Part shown: positions 1-64,000 of the stretch, one piece after another
Position numbering within the stretch: the stretch's first letter is position 1
Layout: each line of letters opens with the position of its first letter
Origin: Cytauxzoon felis
Taxonomy: Eukaryota > Apicomplexa > Aconoidasida > Piroplasmida > Theileriidae
Length of the DNA stretch: 64,000 nt
Reading direction: 5' to 3'
Assembly: GCA_020283715.1 (NCBI GenBank)
Contig: JAIQCW010000156.1
Coordinates: 62,001 to 126,000, forward strand
Notes under the pieces: generated by a model
Told to the model about the DNA's origin: nothing
Database searches by the model: none
Seen by the model: only the letters and a program-made list of their open reading frames with translations
Translations under genes and position numbers: made by a program

Positions 1-1343
1 GCTGGATGTGTTGTATCGACATTTAATTTATTACCGTAAAAATATTGTTTCCTAAATGCTGATGGATCTATTTTATAAGCATTTTTATTAATTCTACCAA
101 TTACCACATCAGAAAATGGATCCGAAAATACAGTAAATCTACGTGCTACCTCATATTGGCATAGGTTTATATGTCTATTAAATAAATTTAAATCTTTATA
201 ACCAAATGCAAATGATAATTCATTATTATGTGGTATTCTTCCTAATAATTTTTCCAGTAAAAGACCTACACCATTCAAAAATACTGAATCTCTTATTGAT
301 TTTATTAATATCGATAATCTTCTACGTGCCGATTTTGATAAAACATCTTCTATCTTCTCATTGGAATATTTACCACTAAGTGCATCAATTTTAGCAACAG
401 TAGATTTTATTTCGTCTTTTGATATTGCAATTAGTTTTTTGTTCATAGTTTTTATTGATTCTACATCATAACCTTCGATATAATCCATAAAACCGCAAAA
501 TTCACTCAATTCATATGAAGTTATACGTTTTATAATGTCTAATATATATGGGCGTATTAACAAATCATATACTCTGCGCATAAAACCAAAGTTTAATGTT
601 ATACAAACTAACGATTTCTCATTTAATTTTAAATCATCCTTGACAACAAATGTACTAGGAAATCTATTCAATATTTCAAATGGTATTGATATTATAAACT
701 TTTCAACTACATCATCTTTACCATGTAAAAATGTACCATGAATCTTTGACTTCTTAGGATCAACAGATATATTTGGTATAATATTCGTTTCATCGATTAA
801 GTGAGATTCACTTAATATACGCAATGTATGAACAATATGATAAGATTTGGGAATATATTGCGAACATGTGAGTCCCAATACCGTAGATATCGTTCTATTA
901 GATACTTTAGTTAACAAATCTTTATATTTATCAACATCAATCAAATTATAATCGTCATTAGGTTCCAATTCATCCAGATACATAATTTTTTCGGGAGGAT
1001 TCTCGCGATATTTCTTGCGAATACGTTCCATTCTTTCCAAAAATAATCTAACATTTCTATCATACATTGCTCTTTGCTTTAATTTATACACAGGTATGCC
1101 GGCATACCTGTGTATATTTGCCATACTCAATCTAAATCTAGCATCCTCCAATAATAATCCAAAAAAATTCAGATTTATGAAATGGAGTGGCTTCCATGGA
1201 TTCCTAGCATTTTTATATATAAGATCAGAAGGAATTCCAACTGTTAGTATAATATTAGTGCGATGTGTATTTAAATTAAATGTTATTAATGTAATATATA
1301 TATATATATTAGTAACAACTTTCAATAAAAATAATCTCTGCAT
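1..1343 (-). CDS. Unrecognised protein, C-terminal end beyond left edge, possibly organelle-targeted
   Basis: The minus strand is open without a stop from the stop codon at 1377-1379 down to base 1, about 447 codons, so the gene runs off the left edge. The first ATG is at 1343. The residues after it are rich in Asn, Thr, Ile and Leu with few acidic residues, which would suit an organellar transit peptide (inference). Further in there is a Trp-Lys-Pro-Leu stretch near residue 50, a basic helix (ERMERIRKKYRENPPEK) near residues 105-120, and mixed alpha/beta-looking sequence afterwards. I do not recognise the family. An intron in the first 100 codons cannot be excluded. The plus-strand frames at 535-741 and 1015-1473 are shadows of it. 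Confidence 0.7.
   Translation of the reverse strand, partial: MQRLFLLKVVTNIYIYITLITFNLNTHRTNIILTVGIPSDLIYKNARNPWKPLHFINLNFFGLLLEDARFRLSMANIHRYAGIPVYKLKQRAMYDRNVRLFLERMERIRKKYRENPPEKIMYLDELEPNDDYNLIDVDKYKDLLTKVSNRTISTVLGLTCSQYIPKSYHIVHTLRILSESHLIDETNIIPNISVDPKKSKIHGTFLHGKDDVVEKFIISIPFEILNRFPSTFVVKDDLKLNEKSLVCITLNFGFMRRVYDLLIRPYILDIIKRITSYELSEFCGFMDYIEGYDVESIKTMNKKLIAISKDEIKSTVAKIDALSGKYSNEKIEDVLSKSARRRLSILIKSIRDSVFLNGVGLLLEKLLGRIPHNNELSFAFGYKDLNLFNRHINLCQYEVARRFTVFSDPFSDVVIGRINKNAYKIDPSAFRKQYFYGNKLNVDTTHP
1085..1116. repeat. Perfect 32-nt palindrome inside a coding region
   Basis: Bases 1085-1100 are the exact reverse complement of 1101-1116, centred on GCC/GGC. The palindrome lies within the minus-strand coding frame, where it encodes a stretch around HRYAGIPVY. 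No loop separates the arms. Its role, if any, is unknown. Confidence 0.85.
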
Positions 1344-1491
1344 CAAAAAATTGCCATTAAATAAAACAGTAACATGTTATGTAAACTACATCTTTTTTTC
1401 AAATGAACTTTCATGGAAGGATATGTTTCACTCCATAACCTGGCCAACACAGGGTGTAGACAATAATAAATGAATCATAAAATGCTTGGCT

Positions 1492-3218
1492 ATGGGAGAA
1501 TTAAATGGCATTGAAATATTAGATACTGTAAGCTGATTATTAATTAGTTTAGTGATATATTAAATATAATTCCAGATTTGTAGAATATATCGTACTTCAA
1601 GTAAGTATCCATTGGAACTTGATCAAAGTAATGGAGAAGCTAGTTATGGTTTAGTAGAAATAGGTAGTAAAATTAATATTAATGTGTTAAATGTATTATT
1701 AGGTACGATATTAGATCGTGATGTATCAACGGCACATCTGTCAAGGCCAGAGTTGGTATTAGTTATATCGGATGGAATGCAAGGAAAACACTTGTAAGTC
1801 TCATTAACTGATGTAATGAATAGTTTATCATATAGAATTGACTACCTATATAGAGAATGTATATTCTTCAAAGGAGATGGTATCTTTCGGTTAATATTTC
1901 AAATAAAGTTTTTTTGTAGATATAGACATGAAATCATCTCAATATTATTATGTATATCCTTCAAGAGATGAGGATAATATGAAAAACTATTATAAATATT
2001 GGTATACAAAGGTTAGTTGTAGAGGTTATGCAGATTAATACGATGTTAATTAAATTAAATGCGTTTACTCAATAGGGTAAGAATCAAGGTTTAAGGGATA
2101 AATTGATGGATTCTGTTAGAACAATTGGTGTAATGACTGATCAGCATTATATGAAGGTTATATCGATGCTCTTACTTCAATTATCATCATATAACTCGCC
2201 AACAACAAATGCTTTCATTGATAATTTGGTGCAGAAGAAAACCAATTTGGTTTTAGGTAGCTTGAAACTATTATATTTTAAATTTTCATTCTATATTAAA
2301 TACAGTAATTATACCCTCATCTTCCAATCAAGAGATGATGTGAGTCGTATGATAGTATAACATTTATATGATTACAGACTGAATTATCAACAGATAATTT
2401 TATCAATTGTTGAGAGTGGACAATTGAAAAAGTTGAATTTATATGTTGATTTTAATGATGGTGATTCTGTACCGTCAAAAGAAGAGATGGATAGGGTACG
2501 TTGCTAATTCATTTTATGGATTATTTATTTTTTAGGTTTTGCAAGACTTTAATGAAGGTTTACATTATTTTTTCAAGGGAAGGTTGGTTCGTTATATTTA
2601 ATTCAATCAATAATAACAGACATTCATATGAATTTGCAAAGGATTTGAAGTTTAAGGCGATTTTAGTGCCTAAGACTGTAAGATTATTAGAACATCTATT
2701 AGGAGCTCGACATAAACAACTAGACACGTTGTATAATTTTATTAATGGAATATCCAATGAAAAATGTCCTGAAACTTCAGAAGAATTCATCAATTGTCCA
2801 AATATACTTCAAAAATATACCAATGATTGTGAACTAAAAAGGAATAAATCACCTGTCATTGTTAACCCTTCCATTAATGCCACAGAAAACCCCAATGACA
2901 TGCGATATACTGCTGGAGATTATAGCGACATTTTGGGAATTAGTGAAGTAATAAAATTATTAGAAGATGTCAACAAATTTAAGATTACTACATCTATAAA
3001 GAAGTTAGAAGACGATATTAAGCACCTCCTGGAAATCTCGATAAAGTAAGTTTACAGATATTAAGTATTGAAAATTCAGGTGTGTTAATGAAAACCGTCA
3101 TACTGAACGACATAATTTAATCGCAAGTGCACAAAGTTTGTTAAATTTTAGTCTATTATGTAATTTTCCAAAACAGAAAATTTCCAACAATTCTCATCTA
3201 TACTTATTACCACCATGA
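1492..3218 (+). CDS. Unrecognised conserved-looking protein, about nine exons
   Basis: Frame continuity and GT-AG sites give exons 1492-1527, 1576-1793, 1909-2011, 2076-2256, 2306-2339, 2378-2495, 2536-2582, 2620-3045 and 3080-3218. Phases match at every junction. The 34-nt exon 2306-2339 is needed to keep the frame open. The product of about 420 residues has no clear signal peptide or membrane segment. It begins MGELNGIEILDT and contains FFFVDIDMKSSQYYYVYPS near residue 85, a helical block near 130-175 and a long helical C-terminal half. I do not recognise the family. The last exon is uncertain: skipping 16 nt near 3140 would give a different, equally open C-terminus ending near 3256. Confidence 0.6.
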
Positions 3219-3748
3219 TCATGAGCACTATGTTACTACAACTGGTTTCTAAATTCTATAAATCATCAATTGAGTATGTTGAGAGTATTTAACCATAAAT
3301 TTCACAGGGGTAGCACAAACTTTATTAATCTATTTATACAAAGCACCATCAATAGATGTAAGTATAATATTGAAATAATAATCGCAAATATTGCAATGAT
3401 TTTATGTCTTTCTATCCTCCACTCAAATTAGTTGTTGTTCTTCCCGAGCTGATCTTATGCAAGAGAAGTAGGTAAATAGACAATCCGTTATTAGTGTGAA
3501 GGATAAAAGGCACAAGATTTGGATATATTAGTAAAGAGATATTGTGTTATATATAATTTCTGATTTAATGAATTGACATATTAAATTAAATTATTTCTTT
3601 AGATTCTTTACTGCAGTGGTTTGTGTTTTATTTGTTTCTGTCGTTATTCTATTTAATATCAAAATACTTCGGAGATAAGTACCTGTTTATCAGAGATTTG
3701 GATCGTGATAAGTATAATATGCAAGTTGTGAGTTTAAAATATCAATAA
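3215..3748 (+). CDS. Possible small single-pass membrane protein, three exons
   Basis: A tentative model uses ATG 3215 (or 3221), a short intron ending at the AG at 3306-3307, a donor GTAAGT near 3359, an acceptor ending CTGCAG near 3612, and a stop near 3746-3748. The last exon encodes a strong membrane segment (FVFYLFLSLLFYLISKYF) followed by the charged tail GDKYLFIRDLDRDKYNMQ. The start codon overlaps the stop of the previous gene model, so either boundary may be wrong. The second intron, about 250 nt, holds what looks like a decayed copy of the dispersed repeat. Family not recognised. Confidence 0.35.
3439..3480 (+). repeat. Decayed fragment of the dispersed palindromic repeat
   Basis: The stretch reads CCCGAGCTGATCTTATGC...GGTAAATAGA, resembling the GCTGATCTCAGGGAAG...GTAAATAGA module of the intact copies elsewhere in the window. 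It is diverged and lies in the probable second intron of the small membrane-protein gene. Confidence 0.3.
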
Positions 3749-3974
3749 AAATTAAAAACGTCCAGCGAACTTTAAAATATTTAAACAACGTTAAACTCCA
3801 ATTAAATGAAATAAAGAGTAATTATCGCTAATCTTTTAAATAAATTTATTATGAATGTTCTTCTAACTTTGATTCCCATAAATTGAAATAATTACGCAGC
3901 CTAGGCACCTATAAATTAAATGATAAAATATTGTCTAATTGATATAATTAAACACGTGAACTCCTGATAAATTA

Positions 3975-4341
3975 TTATTTTGAACATACCAGTGTTTCAA
4001 ATTGATGTACCTCTTCGTTATTAAACCAAGTTAACTTGTCTCCATTTCTATTTGAAGTGTATCCAATGTTGATAATATAAACATACTGGTCTATGAAACA
4101 CAAAACAGGTTCTAATTTGCCATCTGCATCTCTTTTACCCATGAAAACGAAACATTTTTTACCAGAAGGTAACTAAAATAATAAATATAAGCGAAATTAA
4201 CTAGAATCATACCTCTATTATAGGTGATCTTTTATTAGGTGGAGGAGGCCAATAGACATGTCGTTTAAATGTTTTAACACTAAATCCGTTAATTAAAGAA
4301 TGATTATTTAAATTCTTAATAGAAGTTATTATAGTATACAT
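3975..4341 (-). CDS. Small unrecognised protein, two exons
   Basis: ATG is at 4341. Exon 1 is 4213-4341, exon 2 is 3975-4172, and a 40-nt GT-AG intron joins them in frame. The 108-residue product starts with a short Asn/Ser-rich segment, then has a basic KTFKRHVYWPPPPNKR stretch near residues 23-38, and a compact beta-rich second exon (GKKCFVFMGKRDADGKLEP, then FIDQYVYIINIG). This might be a mitochondrial protein, given the basic, acid-poor N-terminus, but that is inference. It is convergent with the small gene on its left and divergent from CLP1 on its right, with only about 165 bases between the two start codons. Confidence 0.6.
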
Positions 4342-4505
4342 TTATTACATGATGGTATATCTGTAGTTTTATGATGTTTGAATATTTATAATATATTGGG
4401 GACTGAGTTTTATGTAATAATGTATTAATAGGAAGGTTATTCCTAATTACATGTATATTTTTTAATCGGTATGTGTCAATTTTATACAGTATTTTGTCAG
4501 TCAAA

Positions 4506-6857
4506 ATGATGATGCAACCCATTCGCAACTATGTTTTGGGCCAGTTTTCAGAACTGCGCTTGGTATCCGAAAATTTTTTCACTCCAATGTCTATAAAGCC
4601 ATCAATAACGGTATTTTAAAATAATGATTATTGTTTAATTTAATAGTTGTTAAATCTTCCGACTAATAATCCATCATTTCCTGGTGAAATGGGTACTGCC
4701 GAAGTATTTGGTAGAGAATTAGTGCCAGATGTTGAATTTCCTATCGGAGAAGGTGAAAGATTAGCCGTATATACATGGATTGGATGTAGTATACAAGTTA
4801 AAGGTGTATTACAGCAGGTTCATTTATATGATTATATATGTTTTAATATTTTAGGAATATGAAGCATATGACAATTCTATGAAAGAATACCTAAATGTTA
4901 TTAATGCTTTAGATGTTGAAAGAGAATCCGCTGCTATAAAAAGAATTAATGGACCCAGGGTATGGTTGATATTTTTACCTTCTACGATCTGTAATTTAGG
5001 TACTTGTAACTGGAGCGCCTTCCAGTGGTAAATCATCGTTTTGTTCTATACTATGTAATTATGCATTAAGGAACGGTTGGACACCTGTATTTGTAGAAGC
5101 GGACCCTAGGTATGTTATATGCCATTAATCTACTAGGATTGTTTAAATTTGTTTAAAAATCGTTAACTTAGTTGCTAAATTACATGTCCATGTACTATTA
5201 ATAATGTATAAAATCTTTATATTATGCATTCAAATTATATTTATTATGTTGCTTTTTATTAATTTGTCATTATCTATATATAGGGCATCGACGGATAAAA
5301 AGAATTTACAGTTTTATCCCGGTACAATTGGTGCAACCGTTGTATCCGGTTTAGATGATGATTCTCCTAGGAATCCTTTAATATATTTTTATGGTTATAC
5401 AGATATTCAAGAGAATGAGACACTTTATATACACGTTTGTTTACGCCTCTATCTATAACTCTAAATTTCAATATAGATGTGTAAGGTTATGAGTGTATCA
5501 ATTGAGTTAATGATGGAACAAAATTTAAAATTACAACCACAGCACAGGCATTCGGATGAAGTTAATGATATGGGCAAATACATTTCTGCGTCCGGTATGT
5601 TGTTTTTAAATGTTGTAAATAATTCTCTTAGGTATGATAATAAATGCGCCATATCAGGCATCCAAGAGTACAATAATAAAATTATCGGAAATATTTAATG
5701 TATCAATGATTATTGTAATAGATTCTCCTTCTATACATCAAGCGCTAGTAAAAAATTATGCACTGCATAGTCAGCCAAAGACAAAAACTAATGATACTGG
5801 GAATCTAGAATTTGTATCACCCGCACTACTAACCAATCTAGCATTTCAAAAACAGCCAAATGATAATATTGACACAGGTATGTTAAAATATATTTGTGTT
5901 TATATACATATTCTTTTTATACCATCTATCTTTTTACAATGATCTTAGTCATGTCTTGCCATCAACTAGGCATTGAGCCTCTTCTATTTAGTTCCCCCTC
6001 CGCTTCCCTGAGATCAGCTGCGGGTAATCCACATGAGGTCCAATCAAAACCTTCACTTCCGCCACGATCTCTGGGAGTGGCTCCAGTCTTTAGAGATAGG
6101 TAATCAGAAGAGGCTCCATGCCTAGTGGAATAAAATGTGTTAATTTGGGTAACATTATATCAATGGAAAAGAAGGTGTATAGTTAGAATTAAATACGTAA
6201 TTGAATTTATACTTAACTTATTATAGCACAAGTTCAAGAGCAGGAGGTTAAGGATGATGCTAAACCAGAAATTTTGGTTCTAGGTGCATCTAAGTTGGAA
6301 GGTGTTGTATCGGTATGTCCAATTATCATTTGTAACAATTTAAATTGACCATTTATAGGTTGATAATGATCGATTAAAATATTTAAATTATGTTTGCTGG
6401 AAAAAATATTTCGAGTTGACTAGTGGAAATTACTTTCACGTTATAAGATTTAAAATGGAAAATGTAAATTTCGTATTCATTGATACAATTGCTGCTCTTA
6501 CTAAAGATGCTTTTCCAACAGGTAAATTATCATTATATAATGTAATAACTTAATTCCCTTTATAGATGAGGAATATGCCATGAAAGCTGAAGAACTATAT
6601 GCATCTAATTGGACTGGTGATCCATTAACATTAAACAACGCCATAGTAGCCATACCAACAACAGAAGAACTCAACCTCATACCGTATTGTAATATTTCTG
6701 GATTCTTCCATATTCGAAACGTAGAAGTAAATGTAAGTTGCAATCTGAAAGGGGATATGAGGATGCAATGTTATTATTAAATGAACCACTCCTTCTTAAA
6801 ATACTGGGCCACTATGATTACTTCATTAGCACAAAATTATCTCTAATTTTATATTAA
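4506..6857 (+). CDS. CLP1: CLP1-like polynucleotide kinase, pre-mRNA cleavage complex II
   Basis: Eleven exons: 4506-4610, 4647-4817, 4855-4959, 5000-5109, 5284-5434, 5477-5594, 5632-5877, 6227-6312, 6359-6521, 6566-6732 and 6762-6857, giving 505 residues, slightly longer than usual for the family. The order of landmarks matches CLP1: an N-terminal beta domain (GTAEVFGREL, AVYTWIGCSIQVKG), the Walker A loop VTGAPSSGKSSFC, VEADPR, PGTIGATV, a PLIYFYGYTD strand, and a C-terminal beta domain ending LLLKILGHYDYFISTKLSL. CLP1 binds ATP and acts in cleavage and polyadenylation of mRNA and in tRNA splicing (family knowledge). Three M codons stand in a row at the start. Most introns are 30-50 nt, but intron 7 (5878-6226) is enlarged by a dispersed repeat copy. 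Identification is firm; small exon borders are hand-made. Confidence 0.9.
5963..6129 (-). repeat. Dispersed palindromic repeat, copy 1 (in CLP1 intron 7)
   Basis: It carries the core GCCACGATCTCTGGGAGTGG, the CTTTAGAGATAGGTAAT module and the CTTCCCTGAGATCAGC module. It is bounded by inverted termini: ACTAGGCATTGAGCCTCTTCT at the left and its near reverse complement at the right. It accounts for about half of a 349-nt intron. Strand is given as the strand on which the core reads GCCACTCCC..GATCGTGGC. Confidence 0.85.
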
Positions 6858-6902
6858 CATATGGAAAGACTTGTATCTTCCAACTATCGTGGAAGATGAA
6901 CA

Positions 6903-7146
6903 ATGTCTACTTCTTTATTATTGTTATCTATGGCACATGTGCCACTCTATATTGGAGTAAATCATTTTAACTTATAAAAATATTTAGGAGAAAAGGATAA
7001 ACTATAATGAGGAGGATGGTGATGATGAAACTGTGGAAAAGGTGTATACAATAGAAGCGGCCTGCCACTCATCATATACTCCAACTTCATTACCGAAGTT
7101 TTTGATCGTTCCTTGCAATATTAGATCATTGAAATGGATACAATAG
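6903..7146 (+). CDS. Small unrecognised protein, two exons
   Basis: Exon 1 is 6903-6956 and exon 2 is 6988-7146; a 31-nt GT-AG intron joins them in phase 0. The 70-residue product starts with a short hydrophobic stretch (MSTSLLLLSMAHVPLYIG), then an acidic segment (NEEDGDDETVEK), and ends with SYTPTSLPKFLIVPCNIRSLKW. The hydrophobic start may be a signal or anchor. It begins 45 nt after the CLP1 stop on the same strand. I do not recognise the family. Confidence 0.5.
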
Positions 7147-7305
7147 CGTAAATAATGATAGTTTATTGTTTCTCATAACAAGATATGTGGTACCGTTCTC
7201 GCCACAATCTTGTGAGGTTAACCGATGTATCGCATACAACTAAACTTAAACAGATTTAATTTAGTATCATAGATTTATTTTATATTGTAACTTTCTGGTT
7301 TTAAA

Positions 7306-7765
7306 ATGGTAGTTTTTTCTTAAGCTTCTTAATACTTATATCCCATACAGGCTAGTAGATTAAACAATCCTACGACTATGGTCGGTGGACAACGTGTAGT
7401 TGCAAAGTATGTTTAATTCCATCGTATTAATTTCTATATTACTGTAGGAAAAAGACCGGCAATGATTCACCCACTGGGCAAAAAACTAATGTCCCTGCAA
7501 ACTCTGGGTTTCAAAAGTATTATGGACTAACTACATCAGGTATTGAAATGTAAGTTTTACCATTTATTAATATGATATACTCACTCCTAAATGATTCTTG
7601 TATTGTTTTTAATTTGTTTCATTTTTGCCTGTGTTGATCTCTTGTGTCGTGTTTTGTTATATAACTTTTTATTTTTATAGGAGTCAGCAATCAGTACTGT
7701 TATTTGCTATAATTTACATGGGAAGTGTTGTAATTATGCATTTAATATCACGTATTAAAGCTTAA
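7306..7765 (+). CDS. SEC61B: SEC61 beta, protein translocation channel subunit
   Basis: Exons 7306-7308, 7351-7406, 7448-7549 and 7681-7765 give an 81-residue protein. The first exon appears to be only the ATG; the next exon then continues ASRLNNPTTMVGGQRVVAKK in frame. A polar basic N-terminus with TGQKTNVPANSGFQKYYG leads into one C-terminal membrane segment, VLLFAIIYMGSVVIMHLIS, ending RIKA. This is the layout and size of SEC61 beta, a tail-anchored subunit of the ER translocon. If the ATG-only exon is wrong, translation could begin at the in-frame ATG at about 7378. Confidence 0.8.
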
Positions 7766-7902
7766 TTGTAATATCATATCATCCATTTATATGTTGTCCC
7801 TACGAATCAGTTTCTATAAAATGTATAATAAATTACCATCGCAATCTGTCTTGAGACATTTTAAGTATAATTTCAATTTCGTTTGTTATATAAGGACGGG
7901 AA

Positions 7903-9853
7903 ATGTTAATGACTATTCGGTTTGTTGATATTTTAAAATTTTTTCATACAAGCGTCTGTAATGTGTAGATACCTTCTGTTCCCAGCATCCATGATCCACC
8001 CGTAATCAGACGCCCAGGTGATATTATTGATGCATCTACGTTAATTAGGAATCATTGGTCCTTTCCAGGTATCTACTTTTATGTTTTCCAATCTTATTAT
8101 TCCTATTAATAGCTGTTGGATTTAATAGTATTCTCGAAATACCCGTTTATAACTTTGAATCTTATGATGAAGTTGATAAAGTGGATCCTATTAAATATAT
8201 TAATGTACCTAACGATATTTTTGGGTTGCCGCTAAGGCCGGATATTTTGCATCGTTGTTATCAATTTTACAGAAGAGCTAAAGCTGGCTATTATGACGGT
8301 ATACAATTATATAAATGGGAGGTGTGTTTAGTTAATGTGTTTTAATTTCGATAATTACTAATTTAGTGGCCTGGTAGTACAAAAAAGTGGCGTAAACAGC
8401 AGAAGTCTGGAAAAGCAAGGATAGGTTGGAAGAAATCTCCTGGAAAATATTTGGGTGTATTTGCACATCCTGTAAGACCACATGATCAGAGGACTAATAT
8501 ACAGAGAAGATGTTAGTTGGCGAATTTTAAATATTGTCTCATCTCAATATTTCAGTACTTTATTTGGGGTTAAAGATTGCTCTCTCAGCTAAATTTGCCC
8601 AGGCTCAAATACAAGTAGTTGACTCATTCCTTATGAAATCACATAAAACTAAATATGCGGTAAAAAATCTTAGGAAAATCCTGGGTACGTAAAAGTTAAT
8701 GTTGTTTAAGTATTTAATTTATATCCATTGGAAATTTTTAAAAATTGACACGCTATTTTTATTTTGAATTTATATAATATACCGTTCAGGTAAAAATTGT
8801 AATTCTGCTCTATTAGTATTCTCTGATTATAATGATAGCAACGAAAATTTCCGATGGTCCACCGCTAATATTCCATCAGTACGCAACGAGGTTGTTGATG
8901 TAAGTTTTGATTAACGTATTCTATTTTGATGAACTTCTATCCTTTGATTACTCTATCACCTTTTTTGATTGTTTTTCAACGCTCGTAGATCGTGGCCGAA
9001 GTGTAGTGATGTAACCTCAAGTAGAATACCTGGAAGCGATCTACGGGAGCTGGAAGGGGAACTAAATAGAGAATCTGACGGTAGGATAGACCTTGAGTGG
9101 AAAATCTCTATGCAGTGATAAGGAACCTGGTGATAATTGTTGGTTTATTTTATAGAATATGTTGATATTAATAGACAACGTTTTATGTATATTTAATATT
9201 CAGGCGTTGAATGTGTATAATATATTAAAATATCGTCAATTGGTTATTACAGAAGCAGCATTAGGTAAATTAATTTATTTTTTACAAAATTATCCGAAAA
9301 AATGTGATTGGTTGCCAAAGTTAGTAACATATATTATTTATTATTATTCCATATAGGTATGCTACACCAGATAATAAACCAGCACCACCTCCAACTAAAG
9401 TTAAAGGATGGAACAATATATGGATTCAGGATAAAATTAAAGCTAAATTATCATCGCAAACAAGGGTTAGTTATTTACAAGTTTATATAACGTCAATATC
9501 TTTCTTCAATTTCATTTAGGAGGAATGGTTAGAGCGAGTAAAAAAGTGGAAATGGTCTTCGGATACTAAAGGAGCTTTAAAAGTTCCTAGATATGATCCA
9601 TTTGATAATTTTAAATTAACATTTATTAATTATAACAACAATCTCGATATTAAAACCAGATATCAATATTTATACGATTCTAAATTTTATCAAGGCTTAG
9701 ATGAACTGGACGATGGAGATGTTATGGACCACGAGGAATTAGAAGAATTAGAGGAATACTTAGATGTAGGAAAGATTAGTCTATAATTATATTAATATTT
9801 TATAGGACAATGTTGAGAATTATAGAAATATTAATGACTTGTTAAAGGGCTGA
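7903..9853 (+). CDS. Mitochondrial large-subunit ribosomal protein uL4
   Basis: Exons 7903-7923, 7969-8068, 8113-8321, 8367-8511, 8556-8684, 8790-8899, 9204-9319, 9357-9465, 9520 to about 9769, and a likely last exon ending at 9853 (DNVENYRNINDLLKG). If the last intron is not spliced, the stop is at 9784-9786. uL4 landmarks appear in order: IPVYNFES, PLRPDILHRCYQFYRRAK, STKKWRKQQKSGKARIGWKKSP, FAHPVRPHDQ, LGLKIALSAKFAQAQIQVVDSF, SALLVFSDY and ALNVYNILKYRQLVITEAAL. The acidic C-terminal extension is not standard for bacterial uL4. The third exon begins with a hydrophobic run that could extend a targeting region. Intron 6 (8900-9203) carries a repeat copy. Confidence 0.85.
8984..9101 (+). repeat. 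Dispersed palindromic repeat, copy 2 (in uL4m intron)
   Basis: It contains AGATCGTGGC, TAACCTCAAGT, GAAGCGATCTACGGGAGCTG, GGGGAACTAAATAGA and a CTGACGGTAGGA module. It lies in the sense orientation and swells the intron to about 304 nt. Confidence 0.8.
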
Positions 9854-10127
9854 ATAACTCATTTCACTAATGTTATCTCTATAATGTTATCACCATACAT
9901 GAATATATGTATCCATTTTACTGGTTCCGACTGTATGTCTTCTCATACCATCATTCCGATTATGATCAAGAGAGAAACAATCTGCAAGACAAAAAAGTAC
10001 CTTGGTGCAGATTTCTAGTAAGAGAATATACAATGGAATGATTGATGAAAGAAGAATATAGGAGATAGCTTGTATATATCATGTACATGTAAATTTTTAT
10101 ACGTGTTTACTTGAAAAAGTATTTATA

Positions 10128-13100
10128 TTAGTTGGTGATTTCGTGTTTAAGCCGATCAATATTGCGATTAAGATCCTCTTCTGAATATTTATAATGTTCT
10201 GTTGTTTGAGCAATCCATGGCTCAAAGTGATTAAACCAAAATACAATTTTTTCATAATTTACTAAAAATTTACTCCAATCAAATAATGCATAATTATTAT
10301 TACACCATTTATCTATATGTTTAAGTCTATTATCCCATCTATTTATAAATGATTTGAGTCTTGGATAAATTGAAGTTGTCATATCTACATCATTTAAGGA
10401 AACTTCATGATTATAAAGTCGATCGAAATCCTGTAACGTTGATAAAATACAATTCCATGATTCAGCCCTAGTTTTATGAACATCATTATATATTTGTAAT
10501 GTTAAATTTGTATTTGATAATAATGTTGTAGCAAATTTTGATTTTAACATTATTTTATTCACATTTGACGGTAAATTTTTACGAATATGATGATATTCCC
10601 TTTTCCATGCATCTTCCCAATATAATAAAAAATCTTGAACTATAAAATATTTTAATACGAAATAATAATGATAAATTTCTGTCATTAATGACCAACATAA
10701 AATATGATTTGTTGTACCACTATTAGATTCTACCATGGATACAGATTTATATAACCAATCTATACTATTATTATAATCAACTTCAGTTAAAATTAATCTT
10801 GATGGTTCCATAAATTTACATAAATTATCAAGATTTTTTATATCAGAACCACCAATTAATTTCGATTTCAAATCTATCATGCGCTTCATATCGTTTTTCC
10901 AATCAGGATTCATTGCTTTATAAGATGATACAAGTCTATTAAATGGTATACCAAATGATAAATCATCAGCTCTCATTCTCATTAACTTTGAAATTGTCCA
11001 ACCGATATATATTAAAGATAATAAAACAACAAAGTTTAACCATCCTAATGAAACTAACATAAATCTTACACGATCCACCCTTCTATAAAACATGGAAACC
11101 GATGATGTACAAACAGTAATTGATTTGCATTTGGTATCGCCATTACAGCATTTGCAAGCGCATGCGCATGTGCAGTTTTCAGCTTCCTTACAATTATTGC
11201 AGTCGATCTCTCCACCTCCCGCATATTTTACACATGCTTTGGTAAGCGGTAATCTGCAACAACAGCATTTTGTACTATCACCAGTGCTACAACATCTAGT
11301 AAAACAAATTTTATCTATTATAGAAAATTTATTCTTGTAGTTAATGGCCGATAGACGATAAAAGGAATATTTCTTCTTACACTTTACATTGACCGTGAGG
11401 TCTGAATGGCAACACTGAGTTGTAGAAACTTTAAGAATATCAAATTCATTAGAATCTTTTCCATTTGCTGGTGGTGAAGATATAATATCTTTTGAAGAAC
11501 ACAATTCTCTTATGGAACATACAACACAATTTTTACTTTTATCTGCTATGAAAACCTTGTGGTTACCCGCTGGTAATTTGAGGATATCTTTATTACAACA
11601 AGAACAATTGTTGTTTTGACTTCCACATAATACACATAAACAAATTCTATAACCCTCCAACTGTATAGTCAAATCGCATTCATTGCACGCTTTTGACCTT
11701 ACTGTTTGTATTGAGTAGTGATAACCGCAACAGAGTATGCACGCAATCTTACAGCAACATGTACAATTATTATCATTGCAACAGCATTTGGGCTCAGATC
11801 CTGAAGTACAGTTACATTGGCAAGTAGAAGTCGTTGTTGTTGCTGTACAACTACATATTTTGCAGCTGTTACAACTACAACATGCGGCACAGATAATTTT
11901 ACAACAACAGCATGTTCCACCCGAAGTACTAACAGTAGTACAACTACATGCACATGCTTGTCCATTGGTTGAGCAACAACAGCAACAACAACAATTATTA
12001 TTATTATTACATTTACATTCTATTTTCCCACTAGATTCTGCATTTAGCCACAGCACAACGTGACATGCAGTACCACCACCATTTGAAGGACAACTAGATT
12101 GGTTTATACACTTCGAGTCTTTCCTAGGGTCTTTACAAAAGCACAATAATTCATTCTGTTCTGTGCAGCACTGATTGTCGCCATCATTTTTACAATTTTG
12201 TCTTAACGTAATAGAACCGATAAGTCCAAGTGAATAGGACCAAGTGTATCCGATAAAAAATGAAGGCATTAATACAAGAATTATTAGAGAAACAAAATTG
12301 GAATGATTATGATAATTGTACATAATAATACATGAAATAATATAAATGACAAATGTTAAAGATGTTATTATAATAAATCTAATGTACTCAAAATTTGCAG
12401 ACAGTGGATAGATAGCACCAGTACATCCACCTAAAAAATGTGAAAATAGCTCCAAACTAGATAAACGTGATTTCAGATAAGGAGCCATAGGGTAATATGG
12501 TACATTTAACATTGGTGAATATCCAATAAATACAAAAACTGAAGTTAAAAATACGGGTAATATAAATATTATATCCTCCACACGTACACAACTGAATGCT
12601 TTATTCATTTTACATTTTAAGGAGCATGTACTATTTTCACTACTAGTCTCTTCAGGAGCATCCTTTTTATAATTTGTAATATGACCAAATGGAACAGTAC
12701 AGATAAAATTTTTATAAGAAATGCCCGAAAAACTGATAGAATCTCCTTTCAATGAGAAAACAAAGAATAAAATAGACAATAACAACCTTTGAAAAGATAG
12801 TATTTTAGCTGCATTAACTAATCCTAAAGGATCATAATTATAATTTGTTATATAATCCCAACAAAAAGTAGGTAAATATCTAGAAAAAAATAATCCTAAA
12901 ATAAAACATAATAATGTTGAGCGATGCTGAGAATAATAGCAACTAGAATACAATAATACAGAGGCTAATGATAAACCTAAAAGTATACAAATAAATGGAG
13001 CCGAATAACCCAGCGTAACCTCAAATTTTACACATATATAAACAAAAAAACACAAAATAACATGAATCATATTAGATATATCGCGGCAAATTTTGGAATA

Positions 13101-13286
13101 TTTTCCAAATACAAACATTGACAACATGAACAACAATACTGATATTAAAAACAATCCATAATACAAATGTAATAACTTTGAAGTATGCGATATTAACATG
13201 TAAAATTGTTCCATGCCAATTAGGCATGTGGAACCGAGGATGAGGGATTCGGCTACATCCAGAAAACCGATAAGTTTATATACCAT
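10128..13286 (-). CDS. Multi-membrane protein with a large cysteine-rich domain
   Basis: One uninterrupted frame of 1052 residues, taking ATG 13286 as start (the codon before is GTG). Residues 1-360 hold about eight or nine hydrophobic segments (for example LYYGLFLISVLLFMLSMFVF and IIILVLMPSFFIGY-type stretches). Residues of about 365-728 are extraordinarily cysteine-rich, with CC, CXC and a run of seven Cys after five Asn. One further membrane segment (VSLGWLNFVVLLSLIYIGWTI) follows, then a roughly 300-residue hydrophilic helical C-terminus rich in Trp, Tyr and Asn. The opposite strand over the Cys block encodes Gln/Val/His runs as a by-product of CAA/TGT triplets. I do not know a family with this layout. 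The Cys domain could be disulphide-bonded outside the cell or metal-binding inside; the sequence cannot decide. Confidence 0.85.
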   Translation of the reverse strand: MVYKLIGFLDVAESLILGSTCLIGMEQFYMLISHTSKLLHLYYGLFLISVLLFMLSMFVFGKYSKICRDISNMIHVILCFFVYICVKFEVTLGYSAPFICILLGLSLASVLLYSSCYYSQHRSTLLCFILGLFFSRYLPTFCWDYITNYNYDPLGLVNAAKILSFQRLLLSILFFVFSLKGDSISFSGISYKNFICTVPFGHITNYKKDAPEETSSENSTCSLKCKMNKAFSCVRVEDIIFILPVFLTSVFVFIGYSPMLNVPYYPMAPYLKSRLSSLELFSHFLGGCTGAIYPLSANFEYIRFIIITSLTFVIYIISCIIMYNYHNHSNFVSLIILVLMPSFFIGYTWSYSLGLIGSITLRQNCKNDGDNQCCTEQNELLCFCKDPRKDSKCINQSSCPSNGGGTACHVVLWLNAESSGKIECKCNNNNNCCCCCCCSTNGQACACSCTTVSTSGGTCCCCKIICAACCSCNSCKICSCTATTTTSTCQCNCTSGSEPKCCCNDNNCTCCCKIACILCCGYHYSIQTVRSKACNECDLTIQLEGYRICLCVLCGSQNNNCSCCNKDILKLPAGNHKVFIADKSKNCVVCSIRELCSSKDIISSPPANGKDSNEFDILKVSTTQCCHSDLTVNVKCKKKYSFYRLSAINYKNKFSIIDKICFTRCCSTGDSTKCCCCRLPLTKACVKYAGGGEIDCNNCKEAENCTCACACKCCNGDTKCKSITVCTSSVSMFYRRVDRVRFMLVSLGWLNFVVLLSLIYIGWTISKLMRMRADDLSFGIPFNRLVSSYKAMNPDWKNDMKRMIDLKSKLIGGSDIKNLDNLCKFMEPSRLILTEVDYNNSIDWLYKSVSMVESNSGTTNHILCWSLMTEIYHYYFVLKYFIVQDFLLYWEDAWKREYHHIRKNLPSNVNKIMLKSKFATTLLSNTNLTLQIYNDVHKTRAESWNCILSTLQDFDRLYNHEVSLNDVDMTTSIYPRLKSFINRWDNRLKHIDKWCNNNYALFDWSKFLVNYEKIVFWFNHFEPWIAQTTEHYKYSEEDLNRNIDRLKHEITN

Positions 13287-13289
13287 CAC

Positions 13290-14183
13290 TTCTACAAAGT
13301 TCAGTCATCTTAAACAAAATTATGAAGCATGGTAAGATCTTCCTTATATATAAAAACTTTAAATACATAATCACCTACTAATTAAAACATATATGAATGT
13401 AATCACGTATCATCGCCTTAATACTTCCCCATACATAGTATGAACACATTCACTGAGCAAATTTTAACCAGTTATATGAATTTATGTGATTTATTTATTA
13501 TTCTATTGTAGTGAAAATAAAGTTTTTTATTTGGCTTATTATAGTGTAAACTCTTCCGTCATTGCAGCGGTGGATTTGAGTATGAATTTCTAATGAACGT
13601 TATGTAATTTCAAAATAGTTGAGCCTAATTCTTATAAGGAATATTTTATTTATAAACATTCCATATTACTTTTAATTTATACCAACACATATATGCACGA
13701 GTAATGCTTAAATTGAATTTTAGAGGAATTTATATAATTTTTAATCATATATCATGTAATTAGTTAATAGATTTGTAATCTCGTGATTTTTATAAATAAT
13801 AATTCAAAACCACTTACTTTATAACTGTATAATCATGCGAATTTAGCGTTACCAAGAGGGCGTGTAAGGTGGATCCACCACGCCTGGCAGGAAACGAGCG
13901 TATATGTCTACTCTGTGACAATAATTTAGATTATTCCGCATATATTGTGTTGATACTAGAGCTGGAATACCGTCAACTATGACACTTATAACATATATGT
14001 ATAATTAATCATGAATTTCAATAATGTAAATAGAACATATTATAATTAAAGATGTTTCTTTGAATTAAAAATTAGATATTACTAATTTATTCACAATAAT
14101 TATCATTAATTATACGAGTTACCATAAGTTATCGATATATGACACATAAATTTTCATGTAAAATAGGAGAAAAGTATACCAAA
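13290..14183. other. Intergenic, no gene seen apart from a possible structured RNA
   Basis: This AT-rich gap lies upstream of the Cys-rich gene and downstream of the CCCH gene. No open frame of note. A short GC-rich patch at about 13848-13905 stands out and is listed separately. Confidence 0.6.
13848..13905. ncRNA. Candidate structured non-coding RNA (GC-rich island)
   Basis: In a very AT-rich gap this patch contains nested inverted repeats: GGCGTG pairs with CACGCC around the 12-nt palindrome GGTGGATCCACC. It is followed by GGCAGGAAACGAGCG, which faintly resembles helix 8 of SRP RNA (GGAAAC..AGC). Strand, ends and identity are not established. It could also be a chance GC patch. Confidence 0.25.
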
Positions 14184-14805
14184 TTAGTCATACGACAATA
14201 AATTTAATTGTAGATCCGAATTTTGAAAAATATAATTATTATTCTTAAAGCCTGTTAAATCTTTGTTATTTTCATAGTCAGAATTGAGAATATTATGTAA
14301 TTCTTTCTCCAGATAAGACATGGAATCATCTGAATTTGAATTATTATCAGTATCTGTATTAGTTTGATCACGATTTCTCATCATTGAGCAAATTTTTTTT
14401 TGAAACATCTGCACCTAATTCATAATTTGCTAATACAGATTCCATATTATCATCCCATACGCTCCATTTTCTTTTCCATTCTAACCATTTTAAATATGCA
14501 TCAATTTTATCAACAGTATTATGATAGAATGCACATCTAATGGAAAAATTACATACATTTAATAATGCCATACGGCACTTTTTTGATTTATGTAATATAG
14601 GATGAAATATAACCTCAAGTTTAGTATGACTAAATGGACATAATCCATTATTACATTGCCTACCTAGAGGACATTCTATTGGTACATAAAAATAGTCTAA
14701 TGGATTCCTTCTCTTGAATTTACTTGATAAAAATGGATGTATCTTTTTTGGTGAAAACGTCTTATTAACAGGCGTATCATCAACAACCTTCTTATTACCT
14801 TCCAT
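14184..14805 (-). CDS. CCCH zinc-finger protein, frame broken at an A9 run
   Basis: The first frame (14805 to 14368) encodes a CCCH-type region: IECPLGRQCNNGLCPFSHT, then CRMALLNVCNFSIRCAFYHN, two C-x5-C-x4/5-C-x3-H fingers typical of RNA-binding proteins. It then reaches a run of nine A (minus strand, near 14392-14400). The other frame (14414 to 14184) continues with an Asp/Asn-rich tail and a helical end. The two frames would be continuous if the run had one A fewer. That points either to a real frameshift that truncates the tail, or to a homopolymer error. The fingers are upstream of the break and intact. Upstream of the ATG the sequence is intergenic. Confidence 0.65.
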
Positions 14806-17800
14806 TTCGAATAAATAAATGAGAAAACTTTTAAATCAATTACAAAATACAATATATATTAAAACATTTTTAAAAAAAATGTTTAATAATTAAACTAAAT
14901 TTTTTATTTTAAAAAAGATATATTTAATATAAAATGACTTAATTATAACATTTACCACAAATATTGGATAATTATAAACAAGATTAACAAGAATAAATTT
15001 TTATTAAAAATAAAAATTATTTAAAAATAATTATCCAATAATATTTTCCTAAAATAAATTTAAAAATTAATAAAAACTATTCAATTCTAATTGAATATTT
15101 ACTACTATTTTTTAATAAAGATTTAATATATATAAAATGTAGTACAATTTTATAAAATTAGAATAGAATTTACAATTTCAAAATACATAATTATTTTATT
15201 ATCCAGAAAATATAATAAAATAACCATATATCATGACAATTAAATAAATAAAGTATGGTGTTTATTAATCACCACAGTTGTCATCACAATATTCATACAT
15301 GAATTTTTTTAAAATTTATATATATAAAAAAAATATTGTACATGTAAATATAATAAGTATTATCAATATCATACTTAAATATCATTAAAAAAATTTCCAT
15401 AATTTTAATTTAAAAAAAATTTAGACATTATTATTACATTCCCACAATTTCACCATTACTTAAAATTAAGATTTTAATAATTAATTTTAATATTATACAT
15501 ATAAATAACAATATTCATTTCTATTTTTATATTTGTATACTGCATTTAAATTAGTTAATCATTAAACTTTATAATATATATATCATTTCTTGATCAAAAC
15601 TATTCACAAAAATCGAATATGTGAACATCAATTAGAATTCAAGGAGTTTGTTCAATTGCTACGCAAATTTTTATTTTTTTTAAATTTCCCACAATTAATA
15701 ACCATCTATTGAACTGCTACATGTCTCATTCATTTAAAATATATTGATGCCAGTATATCTTTCCGATGTAAATTATCGTAATTACATCTGTAAATAGTCA
15801 TATATACACTAAAATATGAGGAAAATCAATGAAAATATCAAATTTTGATTATTTGTGTCCGTTAAGTGTCTCTGGTATCACTGTTAAATTACTTTGCATT
15901 TCTCCATTAAAACCAACTATTACACCGATAAAAATTCAAACCTCGGTCATTACGTCATTATTATCATTGAAAATGTGTATATAAGACCATATTAACACAC
16001 CAATTGCCTACCGGCTATTTTCTACAATACTACTCCCCCATTATACACATTTGTACCTGAAACTATCTAAAATTAACATCAATTTGAAATCCGTATTTAA
16101 TAATATCATTATAAATATCTCATTCAATCATTCGTTTAGCGCATGTAAATACAACATTGCGTCCAAACACAGATTGTTAAGTATTTGTGATATACTCAAA
16201 AAATATTGCATTAATTCAATTAGTTTATATATACACATAAAACATTTCTTTACACATTAAACCGAATTCACGTTCTATAAATGGACAAATTTATTGGAAA
16301 AATAAGTATATATAAAGCTGTGCCCTTATTCTGATTGAAATAATCCTAAAAGGTGTCACTTATCACTGATTTTCAAATTTTGATTTAAGCCGTTGAATTT
16401 TCCTGACATATTTAATCTATATATAAATGTTCCATTAGTTATAACTATTCTTACTCTTGTAAGTAATAAACATATTAGGATGGTATATTCTACGAAAATC
16501 GATAAAAGCGAAGTTCATAAATTTAGAACTGTAGTGTCGTATCTATTTATGCAATAAAAATTTTAATCATTTATAAGAAAGTTAAGATAAATTTTGATAA
16601 AATATGTTAAATTAAATGATAATATTTAGAATATAATATATTAGATGAATTTTTGAATCTATGAGTAACAATAGATAAAGACATTCTGAATATGTTATAA
16701 AAGATGAGGTTTTACATCACTGTGTGGCATTAGTTAGGTCATATTTGATATTAGAATATATATAAATTGATAATGATCTATTTTATGTATATATAATATT
16801 CTATTAAACCATAACTTGACATTACAATATATATTATATTTAATCTAATAAACTAATTATCAATCATAAAATATATTAGTTCTACTCAATATTGTAATCT
16901 TGACATAATTCTTAAATATTTTAAGCTAATTTTCAAGTGATGGAATTTTTTAATTTTTATGTTAAAAATGACCATGGAGTTTGAATATTATAAATATAGT
17001 ATTATCTGACCATTAACCACATTATACAACACTGGATTTGATCATAAATGATTGATCTGTCACGAAATTTGTAAATATATTCATTTTGTATAAATCGATT
17101 TTTGATTATTATCAATCTAAATAGTCTACAATTTATAATTCTTTATCTGTACAATTTTATAAATGCGTTATATAGTAAAAGCGAACGCGGAATAATGAGT
17201 GGAATGAATATTCAACAAATTATAATCTGACTTATAAATTTATTAAAATGTTTATTGGTTTGAGTAAATTTATAGAATCATGTTGTATGGGAATAATATT
17301 ATAAACCTAATTACGCTAGTATAAGTCATGTATGAATTTTAGATAATTAAATTAATTTAAAATTAGCTGGATTTTCTATATGTATTATCAAATATTAAAT
17401 TTATATGCATCAATATTTTGTGGTATATCATTACGTTATTTTAATGATAATACATGATTATTGTATGTATTGTGTTACTACCTAATACTTCTATTATATT
17501 CAACTTGTAATTTTAATGTTCTATTTATTTTTGTATAACAATCGAATATAAACTATACAACGATAGATAGTTTTAATGGTGTTAATATTGTAATATATCT
17601 ATGTATCAGTTGTATGAATATACACAGACACAATTACTAAGCACCGGGTACACCTGATATGAAAAACAGAAATACCAGAACGATCATGATCATAATAATA
17701 AAATCATAATATAATGTTATATTTATGATATTTTAAATTGTATTATAAATTTAGACATGTATTTCAATCTGCTTAGAAATTCGATTCTTAATTAAATATA

Positions 17801-19795
17801 GATAGATTGTTCGTTACTCTAAGTTATTAGTTTGGTTTTAAATTATATTATCGATTAATTTTGTATTTTAGCTACAAATCACTTATGTTTACTACTACAA
17901 TCTGTATATCAAACAGGAGTCCCCGTAAATTTTAATTTATCTGAAAAAATATATAAACTGGAGTTATGTGAACTTTCAAGTAATTATTTTTCAATACATC
18001 ATAGAATCTTATGATTATATCTATAATTGTTCTATAAATTTCTTTACATTTTTTTAATTTTACTGTCCCCATATGTCTCATATATATGATTATAAATGTT
18101 CTTATAGAGCACCTAATATGTACAGTACCACTACACATCTCACGTTTTTGACTTAATCTATACATTGTTTTAGATATAGATTGTTTTAGTGACATTTACT
18201 TTATTTTATGGAATAACATTATACTCTAATTTTCCATGATTACTTTGAAATCACCACCGTTATTATCTGTTAATTATTTAATGCAGCTATATTTATACTA
18301 GATTATATACAGGTTATTCAAAAAGAGAAATTCATATGCTATATAAAATTTACCTAATGATGGTAAGTCTAGACGATAGTAAACGCATTGTTATCATCTT
18401 TACATTTTATTCATTGTTATCACTCCCACCATTTTAGGCCTTCTAGAAGGTAGTTAAGAATCATATAATTTGGTTGTATAAGTTAATGGAATATCTATAG
18501 TTAACTGAATTAAATATATTAATTTAAATAATAGCAACACTCATGATGGGGATCTAAGATTGATGTCATTTTTACTCGCAGAATCAGAAGCAAACTGGCA
18601 ATCGTTATTATCTCAAGATATATATTGTAATATTATAAGTGTTTTTGAATTAATCAATCGATTTGTCCATATTAAGTGCGTAATATTCAGTAATATATGG
18701 TTGAACTGATGTAATAACATCATACCATGCTAATGACTACCCTAGAATCCAAACAAACATAAGTGAAAAGTATCACCTGTACAATTTGATAAATTAGGTG
18801 AGATTATGCAATAACTATAGAATAATAGTTAAAACATAATTCTAAAAATAATGGTGTTTGTATATGTGGGGAAAGTGGGGACGTGGAAATTTATTTTTAG
18901 AATGAAGGTATGAAATGGAATGTTTACAGGTATATAATTATGATAGATTATTCTTTTGGATCAGTTTGTAGGACATTATAGAGTATGTGGATTCTGCATG
19001 ATACGATAAGAAAGATAGGCATAATAAATACAAGATAGGATAATCCGAAGGCATCTAGTTTTGAGTTAAATTATCAATAAATGGATTAAAAATGATGCAA
19101 ATATGGCAAGGAAAACTTTATAAGGGATCGTGTATGCTCAGCTGGTCGATAAATTTCTCGATTTTTTTTTGAAATAATGCACCGTTACTATGTGACGTAT
19201 CGAATATCATTGTTAATTGTTAGTTTCATGATATAAATATATTCAGTATTTATAATGTATTAACATTTTTTTTTAATGTTGACATTCCAATTCCAATATC
19301 CGACACTAGTAATCACATGTATAGCAAATTTCTAAAATCTCAAAGAGAACTAATAATTTATTATAATAAAATTTTTTACAAGCTTTCATATTTTCACATT
19401 TTTATAGTCTGAGTTTGTACATCCCCATAGTGATTATAATGCGATTATATAACATGTTCCCTATTGTTGTAATTTATAAAAAATTTAGTATGTATATAAT
19501 TAAAGCACTATGAATTTAGTGTGTTGTAGTTTAGATTGTAATAATATTTACTGACATTTTTATGTACTTTATAGTGTGCAGTTGCGGTGTATTTTGTTTC
19601 GATGGTAGATGGTTATATCTATGACGAGATTATTTTATAAGTTTGTAAGTTACCAAAATTAGGTATCAAATAATTACTTTGAAAATTGTTATATTAATCG
19701 CATTTTACATTTGTACAACATTATTCTATTGTGAAATTTACAATTAGATTTAACGTTGCCCAAAATAGTTGACCTTCATTAATGGTCATTTTGTA
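14806..19795. other. About 5 kb without a convincing gene
   Basis: The region is very AT-rich, especially 14810-15600. Frames at 16051-16260 (+) and 17932-18195 (-) are short, of low complexity and lack recognisable motifs, so I do not call them genes. A 48-codon frame at 18564-18710 (+, MSFLLAESEANWQSLLSQDI) looks slightly protein-like and could be an exon. No copy of the dispersed repeat is present here. It may hold non-coding transcripts, regulatory DNA or a centromere-like segment, but nothing in the sequence proves any of these. Confidence 0.5.
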
Positions 19796-20224
19796 ATGAT
19801 TGTATTATATCTGTATATATTGTTTTTGATTAAATTTTATTCTGCTTATTGTGGTATTGAATTTGATGTCAATAATACTAAAAGTGACGGGTGTAATGTC
19901 ACGGAACGGAAAGGCCGACGTATAACTGTATACGAAATTGAACCAACTGGTAGTGAATGGTTTAATAAAGTTACAGACAATGACATCGTGATATGGGAGG
20001 CTGATGTGTATGAGTCAAATGAAGTTGTAGTCACTTATTACCAAGATTTACCTGTTATTGTCCGGATAAAAGTTGAACGTTCACATGCTGATTTCAAAAA
20101 TTATTTCAAAAAAGGAGATCGTTCGTGGGAATCATATCCCGTAAATTATTGTAACGAATATAGTTCAAGATTAGAAGCAGGAGCTGATTTAGAAACTGTA
20201 AGGAGTTCCACTCCAAAATTTTGA
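19796..20224 (+). CDS. Small secreted protein with one FAINT-like (DUF529-like) domain
   Basis: ATG 19796 is the first in-frame ATG; the frame is open upstream to a TTG at 19769. The 142-residue product begins with a signal peptide (MIVLYLYILFLIKFYSAYC). It then has a single beta-rich domain with GSEWFNKVTDNDIVIWEA and EVVVTYYQDLPVIVRIKV, the spacing of FNKV..VIWEA..V seen in FAINT domains of Theileria secreted proteins (family knowledge; not tested by profile search). Four Cys remain after cleavage. It is short compared with the usual multi-domain members. Function unknown; such proteins are often exported into the host cell. Confidence 0.65.
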   Translation: MIVLYLYILFLIKFYSAYCGIEFDVNNTKSDGCNVTERKGRRITVYEIEPTGSEWFNKVTDNDIVIWEADVYESNEVVVTYYQDLPVIVRIKVERSHADFKNYFKKGDRSWESYPVNYCNEYSSRLEAGADLETVRSSTPKF

Positions 20225-20373
20225 ATAATAATATTCATTTCATTTATATATATATATATATTACATGGACATGTCTATTATTAAATTATATCACACATTT
20301 AATATTAATTTAATAATTATATATTTTACATATATATTTAGTAATATATAACATGTATATATTCAAATTAGAT

Positions 20374-20907
20374 TCAAAGTGCCCTAACATCTCCAAGTTT
20401 AGGGATGCTATAGTACAGTCCATAGAGGAAGTCTCTGGATTTATTTACGTATGGTTTAATTACGCAATATATTCGTTTATGGAAAAAATCTTGCATACAA
20501 ACGTATATAAATAGTGCCCATGTAAATAGAAAAAATAATAATGATGAGGGTATGACTTTAACAACGAACCCAACACCGTATAAAATTAATAGTGTATATA
20601 ATGATTTTAATGGATCAGACCATAAGGTAATCAATTTCAATTCATTAAGTGCTACATTTAATGATTCCAATACAGGTTTAGCATATTTTTCTAACGTTGA
20701 CATAGATACATAAGTATCTAATAATGTACTTGGATCACCAGATGTTTTGCCATGAACAACCTGTACTAAACCACCTATACATATACAAAAGGTCAATAAA
20801 TTCGTCAATAACAATAATGGCGGTAATTTCAATACATATGTAGAAAAATATACTAAATTTACACATAACAACAATATAAATGATAATACCCTTGATGATC
20901 TATACAT
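20374..20907 (-). CDS. Reticulon-domain ER membrane protein
   Basis: 177 residues. Two long hydrophobic hairpins (SFILLLCVNLVYFSTYVL with LPPLLLLTNLLTFCICIGGL, and SLYTLLILYGVGFVVKVIP with SSLLFFLFTWALFIYVCM) are separated by about 65 polar residues containing LWSDPLKS. This is the two-hairpin reticulon layout, with the short hydrophilic tail expected after the second hairpin. Reticulons insert as wedges and shape tubular ER. The start MYRSSRVLS directly precedes the first hairpin, so an upstream exon could be missing; a good acceptor (TTTATATAG) abuts the ATG and a donor-like AAAG/GTTAGT lies about 45 nt further upstream. Confidence 0.7.
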   Translation of the reverse strand: MYRSSRVLSFILLLCVNLVYFSTYVLKLPPLLLLTNLLTFCICIGGLVQVVHGKTSGDPSTLLDTYVSMSTLEKYAKPVLESLNVALNELKLITLWSDPLKSLYTLLILYGVGFVVKVIPSSLLFFLFTWALFIYVCMQDFFHKRIYCVIKPYVNKSRDFLYGLYYSIPKLGDVRAL

Positions 20908-21272
20908 CTATATAAAGACACATTTATTGTTAAATTATATATAAAACTAACCTTTCCTTTAATATAAATTAGTAATATTATTATACTTTATAATAAATTA
21001 TACAGTATGCTCAATACTATTGTACTAAAGATTCTTTATATAAAATTACATTAAACAATACTAATACTCATCTAAATCATGATATATATCATATTTTCAA
21101 ATAATATAAACCTCATAACAAAAATTTCCTAAAGAAACATATCATAATCTACACACAAACAACTATTAACTAATATACAATGGGGATATAATAAGTAACA
21201 CAAATGAGCCATAATTATACAAATTTTCCAAACACATAACAATTTATATAAAATAATTATTAATATTATAAA
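20908..21272. other. Intergenic, nothing recognised
   Basis: AT-rich gap between PNO1 and the reticulon gene on the same strand. No frame or repeat copy is seen. It probably holds the promoter and a 5' UTR intron of the reticulon gene. Confidence 0.5.
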
Positions 21273-22007
21273 TTACAGTTTTTCATGTAAACGTTTAGCT
21301 GAATTGCATAACTGATTATACACTTTGCCAGGCTGACTACCTAATATTAAACTACAAATTGAATGTCTTGCCAACTTTATACTATTAAAACTACCCATTA
21401 TATGTATTTTATCTTCAGCCAATATAACACGTGTCCTTGTCATATTCTCTATAGCATGCTTCGTCTTACCATCCTTACCAGATATACGACCAATACAACG
21501 AGATAGATGTTCACCATGCAACCTCTTCACATCATGTATTTCAAATGATTCTATAAAAATATCCTCCAATCTTATAATAGCTTCTGCATCCTTCAATTCA
21601 AATCCCAACATAAATGCACGTATATAGTCCTGAGCCTTCTGCAACAACGAAAGATCCATCCCTTCCCTGGATGGGCGGACTTCTATACACTTCCTTTTTG
21701 TACACATGCGTATTTGTAACTGTAATTGCTCCACTACCATTCTTACAATTGTTTCCCAATTCTTCTGTAATGGAGTCATGCGATTTGGTGGTACCGATAT
21801 TCTTCTAAGATTTACAAAATTATATGTTTTTTTTACATTATCTTTATTTAACACATTTTTATTCTTTTTCTTAATATTCTTTTTATTCTTTTTCACTTTT
21901 TTTCTGGGCTTATTTTTAGCTTTAGTCTCATCTTTCATTATAACATCTTTAATAACATTTCCATGGCCTCCTTCTTCAACTTCCTCATTTCTAGCAGAAG
22001 TTGACAT
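21273..22007 (-). CDS. PNO1: PNO1/DIM2-like KH-domain ribosome assembly factor
   Basis: 244 residues in one exon. A very basic N-terminus (NKPRKKVKKNKKNIKKKNKN) is followed by RISVPPNRMTPLQKNWETI, the KH-like module with IEVRPSREGMD..LQKAQDYIRAFMLGFELKDAEAIIRLEDIFIESFEI, then the second KH region with RISGKDGKTKHAIEN and GSFNSIKLARHSICSLILG and the conserved end KVYNQL. These are PNO1 hallmarks. PNO1 binds the 3' end region of small-subunit rRNA precursors in the nucleolus and is needed for 18S maturation. The size matches the family. RIO1, another 40S maturation factor, is 11 kb away. Confidence 0.93.
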   Translation of the reverse strand: MSTSARNEEVEEGGHGNVIKDVIMKDETKAKNKPRKKVKKNKKNIKKKNKNVLNKDNVKKTYNFVNLRRISVPPNRMTPLQKNWETIVRMVVEQLQLQIRMCTKRKCIEVRPSREGMDLSLLQKAQDYIRAFMLGFELKDAEAIIRLEDIFIESFEIHDVKRLHGEHLSRCIGRISGKDGKTKHAIENMTRTRVILAEDKIHIMGSFNSIKLARHSICSLILGSQPGKVYNQLCNSAKRLHEKL

Positions 22008-22227
22008 TTTATTATGTTAATTAATTAAAATGAAATTGTGTGTATATTTCATATTAAAACTTAAATTAACTGCTAGATTCCCCATCCCTGATCTATGTTG
22101 CAATGTTTGGTTAATAAAAATTTTGTAGCTCTGATATAAATTTGCAAAGTCAATGAATATTTAATTAATTTTTATATTCTGCATATGACGTTTTAACTTA
22201 TTGTGTATTTATATTGAATATGTTCTA

Positions 22228-23192
22228 ATGTCATGTCCAGCGGATGATGATAGTACATCGCAATGTAGTCCTATTAACGGTAATAAGTATGCTAATTATA
22301 TAATACCTGGTGATATATTGAATAAATTAGATAATAAACGTATAAGATCTAATATACCTAATAAGGATTCATCTAATTGGTTATATCCATCTCATAGGCA
22401 ATTTTATAAATCTACGGTAAATAAAGGTTAGTAATTGCTCTTGTACACATTATATTCATAGGCCATAATATTGATGTCGAATTAATACCAACGATTGTTG
22501 ATATTCACAATGTTATTAATGAAAAGGCATGGGAAAAGGTTATGGAATATGAATCATTACATAAGAATCAGTGCAAAAACTCTTTACTAGTAAGATTTGT
22601 TGGGAAAAGAAATGAACCATCAATAAGATCTATGATTTATCAATTACTTGGATATAAAGCACCTTATGATCGTCATGATTGGTTCGTCGATAGATGTGGA
22701 AAACGAATTAGGTAAGTATCTTTGAAACATGTTACTATTCGATTTACCGGAATACTCCCATCATATATCCAAACTTTTATTTTCCACTTACAAAAGGTCA
22801 CTTCAACAACAGTCCATCTTTATCTCCTTCACTAGGTAATCCACCTGAGGTCAATCCTGCCGTCAGCTCTACTAATTCACTCCCCGTAAACGGCAGAGCC
22901 ACTCCCGGAGATCGTGGCAGAGGTGTAGTCACTGGACCTCGGGCGGAGACCTCAGTGGAACACGGAAGCGATCTACGGGAGCTGATGGTAATTTAATATT
23001 TATTATCATTTGTTTGGGATATTTATTTATCACAATTAATAAATAAACATAATTAGGTATATATTGGATTTCTATGAGGGTAAGAGTTTAGATGGTGATA
23101 GTTGTTCGGTGTTTATAGATGTTCGCCCGTCCTTTTCATTATTTGGTTTATATGACCAATTGCGATTATGGTATAACCGTAGGTACAGTTAA
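22228..23192 (+). CDS. HCCS: Holocytochrome c synthase (cytochrome c haem lyase)
   Basis: Exons 22228-22426, 22462-22711 and 23057-23192 give 194 residues. It starts MSCPADDD; the Cys-Pro is the haem-binding CP motif usual near the start of this family. Later landmarks are [78 protein letters not shown] and FIDVRPSFS. The enzyme attaches haem covalently to apocytochrome c in the mitochondrial intermembrane space. Intron 2 (22712-23056) is expanded by a repeat copy. The stop is 6 nt from the stop of the convergent small-TIM gene, whose product works in the same compartment. Confidence 0.93.
22829..22985 (+). repeat. Dispersed palindromic repeat, copy 3 (in HCCS intron 2)
   Basis: It contains CCACCTGAGGTC, CCTGCCGTCAGCT, GCCACTCCCGGAGATCGTGG and GAAGCGATCTACGGGAGCTG, in the sense orientation of HCCS. 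Confidence 0.85.
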
Positions 23193-23198
23193 TTACCA

Positions 23199-23826
23199 TT
23201 ATTGAAGTTGTTGTAATTGTTGTTGCTGTTGTTGTAATAAATTTCCTACGGTAGTATGCACATCTAAATACTTTTTAATTTTGTCTAAATTTCATACAAT
23301 TTACATCTTACCTTATTAACACATCGATCGACACAACTCTGTTCTCCGCTATCCAATTGTTGAGATCTTATCGATGATATACACTTGGTCCAACATGTAT
23401 CTCTCATCCTGTATATTAATAATTACATAATTTCTCAATACATTGGACTACAGCACCCACAGCTGATCTCTGGCAAGTGGAGGGACAACTAAATAGAAGA
23501 GCCACCACGGCGAGTGGAAAGATATACAGCTCTCATTTCTTGTATAGATATCTATACTTGAGGTCGTCTTGCAGACAGCTCTTCTATTTAGCTATCCCCA
23601 AGGGGTGGAGCCACTCCCGGAGATCGTGGATAAGGGTGGATGGATATTTAAAAAACATCCAATAGAAATATCCACATGAATGTTTAAATTTAATGAAATA
23701 CAATGTGTATTGTTGGATTTTATAAATGTATTTCAATTCAACTTACCTTTTGAGCATATCAGCCATACCTACAAGTTCCGCAACAGCGAGATCAACGGGA
23801 TCATTAATACTACCATCATTAGACAT
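23199..23826 (-). CDS. Small TIM chaperone (Tim8/Tim13-like)
   Basis: Exons 23747-23826, 23312-23408 and 23199-23270 give an 82-residue protein. The middle exon holds the twin CX3C motif, CWTKC...CVDRC, separated by 15 residues (CWTKCISS, then QQLDSGEQSCVDRCVNKYLD), which defines the Tim9/10/8/13 family. These proteins carry hydrophobic precursors across the mitochondrial intermembrane space. The C-terminus is glutamine-rich (LLQQQQQQLQQLQ). The first intron (23409-23746) is enlarged by a repeat copy. Assignment to Tim13 rather than Tim8 is open. Confidence 0.85.
23459..23641 (+). repeat. Dispersed palindromic repeat, copy 4 (in small-TIM intron 1)
   Basis: It contains CAGCTGATCTCTGGCAAG, CCACCACGGCGAGTGG, GTCTTGCAGACAGCT and GCCACTCCCGGAGATCGTGG. 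The core is antisense to the host gene. Confidence 0.8.
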
Positions 23827-23929
23827 TTTTTAAACAAGGAATTTATAATATTTTTTAATAACTTAAAAGACAATAAAACTAACATTAATAATTAATTATA
23901 TAATAAATATATTGTGTGGTACAAGTAAA

Positions 23930-24412
23930 TTAAGTGCTTAATTCTTTACAAGCTATAATTTTTTCAAGACCACATGCTGATAATATTGTTACTAACACTT
24001 CTTTGCCAGATTCATATAGTGATTGTATTTGTTTTGCAACTTCATCCAAATTGCCCTCGGAATCCTTTGGTAATTGTAAATCATTCTTGCAAGTTCCATC
24101 AGGATTTAACAATGTTACAAATCCATCTTCATCAATACCTATAAGTTGTATTTCAGTTCTCTTTACATTTGGTACATCCATGTTATGCGATGTAGGACAT
24201 ATATCTTCATATTTTTTACCAGTAAATATATCGATACCGGTTATATTAGCTTTAGCATGACCATGTTTACCAGTTTTTGATGTAGAATATTCAACGACCT
24301 TACATGGGTGCCCCTTAAGCATAACAAACGAGTTCTTTTTTATAGAACCAGCTTGTTGAGGTATTGTAAAAGATGCACCGGCATCACCACCAGCAAACTC
24401 ATCATCATACAT
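23930..24412 (-). CDS. EIF5A: Translation factor eIF5A
   Basis: 160 residues, one exon, the normal family length. The hypusine loop STSKTGKHGHAK places the modified lysine at residue 49. Further landmarks are GHPCKVVEYS, DIFTGKKYEDICPTSHNMDVPNVKR and DGFVTLLNPDG. eIF5A binds the ribosomal E site and helps peptide bond formation at difficult sequences and in termination; lysine is converted to hypusine by deoxyhypusine synthase and hydroxylase. Confidence 0.97.
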   Translation of the reverse strand: MYDDEFAGGDAGASFTIPQQAGSIKKNSFVMLKGHPCKVVEYSTSKTGKHGHAKANITGIDIFTGKKYEDICPTSHNMDVPNVKRTEIQLIGIDEDGFVTLLNPDGTCKNDLQLPKDSEGNLDEVAKQIQSLYESGKEVLVTILSACGLEKIIACKELST

Positions 24413-24880
24413 CTTAAATTAAAACTGATATTATATAAACATGTAAACAAAAGCTAAATAAATTTTATATTACTAATATTATTATACATCTCTTGTTAAA
24501 GTCTAGTATGGGGGGTGGTGAATGGCGCAGACCACCAATTATAGGCACAAAGTGGTTAAATATTAGATTTATGCTATACATCAACCAATAATTAAATCCA
24601 TATTGATTAAAAATTATGATCGTTCTTTATCATTCCATTAACTTTATATGAATAAATATAGGGGATTCTTTACTCAACACATCTCAGCCTTCTACGAAAA
24701 ATTATACAATATCACTACAATTTACAATAAATAATTCATTATTTTAATATAATTGAATATCTTGACTACTTTAATCAATATTACATACACTAAAACAATC
24801 ACCTTTCTTACTTGTCTTAATATCACCAAGATCTGTCTAATCCTGTTATAATCTATCACTATCAACCATTTCAACTCTCC
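24413..24880. other. Intergenic, nothing recognised
   Basis: AT-rich, no convincing frame. It precedes repeat copy 5 and forms the upstream region of eIF5A. Confidence 0.5.
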
Positions 24881-25226
24881 TTCCACTCACACCTGAGGTC
24901 ACAATCCACCTATTTTCATCTTGCAGACAGCTCCTCCACCTGAGGTTACAACCATGTCTTCCCACTCGCCGTGGCGGCCTCTTCTATTTACTTCCCCCTC
25001 AAGTTCCCGTAGATCACTTTCGGGTAGTCCACCTGAGGTTACATCCAATACATCCTTAGAACCATCTTCCATCATTCCCATGATGGATGATCCATCACTA
25101 CCCTTCGATGATCCATCACTACCCTTCTCACCGCCACGATCTCCGGGAGTGGCTTTACTCTTTAGAGATAGGTAATTAGAAGAGCTCCATGCAATGGGAA
25201 ACAGAGGCGGATTGGATGTCGAGTGG
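24881..25226 (-). repeat. Dispersed palindromic repeat, copy 5 (intergenic, long subtype)
   Basis: It has several ACCTGAGGT modules, CCACTCGCCGTGGCGGC, CCCGTAGATCAC, the core GCCACGATCTCCGGGAGTGG and CTTTAGAGATAGGTAATTAG. It also has an extra segment, CCATCATTCCCATGATGG, with a tandem ATGATCCATCACTACCCTTC unit. The extra segment is shared with copy 6 in RAD17. It ends 17 nt before the RAD17 stop codon. Confidence 0.85.
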
Positions 25227-25242
25227 ATAGAATAATGATAAT

Positions 25243-28200
25243 TTATTCTGTGATATTTTCATATGGTTGATTGATATGATGTGTGATATGGAATTGTTGT
25301 TTGGTTTTATAATGTTTGGAGATTTCATTGAGTAGATCTTTGAATTTAGGTGTGATTGTATTTAATAGATTGACATTATTTAATGTTTTGGGGCTAGATT
25401 TGGGTGTATTTGAAGTGATGATATTATTTTCCATAATATATTCAACAACACCCATAACATCATCATCTAGATCGATATTTATAGTACTATAATAAGTAGA
25501 TGAATTTGGTGATTGTGATAATTCAGATGAGATTGGTGTATTGTTATAAATATCATTACCATGTGTTAATGATGTATACATGATAGGTAAAATTTCAGTA
25601 AATGCAGTATTAACATTATATAAATGTGGTATATTATCTAATAATTGTAATGATTCTAATCTATACATATAATATAAATCTTTAATATAATCAATTTTAT
25701 ATTTAATACTATTAATAGAATTAGATTTAATAAAAGGTTGAAATCCTATATTATCTTTAATAATATTACTAGATAAATTACAATCAGAAATAGATTTTAA
25801 TATAATTAATAAAAAATGTTCTATAAATAAATTATCATTATTATTAATATAATAACCATTATATATAATATCAGATATAGTAAAATATGTAATTAATATA
25901 CTACAATCATCTATATTACTATAATATTCACTATAATTATCAAATAATAAATCTATAAATGTATTATAATCATATTTTATTTCATTTAATATATCAATAT
26001 GATTAAAATATAATTGTGGTCTTGTTAATTTTGGTATCATAATATTACGATTTTGTCTAGATGGTGTCATATCCATATTTAATTCTATTATAGGATAACG
26101 TGTATAACTTAATGGATCTATATCATCAAATTCTTCATATAAACCACATAATCTTATATTTGCTGGTAATTTATATAATAATGAATCATCAAAACATTTA
26201 TTAGTTAATATCATATTTAATGGATCATATATATCAAATATATCTATTTCTTCTTCATATTCCATTATTGAATCACCTAAACCATCTATTATATCATCAA
26301 TATTATCTAATATCTCATATATATCTGAATATATTATATTAAAAGAGGAATCTTCTTTAATTACATCACTACTCTTTATAATATCACGCTCTTTCTTAAT
26401 AATATCCGATTCTTGAATATTATAAACATAACAACCACGTTCTATAGGAGTAGATATATCCATATATGGTATCATTAATGATAAATTATCACAATCTACA
26501 GTAGATACTCTACCAGTAATCATATCATCATTATTAAATGATTCACCAATTGTATTTTCCATTTTTACAACATCAATCAAAGATCCCTTTTTATCATATA
26601 ATATCATATCCTTATCCTCTCCACCTGATGTTACAACCTTGTCTTTCCACTCGCCATGGTGGCCTCTTCTATTTAGTTGTCCCTTCCCTTCCCTGAGATC
26701 AGCTGTGGGTACACTCGAGGTCCATTCTCTACTTTCCATTCCACTAGCCGTGGTGGCCCTTCTATTTAGTTGTCCCTCCGCTTCCCTGAGATCAGCTACG
26801 GGTATTCCACTTGAGGTTACATCCAACAGATCCTTAGAACCATCTTCCATCATTCCCATGATGGATGATCCATCACAACCTTCTCTACCGCCACGATCTC
26901 TGGGAGTGGCTCTACTCTTTAGAGATAGGTAATTGGAAGAGCTGTCTGCAGGACGAAGAGAGTTGGATTGGACCTCGGTGGAAGAGCTGTCTGCAAGACG
27001 AAGAGAGTTGGTTGTAACTTCAGGTGGAAGATAGTTGGTATAATCTTGTGTTGTGTTATTATTAATGAATGAATCATTATGATTATATGTGAAGTTATTA
27101 AATCTGTGTGGATAAGATTTATATAAAGTTGATGTATTGAAATAATCTAATTTCTTTATATTATTAATTAATGGTATACCTCTAGATATTTTAAAGCAAA
27201 ATAATGTAGATTTAATTTTAGATTGTAAATAATTATCATTATTATTATTATTAGTTGTATTACATATTAATTTTGATGGTAATCTTTTATTATATAATAA
27301 TTTACCAATTAGATTATATTGTGTTGGTGGTAATTTTTCTAACATATAATTTTTAATATTATCTAATTTATCATTATTATATAAACCATAAAATTTTAAA
27401 TTATTTATTGCATATCTTATATCACCATAACATATATTTACGATATAATCAATTAATATATTATTATAATTTTTATTATATTTTAATATAGATTTTAATT
27501 TATTTTTTGTTATTGGTTTTAAATTTATCATTAAACATTTTGGATGATTCATATAATTATATGGTAATAATCTTCTTAATATCATTGAATCTTCTAATGA
27601 ATTATTTATACATATTAATAATGGATATGGTATATTACCATTAAATTTCATTTTACCATTTAATAATCCTTTAATTAATTGTTGTATTTTAAATAATATT
27701 GGTGATCTTTTTATTAATATATTCCTTGGTAAATCTGTTAATAATATTATATGTGGTTCATTAATATTATTATCTATATCCGATTTTAAACGCTTAATCT
27801 TACGTGAACCTATTAATAATGGTCTTGTATTATTATTAGACATCTTTAAACCACTCCTACTCATAGTACTCTCCAAAAATCTTAATAATAATAATAATGA
27901 TGTCTCAATATCTTCACCATTCATTACCACCATATCAAATGGATCATAACCTATTATACGTAAACCCATATCCTTACATAAACAACGAACTGCCATTAAC
28001 TTACCTGAACCACAGGTACCTTTTATTATACATAAATTCTTCTCATCATATGATGTACCTGTAATATATACATATATTCAATATATACTTTATACATTAT
28101 CAACTCTCCACTCGAAGTCCAATCCAACTCTTCTTCCACTCGCCGTTCCACTTGAGGTCAACTCCCAACTCTCGATTCCACTAGGCGTGGAGCCTCTTCT

Positions 28201-28640
28201 AATTATCTATCTCTAAAGAGTATAGCCACTCCCAGAGATCGTGGCGGATGTAGTGATTGGACCTCAAGTAGACTACCCGCAGCTGATCTCAGGGAAGCGG
28301 AGGGGGATGTAATTGGAAGAGCCACCACGGCTAGTGGAAGGAGAGTTGGATTAGACCTCGGGTGGAGAGGTTGTATATAATGAATATAAGGTGTGTTAAA
28401 CAAACCGCTACATTGTGTGGGTACATCACTAAAAGCTTGAGTTCCGGATAATGTATCAACAAGTGTTGTATAATCTCCATCATTTCTGGGTGAATCATTA
28501 GCTTTATAATTTCGATTCTTTACGGATGTTAGGAATTTTTTTAATAAATCCAATTCCTGTGGTCTCCAGGGTATATCATCAACGGTATAATTTAAATTAT
28601 CGATATTATTTAATCTTCCTTCAGTAGACAATAGATCCAT
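25243..28640 (-). CDS. RAD17: RAD17-like DNA-damage checkpoint clamp loader
   Basis: Exon 1 is 28406-28640 and exon 2 is 25243-28058, together 1016 residues. Exon 1 carries DDIPWRPQELDLLKKFL, similar to the segment before the ATPase domain of RAD17. Exon 2 opens with the Walker A region CIIKGTCGSGKL, then MAVRCLCKDMGLRIIGYDPFD, a Walker B-like HIILLTDLP, and a helical AAA lid (NICYGDIRYAINNLKFY). RAD17 with RFC2-5 loads the 9-1-1 clamp at damaged DNA. The middle is Asn/Ile/Asp-rich. Residues of about 422-558 are encoded by a dispersed repeat copy read without a stop, unless that part is spliced out. The single clear intron also carries a repeat. RAD51-like gene upstream, same strand. Confidence 0.8.
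26620..27028 (-). repeat. Dispersed palindromic repeat, copy 6 (inside RAD17 exon, in frame)
   Basis: A compound 409-nt copy read in the RAD17 frame as peptides including EVTTNSLRLADSSS, NYLSLKSRATPRDRGG, SIMGMMEDGSKDLLDVTSSG and two versions of ADLREAEGQLNRRATTASG. It has no stop codon. Orientation is sense to the gene. Confidence 0.85.
28107..28367 (+). repeat. Dispersed palindromic repeat, copy 7 (in RAD17 intron)
   Basis: It contains CCACTAGGCGTGGAGCCTC, TATCTCTAAAGAG, GCCACTCCCAGAGATCGTGG, CAGCTGATCTCAGGGAAGCG and CCACCACGGCTAGTGG. The core is antisense to RAD17, and the repeat makes up most of the 347-nt intron. Confidence 0.85.
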
Positions 28641-28747
28641 ATCATGTGAAATAAATGAAATTTTTATATAGTTTTAATTTTTTAAAAAAGGAAAATTTTT
28701 GTCAAATTATTTTAATAATTAAATAAAAGTCCATTATAAATCTTCAA

Positions 28748-29752
28748 TTATGGAGTAATTTCATTAATATCAAATAATTGTATACGATCTTGTTTTATAT
28801 TGAATTGATATGTTTTATTATATAAATCTGTACCGTTTTTAATATGTAATATTCTTGTTACAATTGGTATAATATTTTTAACAATATCACCTTTATCACT
28901 AGGTATTATATCATATGATAAATCTTTATTATAAAATAATTTATAATCTAAATAAATATGTAAATAACAATTATTAGACCATTTATTAAATGTATTTATT
29001 AATTTATTATCTTTATGTTTAAAATTATTAATAAATTGTTTAATTTTTGGTAAATTAATTGTAACAATTATAGATATATTAAATTCCCAAGATATTCTTC
29101 TTAATATTAATGATAATTTATTTAAAAATTTTATACGTTTTTGTTGTGTACTTAATTGTTCAATACACCAAAGTGAATCAATTATTATAAGTTTTATTGT
29201 ATTTGCATATAAATTATCAAATGGTATAGGTAATTTTTTATTATTAATTAATCTATTATATAAATCTTCTATAATTAATATTAATTCATCTATTGTAAAT
29301 ATACGTAATAATATCAATGATGATATATTATTTATACGATTTATATTAAATGAACCATTTATATCCAAATATAATACCTTACCTATACTTTTATTTACAA
29401 ATTCTATACATAATATTGTCTTACCACTACCACTTGATCCTACAATCTCTAATATACCTAAACCACCATATACTAAATTCCTAAATATCACATCAAAATT
29501 TATTAAACCATATAAACATTCCTTTTTATAATTAAAATGTGAATTTATTAAACTATCAAAACAATTTTTATATTTCAAACTTTTTTTATCCTTCTTTAAT
29601 ATATCACTAAAATTACCACCGTCTTCTTTATTATCTAACCTATTATATAAATATTCTAACGATTTAAACTCCTCCAATACGTCCACACATCCCAATGGAT
29701 ACAAATACTTATTACAATCAGAATTAGATTCCTCTTTTATATACAAATCCAT
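28748..29752 (-). CDS. RAD51-family (RecA-like) recombination paralogue
   Basis: 334 residues in one exon. Walker A GSSGSGKT lies near residue 110, preceded by GGLGILEIV as in RAD51 proteins. Walker B is IKLIIIDSLW near residue 190, followed by an LSLILRRISWEFNISIIVTINLP segment that matches the strand after the L1 region. It lacks the N-terminal helix-hairpin-helix layout of RAD51 itself and is Asn/Ile/Leu-rich, so a paralogue (RAD51B/C/D, XRCC2 or XRCC3 type) is more likely. Such proteins assist RAD51 filament formation in homologous recombination. The start is 107 nt upstream of nothing else on this strand; RAD17 follows downstream after about 107 nt. Confidence 0.78.
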   Translation of the reverse strand: MDLYIKEESNSDCNKYLYPLGCVDVLEEFKSLEYLYNRLDNKEDGGNFSDILKKDKKSLKYKNCFDSLINSHFNYKKECLYGLINFDVIFRNLVYGGLGILEIVGSSGSGKTILCIEFVNKSIGKVLYLDINGSFNINRINNISSLILLRIFTIDELILIIEDLYNRLINNKKLPIPFDNLYANTIKLIIIDSLWCIEQLSTQQKRIKFLNKLSLILRRISWEFNISIIVTINLPKIKQFINNFKHKDNKLINTFNKWSNNCYLHIYLDYKLFYNKDLSYDIIPSDKGDIVKNIIPIVTRILHIKNGTDLYNKTYQFNIKQDRIQLFDINEITP

Positions 29753-30380
29753 CCGATCGTTCTACCATTATAGCCATAATTCTAAACTAATACATATTAT
29801 AAATAAAATAAAATACAAAATCTATATACCTGTTATTCTACTATACATGTGGGTAAACACAAGATATTAACAACACACCCATATATAATGTTAACTAGAT
29901 CATATTAACTAAATTTTTATAATAATTTGTTTATTTTATATTTTAACTGGAACTCTTAGGTAATCTGAAATTTGGGTGCTTTCTATTAGGTGTCATCCTT
30001 CTACCTTCCTCTTTTGTTATTACAAATCCTTCCCATGTCAAATATATTATATATAATAAGGTTCAAATAATGATACCAAGTAGTTTAGGATTCCTTAAAT
30101 GTTACTGTCCATTCATGTTTATACTCCGATCAATCTATCAATAAAATGTTCTATACTCCCATTACAAATTACCAAACTCCTTTTCCATTATGGAATTGGA
30201 ATACTTTAAATTCAATCAAGACATTGTTATTAACTTAAATTTTGTTACAATTAGTGGTTTCTTCTCATGTTCTGGTTCATTGGTTAACATCCTCTTTTAA
30301 TGGATCGCCTACTTCAACGTTTTTTATATAATTCACGCACAGAATAAACCTATATATAACAAGTTTAAATTGAAATTACC
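29753..30380. other. Intergenic, one weak coding-like stretch
   Basis: On the minus strand, 29943 to about 30050 reads TWEGFVITKEEGRR then MTPNRKHPNFRLPKSSS and a stop. It looks protein-like (it would suit the end of an organellar ribosomal protein), but I found no matching upstream exon or start. The rest shows nothing. Confidence 0.3.
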
Positions 30381-31280
30381 ATGAATAGAGTGTTATTAAT
30401 CGTATTTTTGTCTTGTCACTTTACAACATCTACGTCTATCAGATCTAAGGGTTTGTATTAATTTCTCCAAGTTCCTGCCAAAATATAGATCAAAATGTGC
30501 TACAACAATCAACTACACACGAAGATCATGTTGGATGGGCTACTTGTACATCATGCAATATCGATAAGCCAAAGACTAGTAGTCAGGTTTGTATAAAAGT
30601 ATATATTAATTACTGTGCTATATAAGCTTAAATTGGAGATTCAAGATGTAAATGATAATATCGACTTTCATTTTGATCATTTTATTAAGGAACTAAAGGG
30701 TTATTTTTCAGAAATTAATCAAGATTTAGACAATTCCTATATTTTAAAGTTTGTTTTAATTAAGATTTTATCTACATCTTATAGAGTACAAAGGAGTTCA
30801 GATTGCATAATAGATGAATTACAGCATATTAAAGCGACAATTAAAGAGAATTATAATGGTTAGATTGGATGTATCAAATGCAAATTTATTTAAATTGTAG
30901 AGGTTTCAGATAAAATAAGTGATAAAAATTTCAACTCCATAATAGAAATTGTAAATAACAAAGCCAAAACTTCCAAGAACAACGTATCAGAATTTGTAAA
31001 AAATGGTCTTGAATCATTTAAACATATTTTCCAGAAGTTATACAAAGAATTTACTCTTGATAATAAAAATTCTCCTAAAAATGTATCCGGAAACCCAGGA
31101 GAAATTAATAAAAATGAGGGAGTAAATGATAAAAATATGGAACCCGATCAATTTCCTAGTATGGTAAATGTACCATTTGAAGCAATACTTCGTACTATGG
31201 ATAGCTATTTAATAGATTTAAAAACAGAGGGGAATAAATTAATTAAAGAGACAAAATTTCTTGGTTTAACTCTCATGTAA
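30381..31280 (+). CDS. Secreted protein, unrecognised, helical
   Basis: Exons 30381-30450, 30489-30586, 30627-30858 and 30901-31280 join in frame to 259 residues. It starts with a signal peptide (MNRVLLIVFLSCHFTTSTS). The mature part contains WATCTSCNI near residue 45, then long charged helices, an Asn/Lys-rich linker (SPKNVSGNPGEINKNEG) and a final helix. No membrane segment is seen after the signal. Three Cys are in the mature chain. I do not recognise it; in piroplasms such genes are often exported or surface proteins (inference). Its stop lies within the last exon of the convergent CK2 beta gene as modelled. Confidence 0.7.
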
Positions 31281-32238
31281 TTCAATTGAACTGAAATTAA
31301 TATTATATAATCTAATTAAATATAATAATTTAACATACTTTGAATTTTTTTTAACGTATGGACTGATTCTATATCCATATATTTTCGGTACATAATAATA
31401 TGCAGGTCCTCTAGGTATCTAAAAAATTTTACATAATGATTAAATATATATATTGAACAAACAACAGATTCGTTAACCATCAGGAATAAATGCGCAAATG
31501 TTGTGCCATAATATGCTCCATCTATTAATCCTAATCTACTATTCTTTGGTGGATGATATATCTCCTATAAAATTATAATAATTGTTATAGTTTCTTATAT
31601 AATATTTATAAACTTACATTACAACTAGGGCAAAATATTTTAGTAGTATGATGTGCTGGTGTATCTACAAGTCCTAGTGGTAATACAGGAGTATTTTCAC
31701 AACTAAAATTTGGACATGTACCATATACTTTATCTTTATATTTTTGCATAGCTAGTTGCATTCCTCTAGTTGTTATAATAAATCTACAATGTATAAGTCC
31801 ATACAAAAGTTGTGCCGATGTGTTTATAATATGTTGCTTTTCTTTCTCATGATCAAGATCATCACCAAAATCATCATCATTGTCATCATACATTTCATCA
31901 TCATAATTATCCAATATAACTTGTAAAGCTCGATTATAATATGGCACTTGATATTGTATGCCTTAAAAATAAATTATATTATGAAATTTTCAATATAGAC
32001 ATACCTACTAAATTAAATTCATCCCTTATAAATGCTTCATCCACTTGAATATAATACTGATTACCTTTTAAATTACAATACCATTCAATCCAAGATACCT
32101 ATATAATTATAATTAATATTTAATACTACATTTACTTACTTCACTTTCTTGTTCCTCACTGGATAATGTATCTTCATCAGATAATTCCAATTCATCAGAT
32201 GTCTTACTAACTTCATTTATAAAATTTGTTACAAACAT
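31266..32238 (-). CDS. CSNK2B: Casein kinase II regulatory subunit beta
   Basis: Exons 32140-32238, 32005-32098, 31618-31961, 31478-31564 and 31266-31418, about 258 residues. The CK2 beta landmarks are present: SWIEWYCNLKGNQYYIQVDEAFIRDEFNLVG, PYYNRALQVILD, an acidic stretch (YDDNDDDFGDDLD), AQLLYGLIHCRFIITTRGMQLAM, the zinc site CPNFSCENTPVLPLGL with CPSCN, and HPPKNSRLGLIDGAYYGTTFAHLFLM then YYYVPKIYGYRI. It forms the dimer that holds two CK2 alpha kinases. The C-terminus is uncertain: the modelled stop at 31266-31268 overlaps the end of the neighbouring gene by 15 nt, while splicing near 31345 would end the protein earlier. Confidence 0.92.
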
Positions 32239-32563
32239 TTTTAAAACTCTTTATTTCATGAAAATCTTATTAAATTTAAACCGTTATCTCATGAAATTAC
32301 ATTAATTCTGGCTCAATGAGATCTTGCTCTTACATCTTTAACAAAGAATATGTACCGAATTCTATCATTATCTTTAAGCGTCAGCATTTATATATAAATT
32401 TAATCATGTTTAATCTAAAATTTTAGCATGTTATTATCTAATCTGATCTATAAAACGTTGTTGTGGGTTGTCACCAGACAATTGAAATAATTATTTGATA
32501 TGTACTTTATAAATGTAGTAAATATAGTATTAAATAGTTTATGTTTTATTATATTCAGGAACT
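32239..32563. other. Intergenic between divergent genes
   Basis: This region separates the start codons of CK2 beta (minus) and RIO1 (plus) and presumably holds both promoters. AT-rich; no other feature is seen. Confidence 0.5.
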
Positions 32564-34702
32564 ATGTCTTTAGTCTCCAATGATGAAGGAGATGGAGAAG
32601 GGGATGAATCGCATAATTTTGTGTCTGTGGAAGACGGTATAAATGATGAAATAATAAATCCACACGGTTCCGAATTATTTTATAAGAATGATAATCCAGT
32701 TGTTATGTCTAATGAAGGAGGAGCATCTAGTAGTATATTTTTTCAAAAGCGTGTAGATGATAGTGAGTTGGTAAGAAACAGTAGAATATATCGCAAGAAT
32801 TATATAGAAAAGGGTTTGACAAAAGATAAGCGTGTTACTGTTCAACAGGTGTTGGATAAACGCACTTATATAAGATTGAAAAGGTTATATGAGAGGGGTA
32901 TATATAATTGTATATATGGATGTTTAAGTACGGGTAAGGAGGCGAATATATATGAAGCGGATGGTATTTTGGATGAGAGTGTATATAAAATAGCTATTAA
33001 GGTATATAAGACATCGATATTAATATTTAAGGATAGATCGAGATATATTGAAGGTGAATTTAGATATAGAAGAGCATATTTGGGTACAAAAAATCCAAGG
33101 AAAATGGTTAATCAATGGGCTGAAAAGGAATATAGGAATTTAAGGCGTATATCATTATCAGGTATATATTGTCCATCACCTATATATTTAAAAGATCATA
33201 TATTGGTGATGGAATTAATATCTAATATGGATATTGTAGCACCAAAATTAAAAGATTTGGGAATATTGAGTGTTATTGAATGGCAAATAATTTATGTACA
33301 AGTATTGGTAATAATGAGAATATTATATCAGGATTGTAAATTAATTCATGCGGATTTATCCGAGTATAATTTATTGTATTGTATGGGTAAAGTTTATGTA
33401 ATTGATGTATCACAGGCTATTGAAAATGATCATACAAATGCCCTTTATTTTTTAAAGAGGGATTGTGAAAATATAACAAATTTTTTTATAAATGTAAATG
33501 CGATATCTACAAGTAATAATAATGAATTGAATCTACTAAATTCTATACAATTACTTAATTTTGTTATACAAGATGATGATCTATATACTAATATGATATC
33601 TGACTCTATAGATGAATTAACACCCGAGAGCGATCTACGGGAGCTGGAGGGGGAAGTAAATAAAGAAGCTGACGGCAGGACGACCTCAAGTGGAACGCCT
33701 AGTGGAAGACAAGGTGGGAAGACCTCAGATGGAGCATCTAATATGAGTGATGTATGTATAGAATCAGGATATAATTGTATATGGTTGATAGATGAGGATA
33801 TTATATTAAATGAGGTAAATAAATTTATAAAAAAGATGAATACTGGTTGGAAATATGGTATATCTAATAATATATTAGAGATAATATTATCTAGGAGATT
33901 AAATTATATGAAAGAATGTAAGAAAATTTATAAATTTTTAATGAGTAATAAAAAATATCCTAATAATCATTGGATTAATAATGATAAACAATGGAATTCA
34001 TCTGTATTTGATATTACAGCAAGTACAATACAAAATGATAATGAGATTTATGATGAAAATATATCCAGTGATACACAATCAGGTGATATAATCTCAGATA
34101 TTTCATCCTCACTTACAAATCTCTCTCCATTAGCATCAAATGATTCAGAAGAAAATACCACTCACATTCATAATAAGAAGAAAGATCATACAAACTCTCT
34201 TCGTACTCCACCTGTGGTTACAATCTCTGATCCCACTAGGCGTGGAGCCTCTCCACCTGAGGTCCAATCCAACTCTCTTGGTCTTGCAGACAGCTATCCA
34301 CTTGAGGTTACAACCTCTAATTCCACTCGGCGTGGAGCCTCTTCTAATTACCTATCTCTAAAGAGTAAAACCACTCCCGGAGATCGTGGCGAAGATGGAG
34401 GTGTATATGTAATGAAGAGTAGTACTGGACCTCAAGTGGAACCCGCAGCTGATCTCAGGGAAGCGAAGGGGGAAGTAAATAGAGAAGCTGTCTGCAAGAC
34501 GACCTCAAGTGGAGAAGCTGAGGGCAGGAATATAACTTCGGGTGTAGATGAAGATGATATTGTATGTACACCTAAATTTGATGGGAAAATTCCGGCTGGT
34601 ATGGATTCTAAGGAGTGGAAGAGGATGGTAAAGGAAATGAATAGAGAACGGCGTAAAAATAAGATACCTAAACATATTAAAAAAAAATATAAAAAAGAAT
34701 AA
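32564..34702 (+). CDS. RIOK1: RIO1 atypical protein kinase
   Basis: 712 residues in one exon. The RIO domain is clear: nucleotide loop CLSTGKEANIYEA near residue 125, IAIKVYKTSILIFKDRSRYIEGEFRYRR, AEKEYRNLRRISLSGIYCPSPI, LVMELI, the catalytic IHADLSEYNLLY near residue 260, and the metal-binding VIDVSQAIENDHTNALYFLKRDC near residue 280. RIO1 drives late cytoplasmic maturation of the 40S subunit. Family members are usually about 450-570 residues. The extra length comes from two dispersed repeat copies read in frame, near residues 353-390 and 548-660, both after the kinase core. The basic C-terminus (DSKEWKRMVKEMNRERRKNKIPKHIKKK) is conserved in the family, so the frame is kept after the insertions. 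Confidence 0.92.
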   Translation: MSLVSNDEGDGEGDESHNFVSVEDGINDEIINPHGSELFYKNDNPVVMSNEGGASSSIFFQKRVDDSELVRNSRIYRKNYIEKGLTKDKRVTVQQVLDKRTYIRLKRLYERGIYNCIYGCLSTGKEANIYEADGILDESVYKIAIKVYKTSILIFKDRSRYIEGEFRYRRAYLGTKNPRKMVNQWAEKEYRNLRRISLSGIYCPSPIYLKDHILVMELISNMDIVAPKLKDLGILSVIEWQIIYVQVLVIMRILYQDCKLIHADLSEYNLLYCMGKVYVIDVSQAIENDHTNALYFLKRDCENITNFFINVNAISTSNNNELNLLNSIQLLNFVIQDDDLYTNMISDSIDELTPESDLRELEGEVNKEADGRTTSSGTPSGRQGGKTSDGASNMSDVCIESGYNCIWLIDEDIILNEVNKFIKKMNTGWKYGISNNILEIILSRRLNYMKECKKIYKFLMSNKKYPNNHWINNDKQWNSSVFDITASTIQNDNEIYDENISSDTQSGDIISDISSSLTNLSPLASNDSEENTTHIHNKKKDHTNSLRTPPVVTISDPTRRGASPPEVQSNSLGLADSYPLEVTTSNSTRRGASSNYLSLKSKTTPGDRGEDGGVYVMKSSTGPQVEPAADLREAKGEVNREAVCKTTSSGEAEGRNITSGVDEDDIVCTPKFDGKIPAGMDSKEWKRMVKEMNRERRKNKIPKHIKKKYKKE
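33622..33734 (+). repeat. Dispersed palindromic repeat, copy 8 (inside RIO1 exon, in frame)
   Basis: It contains GAGCGATCTACGGGAGCTGG, GGGGAAGTAAATA, GCTGACGGCAGGACGACCTC and ACCTCAGATGGAG. It is read as SDLRELEGEVNKEADGRTTSSG within RIO1, in the sense orientation. Confidence 0.85.
34207..34545 (+). repeat. Dispersed palindromic repeat, copy 9 (inside RIO1 exon, in frame)
   Basis: It contains TCCCACTAGGCGTGGAGCC, CTTGCAGACAGCT, TATCTCTAAAGAG, GCCACTCCCGGAGATCGTGG and CAGCTGATCTCAGGGAAGCG. It is read as PPEVQSNSLGLADS, SSNYLSLKSKTTPGDRGE and ADLREAKGEVNREA, the same peptide frame as in RAD17. Confidence 0.87.
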
Positions 34703-34858
34703 ATGAATTATACACATTATTTCATAATAAGATTATTTAAATTATTATTTAATTTATAAATGATTTCCATGAAAGTTGGAATGATGAATAATATTCTTCA
34801 CATAAATATACAATTTTATACTACATTAGACAAGTGATTGCAATTTTAGCAATATGTA

Positions 34859-36126
34859 TTACAGAGTGAAACCATATACCTGTTGTAAAATGTATGCAAC
34901 AGCGGCTTCGTGATTTGTTAACTTCACAGAATATTTAGCTTCTCTTTTAACATGATCATCTGCGTTATTCACAGCAAATGATAAATTTGATAACTTCATT
35001 GCTTCCAAATCAGTACTACTATCACCGATATATCCACATGATGATGGATCTTCACCAAAATGTTCCATTAATATCTTTAAGGCATCAACTTTATTGCTAG
35101 TAGTTGGCATAAAATCATATGTATTATCAATAGATCTTTTCACACCGAAATCTATACCTTTCTTCAACCCCGGTATTTCAACATCTAAAAGATCATCATG
35201 TGAATAAACTGTTATTGCTATTATACGTTCATTTAATATTAATTCAAAATCCATTACATCATTTATTGGATATTTACACCTTTTACATACATCCATAAAC
35301 TCATCTGTATATTCACAACACCTTAAACCAGTATTTGGTCCATAAAATATGGATGATGATAACAAATCTTTACTCTCTAAATAATCATGAATCTTTTTTA
35401 CACAATCGTAACTAAGAGAATTTGACAATATTTCATTACCAAATTTATCATATATAAAAGAACCATTAACATAGATTCCAGGAAAACCATTATAACCTGA
35501 TTTTTCTATAAAATCAGTAGGTAATGTCGAAAATGCTGTCTGTAATGCACGACCTAAACAAATATATAAAATAATCATCATTGCCACGATCTCCGGGAGT
35601 GGCTCTACTCTTTAGAGATAGGTAAATAGAAAAGCTGACGGCAGGACTGACCTCATCTGGAACGACGAGTGGAATAACTATACAACTATCTTTGCCACTC
35701 GCCGTGGAGGCCTCTTCCAATTACTTATCCCTAAAGGGTGAAGCCACTCCCAGAGATCGTGGCTATGAATGTTTATAGGTATACGGATATATCAGGGAGT
35801 TGTTAATACTAAGTTTAAAACTAACCAGTACAAAAGAATGGTGTATATCCTAATTTTATAACTTCTTTTAGTGCCTTCATATTTTTGTTCAAAGAATCCT
35901 CATTGTTGGTGTTAAAGGTGCCATCCAAATCTATCGCGAAATATTTTGGTAATTCTTTCGATTTTACAGTACAATCTACATTGCTAAAATTTGTTTCTTT
36001 TATATATCTACATTTTGGGTCCTGAATCTCCAAATCAAAAATTTGATTGCGATTATAATTTACTCCAGTCATACCTCTGTCCTGGGCGAAAATATCACTA
36101 GCAATAGAACACGTGGATAAATCCAT
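34859..36126 (-). CDS. HAD-superfamily (Cof-type) phosphatase
   Basis: Exons 35826-36126 and 34859-35553 give 331 residues. ATG 36126 is the first ATG; the codon two before it is TTG. Motif I is FAIDLDGTF near residue 74, followed by TPFFCTGRALQTAF (motif II Thr). Motif III is the lysine in SNKVDALKILMEHF, and motif IV is YIGDSSTDLEAMKLS with SFAVNNADDHVKREA, the Cof-type cap C2B arrangement. Such enzymes dephosphorylate sugar phosphates and other small metabolites; a related Plasmodium enzyme regulates isoprenoid precursor flux (family knowledge). The intron (35554-35825) carries an inverted pair of repeat cores. Substrate unknown. Confidence 0.88.
35582..35763. repeat. Dispersed palindromic repeat, copy 10 (inverted pair in HAD intron)
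   Basis: It begins with GCCACGATCTCCGGGAGTGG and CTTTAGAGATAGGTAAATAG, and ends with TTATCCCTAAAGGGTGAAGC followed by CCACTCCCAGAGATCGTGGC. It can therefore fold back on itself. A CCACTCGCCGTGGAGGC module lies between the cores. Confidence 0.85.
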
Positions 36127-36775
36127 TTCCAATTAAGTGTATTATTTAATATTTAACTAAAAGCATCTTTTTTCATGAATAATTTCAAGTTCGAAGGAGC
36201 ATTCAACTCTACATTTACATGTATTGGGGGATATAATTATAGGAACTCCGTGAAACTCAAAATAGCAAAAATATAAATATTTCTTACAATTTAGTCTTAT
36301 TTTACATCAGTATTATACATATATATGATCTTAACCATAATTTCTTCTAATGAGTTTCCATGATGTAGAAATAATTCATTCACAAGTTCTGTATTCCTAC
36401 CACATGAAAAGTATAATATTCATAAAACTATTTAAATTTAGTTTAATAAGACTAGTTATTACATGTCAATTGTATATAAAAAATAATTTTTTATTCAATC
36501 ATTGAAGTTTTATCTACATTTGTATACATGCATATGTTTATACTACATAGTAAACAAAATAAGTTCTATACACATATAACATATATCTTCTCAATATATA
36601 AACACATATATCTAGAATAAGTTTTATAACAATTTATTGACGCTTAAATAAGTTATTTACAAGTATAAATGTATATGAGATTTATGACAGATTTCTTTTT
36701 TGAAGTGTAATACTGATTTGGAAACATAATGTACTGTATCCGAGGGTGATAACAATTCTATTGAATATAGTTGTT
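36127..36775. other. Intergenic, weak coding-like stretch only
   Basis: AT-rich. On the minus strand about 36295-36420 reads a 40-codon frame (SCGRNTELVNELFLHHGNSL) without a usable start; it might be a stray exon. Nothing else recognised. Confidence 0.35.
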
Positions 36776-37030
36776 CTTCCACCGAGGTCCAATCCACCTG
36801 AGGTTACCACCACCGTAGGTCGTCCTGCCGTCAGCTTCTCTATTTACCTTTCCGTAAACGGTAAAGCCACTCCCAGAGATCGTGGCTATGATGGAGGTGT
36901 AGATGTAATGAAGAGTAGTACTGGACCTCAAGTGGAATACCCGTAGCTGATCTCAGGGAAGCGAAGGGGGAAGTAAATAAGGAAGGCCTCCACGGCGAGT
37001 GGAAGACCTCAAGTGGAACAGCAGTGGAAG
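36776..37030 (+). repeat. Dispersed palindromic repeat, copy 11 (intergenic)
   Basis: It contains CCACCGAGGTCC, CCTGCCGTCAGCT, GCCACTCCCAGAGATCGTGG, a segment GGAGGTGTAGATGTAATGAA shared with copy 9, CGTAGCTGATCTCAGGGAAG and CTCCACGGCGAGTGGA. It lies 120 nt downstream of the RRM gene. Confidence 0.85.
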
Positions 37031-37152
37031 ATAAGTTGTATATGATAGTGACTGTCTATGTTGGATGCAAAGGCAGTCAATTGTGAATGGAGATCTTCAT
37101 ATAATTAAAATACTCGAGGTGAAATATATATACATTAATATTATATTAATGG

Positions 37153-38151
37153 TCAAGATTTATGTTTTTTACTTTTGAGTCTATTGGTGCCATTATTGAG
37201 GGTGGTATCTTTCCTTTTTTTTCGATCATCGGCTTCTTCATCTTCTTCGTCATCTTCCTCCTCTTCTTCATCGTCATCATCATCTTCTTCTCCATCAACT
37301 GGTTCGTGTGTTGTATTATCCTCAGTTTGTACTGGTTGTACCCAGTTATTATTGAATGGTAATATTGGCATTCCTGTATTTTGATCAAAGTACATCATTG
37401 GTGCCATTTGTCCATTATTATAAAATTGTGCGAAATAAGGATTATATAGCATATTAGCTTGTGCATAATAATATGATGAATAATCTATACCCTCTTGTCC
37501 ACCATCCATGCGATTACTATCCATCATACCTGGAATAGGCATTCCTTGTACATTATTATTAACAGCGGTATTTGTTGGTCTAGGTTGTGCTCTTTTAGCT
37601 TCACAATTCCTACCAAGTGATGTATGAGGTCCTATAACTTTTTCTACATCTTTATATGATTCATATACAACGAAACCAAATCCACGTGGTTTATTTGTAA
37701 CTTTATCACATAAATAATTATATGATACGATAGGACCATATCTAGAAAAGTATTCTTTAAAATATTCATCTGTTATATTATCCGATATACCACCAACAAA
37801 TATACGATTAGTTTCATCTTTAGCTGGTGCCAAATTTTTAGCTTTATCCTTTCTTACAGCTTGTTTTACATCAATTACTACATTATCAACTTTGTGACTA
37901 ACTTTTAATACTTTTTTTAATGTATCTTCGCTTGTGAATGATACGAAACCGAAACCACGGCTTCTTCCTGTGGTCTTATCGGTTACGATTTCTGTATGTG
38001 ATACTTCACCAAATTTACTAAAATATAACTTTAATCCATCCGCAGTAGTGGATCTATTCAAACCACCAGCGAATATTTTATGTGTTTCAAAATCTTCCTC
38101 ATCCAATTGGGAAAATGTTTTCAAACCTTCCAAATTATTATCATCTACCAT
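37153..38151 (-). CDS. Two-RRM RNA-binding protein (hnRNP/Musashi type)
   Basis: ATG 38151 (MVDDNNLEGLKTF) is preferred over the upstream in-frame codon, which adds only MYIYNPICVLV. RRM1 has RNP2 KIFAGGL and RNP1 RGFGFVSF; RRM2 has RNP2 RIFVGGI and RNP1 RGFGFVVY. This tandem arrangement is that of hnRNP A/B, Musashi and DAZAP1 proteins. A Met/Asn/Tyr/Gln-rich low-complexity part follows (residues 190-270), then a long Asp/Glu run and a basic end (RLKSKKHKS) that may be a nuclear signal. It probably acts in mRNA processing or translational control. 332 residues. Confidence 0.9.
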   Translation of the reverse strand: MVDDNNLEGLKTFSQLDEEDFETHKIFAGGLNRSTTADGLKLYFSKFGEVSHTEIVTDKTTGRSRGFGFVSFTSEDTLKKVLKVSHKVDNVVIDVKQAVRKDKAKNLAPAKDETNRIFVGGISDNITDEYFKEYFSRYGPIVSYNYLCDKVTNKPRGFGFVVYESYKDVEKVIGPHTSLGRNCEAKRAQPRPTNTAVNNNVQGMPIPGMMDSNRMDGGQEGIDYSSYYYAQANMLYNPYFAQFYNNGQMAPMMYFDQNTGMPILPFNNNWVQPVQTEDNTTHEPVDGEEDDDDDEEEEEDDEEDEEADDRKKRKDTTLNNGTNRLKSKKHKS

Positions 38152-39206
38152 CACCAATACACATATGGGATTATAGATATACAATAGACATAAGTAAATG
38201 GAACCTAATTAAAATTAAATCGAATACGGATCCTAACACAATTAGATTATATTAAAACAAAGACAACGTATAACAAAAAAAATACTATAATTCCTTATAT
38301 TGTATTTATTTCTTAAGTGATTGTTGTCAGTCTAATTTTTTAGAGTAGTTAAAGTTCTTATAAACTCTAGATTAATTTACTCATGTAAAAAAAGCTTAAT
38401 GTTATTTAATTATTTAATTAATTAGAAAAATAAATTATATCCCCTATCCTTAAATATGTGATAAATGCAAGACTAATTTTCATATGATTAAAATAGTCTC
38501 AAATTACATAAACAATATTAATAATTAATTTGTTTTAATATATACAATCTTTTATTAGTTATAGCAATTTGGATTTAATTAGTAAAGAAAAAAAAAGTTA
38601 ATTATTAGATATTATAACAATTATTTATTTATATTATTAATAATATAAAGTACAATTACAGATAATTTTTATATTTTATAATTTAATATGTTAACAAATT
38701 ATAAATGAACCATACTCACTAATACAAAATCCCATATTCAAATTTATTGGGTTACATTAGTACATATGTTAACCAATTACATATTGCATTCGACTCTATA
38801 ATCTTGCTAACAACTATAATTTATTCTATATAACTATTATAAATCTTATAAATATACTAGTTTTAATACTTTTAATTGTATATATGTGTCTGCAAGGCCG
38901 TACATATATTAGATCACCAGATGCACTGCGTTTAAATACAACATTTTACAATCTTGACCATATCATATTATTTTGAACTATAATTTTATATGTTAATTAC
39001 TGAGAATTTTAAAATATAATAATTTATCCAATTAATTATATTTTCCCGTATCAATGCCCAGAGTGACTGACATTCTCGTTTAAAATCACACATACATACA
39101 TATTAATATCATATATTCATTTCATAACTTTAAACTGTAAAACAACTATCTATAACTGATATTTGTGTCAATTTATGCAACACTCTTGATGTCTAATAAA
39201 ATTATC
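38152..39206. other. Intergenic, very AT-rich, nothing recognised
   Basis: About 1 kb upstream of the RRM gene. It has A/T runs and no frame of note. It ends at repeat copy 12. Confidence 0.5.
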
Positions 39207-39529
39207 TCCGCCACGAACTCTGGGAGTGGCTTTACTCTTTAGAGATAGCTAAATAAAGAAGACTCCACCTGAGGTTACAACATTCCCTTCCACTAGCTGT
39301 GGAGGCTCCTCCAATTACCTATCTCTAAAGAGTAAAGCCACTCCCAGAGATCGTGGTGAAGGTAGAGGTGTAGATGGAATGAAGGGTAGTACTAGACCTC
39401 GAGTGGAACCCGTAGCTGATCTCAGGGAAGCGAAGGGGGAAGTAAATAGAAGAGCTGACGGCAGGACGACCTCAGGTGGAGAGGCCACCACGGCGTGTGG
39501 AAAGACAAAGTTAGGGCCTCAACTGGAAC
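39207..39529. repeat. Dispersed palindromic repeat, copy 12 (intergenic inverted pair)
   Basis: It starts with GCCACGAACTCTGGGAGTGG and CTTTAGAGATAGCTAAATAA. A second part in the other orientation follows: TATCTCTAAAGAG, GCCACTCCCAGAGATCGTGG, CGTAGCTGATCTCAGGGAAG, GCTGACGGCAGGACGACCTC and CCACCACGGCGTGTGG. Confidence 0.87.
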
Positions 39530-39655
39530 GCCAAATGTAAGGAAATCTGTAGAGAATTTGGAGCAGCATGAATATTCTTTGTTATAGAATGGTGGAAATT
39601 TGTAGTGTATTTTATTGTTTTTATATTAATTTCATTGTTATATGGATTTTATAAA

Positions 39656-40329
39656 ATGTCACAATCGAAATCATCAATGACTTTAAGTCGTTTAAAAGAG
39701 TTGATAAAATCATCAAATTGGTATATATAAAATTGATAATTAATTTAAATTTTATAAAAATTTAGTACAATTAATAATGAATTTGATATAATTAATGATA
39801 TTAGTACACAAGATACTATAAATTATTATGATTTAAAGTATGTTTTAATTATAAATATAGGGTAAATAATAATTGTTCTAGTACTAATACTCAAACATCA
39901 TCTATAAATGATACTATTAAAGATGAAGATATAAATGAAATATTATTATCAAAATCGATACAATTTAATAAAAAATTATCAAATCGTATAGAATGTTGTA
40001 AAAAATCAAAAGATTTTTGTAAAATATTAAATGATAATATAAATGAAACATATAATTATCCATCCATTAATGATAATTTAAATTATAAAAATATTTCAAT
40101 TGATAATTTAAATATAAAAAGAAGTAATGAAATTGAATTATTAGAAGAATTAGAATTAAATTTAAGAATAAAATCATGTTTATCTATTATGTCTAATAAT
40201 GAATTAATTAAAATGTTAAAATATAAATTTACTAATTGTTATAATAAAATTATTGAAAATTATAAAATTTTAACTAGAGATATTATTATACAAGAAATTA
40301 TACAAGAAATTGAAGACAATTTATCCTAA
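39656..40329 (+). CDS. Unrecognised Asn/Ile-rich helical protein, three exons
   Basis: Exons 39656-39720, 39766-39837 and 39861-40329 join in frame to 201 residues. The introns are only 45 and 23 nt. It begins MSQSKSSMTLSRLKELIKSS. The middle is low complexity (Asn, Ser, Ile, Lys). The C-terminal half is predicted to be helical (LLEELELNLRIKSCLSIMS, then RDIIIQEIIQEIEDNLS), compatible with a coiled coil. No signal or membrane segment. No family recognised. The spliced frame is clean, so I consider it a real gene. Confidence 0.55.
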
Positions 40330-40996
40330 TTTTAAAATTAATTATATAATATCCTAATGAAACATAAGTATTTATTCAACTATCATAGAATTTATTGAAA
40401 CTTTATGTAATATTAGTTTTATTCATCTCGTCCCTGAATTAAAAAAATACCAACATACTAAATTTTATTGTATATTACTATCCTACATTATTTTATACTC
40501 GATTTTTTTTGTTGCACCACAATTATGGGGTAAACCCCATAATTAATGTAGGGTTTTTTTTAATTTAAAATGAAGTTGGATGTTTATTCATTACATTTAT
40601 AATTGAAGGACTATATAGTTAATTACATTTAGTTTATAATTATAAATTTATTAAATGCATTTTCTGACACTTTATTAAACATCACATGGTTAATTGAAGG
40701 GAGGAGAGATGGAAGCAGGTAGAAATAGGATAAAGGAATATGGGAGATGAGGGATTCACTGAAGGATTGGATGCAGGGCAACTAAATAATTGGGGAAATA
40801 ATACGGGAGCTATATTCCGTCATAAGTTATTCATGTTTTATTCATCTTCATTATATTCACCCATCATCGTATAACTATATGATGTAGTAATTGTAATTAT
40901 AATCGATACAAGAATGGATATAAAATAAAAGGAAAAGTAATTCATTCAACATTGTCCTCGGTAATATAAATTATAAATTAAAAGACATTAAATTAA
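40330..40996. other. Intergenic with a strong hairpin
   Basis: This gap lies between the ends of two convergent genes. Apart from the hairpin at 40521-40544 and a short purine-rich stretch near 40700-40760, nothing is recognised. Confidence 0.5.
40521..40544. repeat. Perfect 11-bp hairpin with 2-nt loop
   Basis: Arms 40521-40531 (AATTATGGGGT) and 40534-40544 (ACCCCATAATT) are exact reverse complements around AA. GTAGGG and a run of T follow shortly after. It lies about 190 nt beyond the end of the upstream gene; it may affect transcript ends, but this is unproven. Confidence 0.7.
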
Positions 40997-43714
40997 TCAT
41001 GTTTCAATCATTGGTAATCTTACAGTCCACATTGAAGATCCAGGTATTAAAACTACTGATGTTCTTTGGTATAATTTAAATGTTAATTGATGATCATCTA
41101 TTGAGATTGTGATTTCTTTAATTTTATTTTTATCATTGCCATTATTATAATACGAGTATAGAATTGATGAATTTATATTATTACCCGTCGTTGAATTTGA
41201 ATATTTTATTGATATTGGTTTAACATTCAATACATCACAGCTAGTACTTTTTTGTTCATTTAATAATGGTATATAGAATATGATTGATGTTTTACCATTT
41301 AATTTATTATCATATGATGGTATAATTTCAGATATACAAGCATCATTATATAAATATCCCCATGTAGAATTATTATTATATGCCCAACATTTAACGAATG
41401 AATATTTATTAATATAATCTTGTGATAAATTATTAATATTATTAGATATAAATAATAAATATTGATTAAATGCATAATTTTTATAATCTTTTTGTGCATC
41501 AAATGCTTTTCTATTTTGTAAATTACATTGTTGACATATATCTTGTAATAATTTTATAGATTTATCAACATTATAATTATATAATACAGATTTTATAATT
41601 CTATGTGTATATAAATCAGAATATCTACGTATAGGTGATGTAAAATGTAAATAATATGGTAATGCTAATCCCCAATGATGATGATGATGATGACTATTAT
41701 TATCATCTTTAGGTGAATAAATAGCTTCTTTAAATTTTTGTAATATTATAAATGATAATGATTGAAATGCTGTAGATTCCATATATTTTTTACATTTTAA
41801 TAATATTTGTGATACATTTAATATATTTATATTAATTTTATTTTTTATATTATCAGGTAACATTTCTATTAATAAATCTTTAACTTCAATACTAGTATCT
41901 TCATGTATTCTTAAAAAATATTTATTTATATTATTAGATAAAAATTTTGCTGCTTGTGTATTTGCTAATAACATCATTTCTTCTATTAATTCATGACTTT
42001 CTTTAGGTATATATTCTATTGTTAATTTTAATTTATCTTCATCATCACCATCCACCACCTCCTTACCACCTTCAATCATTGGTATATTACATTTTATACT
42101 ACCATCTATATCTACATATACTGCACCTAATTGTTTTAATCTATATAATCTTAATCTCTTTGATATAAAATATAAACGTAATAATGTTAATTTTATATCA
42201 TCTTTAATATTATTTTTTAATATAACATCTTCAAATTCTATAAAATTATAATTTAATACATCATCAGGTAATATTTTTAATATATCTAATAATATATCTT
42301 TACCTATCTCATATGATAATCTACATTTACTTATTATACTTGTAAGCTCAAATTTACATGATTTATCAATATATAAATTTATACCAACCTTCTCATCAAT
42401 GCCATTTTCAATCAAATCTATAAATATAGAAAAACATAATTTTTCATCACCCGGTATTAATGAACATAAATTCTCACTCAATTCTTGAGGTAACATTGGA
42501 TATACTAAATGCTCTAAATATACTGATGTAGCTCTATTCCTAGCATCCAAATCTACTAATGAACCATCTTTTACATAATGACTTACATCAGCTATATGTA
42601 CACCAATACGATATATTATCTTATCACTCCTTATTACCTCAATAGATAGTGCATCATCCAAATCTTTAGCATCTTGAGGATCAATACTAAGAACAAATAG
42701 ATCATTATAACATTTACGATTCAAATTTTTATTCTTAATACCATCATCAATTAATATTTTCAAATCATTCAATACCTCATCTGAAAATCTATTAGCATTC
42801 AAACCATGAAAAAACATTATAGACTCCATCTGAGCATACGGATCTGAAGATAATCCAATAACTTTTGTAATCATACCACTAGGTTCAATATCATTGGACT
42901 TCCATTCTTTAAATCTACACAAACATAATAATTTATCGTTCTTTCTAACTTCCATCAATACTCGTTTAATTTCATCAGATATTTCACTAAATTTTATATT
43001 AAACGCTGGCCATCTGGTATCACGAGGTTGACATTTTATAATGTAATTCTCAAAATCACTAGAATTTAAATCAATATTTACCGGAACATTTATACTACAT
43101 ACAAAATTATCTAAAATCGGTGTACGCTTATTTATCTTTATAATTCTACACTCATTTTTTGTAATTTTATACTCTTCATTATCTGTTTTCTGCCTTCTTG
43201 ATCTAATTCCTACAACTTCATCACCATTAAATGCTCTATTCCTAGCAATAAATCCAAATATTTTAAATTCAGCTCTATTTCTTAATAAGTTACCATCCTC
43301 GAAATATTGCGATACAATAAGCTTTGAATCAGAAGTAGCAAAAGCTGGAATATAAACCGTACCTCGTAAAAACAGCTCAGGATTGATACTCTCTAGCTTT
43401 TCAATCTGATCATCCGTCCAATAATCTTCATATGATATGTTAAACGGAGTTTTGGTCGGACTCTCGCTACTATCAGCCTTAGTTATTACACATCTGAATG
43501 ATTTATTGTATAATCTATGTTTGTAAGGGTTTATATGCGATATGTGTTGATATATGCGATTGTAGTTGCGATTATGTAAAATAGGATCTCGGATGGGATG
43601 GTATATACATGGCGTACAATATGAATTAAATTTAAATTTTATAATTGTATACTTTAATTTATTTGTATTTTTTATTAATTTATCTATATATAAAATTCTG
43701 TTTATTAGTTTCAT
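40997..43714 (-). CDS. RNB-domain exoribonuclease (RNase II / DIS3-like)
   Basis: 905 residues in one exon. The RNB catalytic motif DPQDAKDLDDALSIE lies near residue 350 with the acidic metal ligands present, then IGVHIADVSHYV, LDARNRATSVYL, YPMLPQELSENLCSLIPGDEKLCFSIFIDL, and LPYYLHFTSPIRRYSDLYTHRII near residue 690. An OB-like region precedes it; the usual N-terminal PIN domain of DIS3 is not evident, so a DIS3L2- or bacterial RNase II-like enzyme is more likely. It degrades RNA 3' to 5'. The first 45 residues (MKLINRILYIDKLIKNTNKL...) are basic and hydrophobic without acidic runs, which could direct it to an organelle. A run of six His near residue 675 is a local expansion. Confidence 0.88.
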   Translation of the reverse strand: MKLINRILYIDKLIKNTNKLKYTIIKFKFNSYCTPCIYHPIRDPILHNRNYNRIYQHISHINPYKHRLYNKSFRCVITKADSSESPTKTPFNISYEDYWTDDQIEKLESINPELFLRGTVYIPAFATSDSKLIVSQYFEDGNLLRNRAEFKIFGFIARNRAFNGDEVVGIRSRRQKTDNEEYKITKNECRIIKINKRTPILDNFVCSINVPVNIDLNSSDFENYIIKCQPRDTRWPAFNIKFSEISDEIKRVLMEVRKNDKLLCLCRFKEWKSNDIEPSGMITKVIGLSSDPYAQMESIMFFHGLNANRFSDEVLNDLKILIDDGIKNKNLNRKCYNDLFVLSIDPQDAKDLDDALSIEVIRSDKIIYRIGVHIADVSHYVKDGSLVDLDARNRATSVYLEHLVYPMLPQELSENLCSLIPGDEKLCFSIFIDLIENGIDEKVGINLYIDKSCKFELTSIISKCRLSYEIGKDILLDILKILPDDVLNYNFIEFEDVILKNNIKDDIKLTLLRLYFISKRLRLYRLKQLGAVYVDIDGSIKCNIPMIEGGKEVVDGDDEDKLKLTIEYIPKESHELIEEMMLLANTQAAKFLSNNINKYFLRIHEDTSIEVKDLLIEMLPDNIKNKININILNVSQILLKCKKYMESTAFQSLSFIILQKFKEAIYSPKDDNNSHHHHHHWGLALPYYLHFTSPIRRYSDLYTHRIIKSVLYNYNVDKSIKLLQDICQQCNLQNRKAFDAQKDYKNYAFNQYLLFISNNINNLSQDYINKYSFVKCWAYNNNSTWGYLYNDACISEIIPSYDNKLNGKTSIIFYIPLLNEQKSTSCDVLNVKPISIKYSNSTTGNNINSSILYSYYNNGNDKNKIKEITISIDDHQLTFKLYQRTSVVLIPGSSMWTVRLPMIET

Positions 43715-43895
43715 AATTTTTTGTAAAATATATTGACGATTTTGTGTAATAATTGTTGTAATTTATGCGTATGTATAACTACATATCTTTCACCCAAATG
43801 TCTCATTTTATATAAAATTTGTGTAATAAAACTTCTAATTTAAATGGATACTCGTATCTTTATGCTGATTTAATCATTTTTTAACCGTAATTACA

Positions 43896-46800
43896 ATGGG
43901 CTCAAGTCACTCACTGTTAGACACTAAATTCAACCTTAAACTACAGTCTAGAGAAGCCGTAAGTTAAATGTGTCAATTAAATTTTCTTATAAACTTAAAT
44001 TTAGCAAAAGTTAAATGCCAAGTGTCTTAAGGAGGAAGAAATTGAAAAACTGAAGATTAAAACTGCATTAGAAAAGGGTAATGCAGAGGCTGCTAGGATC
44101 CATGCCGCGAACTCTATAAGGAAACACAATGAAGCAATAAGATATCTACAATACCAGGCGAAGATTGATACGCTTGTGAGTCAGGTGGACTCTGCTATTA
44201 GAACACAGACGGTAAGCATGTGTCTTAATGTATGGAAGAATTGGTACCAGATACATTATCATGAGTACCATTATTTCTTTAAATGACGGGGGAGGGGGAT
44301 AATTTGGAGTAACAATGATGGATAAAATGAGTAAAAATGTTAGAAGATGATATCTCTAGGTGTCATTTGTATGTTTTTAAATGGATTTGTCATGTTAATG
44401 CCACATCGTATAGCTATGCTCTGCGCCAATCATGTCATTAAACGATTTCATTTTCCACAATGTACTGTACCATTGTTCATTTATAAAATCCACACTCCCA
44501 TGGAATTATCAAGCTTAATATCTACATTCATTGCTTTTACTGTGTCATGGATTGCTGATGCAGCATTTGGTGATGATGAAGCCAATAAAAAAACTAAGGA
44601 TATGTTTCAAAGGATAATCTCCTTTATTGCTATATGGTTTATGTTTCTTACCTCTGTTATATCATATTTCTTATTCATTAGTGGTGATGATTATGGGAAT
44701 TTTGAACTCTTTTATTGGTCTGTTGTTTCAATTGCCTTTGCCAATGGATTTTCATCCAATTTTGGATTTGCTGTTAATTGGAATGGAACGGTTTACGGTG
44801 CTGGAATACCCGCATCTTCATTTGTAACGTTCATTGTTCACAACACATATAATTATTTTTATAATATATACTTCTGGGACGATTATGATTATAAATTGGT
44901 TGTTGTACAATATTACTTCACAATGTTCTTCCTCGCACTCACCGGCGGATTATGGACTTGGGATCAAGTGAAGCAAATGAATGAGAAAACAACATCATCA
45001 GATAGAACTGATAATTTAAATAATAAAGATCAGATTGATGCTACTAGTGTTGAAATACAAATCAATCAGAATAATGAACAATATATCGCTGGTAGTAATA
45101 CTGTTAAAGTCTTTTTGAAAAATAATGAACCCAAGTTTGGATATACACGTTTTACACATAAAGTGAATGGGACTGGTGTTAATGAATATAAGAAGATTGG
45201 TACCGCTACATTTAAAAATAACAATCAACCAATAACTAAGCCTAAAGCTGGTGAACCTGGTAGACGTGAAAATATTCAAGAAAGTGATGTTCATTATGTT
45301 CATGTGTATTACGCTAAGGTTAACAAGAAAGATGTACCACTTTTAATATGCGTAGCCAAAGGTAGCAATACTACTCCTAATGTATGGACATATTATAAAA
45401 ATGATACTCCAAATGATGAAAATAGTGTAAATTGGTCTGAAGAAGGTGGTCTTACTGGTAAGAATCCTGATACAGATGGTAAAAATGATGTCTTAATGCA
45501 TCTGGATAAATTAAATGATAAGGCAAATAGTCAAACTGTAATTCATATAGAGAAGACAGACGCTATTGGTGTAAGTGGTGGTAGTTATACCACTGGTTCT
45601 CAAGGCACAACACAAATTACTGTTGCTAAGAAGGAGAACACCAGTGATATAACGGTCCCTTCGGGATATGTGGCATATGAACACAGTGGTAACGTTACTA
45701 CTCCTAAATTCAAATTTAAAGGAATAGAATTGAAAGGATTTGAAGAAGCTAATCCAAATATTACTAATACTCAACCATTTAAAGTGTATTATGAAACAAA
45801 GGATACTGAGCATGAAAGGCCATTACTCGCATATTTTCAAATAACTACTGGACAATCTACTAATTATAAATATTATGGAAAGGGTATGAAGAACTTCCAA
45901 ATGAAATGGAGAGACCTGAAGATAACTGGTGCACCAGATCAGAATGAACTTAAAGGTTGTCTCGAAATGTTGTTGAATAGACAGGGTACTTTTAAAGAGT
46001 TGATTTGTTTCGATAACGGTGACCATTGGTCCCCAATTCTTATGTTATCGTTTTCGCTCGGAACCATTTATGCTTTTTACCCCACGATATCCCCATATTC
46101 TTTAATTGATCCTGAAAGGGCTGAAAAAATTGATTTATGGATTGCGGTTACATGTGCAATACCCAACTTTGTATTGGCTATAATGGACATCTTAGAAGAT
46201 AAAGGACATGGCCCAGGTGCTAGATGGGAGAATGACGGTGATGTAAAAAGAGAGTACTATCATTATGTATGGCTTATAGGAGGTGTTCCGTATTTGATTT
46301 GCCTATACGTATTCTTCACTACACTCCACTTTCCTGATGGTTGGATTGGTCGTCATGTGAAGGATAATTTATATGTCGTTGGATTTTTTGGTGTGACCTT
46401 CAATACAGTTCAGGAGCTTATGGAATCTACGGGATTTGGTGGCGGAGCTCAACAGAGCCATGATGGCTTTGTAGGATCAATCAATCAGTTTAATGTATTA
46501 TTAATGTTAATAACTTGTGTATGTACAATGTTCCCATGTGATGGGTATTTGAAGACATTAATATGGCATTGGAATATTTATAATTTCCACAATTCCTGCT
46601 GCTCATATCCTTTATAATTTTGTATACCCATCCTCTATAACATTTAATTATACATTTTCTTTAGGTGACTGCGGATTTGAAGAAGGCGTTACCTCATTTG
46701 AATAAAATTGTAAAGTGTAAATCTATGGATAGTGTAGATGTTTTTAATAATTTGGAAAATATATTTGAAAATTTGGTGAGTTTTTAATTGAAAATTATAT

Positions 46801-47012
46801 AATTTTTCTTAAAACAGGAGGTTCGTGAGACTTATGTGAATCAAATTGTAGATTCTGAATCATCATACATGACGCCTATTGAAGAAATTGACACGTTAAT
46901 TGCTAAAGTGGCAGAAGAGCATGCATTGGATGTTGGAGATTTACTATCAAGAACGGGTGTTATTGTAACGCCTATAACTAATGCTAGTACCGCTACTAAT
47001 CTCACCAAATGA
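43896..47012 (+). CDS. CHMP1: CHMP1-like ESCRT-III subunit, with another gene inside its intron
   Basis: Exons 43896-43958, 44005-44211, 46665-46775 and 46818-47012 give 191 residues. The sequence follows CHMP1/Did2: FNLKLQSREAQKLNAKCLKEEEIEKLKIKTALEKGNAEAARIHAANSIRKHNEA, DTLVSQVDSAIRTQ, then NLENIFENLEVRETYVNQIVDS and the helix DTLIAKVAEEHALDVGDLL, the MIM1-type end. MGSSHSLLD at the start could be N-myristoylated (Gly2), unusual for CHMP1 and more like CHMP6. ESCRT-III filaments cut membranes in endosomal sorting and division. The 2453-nt intron between exons 2 and 3 contains a complete 756-codon membrane protein gene on the same strand; all other introns are under 50 nt. Confidence 0.88.
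44270..44308 (+). promoter_or_regulatory. G-rich 39-nt block upstream of nested gene A
   Basis: It is identical over 39 nt to the block at 61828-61866 (other strand) upstream of the related nested gene. Both start with ATTATTTCTTTAAATGAC and continue with a GGGGGAGGGGG tract. It ends 38 nt before the ATG. A promoter or 5' UTR element is inferred from position and conservation. Confidence 0.65.
44347..46617 (+). CDS. Multi-membrane protein with FAINT-like domains, nested in CHMP1 intron (family copy A)
   Basis: 756 residues, one exon, lying wholly inside the phase-0 CHMP1 intron; its stop is 47 nt before the acceptor. Residues 1-220 have about five or six membrane segments (PHRIAMLC, FIYKIHTPMELSSLIS, GAGIPASSFVTFI). 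Residues of about 225-555 are hydrophilic with two or three repeats of a FAINT-like pattern (VHYVHVYYAKVNKKDVPLLIC and a second related unit near 500). Residues 570-756 return to membrane segments (SPILMLSFSLGTIYAFYPTIS, YPISPYSLIDP-type loop, VPYLICLYVFFTTLHFPDGW). It is clearly homologous to the gene at 59827-61791 in both membrane halves. It resembles piroplasm-specific multi-pass families such as Tpr-related proteins, but I cannot confirm the family. Confidence 0.85.
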   Translation: MISLGVICMFLNGFVMLMPHRIAMLCANHVIKRFHFPQCTVPLFIYKIHTPMELSSLISTFIAFTVSWIADAAFGDDEANKKTKDMFQRIISFIAIWFMFLTSVISYFLFISGDDYGNFELFYWSVVSIAFANGFSSNFGFAVNWNGTVYGAGIPASSFVTFIVHNTYNYFYNIYFWDDYDYKLVVVQYYFTMFFLALTGGLWTWDQVKQMNEKTTSSDRTDNLNNKDQIDATSVEIQINQNNEQYIAGSNTVKVFLKNNEPKFGYTRFTHKVNGTGVNEYKKIGTATFKNNNQPITKPKAGEPGRRENIQESDVHYVHVYYAKVNKKDVPLLICVAKGSNTTPNVWTYYKNDTPNDENSVNWSEEGGLTGKNPDTDGKNDVLMHLDKLNDKANSQTVIHIEKTDAIGVSGGSYTTGSQGTTQITVAKKENTSDITVPSGYVAYEHSGNVTTPKFKFKGIELKGFEEANPNITNTQPFKVYYETKDTEHERPLLAYFQITTGQSTNYKYYGKGMKNFQMKWRDLKITGAPDQNELKGCLEMLLNRQGTFKELICFDNGDHWSPILMLSFSLGTIYAFYPTISPYSLIDPERAEKIDLWIAVTCAIPNFVLAIMDILEDKGHGPGARWENDGDVKREYYHYVWLIGGVPYLICLYVFFTTLHFPDGWIGRHVKDNLYVVGFFGVTFNTVQELMESTGFGGGAQQSHDGFVGSINQFNVLLMLITCVCTMFPCDGYLKTLIWHWNIYNFHNSCCSYPL

Positions 47013-47278
47013 GTGGTTGTAGAGGATGTTCAAGGTTATCACATAATTTTAGAGAAGTTGACATATCATACACTTTTAAAATTTCTAAATGAATTTAATA
47101 TCTATTTTATTATAAATTTGTTTAAATTAAGTAAATAATTATTATTTTATGTTTGTCTTCCATAGACATTGGGGGATGTTGCGATATATCCGTTGATTTA
47201 TTGAATAAAATGTTTATTTGGTAATATTTATAAATTTGTAGTAATTTTTATATTAAATCCTTCATTTCGTATAATAAA

Positions 47279-50200
47279 ATGTCGCTTCAGATGGGATTTA
47301 CGAAAAAATTGGAATTGCGTACGGAGAAGGTGAAATGCGTGGATATACATCCAATGGAACCATGGGTAGCATCAGCAATGTATAATGGATCATGTACTAT
47401 ATATAACTATGTGACACAATCATTGGTAAAGAGGATAGATATATGTGATGTACCATTGAGGACATGTAAATTTGTAGCTCATAAGCAATGGATATTGGCT
47501 GCGGGTGATAAAATGTGTATTTGGGTATATAATTATAATTCATTAGAAAAATTGAATATAGTAGAAGGACATAAAGATTATGTAAGATCATTAGATGTAC
47601 ATTCAACATTACCATATGTTATAAGTTCATCTGATGATATGTCTATAATTTTATGGAATATAGATAAGAATTGGGAAAAGGTAGCTATTTATGAAGGACA
47701 TTCACATTATGTAATGATGGTTAAATGGAATCCAAAGGATATGCATTTATTTGCATCATGTTCATTAGATCGTACTATAATGTTTTGGGGATTACAAGAA
47801 TCATCAACAGAACAACCTAAATCATTTTTTACATTAACTGGACATGAAAGAGGTGTAAATTGTATAGATTTTACTACAAATCCATCATATCCATATATAA
47901 TATCTGGTTCTGATGATTGTACTATACGTGTATGGGATTATCAAACAAAATTATGTTTTCAAGTATTAAAACAACATATAAAAGGTGTTACTAATGTATT
48001 ATATCATCCAAGATTACCATTTATATTATCATGTAGTGAAGATGGTGATTTTAATATTTGGAATGCCAATTTATATAAAATTAAACGTTCCATTAATTAT
48101 GGATATGGTAAATTATGGTCAATATCTAGTAGTAGTGTTGATACAGCTATTGCAAGTGATTCTGGTACATGTGTAATTCAATTAGCTGGAGATAAACCAT
48201 TAGTATCTATGCATACAAATAAATTAGTAATGGTCAAATCTTCTGATATAATGAGTTGTAATTTAAATTCTATCGATCCTAAATCTATTATACCCGGTCA
48301 ACCATTATCTCTATCATTTAGAAATATCGGAAGTTGCGGTATGTCTATTATCATTAATATTATTAATCTTTGTAGAATTCTTCCCACAAAATGTATCATA
48401 TCATCCAAATGGACGCTTCATATGCCTCTATGGTGATTCCGAATTTATTATTTACACGTCACAGGTATGTACAACTATATTCCATTCCACATTATATTCC
48501 ACTCTCCCATACATCTGAGGCCCAATCTACCTCTCTTTTCCACCTGAGGTTACAACCACCTTTCCTTCGTCTTGCAGACAGCTCCTCTAATTACTTCCCC
48601 CTCCACTTCCCTGAGATCAGCTACGGGCTCCACTCGAGGTCAAATGACTACCTTCATCACCGCCACGATCTCCGGGAGTGGCTATACTCTTTAGAAATGA
48701 CTAAATGAAGAAGCCTCCACGGCGAGTGGAACAGAGGTTGTAACCTCAGGTGGAAGTGGAAAATTGTTGTTATGTATTGATTTATATATATATATATATA
48801 TTAGGGTATGAAATCGAAATGTTTTGGTAAGGCATCTCAATTGGTATGGTCATTTGAGGGTGATTATGCTACATATGATGGTATTGAATTGAGTTTATAT
48901 CATGATTTTGTTGTACGTGATGTAATGAAATTGGATGGTCCTATAGTTAGATTATTTGGTGGTTATTTATTGAGTATATGTAATGAGAATTCAATAAGTT
49001 TTTATGATTGGTCTACATTGACATTATTGAATACTATTGATGATATTCATGTTGAAGGATTATGGTGGAATGAATCATCTAAGAAATTATCTATATCAAC
49101 ACCAACATCATGTTTTATATTAAAATATAATATAAATAATAATGAAGATGAATCAAAATTATTTATATTAGAAAAAGAAATAATAGATCGTATAACAAGT
49201 GGTATATGGGCTATGGATACATTTATATATATAAATAGTTCATTACATTTAAATTTATATATATGTGGTGTAATAGAAACATTAATATATTTAGATCGTC
49301 CTTTATATATAATTGGTTATTCAATTGAAACATCATTATTATATTTATCTGATGATAATATATGTTGTTATATATTAGATTATAATTATTTAAAATTTCA
49401 TTCATTAATATATAATGAATATAATGATAATGAATTACAATTATATTTAAATAAATTATCACAAAATTTAAAAGAAAAAGCATCAAAATTATTAGAATCA
49501 TTAGGTAAATATAATTTATCATTATATTGTACAAATGATCAAGATCGACAATTCGAATTATATCTTAAATTAGGAAATATCAATAAATGTATCTCTATAT
49601 TATCATCTAATGATAACTCTTCCAATAATTATAATAATATCACCATCAAAAAATGGAAAATATTAGGTAATCATGCACTCAATAATAATGATTATCATAA
49701 CGCAACCATCTGCTTCAAAAAATCCAATGATTTCACCAATCTACTACTCATCTATACAATCACAGGTATGTCTAACTCGAAGTACTGTACATACTTTCTT
49801 TTCCACTCCCCTCCACCGTTGGTCTTGCAGACAGCCTCCTCTATTTACTTCCCCCTCAAGTTCCCGTAGATCGCTTCCAGGTTCCACTTGAGGTTATAAA
49901 CCTAATCTCGCTGAGATATGACTAAAGTGACGGAATTCATGTTCGTACGGATATACCAATTAATATAAATTGGAATTAAATGAGGTTTCTTGAATTCAAT
50001 ACAATCATTAAATTCCTTTTCAATGAAGTATTGACATTAATATTTCATTCAATCGTCATTCCATAATCTTCATGAGTTTCCCCAGAAATTGAGGATTTCC
50101 TTCAAATTTTGAAGGTAAAAATGAAGTAGTGGAAGTCAGTGATGTAACCTCAAGTGGAGAACCTGGAAGCGATCTATGGAAGCTGGAAGGGGAAATATAT

Positions 50201-50828
50201 AAAGAAGGCTCCACGCCTAGTGGGAAGACCTCATATGGAACGGCGAGTAGAAGATAAGGTCGATTTAACATCAGGTGTATTTATCTCCATATGAGAGAAA
50301 TTTTGGTTATTTTAAATTAATGTATAGGTGATGTTGAAGGTATGAGATTATTGGGTAGAGATTCGAAGAAGAATGGTGTATTAAACATATCATTTATGTG
50401 TTATTACATGTTGAATGAGATTGAGGAATGTATAAATGTATGTTTATATTACAATTTATATATAAATTATTTATACAATTAGATGTTACATCTAATGGGA
50501 CGTCATAGTGAGGCTACAATTATGGCAAGATGTTATAAACCTTCAATTGTTGGAAAATCATTTGAAACTTGGAAACATAATTTTAAATCAAATGTAAGTC
50601 GTATATTTTAACAAGCTCACTTTATTAAATTTTCAGTTGAATGAATTATTACCTGTTACAATAGATGAACAGACATTAAATTTAGAAAATTTATTAAATG
50701 AACGACTTAATACATTAGGATTCCCAAAATCTACCGATTATAAAGAATATAAAGATATCTTACACGTCGATTATAAAAATCTGCAAGATCAAACACAAAT
50801 TAAACAAACTTGGAATGCCGGACTTTAA
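47279..50828 (+). CDS. COPB2: Coatomer subunit beta' (COPI coat)
   Basis: Exons 47279-48338, 48376-48464, 48805-49765, 50328-50437, 50483-50593 and 50637-50828 give 840 residues. WD repeats fill residues 1-300 (VEGHKDYVRSLDVHSTLPYVISSSDDMSIILWNID; YEGHSHYVMMVKWNPKD; LTGHERGVNCIDF). The second propeller and alpha-solenoid follow, ending with CYYMLNEIEECINMLHLMGRHSEATIMARCYKPS, typical of coatomer beta'. It sits on Golgi vesicles and binds dilysine cargo. Two introns (48465-48804 and 49766-50327) are enlarged by repeat copies; the others are 37-45 nt. Confidence 0.95.
48508..48756 (-). repeat. Dispersed palindromic repeat, copy 13 (in COPB2 intron 2)
   Basis: It contains CCACCTGAGGTTACAACC, GTCTTGCAGACAGCT, CTTCCCTGAGATCAGCTACG, GCCACGATCTCCGGGAGTGG, CTCTTTAGAAATGACTAAAT, GCCTCCACGGCGAGTGGA and GTTGTAACCTCAGGTGG. 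Its first and last modules are inverted copies of each other. Antisense to COPB2. Confidence 0.87.
49801..49896 (-). repeat. Dispersed palindromic repeat, copy 14 (in COPB2 intron 3, left arm)
   Basis: It contains GTCTTGCAGACAGC, CTATTTACTTCCCCCTC, CCCGTAGATCGCTTCC and CCACTTGAGGTT. Together with copy 15 it forms an inverted pair about 250 nt apart. Confidence 0.8.
50143..50254 (+). repeat. Dispersed palindromic repeat, copy 15 (in COPB2 intron 3, right arm)
   Basis: It contains TAACCTCAAGTGGA, GGAAGCGATCTATGGAAGCT, GGCTCCACGCCTAGTGG and ACGGCGAGTAGA, the inverse of copy 14 for the shared modules. Confidence 0.8.
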
Positions 50829-50946
50829 ATATAAAGCCAGCCTAATAACATGTTATTAATACTCGTTATATAAATACCGTCGCAGTTCCATACAAAGCAT
50901 ATCTCATCATATAGACACGGGGATATATGCTTGAGGTTACATATGT

Positions 50947-51200
50947 TCCACTTCCACCCGAGGTCCAATCCTACCTTCTTTCGTCTTGTAGACAGCTTCT
51001 TCTATTTACCTATCTCTAAAGAGCAAAGCCACTCCCAGAGATCGTGGAGGAAGTGATGATTGGACCTCATGTTGAACTGGACTACCTGGAAGCGATCTAC
51101 GGAAGCTGGAAGGGGAAGTAAATAGAATAGCTGACGGCAGGACTAACCTCAGGTGGAGGCCACCACGGCAGTGGAACACTGGTTGTAACCTCGGATGGAA
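50947..51200 (+). repeat. Dispersed palindromic repeat, copy 16 (intergenic)
   Basis: It lies between the COPB2 stop and the bL35 stop. It contains CCACCCGAGGTCC, GTCTTGTAGACAGCT, TATCTCTAAAGAG, GCCACTCCCAGAGATCGTGG, GGAAGCGATCTACGGAAGCT and GCTGACGGCAGGACTAACCTC. The rest of the 50829-51294 gap shows nothing. Confidence 0.87.
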
Positions 51201-51294
51201 ATGAAAGTTAGTCAAGTAGTCCTATGTTCGTGAGTACAAAACTTTCTATCATAAAGTATAATTGTTAATTGAGTATAATTTAAAATATTTACAA

Positions 51295-51714
51295 TCATCT
51301 ATTATGTAAGACACTTTTAATTTTACGTATTATTCGTAATGATTTTACACATACTGGTCTCCTTAGTCGTGCCTTGGCACTTCTACATTTTTTACGTTGT
51401 AAATGATTTCTATTGGCTCTTTTATACATCAACTTCCCTGTAGATGTAATTTTAAATCTTTTAGCTACTGAATGATTAGTCTTTGGTTTAATTCTAAATT
51501 GACCAGCAGCTTTTATCTTTAATTTTACGCGTCTTCTGTCGAATAATCTCAAATCATGTTTTAAAATTTGTCTATCACCAATTATATTTATTGGTATATG
51601 CGATATATATAGAAATTTATATTCTAAATCTGTACAATTCAATGAATTAATATTTATACCATTCATCCATATGTTATAAATAAGCAAATTTAATATCAGT
51701 TTAAGTATTAACAT
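51295..51714 (-). CDS. Organellar large-subunit ribosomal protein bL35
   Basis: 139 residues. The C-terminal 65 residues match bL35: KPKTNHSVAKRFKITSTGKLMYKRANRNHLQRKKCRSAKARLRRP, with the typical KT.H..AKRF start and RA.R.HL..KK core. The 75-residue N-terminal part starts MLILKLILNLLIYNIW and would serve as an organellar targeting sequence. A hydrophobic start could mean the apicoplast (signal plus transit) or the mitochondrion; the sequence does not decide. It sits in the 50S subunit near the exit tunnel. Confidence 0.88.
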   Translation of the reverse strand: MLILKLILNLLIYNIWMNGININSLNCTDLEYKFLYISHIPINIIGDRQILKHDLRLFDRRRVKLKIKAAGQFRIKPKTNHSVAKRFKITSTGKLMYKRANRNHLQRKKCRSAKARLRRPVCVKSLRIIRKIKSVLHNR

Positions 51715-52553
51715 TGATACATAAATTACACATTTTATGCGATGAATTTATAAATTACTAATATACAAATTTATATTTCATGAGTTTTAATAGGAATAAG
51801 TAATTACGTATACACTTTACAACGGCATAATTATGTGAGGATGTAAGTGTGTAAGATTCTAAGTGTATTGCCGGGATAATTCACTTCAATTGAATATTAA
51901 ATCAAAATAATGTATTGTTTTGTGTATCTTAACGATTTTTTGAAAGTAAAATCTTCAGATTGTATAGAATCTAATCCATAACACTATGTTGTCTATTCCC
52001 TTATAATCTATCATCTTTAGAGCAGTAAGAATGTATTCCCATTATCCGTGGATATTCCCTTCTAAATACTTCCCCCTCCGCTTCCCTGAGATCAGCTACG
52101 GGTATTCGAAACGAAGTACTGTTCTTTTTGTTGAGACTAATAAGTGTCATGTTTAATATAATAGTCTACATTAAAGGGGACAAGCGTAGTTAATATTCAA
52201 TATTATTGTATTAATATATACGCTTGTGGAATTACATTCGATATGAGAGACCTCGGGATTTATTTTTTTAAATTTACAATATAGAACTCGTTTTAATAAA
52301 ATTTGATACACTCAGTGTCCTTATCTATTTTATTAGTGTTGAAATTTAGAATCAGCTATGTTTTGCTTAGAACAGTATGCTATAAACTCAAATGTGTACC
52401 TAAACGACCTATTAATGCAAATTATAAGTGCTATCATTAGTATATTAATTAAAATATTTGATAAATAAATAGTTTATGTTACTATTTGAGGTGTAAATAA
52501 ATTAAACAATAATAGTAATTTTGAACATTAGCATACGGGAATCTTGTAGGAAA
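51715..52553. other. Intergenic with a repeat fragment
   Basis: This region separates the divergent bL35 gene and the next plus-strand gene and probably contains both promoters. Apart from the partial repeat at 52059-52106, nothing is recognised. Confidence 0.5.
52059..52106 (-). repeat. Dispersed palindromic repeat, copy 17 (fragment)
   Basis: Only the TTCTAAATACTTCCCCCTCC and GCTTCCCTGAGATCAGCTAC modules remain, followed by GGGTATTC. No core, so this is a truncated or single-module copy. Confidence 0.75.
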
Positions 52554-53348
52554 ATGGCTAGCCAAGGTTATAAGCAGTCATTAAATAATTTAACTTCAAT
52601 TAGTGTTAATTATATTACAAAAGTGTTGATATTTTCCTTAATAATTTTTTTGTTTCCTATTCATGAGGTCTTTTCATTACAGCATAATCGTGACGATTAC
52701 AACGATAATGAACCTCTAGTAGCTGACAATTTTCTAGATAATACATTCACTGGTGATACATTTGTGGTCCCTGCGCCTAAGAGTAATGAAGGTGAAGAAG
52801 AATACGATGATGAGGAAGATATTTTAAATTATAACGGAGCAGATGATAGTGAAGAAGATGAGGACGATGACGATGAAGACGATGAGGAAGTATTAACTTC
52901 AGATTTATATGAAGAAATGTACAATGTAACTGACGATCCAAATGAAAAAATGAGTAAAAGTCTATTAGAAACTGCTTCCAAAACTTCAGAAGATGAGTAC
53001 ACAAATGACGATAATGAAAAAAGTGAAAACACGGTGCCAAACTCAAAGGTTTCAAAATTAAAAGAATATTTAATGAAGGTTGGGGCTATTGACAAGGCCA
53101 AACGGGCTGCAAGGTATACTAGACAACAAGGTAAAGAGAAGCTGGAGAGTATCAAAAGGAGGGCTCAGTCTATACCAAATAAATACAGGAGTATTAAACA
53201 GCATTTATCGAGGGGTGCCGCCTCTGATGATGAAGGGTCAAAGCCATCTAAAATGAATAGTTTCAATAAATATATTAAAGATAAGGCCAGAAATTTGAAA
53301 AAGAATGTATCATCTTCTTACGAAGATTTAAAGCAAAAATGGGAGTGA
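52554..53348 (+). CDS. Secretory-pathway protein with acidic middle and basic tail, unrecognised
   Basis: ATG 52554 is the first ATG in this frame; the open frame upstream begins at a TTG. 264 residues. A hydrophobic segment (VLIFSLIIFLFPIHEVFSL) at about residues 25-43 follows a 24-residue polar start, so it may be a recessed signal peptide or a signal anchor. Next is an Asp/Glu-rich region with an almost pure acidic run (SEEDEDDDDEDDEE), then a Lys/Arg-rich helical C-terminus (KAKRAARYTRQQGKEKLESIKRRAQSI). Recessed signals occur in apicomplexan exported and apical-organelle proteins (family knowledge); the assignment here is inference. Confidence 0.7.
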   Translation: MASQGYKQSLNNLTSISVNYITKVLIFSLIIFLFPIHEVFSLQHNRDDYNDNEPLVADNFLDNTFTGDTFVVPAPKSNEGEEEYDDEEDILNYNGADDSEEDEDDDDEDDEEVLTSDLYEEMYNVTDDPNEKMSKSLLETASKTSEDEYTNDDNEKSENTVPNSKVSKLKEYLMKVGAIDKAKRAARYTRQQGKEKLESIKRRAQSIPNKYRSIKQHLSRGAASDDEGSKPSKMNSFNKYIKDKARNLKKNVSSSYEDLKQKWE

Positions 53349-53669
53349 TTTAATTAAATTATTATGGGTACGGGAAAGCTCTTTGTGTCTATCAATATTA
53401 TAATGTAGTAAGGATTCCATTCAATTTCACCAAGATATAAAAAATTATTTGCATTTTAAAATAACTATTGAAATTAAATATCTATAATGTGTATATTTAT
53501 AATATATAGTTCTCTAGTGTATATTATTTTTTAGTTATTTGGATGGGGCATTGATTTATTTTTGTATTATTTCAGTTAATTTTAATCATGTAGCCCTTTC
53601 TGACGTAAGGCGAATATATAATTTATATTGATTTTTTTAATTTTATATATTTTATTTTAAATATCTATC
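53349..53669. other. Intergenic, nothing recognised
   Basis: AT-rich gap between two plus-strand genes, presumably 3' UTR and promoter. Confidence 0.5.
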
Positions 53670-55320
53670 ATGTCTGTTCAAGAATCCCTCGATGAGATAT
53701 CATCACTAAAATCTAATTCAATATCTAGTCCAACTAGATTGCGTCCTAATCCTGATAAGTGTCTTGCTAGAGTACCATCATTGTCAAGTAAGTTTATGTT
53801 ATAAAGACTAATAATATTATATATTTATTTTAATTGATATATATTAATATTAATTTAGAAATTGATGGTGTGGATTCGAGTGAATTAGATATATTGAATG
53901 ATTGGTATAAGAAGAGTTGGTTATTGGTATATGAAAATGGTTTTTTAATGTCTGATATATTGATTGAAGACTTTACAAAATATATTGAGTTATGTTTATT
54001 ATCGAACGTAGATTTGGAGAGGTTGGAATCGTATATATCAGTGCAGAAGTTATTATATAATGGAATGAGAATACATTATAATGGTATGAATTTGGATAAA
54101 ATATCCCAGGATAAGTTATTTCAAGATTATTATTATACATTACGTGAGAATCCAACAGCATTGAATTCATTGATAGTATTGTCTAATTTATTATGGTTGA
54201 TGAAAAAATGTATGGATGATAGTTTTGCATTAACATGTTTAGTTGATGTGATGTTACAGGCATATTTGGCTGCATTAGAGTCATTTATAGAATTGGATGG
54301 TGTAGTTATTATAAAGGATACAATAGATTATTTAGCTGTAAATAAAAGACTTAAAGATGTTACAAGTTATCTTATGAAATGTATGAATTTATTGGATAAA
54401 CTTGATATATCATATAGGATATTACAAACATCAAAAATTGGTGTAACTATTAATGGAATTGCTACATCTGGTCAGCATATAAAGCAAAAAATTGATTATG
54501 AATGTGGTAGTGATCAGGTTAAATTAAAAGCTACAAATTTAATTAAAAAATGGAAGGCGATTAGAGATGCATCATTACCATTAAGACATAATACTACACA
54601 TAGTAATAATAATTCAGTTAACAATCGTGATGGTCATTTACAAAGGCGTGTAAAACAAACTATTAATGCTACACCACCTAATAGAAGTTTATCATCAATT
54701 AGTAATACTTCTCAAGAAAAAGAAGGATCATTTGTATTAGATATAATAAATACAATGGTAGAGCAACGTGAAATTGAAAAAAGGAGAAAAATTGAAATAA
54801 GGAATTCACAAATGAATAGTAAATTTAAATTAAATAAATCATCTTCTAGATTAAGTTCAATGGATGGAATTAAACCATCTGATGATAAATTATATACAGC
54901 ACATCAGGACTCATCAAATGATATTTCATCATCTATGGAATCAAAAGATGAATCTTTTAAGGATTCTAATAGTCCTGATGAAAAGTCTAGTGAACTTGCA
55001 TCATTAGTCAATTTCTTTAAAGAATATGCGGCTAATAATAATAATATAGAGGTTTGTTGAATTATTATCATCATTGTATATAATATTACAAATAGAATCG
55101 TAAAGATTATGCTCAAGAAAAGGTTAAAAAGAAAAGTAATAACTCTTCAGATGATCAATCAGTTACTAGTGGGACATTACAATCAAACACATTATCACCT
55201 GGTACCATAAATACTCTATTATTAAACACAAATAATCATCCCAATTTACAACGTAGTTCAACAAAATCACCAAATGGTGATGATGATTTAAATTCATCTC
55301 ATATACCTCCATGGAAGTAG
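53670..55320 (+). CDS. LW-domain (TFIIS N-terminal-like) nuclear protein
   Basis: Exons 53670-53787, 53859-55051 and 55096-55320 give 511 residues. Residues of about 180-255 (KRLKDVTSYLMKCMNLLDKLDISYRILQTSKIGVTINGI, then VKLKATNLIKKWKAI) follow the TFIIS N-terminal/LW pattern: a helical bundle with a hydrophobic LxxL..TxIG element and a K-W-K end. The domain occurs in TFIIS, IWS1, Elongin A and MED26, which act with RNA polymerase II. No zinc ribbon is seen, so it is not canonical TFIIS. The C-terminal half is Ser/Asn-rich with a charged helix (MVEQREIEKRRKIEIRNSQM), ending SHIPPWK. The exact orthologue is undecided. Confidence 0.65.
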
Positions 55321-55692
55321 TATCATTTTATTTATAGATGAATATAAACATTTAATTTATAATACGTTTAACATAGGAGTGAATTTTACAACATTTCATC
55401 TATAATCAAATGGTGATGATTTTAATATTTTTAAAACTTTAATAATATATATTAATTTTATGTATTCTACTTAAGAAGGTCGGTGTATGTGGTACAGAAG
55501 TGTAGGTAAAAAGTATGTCTAGGATATATATTTGAAAATAGAATAGTATTCATGAAATATATAATATTTTATTATTTAAATTAAATTTATCTTAATTAAT
55601 TTCATCTAGAATCGATATTCTATAAGCCCATTCCCCACATTTATTATTTTATTTATAATTAAGCCTAAAAACTCATTACATAGTACTAGTAT
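55321..55692. other. Intergenic, nothing recognised
   Basis: AT-rich gap before the SHMT start; no frame or repeat copy. Confidence 0.5.
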
Positions 55693-57429
55693 ATGCTAAT
55701 AATTACTATAACACTGTATTTATTAATAACTTGTCTGTGCTGTGTTAATATTTTGTGTTTTAGCCTTCGTTGTATAAAGTCTGTTGTACATCCATTAAAA
55801 AACATCGGTTTAAAAATGTCCAATAATCGCCAGTTTCCATTATCAGATGAACTACCATTGAAGGAGTTTGATCCTGAGGTATATAATTTGATACAATTGG
55901 AAACTTTACGTCAAAAACAATCGATTAATTTGATTGCATCTGAGGTAATTTAATAAACATAACAATCGATCCATATCATTCAGAACTATATGAGTAAGGC
56001 TTGTATGGAGGTAGCAGGTAGTGTATTAAATAATAAATATACTGAAGGTTATCCCGGCAAAAGATATTATGGTGGTTGTCAGTATTATGATGATATCGAA
56101 AGATTATGTATCAAGAGAGGTTTAAAAGCGTTTGGTTTAAATGAAGAAGATTGGGGTTTAAATGTACAACCTCTATCTGGCTCCCCTGCCAATTTATCCG
56201 TATATACGGCTTTATTACAGCCACATGATAAAATTTTAGGAATGTCTTTGGTAGCCGGTGGTCATATAACACATGGTTTCTATAATAAACAAAAAAAAGT
56301 ATCCGCGTCTTCAATATTTTTTACGTCACTATCATATGGGCTTGATCCAAAAACTGGACTTATAGACTACAACCAAGTTGAAGAACTCGCTAACAATTAT
56401 TACCCAAAAATCATTATCGCTGGTGCCTCTTGCTATTCTAGGTATGTATATAAGGAAAGTGTTAATTGTCGTTGACAGTATTAGCTAACGTTATTAAATA
56501 CTATTTTTCATCGAAAAATTTAATAGGTACATAGATTACAAGAGGTTTAGAGAAATTGCAGATTCTGTTGACGCTATATTAATGGCTGATATGTCACATA
56601 TTGCTGGTATTATAGCGGCTGGATTACATCCATCTCCATTTGAATATTGTCATATTGTAACATCAACTACTCACAAAACACTCAAAGGACCGAGATCTGG
56701 CATCGTTTTTTTTAATCGAAAACTTATACCAGATGCGGATGAAAAAATCAATGGTGCCGTTTTCCCTGGTTTACAAGGCGGTCCACATAATGGAGCCATT
56801 GCATCTTTTGCTGTACAACTTCATCAGGTACGTTTGAATTAATTGTACATCAAGTTTGACGATTATATCTCATGTGTTGTGCATATATTCTCCACTAATA
56901 TCATATCCATTACTCTTTAGATATCGAAACCAGAGTGGAAGGTTTATATGAATAGCGTTGTGAACAATGCTCGTGCGTTAAGTGATGCGTTAATACGCAG
57001 GGGTATGGACGTATCCACAGGTGGTACCGACAACCATACAGTTATTGTTAATTTGAAAAATCTCGGTATAACCGGTAGTAAATTCGAGCTTGTAGCCGAA
57101 CGTGTCAATATATCGATAAGTAAAAGTACGGTAGTTGGTGATAAATCATCAGTTAACCCTTCCGGTATAAGGTTGGGTACACCATCTGTATCATCACGTG
57201 GAGCGCTACCGGAAGATATGGAATTTATAGCTGACCGTTTATGTGACGTCGCACAACTTTGCATAAAACTTCAGGGTATTTTTTATATATAATTTTGACA
57301 ATGTCTATTCAGAAAAATACGGAAAAAAAATTGGTCGATTTTAAGAAGGGATTAGATGGTAACCAGGAGGTTGAAAAACTGAAGGAAGTCGTAGTAGAAT
57401 GGATTAGTAAATTTCCACATGTATCTTGA
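55693..57429 (+). CDS. SHMT: Serine hydroxymethyltransferase, frame broken near the 3' end
   Basis: Exons 55693-55944, 55984-56441, 56527-56827, 56921-57275 and 57313-57429. Landmarks are [47 protein letters not shown], the PLP lysine in [38 protein letters not shown] and GIRLGTPSV. The enzyme converts serine and tetrahydrofolate to glycine and methylene-THF, feeding thymidylate synthesis. ATG 55693 adds a signal-like start ([22 protein letters not shown]); ATG 55816 ([10 protein letters not shown]) would give a cytosolic form. In the last exon, EKYGKK runs into a run of eight A (57323-57330), and the conserved LVDFKKGL continues in another frame, as if one A were extra. Confidence 0.9.
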
Positions 57430-57628
57430 TGATTGTTTTAAGCTGATATTATTAATTTGCATATTAGTTTGTATTTATGGAATCCCCTGTATGCTCCCCA
57501 TAACGCCATTTTATTTATGGAATACACTGTTAATCATTGCGCATTAATTGTCTATATACATATATAATTCTAAATATCTGAGTGGTTGCGTATGATGTCG
57601 TATATATAAGTATTATTTTCTGTATTAA

Positions 57629-59227
<1,599 letters not shown>

Positions 59228-59327
59228 TAAACTAAAATAGACATAATGTTGTCGTTTATAATCTAATTGAATATATTTATTAATTTACATTTACAACATC
59301 ATTTATAATTTCTACAATCAACACAGA

Positions 59328-62300
59328 TTATTGTTCTTCAAATATTCTTCTTATGGCTTCATATATTACATGTCCCTTATCTGTATATTCAACGGTTTTA
59401 TGCAAATGTTTTTTCCAAGTATTACAGAGATGTTTATAAATTGGCTGTAATAATAAAATATGAAATATTTTATCAAAATACCTCAGATTTCAATGATAAT
59501 AATTGTGCTATCATATACTCCTCCATATCTTCATTCGTTTGTCTAATAATTGTACAAAATACCTAAAAAATGATATTTAAATAACAAGTTAGAATATATT
59601 TTCAGCTCCTTCACTCAAAGTCCATCCTTGTCTCCACCTGAGGTCCAATCCTACTCTCTTTTCCACTCGCCGTGGAGGCTTCTCTATTTACTTCACCCTC
59701 CGCTTCCCTGAGATCAGCTACTGCTAATCCACTTGAGATTAGAATCTCTGTTCTTAGGGGTTTCAATAATTATAGATTATGGAGTAATATTAGATTGTGG
59801 TGTAAATTAACCCCATATATCCAACATTACAACATTTGATAGCAATACTTATAATAAATAACTTTTGTTAAACTTAAATATATATTGCCGGTAAACATGG
59901 TAATCATGCACGTGGTTAAAAACGTAAGTCCATTGAACTGTGATACCGCGCCGTTGAAATTATAATTTTGTTTTCCACCACCAGAAAAACCAATCGCTTC
60001 CAACCACTCCTCAACAACATTAAAAATATTACCGACAATACCAGCAACTATTAAATTGTTCTTTACATAACGCCCAATTAAACCTTCGGGGAAATGTAGG
60101 GTTCTAATGAACACATGGATGCATAGGATATAAGGGATAGCAAAAACCCATTGATAATGCCAATATTGTCTAGCCTTCCAATTTTCTCCACCAAATTCTG
60201 GGACACCACCTGGGCCATGCAATGTGTTACCGTCATTCACTGTATCCATGACAGCAATGGCATATGTTGGTAATGTGGATACAAATTGAATCCATAAATC
60301 TATAGTCTTGCTCTTAAAAGGATCATCGACAAGAGAATACGGGGATATGGAAGGATAGAAGGCGTATACCGTACCCAAAGAAAATGCCAACATTAGTACA
60401 GGTGATAATTGCTGAGGGGTTGTAAATAAATCACCTATACCCGTATCGCGACTTAGACCAACAGTCACTGCCGTATATACAATTAATCCAACAGAAATTC
60501 CAACCATCTTTGAAGATGCATGAGAAATTATCAAACCAATTATAACAGAAACAATCGGTATACCAGCGATGAAGCCAACATAATAGAAAATTATATTGTA
60601 ATATTGTTCCTGTAATATGCCTTGAAGTCTATTTTTATTATTTTCACCATTAGGGTGTTCATTCTCATCAAGTTTATCTGTTTCCGTAGCAGTAGGATTA
60701 GGTTTTGATGTTAATGCCCAATCAGTTTTATTCTCCAATGGCCATGTATATGGAGCATTAGGCTTATAGTATTTGTATGTACTCCCTAGTGATACACAAA
60801 CTAATATCGGTATACCACCGAAATGGTATACATAGACGTAATGGACATCACCACTGACACCACTTAAACTAACACTATCACCTCGATTTTTAAATTCTCG
60901 ATTAGTACTGGTTATCTTCTTATATTTATGATTGCCATTGTTTTCGAATTTAAGAAAATAATGTGTATAAACTCGTATCGGATGCATTGGATGGTCACGA
61001 GTTTCCCATACAGAAACCTTTTCAGCATTAGTAGTACCAGTTTCTGTACCTGATTGATATCCATTCGTTTTATCTATATGTATTTCAGCATTATCAATAG
61101 TTTCACCACTACCAGTGGCTTCACCACCCTTGGCCATACCAGGTTGATCAACCACTAATGTCCCTGGTTTGCATTGCATTCCTTGATCTGCGGTCCATAG
61201 GATGGAAGCTGCAAACAATAAAATCATAGTGTACCAATATTGTACAATAACCAATTTATAATCTTAATCCTCCCAGTGATATATATTATACAATCCCTTA
61301 TAGACATAATGTAGGATGAATGTAGCAAATCCTGATGAAGGCACACCAGCACCATATAAAGATGAATTAAAATTGACACCGAATGTTAGATTGGAATATA
61401 CACCATTTGCAAAGGTAATTAATAATATACTCCAATAGAACTGATCAAAGTAACCAAAATCTCCACCGGATATAAAGGTTATAAATGAAATAACCGATGA
61501 TAAAAACATTGACCACACACCTAATATAGACAAGGCTCTATTTATAATTTTATACTTAAATGTAGCATCATTCATCCATGTTATAACATTTACTAATAGT
61601 GATGACATCAAACTAGTTAGTTCCATAGGGTTGTGGATCTTGTAGATAAAAAGGCTTACCGTAGGCATGGGTAAATGAAATCTCTTTAATACATGTGGAG
61701 CACAAGCCATAGCGATACGATGCGGGGTTAACATGATGAATCCAGCAAAGAACATAGCAGTCTTAGCTAAAGGACCAAATGGGTCAGCCATTTTATAACA
61801 ATATCCTTATCTCCATTTTTAGTTTATTCCAAATTATCCCCCTCCCCCGTCATTTAAAGAAATAATATAAAGAATATAATTCCAGACTTTTTTGTTATCG
61901 CAACCTTCAACGATATTGGAGATAATAAGAATTGGACATCAGTGGATTGCCCGTAGTTGATCTCAGGGAAGCGAAGGGGGAAGTAAATAGAGAAGCTGAC
62001 GGTAAGACGAAGTGAGTAGGATTGGACTTCAGGTGGAGATGTCTCTGCAAGAGAATGCGAGGTTGTAACCTCAGGTGGTGACAATGTGAAGAAAATGATA
62101 AATTTTAAAGGAAGTGGGTTTATAAACGCACCGTAGTTAGGAATATGAGTGTTGATTTATCTTTTAAGTCTTCTCGTTTTAAAAATCTTAGAATTGTAAG
62201 TAGTAGAATTTTTTCAATAACCTGTGATTTTCTAAGATCCAATTTCGAAAAACGTACGAGTGTTGTAAAGTAAATACCAAAGATTTCAGCCTTTTCTTCA

Positions 62301-64000
62301 ATTAAATAATTTACATTTTGTAAATTAACCAATACCACACTAACTAATGAACGCTTATAACGTTTACCAAGACTCATTGGTAATCTGTAAATATAATAAT
62401 GAAATAAGTCCCATCTACATATAATCATAAAATTATATCTTCAATATTCGCCTCCACCTGAGGTCGTCTTGCAGACAGCTTCCTCTATTTACTTCCCCCT
62501 CCGCTTCCCTGAGATCAGCTATGGGTAGTCCACTTGAGGTCCAATCACTAACTTCGCCACGATCTCTGGGAGTGGCATCACCCTTCAGGGATATATAATT
62601 GGAAGAGGCCTCCACGGCGAGTGGAACAGTGGTTGTAACCTCAGGCGGAGACGAGCTCTCTACAAGAGGGACAGATGTGGAATGGACCTCATGCGGAAGA
62701 TATTCAGGACGTATGAGATGAAAAAATGGTATAACTCAACTATAGTAAAATATACCTGCATAATGATTTGGTAATTTCTAAATAGTATGGGTTATATATT
62801 TTTTCGGCCAATAATGTTTTGATTATTGTACTTATAACTTCTGGTAGCTAAGAATTGATTTATAAAATATAAATGATATTAAATTAACCTTTTTCGTCTT
62901 GATACCTAATTCTGTTATCCTTTCTACAGCATGAATGGGACTTTGTGCAGCTGCTATAGCAACAAATGTAGACTTTTGACAATTTGAATGAAGGCTATTA
63001 AATTGATATAAAATCAAATTTAATAAATCATACCCTAGTTTTATAGCTCTTTTCAATAATAAGGGAGTAGAATCTATACTTTTATTATTGTTATCATCAG
63101 TTAAAATTAATGAATTTTCATTCATTTTTTCTAGAATTATACTTGCAGATAATTTTCCAAGCATAAATTCTTCTCTAAATGATAAGAATTTTTCCCAAAT
63201 TATACATTGTCTATCAATAGTTTCTGAGGATAATACATTCTCAACCATGTTTCTATATATTAATAAAAGAAGTTAGAGATGAATTAATAATTAAAAATAG
63301 TCTACATACTTAAGAAAATCGAAATTCTCAAGAGATTTCTTAGTCTTTGATAATTTAAATGATTCAATTTCTTGTTCAATAAATCTTAAACGACCTACAA
63401 ATGAATGTATTTTATAGGAAAAATCACCTCAAATAAAACTTACTTTTACTTAAATCGCCATAGACATCTTTATATTGTACAATTAAACCAGTCAAATAAT
63501 TCAATACTTCAGTAAATGATTCATTACTATAATCCCTTATTAAATAACCTAAAATTATATTATCAACCAATATTCGTTGTAGTATCACATCAACATCTTC
63601 CGCATGAGGTCCACTCCACCGATCGTTCCACCTCCACCTGAAGTTACATCTTTATCTTCCACTCGCCGTGGTGGCGTTCTCTATTCACTTCCCCTTCCAG
63701 CTCCCGTAGATCGCTTCCAGGTTCCACTTGAGGTCAAATCACAACTTCAACCTGCGCCACGATCTCCGGGAGTGGCTCTACTCTTTAGAGATATATAAAT
63801 AGAGAAGGCCACCACGGCGAGTGGAAGATAAGGATGTAACCTCAGGTAGAGTTCTATTAGATATAATTAGGATGGGTATATAGAGACCTATATATGGACA
63901 ACTCAATTGGTATTTTCATTTACATGATGTCATTAACATACCATTATGTTTGAGTAATGTGATTAATAATTGTGCGATATGATCATTGAGTCCATTTTTG
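59328..64000 (-). CDS. NOM1: NOM1/SGD1-like nucleolar MIF4G/MA3 protein, N-terminus beyond right edge
   Basis: Exons seen from the 5' side: 63942 to beyond 64000, 63444-63596, 63310-63394, 62889-63252, 62756-62847, 62132-62414, 59482-59562 and 59328-59444; phases agree throughout. The MIF4G-side helices include HIAQLLITLLKHN and ERITELGIKTKKLPEVISTIIKTLLAEKIYNPYYLEITKSLC, then WDLFHYYIYRLPMSLGKRYKRSLVSVVLVNLQN with the MA3 part VRFSKLDLRKSQVIEKILLL, which matches the end of NOM1 and yeast Sgd1. These proteins act in 18S rRNA processing with an RNA helicase (family knowledge). Three introns carry repeats, and the 2569-nt intron 59563-62131 also contains a whole membrane-protein gene on the same strand. 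Confidence 0.78.
59632..59739 (-). repeat. Dispersed palindromic repeat, copy 18 (in NOM1 large intron, 3' side)
   Basis: It contains CCACCTGAGGTCCAATCC, CCACTCGCCGTGGAGGC, CTTCCCTGAGATCAGCTACT and CCACTTGAGATT. It lies between the nested gene's stop and the host acceptor site. Confidence 0.82.
59827..61791 (-). pseudogene. Multi-membrane FAINT-containing family copy B, nested in NOM1 intron, one in-frame TAA
   Basis: One reading frame from ATG 61791 to the stop at 59827, interrupted by a single TAA at 61264-61266 after GLYNIYHWED; the frame resumes directly as DYKLVIVQYWYTM, aligning with WDDYDYKLVVVQYYFTM of copy A. So it is either a nonsense-disabled gene, a sequencing error, or read through. 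The rest is intact over about 650 codons: N-terminal membrane segments (GFIMLTPHRIAMACAPHVLKR), a hydrophilic part with one FAINT-like unit (VHYVYVYHFGGIPILVCVSLG), and C-terminal membrane segments (SPVLMLAFSLGTVYAFYPSIS; LCIHVFIRTLHFPEGLIGRY). Copy B has a shorter hydrophilic part than copy A. Confidence 0.75.
61828..61866 (-). promoter_or_regulatory. G-rich 39-nt block upstream of nested gene B
   Basis: Exact copy of the block before gene A, ending 36 nt before the ATG at 61791. On the coding strand it carries GGGGGAGGGGG flanked by AT-rich sequence. Probably promoter or 5' UTR; not shown. Confidence 0.65.
61932..62078 (+). repeat. Dispersed palindromic repeat, copy 19 (in NOM1 large intron, 5' side)
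   Basis: It contains GTAGTTGATCTCAGGGAAGC, GGGGGAAGTAAATAGAGAAG, CTGACGGTAAGACGA and GTTGTAACCTCAGGTGG. It is located between the host donor and the upstream block of the nested gene; antisense to both genes. Confidence 0.83.
62451..62699 (-). repeat. Dispersed palindromic repeat, copy 20 (in NOM1 intron)
   Basis: It contains CCTCCACCTGAGGTCG, TCTTGCAGACAGCT, CTTCCCTGAGATCAGCTATG, GCCACGATCTCTGGGAGTGG, GCCTCCACGGCGAGTGGA and TTGTAACCTCAGGCGGA. It fills most of the intron 62415-62755, in the sense orientation. Its minus-strand frame reads SSNYISLKGDATPRDRGE and ADLREAEGEVNRG, as in the exonic copies. Confidence 0.87.
63598..63850 (-). repeat. Dispersed palindromic repeat, copy 21 (in NOM1 intron, abutting the acceptor)
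   Basis: It contains GCATGAGGTCCACTCC, CCACCTGAAGTTAC, CCACTCGCCGTGGTGGC, CCCGTAGATCGCTTCC, GCCACGATCTCCGGGAGTGG, CTTTAGAGATATATAAATAG, CCACCACGGCGAGTGG and TAACCTCAGGT. On the minus strand the terminal module ends ATGCGGAAG, whose AG is the likely 3' splice site of the next exon. Confidence 0.85.

Follow-up and report, generated by a model that had tools for sequence, protein, structure and literature searches.

A modular family of palindromic repeats in the nuclear genome of Cytauxzoon felis, with copies in frame inside protein genes

The window analysed here, 64,000 nucleotides of C. felis contig JAIQCW010000156.1, contains 23 islands of a hairpin-rich repeat, spanning positions 5975 to 63847 in an 11-mer map (Table 1). 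Copies are intergenic, intronic or in frame within open reading frames (ORFs); the beta'-COP intron (GT..AG, 48465-48804) was delimited by reading its splice sites by eye. An earlier note on this DNA had counted about 21 copies of a modular repeat; the repeat is real. The seven modules that it listed are all present as exact matches, each in both orientations (ACCTGAGGT 15 matches in the window, GCCACTCCCRGAGATCGTGGC 11, CTCTAAAGAG 9, CTTGCAGACAGCT 7, GCTGATCTCAGGGAAGCG 9, CCACGGCGAGTGG 9 and CTAGGCGTGGAG 3, where CTCTAAAGAG is the module TCTCTAAAGAG of that note minus its first base). Profile searches of the window identified 16 type I and 20 type II half-elements, 36 in all, and the same profiles gave 0 matches when run on a reversed 264-kb sample. 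The full element at 28105..28370, lying in a stretch (28080-28380) with stops in all six frames, folds as a single long hairpin (-127.3 kcal/mol, z -8.5, 0/200 shuffles).

Table 1. Repeat islands and host ORFs in the 64-kb window
Feature	Position	Strand	Evidence
Island, halves II (5976-6043) + I (6059-6119)	5975..6130	-	11-mer map and profile search
Solo half II (9013-9072) with flanking hairpin module	9008..9101	+	map and profile
Half I (22855-22920), apical-hairpin sequence 3' of it	22839..22984	+	map and profile
Halves II (23455-23503) + I (23567-23629)	23455..23629	+	map and profile
Two islands (24889-25046, 25130-25197), halves II + I on same strand	24889..25197	-	map and profile
Two islands (26617-26824, 26887-27028), halves II, II, I; in frame in ORF 25243-28077	26617..27028	-	map and profile
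Full element, I (28186-28247) + II (28257-28324)	28105..28370	+	profile and folding
Solo half II, in frame within RIO-kinase ORF	33613..33727	+	map and profile
Full element, I (34329-34392) + II (34429-34489), in frame in RIO-kinase ORF tail	34207..34557	+	map and profile
Two type I halves, opposite orientations	35581..35764		map and profile
Full element, I + II	36782..37019	+	map and profile
Reversed half I, then halves I + II	39208..39495		map and profile
Full element, II (48580-48640) + I (48660-48723), antisense in beta'-COP intron	48538..48761	-	map and profile
Solo half II (49834-49899)	49813..49934	-	map and profile
Island with half II (50147-50210)	50015..50260	+	map and profile
Full element, I (50985-51049) + II (51077-51127)	50930..51192	+	map and profile
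Solo half II	52057..52118	-	map and profile
Solo half II + end module	59631..59742	-	map and profile
Half II, further modules downstream	61937..62078	+	map and profile
Full element, II + I	62451..62645	-	map and profile
Full element, II + I	63631..63847	-	map and profile
Host gene, RIO-kinase ORF (PF01163), two in-frame insertions	32534..34702	+	Pfam match
Host ORF, 944 aa, in-frame insertion; P-loop-like start by eye, without Pfam match	25243..28077	-	ORF

The map was built from 11-mers occurring at least 8 times in the 264-kb sample, with gaps of up to 45 nt merged. It delimits 148 islands (median length 186 bp), which make up 10.6% of the sample and have a GC content of 50.6%, against 28.7% elsewhere, in agreement with the earlier description of elements GC-richer than their surroundings. 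That description also proposed a whole-genome count: the apical-loop motif has 7,145 exact copies, about 0.8 per kb over the whole genome, versus 14 in the reversed control, and the end module has 6,584 copies versus 0. The family is not confined to contig JAIQCW010000156.1 but is spread genome-wide. Nor is it a product of chance, because the 8.62-Mb assembly has 2,071 occurrences of GCCACTCCCRGAGATCGTGGC (the form with a G core), against 0 when reversed. The window gave 0 Rfam matches at gathering thresholds and a search of open-access literature turned up no description of the family, which accords with its having been unfamiliar among described piroplasm repeats.

A full copy is a pair of half-elements, I and II, that are mutually inverted homologues; the order I then II is found in 59 of the 148 islands. 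Each half consists of an apical hairpin, a short linker (which in type I includes a second hairpin), GTAAWTAGAAGAG, an exchangeable hairpin slot and the end module ACCTCARGTGGA. The apical hairpin has an invariant 11-nt loop, GATCTNNGGGA, and its stem is one of several complementary types. Neither the inverted homology of the halves nor the covariation of stems around the invariant loop had been part of the earlier note. Nearly all aligned halves are distinct (97/98 of type I, 133/133 of type II) despite near-invariant cores, the variation being mosaic. Among the 59 I-II islands, 39 were tested by folding with 25 shuffles each, and z was below -2 in 31. The slot types of the two halves are independent, matching in 10 of 48 islands with 11.5 expected (11 of the 59 are left out, as the slot on one side was unassigned), showing that slot types reassort freely; pairing between the halves as a conserved feature was rejected on this ground.

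Stem covariation is present in both the apical and the second hairpin. The sample islands contain 215 exact loops; the 3-bp stem is perfectly paired at 203 of these, whereas 68.5 would be expected if the arms were independent, and seven stem types surround the one invariant loop. Perfect 4-bp stems were seen in 75 of 85 second hairpins (shuffle mean 39.4, maximum 51), scored at fixed offsets that a mutual-information scan had pointed to. In that scan, which ignored pairing, the stem pair ranked first in type I and second, below a slot pair, in type II. Since the stem types also mark subfamilies, the copies counted are not independent events. Covariation is not common to every module: for the slot hairpin G[CG]C[GT]A just two paired stems are seen (86/196 paired versus 49 expected), and palindromes whose loop is a single base, the end module among them, show little excess (468/59,662 versus 360 expected).

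The earlier note had not remarked on copies in frame inside genes, some of which lie in the window. In the sample, 27 of the 148 islands lie wholly within ORFs of at least 250 aa, and 18 of 66 such ORFs bear halves in the canonical frame. The host genes include glutamate-cysteine ligase, RIO kinase and a GTPase, in whose ORFs the inserts would encode peptides such as those of the ADLREAEGEVNR type. We examined the relative phase of the halves in 68 I-II pairs, conditioning on the upstream open frame alone. Where the canonical frame was open for at least 150 aa upstream, all 13 pairs were in phase 0; with 60-149 aa upstream the three phases were found 6, 0 and 2 times, and with less than 60 aa 20, 14 and 13 times, which is near random. 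Conditioning on total ORF length instead gave 17/17 in phase, a figure that is partly circular. The frame is thus kept in long open frames only, which is strong evidence that the repeat is no ordinary protein domain. Cores have diverged to a similar degree whether the copies lie outside long frames (0.117 for type I, 0.166 for type II) or are coding (0.140 and 0.139), and compensatory stem changes alter the encoded peptide (LSLKS, LSLKG, LPVNG); it is the hairpin, more than the peptide, that is kept. In coding copies of type I, divergence is lower at codon position 2 (0.086) than at position 3 (0.188), which hints at constraint at the protein level. The view of the glutamate-cysteine ligase insert as a clean extra piece is weakened because the host loop, 155 residues long here, varies from 62 to 242 residues in eight related proteins.

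The surface antigen cf76, whose sequence in this genome matches the C. felis antigen at 100% identity, carries two copies of the element, and 33 bp of module units are duplicated in tandem there. Its two protein clusters differ chiefly in element 1, which holds 47 of the 61 differing columns. The ORF amplified from cDNA is described as 2,172 bp long (PMC3748084), a length that corresponds to the full ORF including both elements.

Movement of the element is suggested by its dispersal. The earlier note saw no coding capacity for mobility and proposed a search for target-site duplications; no mobility gene of its own was seen, and the duplications did not emerge, the longest string shared by the flanks of the 148 islands averaging 5.45 nt against 5.54 nt when shuffled, with boundaries so fuzzy that a duplication of 2-3 bp would escape. 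At E values up to 0.001 the sole RVT_1 match was a telomerase ORF, with no retrotransposon reverse transcriptase. Profiles for rve, Y1_Tnp and DDE_3 found no match while their controls were positive (the Y1 control in 5/14 genomes); Helitron_like_N and DDE_1 also found none, but there the controls were silent as well. No empty sites were seen between isolates, and no paralogous or segmental ones were found, the top 100% identical pairs being neighbouring islands with overlapping added flanks. A bacterial, viral or plasmid origin was rejected: an 18-mer of the type I core had 8 scattered exact matches in a collection of genome contigs (none titled Rickettsia; about 15 estimated by chance) and 1 in viral contigs, and window positions 28105-28370 had no match among plasmids.

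Rickettsia palindromic elements (RPEs), reportedly the subject of Ogata 2000 and 2002, invite comparison. According to a review, RPEs are short palindromic repeats some 150 bp long that occur both in genes and in intergenic DNA; they sit in frame in genes unrelated to one another, where they encode a conserved peptide, and R. conorii has 44 copies (PMC10969869). The C. felis family likewise consists of short palindromic repeats that are inserted in frame in protein genes of unrelated kinds and encode a conserved peptide there, though its islands are somewhat longer (the median given above), made of inverted halves and folding into long hairpins. RPEs are bacterial, whereas this family belongs to a eukaryotic nucleus and its apical loops number 7,145; the likeness is to the published description of RPEs. 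Unlike RPEs, the C. felis halves are inverted, occur separately and have exchangeable hairpin slots, with stems swapping around an invariant loop. BOX, RUP and REP/BIME repeats are also mosaics of short hairpin modules in varying order, bacterial and mostly intergenic, and Y1 is the transposase family of the REP-associated RAYTs. The C. felis family shares the mosaic build but, as noted, the Y1 (RAYT) profile has no match. BOX and RUP are among the bacterial repeat units named in PMC3049150. Like MITEs or foldback elements, the C. felis elements are short and dispersed, with inverted halves (terminal inverted repeats) and no mobility gene seen; no signal of target-site duplication emerged among them within the resolution given above. 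Class II transposons are reported as absent from Apicomplexa, initial MITE candidates having all been discarded as likely false positives (PMC9141347). Of SINE features, neither derivation from a known small RNA nor a retrotransposon reverse transcriptase as partner was found in the Rfam and RVT_1 searches. PARCELs, described as tandem amphipathic repeats of 25 residues, encoded by sequence with dyad symmetry and present in microbes, some of them eukaryotic (PMC2996958), share the dyad symmetry of coding repeats. By that description they are set apart as tandem, whereas the C. felis copies are dispersed inserts. In yeast mitochondria, GC clusters are palindromic elements that interrupt genes. 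Mitochondrial palindromes of Magnusiomyces are described as GC-rich, interrupting genes and translationally bypassed (PMC6649704). Both are organellar and the Magnusiomyces ones are untranslated, whereas the coding copies of C. felis keep the frame.

We consider it probable that these repeats are a selfish, modular, palindromic DNA family spread through the C. felis nuclear genome, which works like the RPEs without our claiming that it is one. The hairpins may act as the mark that lets an enzyme acting in trans, for which the searches above found no candidate, recognise and multiply the copies, probably while these are single-stranded DNA or RNA. Exon copies would persist only if their orientation and phase leave both halves stop-free, and would therefore be translated as tolerated, probably flexible, inserts. 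The earlier suggestion of an active or recently active non-autonomous element is thus favoured in its non-autonomous part, while activity is presumed. More tentatively, this could be a mobility system new to eukaryotic nuclei: a non-autonomous family recognised by short hairpins (one invariant 11-nt loop, freely swappable stems) and copied single-stranded by an enzyme, in a phylum reported to be without DNA transposons. It would have added in-frame segments to about one in four of the long ORFs of this parasite, one of them that of a published vaccine candidate.

Gene conversion, raised in the earlier note, ranks below the selfish-element reading and is unlikely. Here nothing would jump; gene conversion, template switching and slippage between short hairpins would spread and homogenise the family, and arm-to-arm copying would remake perfect stems, yielding pairing without selection. 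The independent slot types fit such reassortment, as do the mosaic variation around near-invariant cores and the tandem duplication in cf76, but conversion requires a pre-existing copy at the site and cannot place new ones in introns, intergenic DNA or unrelated genes, and, with seven stem types on a single loop, the correction would have to have happened repeatedly, in separate lineages. It is less likely again that the hairpins are kept for a host function (RNA processing, transcription ends or chromosome organisation), as with some bacterial REP/BIME units. Conservation of the stems by covariation is consistent with this, and gaps between convergent ORFs hold somewhat more islands than their share (32/115, versus 21% of gap bases); yet the orientation of islands relative to the closest long ORF is even (56:56), and a per-gene signal does not readily account for about 0.8 loops per kb or for copies within an intron and coding frames.

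That the repeat is a protein domain or shared epitope, amplified for the role of its peptide, for example in antigen variation, with the non-coding copies as debris, is very improbable. Its presence in more than one long ORF in four of those counted (18/66), its variation in cf76 and the low divergence at codon position 2 speak for it, but we reject it because the I-II phase is near random where the upstream frame is short and cores outside long frames are similarly conserved; moreover, compensatory stem changes alter the peptide and the hosts are unrelated. A microarray study lists 38 of 673 proteins as reactive with cat serum (PMC6310948), fewer than expected for a dominant epitope in about a quarter of long ORFs, although the arrayed proteins are a selected set whose share of element carriers may differ. 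Similarly improbable is that ribosomes skip the coding copies, as in Magnusiomyces capitatus mitochondria, or that splicing removes them. GC-rich hairpins within coding genes do resemble the Magnusiomyces palindromes (PMC6649704), and at least one copy does sit in an intron, but neither process would need the open frame that 13/13 pairs keep, and the 2,172-bp cDNA product of cf76 retains both elements.

These hairpin repeats, thousands in the genome and many of them lying in frame in protein genes, matter because a 2022 survey of 64 apicomplexan genomes reported no transposable elements in C. felis (PMC9141347), against which a dispersed repeat makes up about one-tenth of the sequence sampled here. 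The family would be a nuclear counterpart to the protein-invading Rickettsia palindromes, and it makes testable the uptake by proteins of segments with a non-protein origin. For serology, sequence typing and vaccine work, part of the recombinant antigen cf76 is a genome-wide repeat, of which its users should be aware because cf76 holds two copies; two of the fragment primers published for it (PMC3748084) are located within the element.

All the short modules that the earlier note had named were recovered from the window by exact search, and anchored profiles resolved two types of half-element, I and II. Going outwards, each half starts with an apical hairpin and a linker, continues through GTAAWTAGAAGAG and a slot that holds any one of several hairpins, and finishes in an end module. 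The two types, which share the loop GATCTNNGGGA, are inverted homologues of each other, so that the whole unit folds back; z was below -2 in 31 of 39 I-II islands tested. In some I-II spacers a further repeated peptide type, STRKNVNVQPLRTGNLPGGTKDVNPEE, is found, possibly another module (coordinates in the table).

The assembly holding the window comprises 8.62 Mb in 181 contigs; its DIS3-like ORF has 47-51% identity to its top five matches, the best ones in Theileria and Babesia. In a 264-kb sample (120 kb of contig C4, 70 kb of contig C8 and the window plus 10 kb), a k-mer map placed 148 islands of joined repeat k-mers, 23 of them in the window, making up 10.6% of the sequence at 50.6% GC versus 28.7% in the rest of the sample. 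The commonest arrangement was I then II on the same strand (59 of 148), followed by lone halves of type II (52) or type I (16), with four islands carrying neither half type. Profile search of the sample detected 98 halves of type I and 133 of type II, and none in reversed sequence. Genome-wide, exact matches numbered 2,071 for the G core, 7,145 for the apical loop and 6,584 for the end module (reversed controls 0, 14 and 0, respectively). Counts of 61 and 63 G cores in the sample extrapolate to about 1,990-2,060, and since this density predicts the genome-wide count, the sample is representative for the G core.

The hairpins are what is kept in the element. Perfect 3-bp stems flank the exact apical loop in 203 of 215 cases, where 68.5 would be expected with independent arms, and they are of seven types: CAC/GTG (84), GCT/AGC (79), AGC/GCT (26), AAC/GTT (7) and, more rarely, GAT/ATC (4), GAC/GTC (2) and AGT/ACT (1). 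These types mark subfamilies, so the copy number does not tell how many events were independent. In type I, the second hairpin was perfect in 75 of 85 copies (shuffles gave a mean of 39.4 and a maximum of 51); its stems were CTCT/AGAG, CCGT/ACGG and CCCT/AGGG, plus CCCA/TGGG and CCCC/GGGG once each; the stem changes alter the encoded peptide (LSLKS, LSLKG, LPVNG). GCA-centred strings in islands were perfectly paired in 75 of 393 cases (11.7 expected; GTCT/AGAC 55, CTCT/AGAG 12, CCAT/ATGG 8). Weaker signals came from the G[CG]C[GT]A module (86/196 paired, 49 expected, two stems), the ACGG module (77/323, 19.3 expected, four stems) and one-base loops (468/59,662, 360 expected). A mutual-information scan blind to pairing ranked a stem pair top in type I, and second in type II, after a pair within the unaligned slot. 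Within a copy, the slot type of one half does not depend on that of the other, and halves or slots therefore reassort.

Are these copies a DNA element or a protein domain? We grouped 68 I-II pairs by the length of the open canonical frame upstream of half I. Where it was at least 150 aa, half II was in phase in 13 of 13 pairs, and the frame continued for at least 92 residues; at 60-149 aa the phases split 6/0/2, and below 60 aa 20/14/13. Frames open for at least 150 aa just outside half I entered the element on the canonical grid 15 times, and on the other grids once and twice. Only one of six frames of the type I consensus is stop-free; in the type II consensus the matching frame is open, and so are frames on the opposite strand, and despite the latter all type II halves within long ORFs have the canonical orientation. 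Core conservation is roughly equal in coding copies and in those outside long frames, which, together with the near-random phase at short upstream frames, argues against the protein-domain reading. The frame, core and orientation data thus suggest that the host gene filters the copies and does not give rise to them. In the sample, 13 of 19 type I copies in long frames have a non-CTCT second hairpin, versus 17 of 66 other type I copies (Fisher p 0.001); coding type I copies may be a subfamily, or may be sorted by peptide.

Islands wholly within ORFs of 250 aa or more numbered 27 of 148, against about 60 expected at random. Half-elements occur in 19 of 66 such ORFs, in canonical orientation and frame in 18; the remaining one has only an opposite-strand half, near the ORF end. 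The glutamate-cysteine ligase insert sits in a loop of variable length among eight related proteins, and the element was not seen in any of these eight. The GTPase, which we take to be NOG1-like, is a striking test case for tolerance of such inserts: its P-loop and switch matches (14.9 and 19.0 bits) are separated by 305 repeat-rich residues, possibly with introns within, compared with 4 in archaeal PH1320. One window island lies antisense in an intron of the beta'-COP gene, whose flanking exon sequence matches solved beta'-COP on both sides. Noncoding islands in the sample are mildly enriched between convergent ORFs (32/115 versus 21% of gap bases) and depleted between divergent ones (26/115 versus 30%).

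Features carrying or bordering the element
Feature	Location	Strand	Remarks
Folded I-II unit	window 28105-28370		-127.3 kcal/mol, z -8.5
Folded unit	window 34200-34530		folded as DNA, z -4.9
beta'-COP intron	window 48465-48804		GT..AG, splice sites by eye
949-aa ORF	C4:48687-51533	-	internal repeats; opposite-orientation half-element close to end
RIO kinase			host ORF
Polyprotein			host ORF; Toprim, AAA, 3'-5' exonuclease matches, sub-threshold polymerase A match
Glutamate-cysteine ligase			host ORF
GTPase	L025:5392-6744 (further stretch)	-	host ORF
STRKNVNVQPLRTGNLPGGTKDVNPEE-type spacer	L024:6356-7906 (further stretch)
STRKNVNVQPLRTGNLPGGTKDVNPEE-type spacer	L025:6665-8164
STRKNVNVQPLRTGNLPGGTKDVNPEE-type spacer	C8:29209-30819
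cf76	C114:6540-8708 (contig)		100% match over 723 aa

We infer that the element moves. In the best-supported scheme, non-autonomous copies tagged by their hairpins would be spread by a machine acting in trans, those that lie in frame would be tolerated as inserts, and modules would additionally be shuffled by reassortment among copies. No flank duplication was detected at the 148 islands, whose fuzzy boundaries would hide one of 2-3 bp. Telomerase was the sole reverse transcriptase match (RVT_1 profile, E up to 0.001). The transposase profiles rve, Y1_Tnp and DDE_3 gave no match with positive controls; Helitron_like_N and DDE_1 gave none either in the search or in their controls. At HMM-alignment sites at least 95% conserved, and picked for that conservation, mismatch was 1.1-1.7%; conservation was below 60% at 10 of 64 and 17 of 65 sites, partly through subfamilies and loose alignment. 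We take this pattern to reflect a constrained core carried by source copies that form a varied pool, and not a single ancient burst.

In PMC9141347 no transposable elements are reported for C. felis and no Class II elements for Apicomplexa, MITE candidates having been dropped as likely false positives; we found no description of the element in the open-access papers searched. Most alike in way of working, as compared by description, are the Rickettsia palindromic elements (RPEs; PMC10969869). The core 18-mer had 8 exact matches in a prokaryote genome collection (roughly 15 estimated for random bases) and one in viral contigs. Searched against 5.8 billion proteins, the peptide that the element encodes within the RIO-kinase ORF matched only two clusters of the surface antigen cf76 at E up to 10, among 199 candidates of 397-1263 aa sharing 5-residue words.

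The place of cf76 in the assembly agrees with the printed contig00195:6540-8711 (PMC6310948); with the full identity of this C. felis antigen to the assembly, it identifies the genome as that of C. felis. Its 2,172-bp ORF was amplified from cDNA, the RNA having been DNase-treated twice (PMC3748084), and the element is therefore retained in cf76 mRNA; translation of the native insert is putative. Two published cf76 fragment primers (PMC3748084) lie within element 1, one of its two in-frame copies, in L031, the stretch carrying the gene. Between the two protein clusters, 47 of 116 aligned columns differ in the element 1 region, with 14 differences elsewhere. The C-terminal tandem repeat in L031 is 33 bp long and consists of a slot hairpin and an end module; it is likely, though not an exact match, the published 30-bp repeat of variable copy number (PMC3748084). 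The C-terminal fragment, for which strong linear epitopes for cat sera were reported (PMC3748084), includes a full in-frame element.
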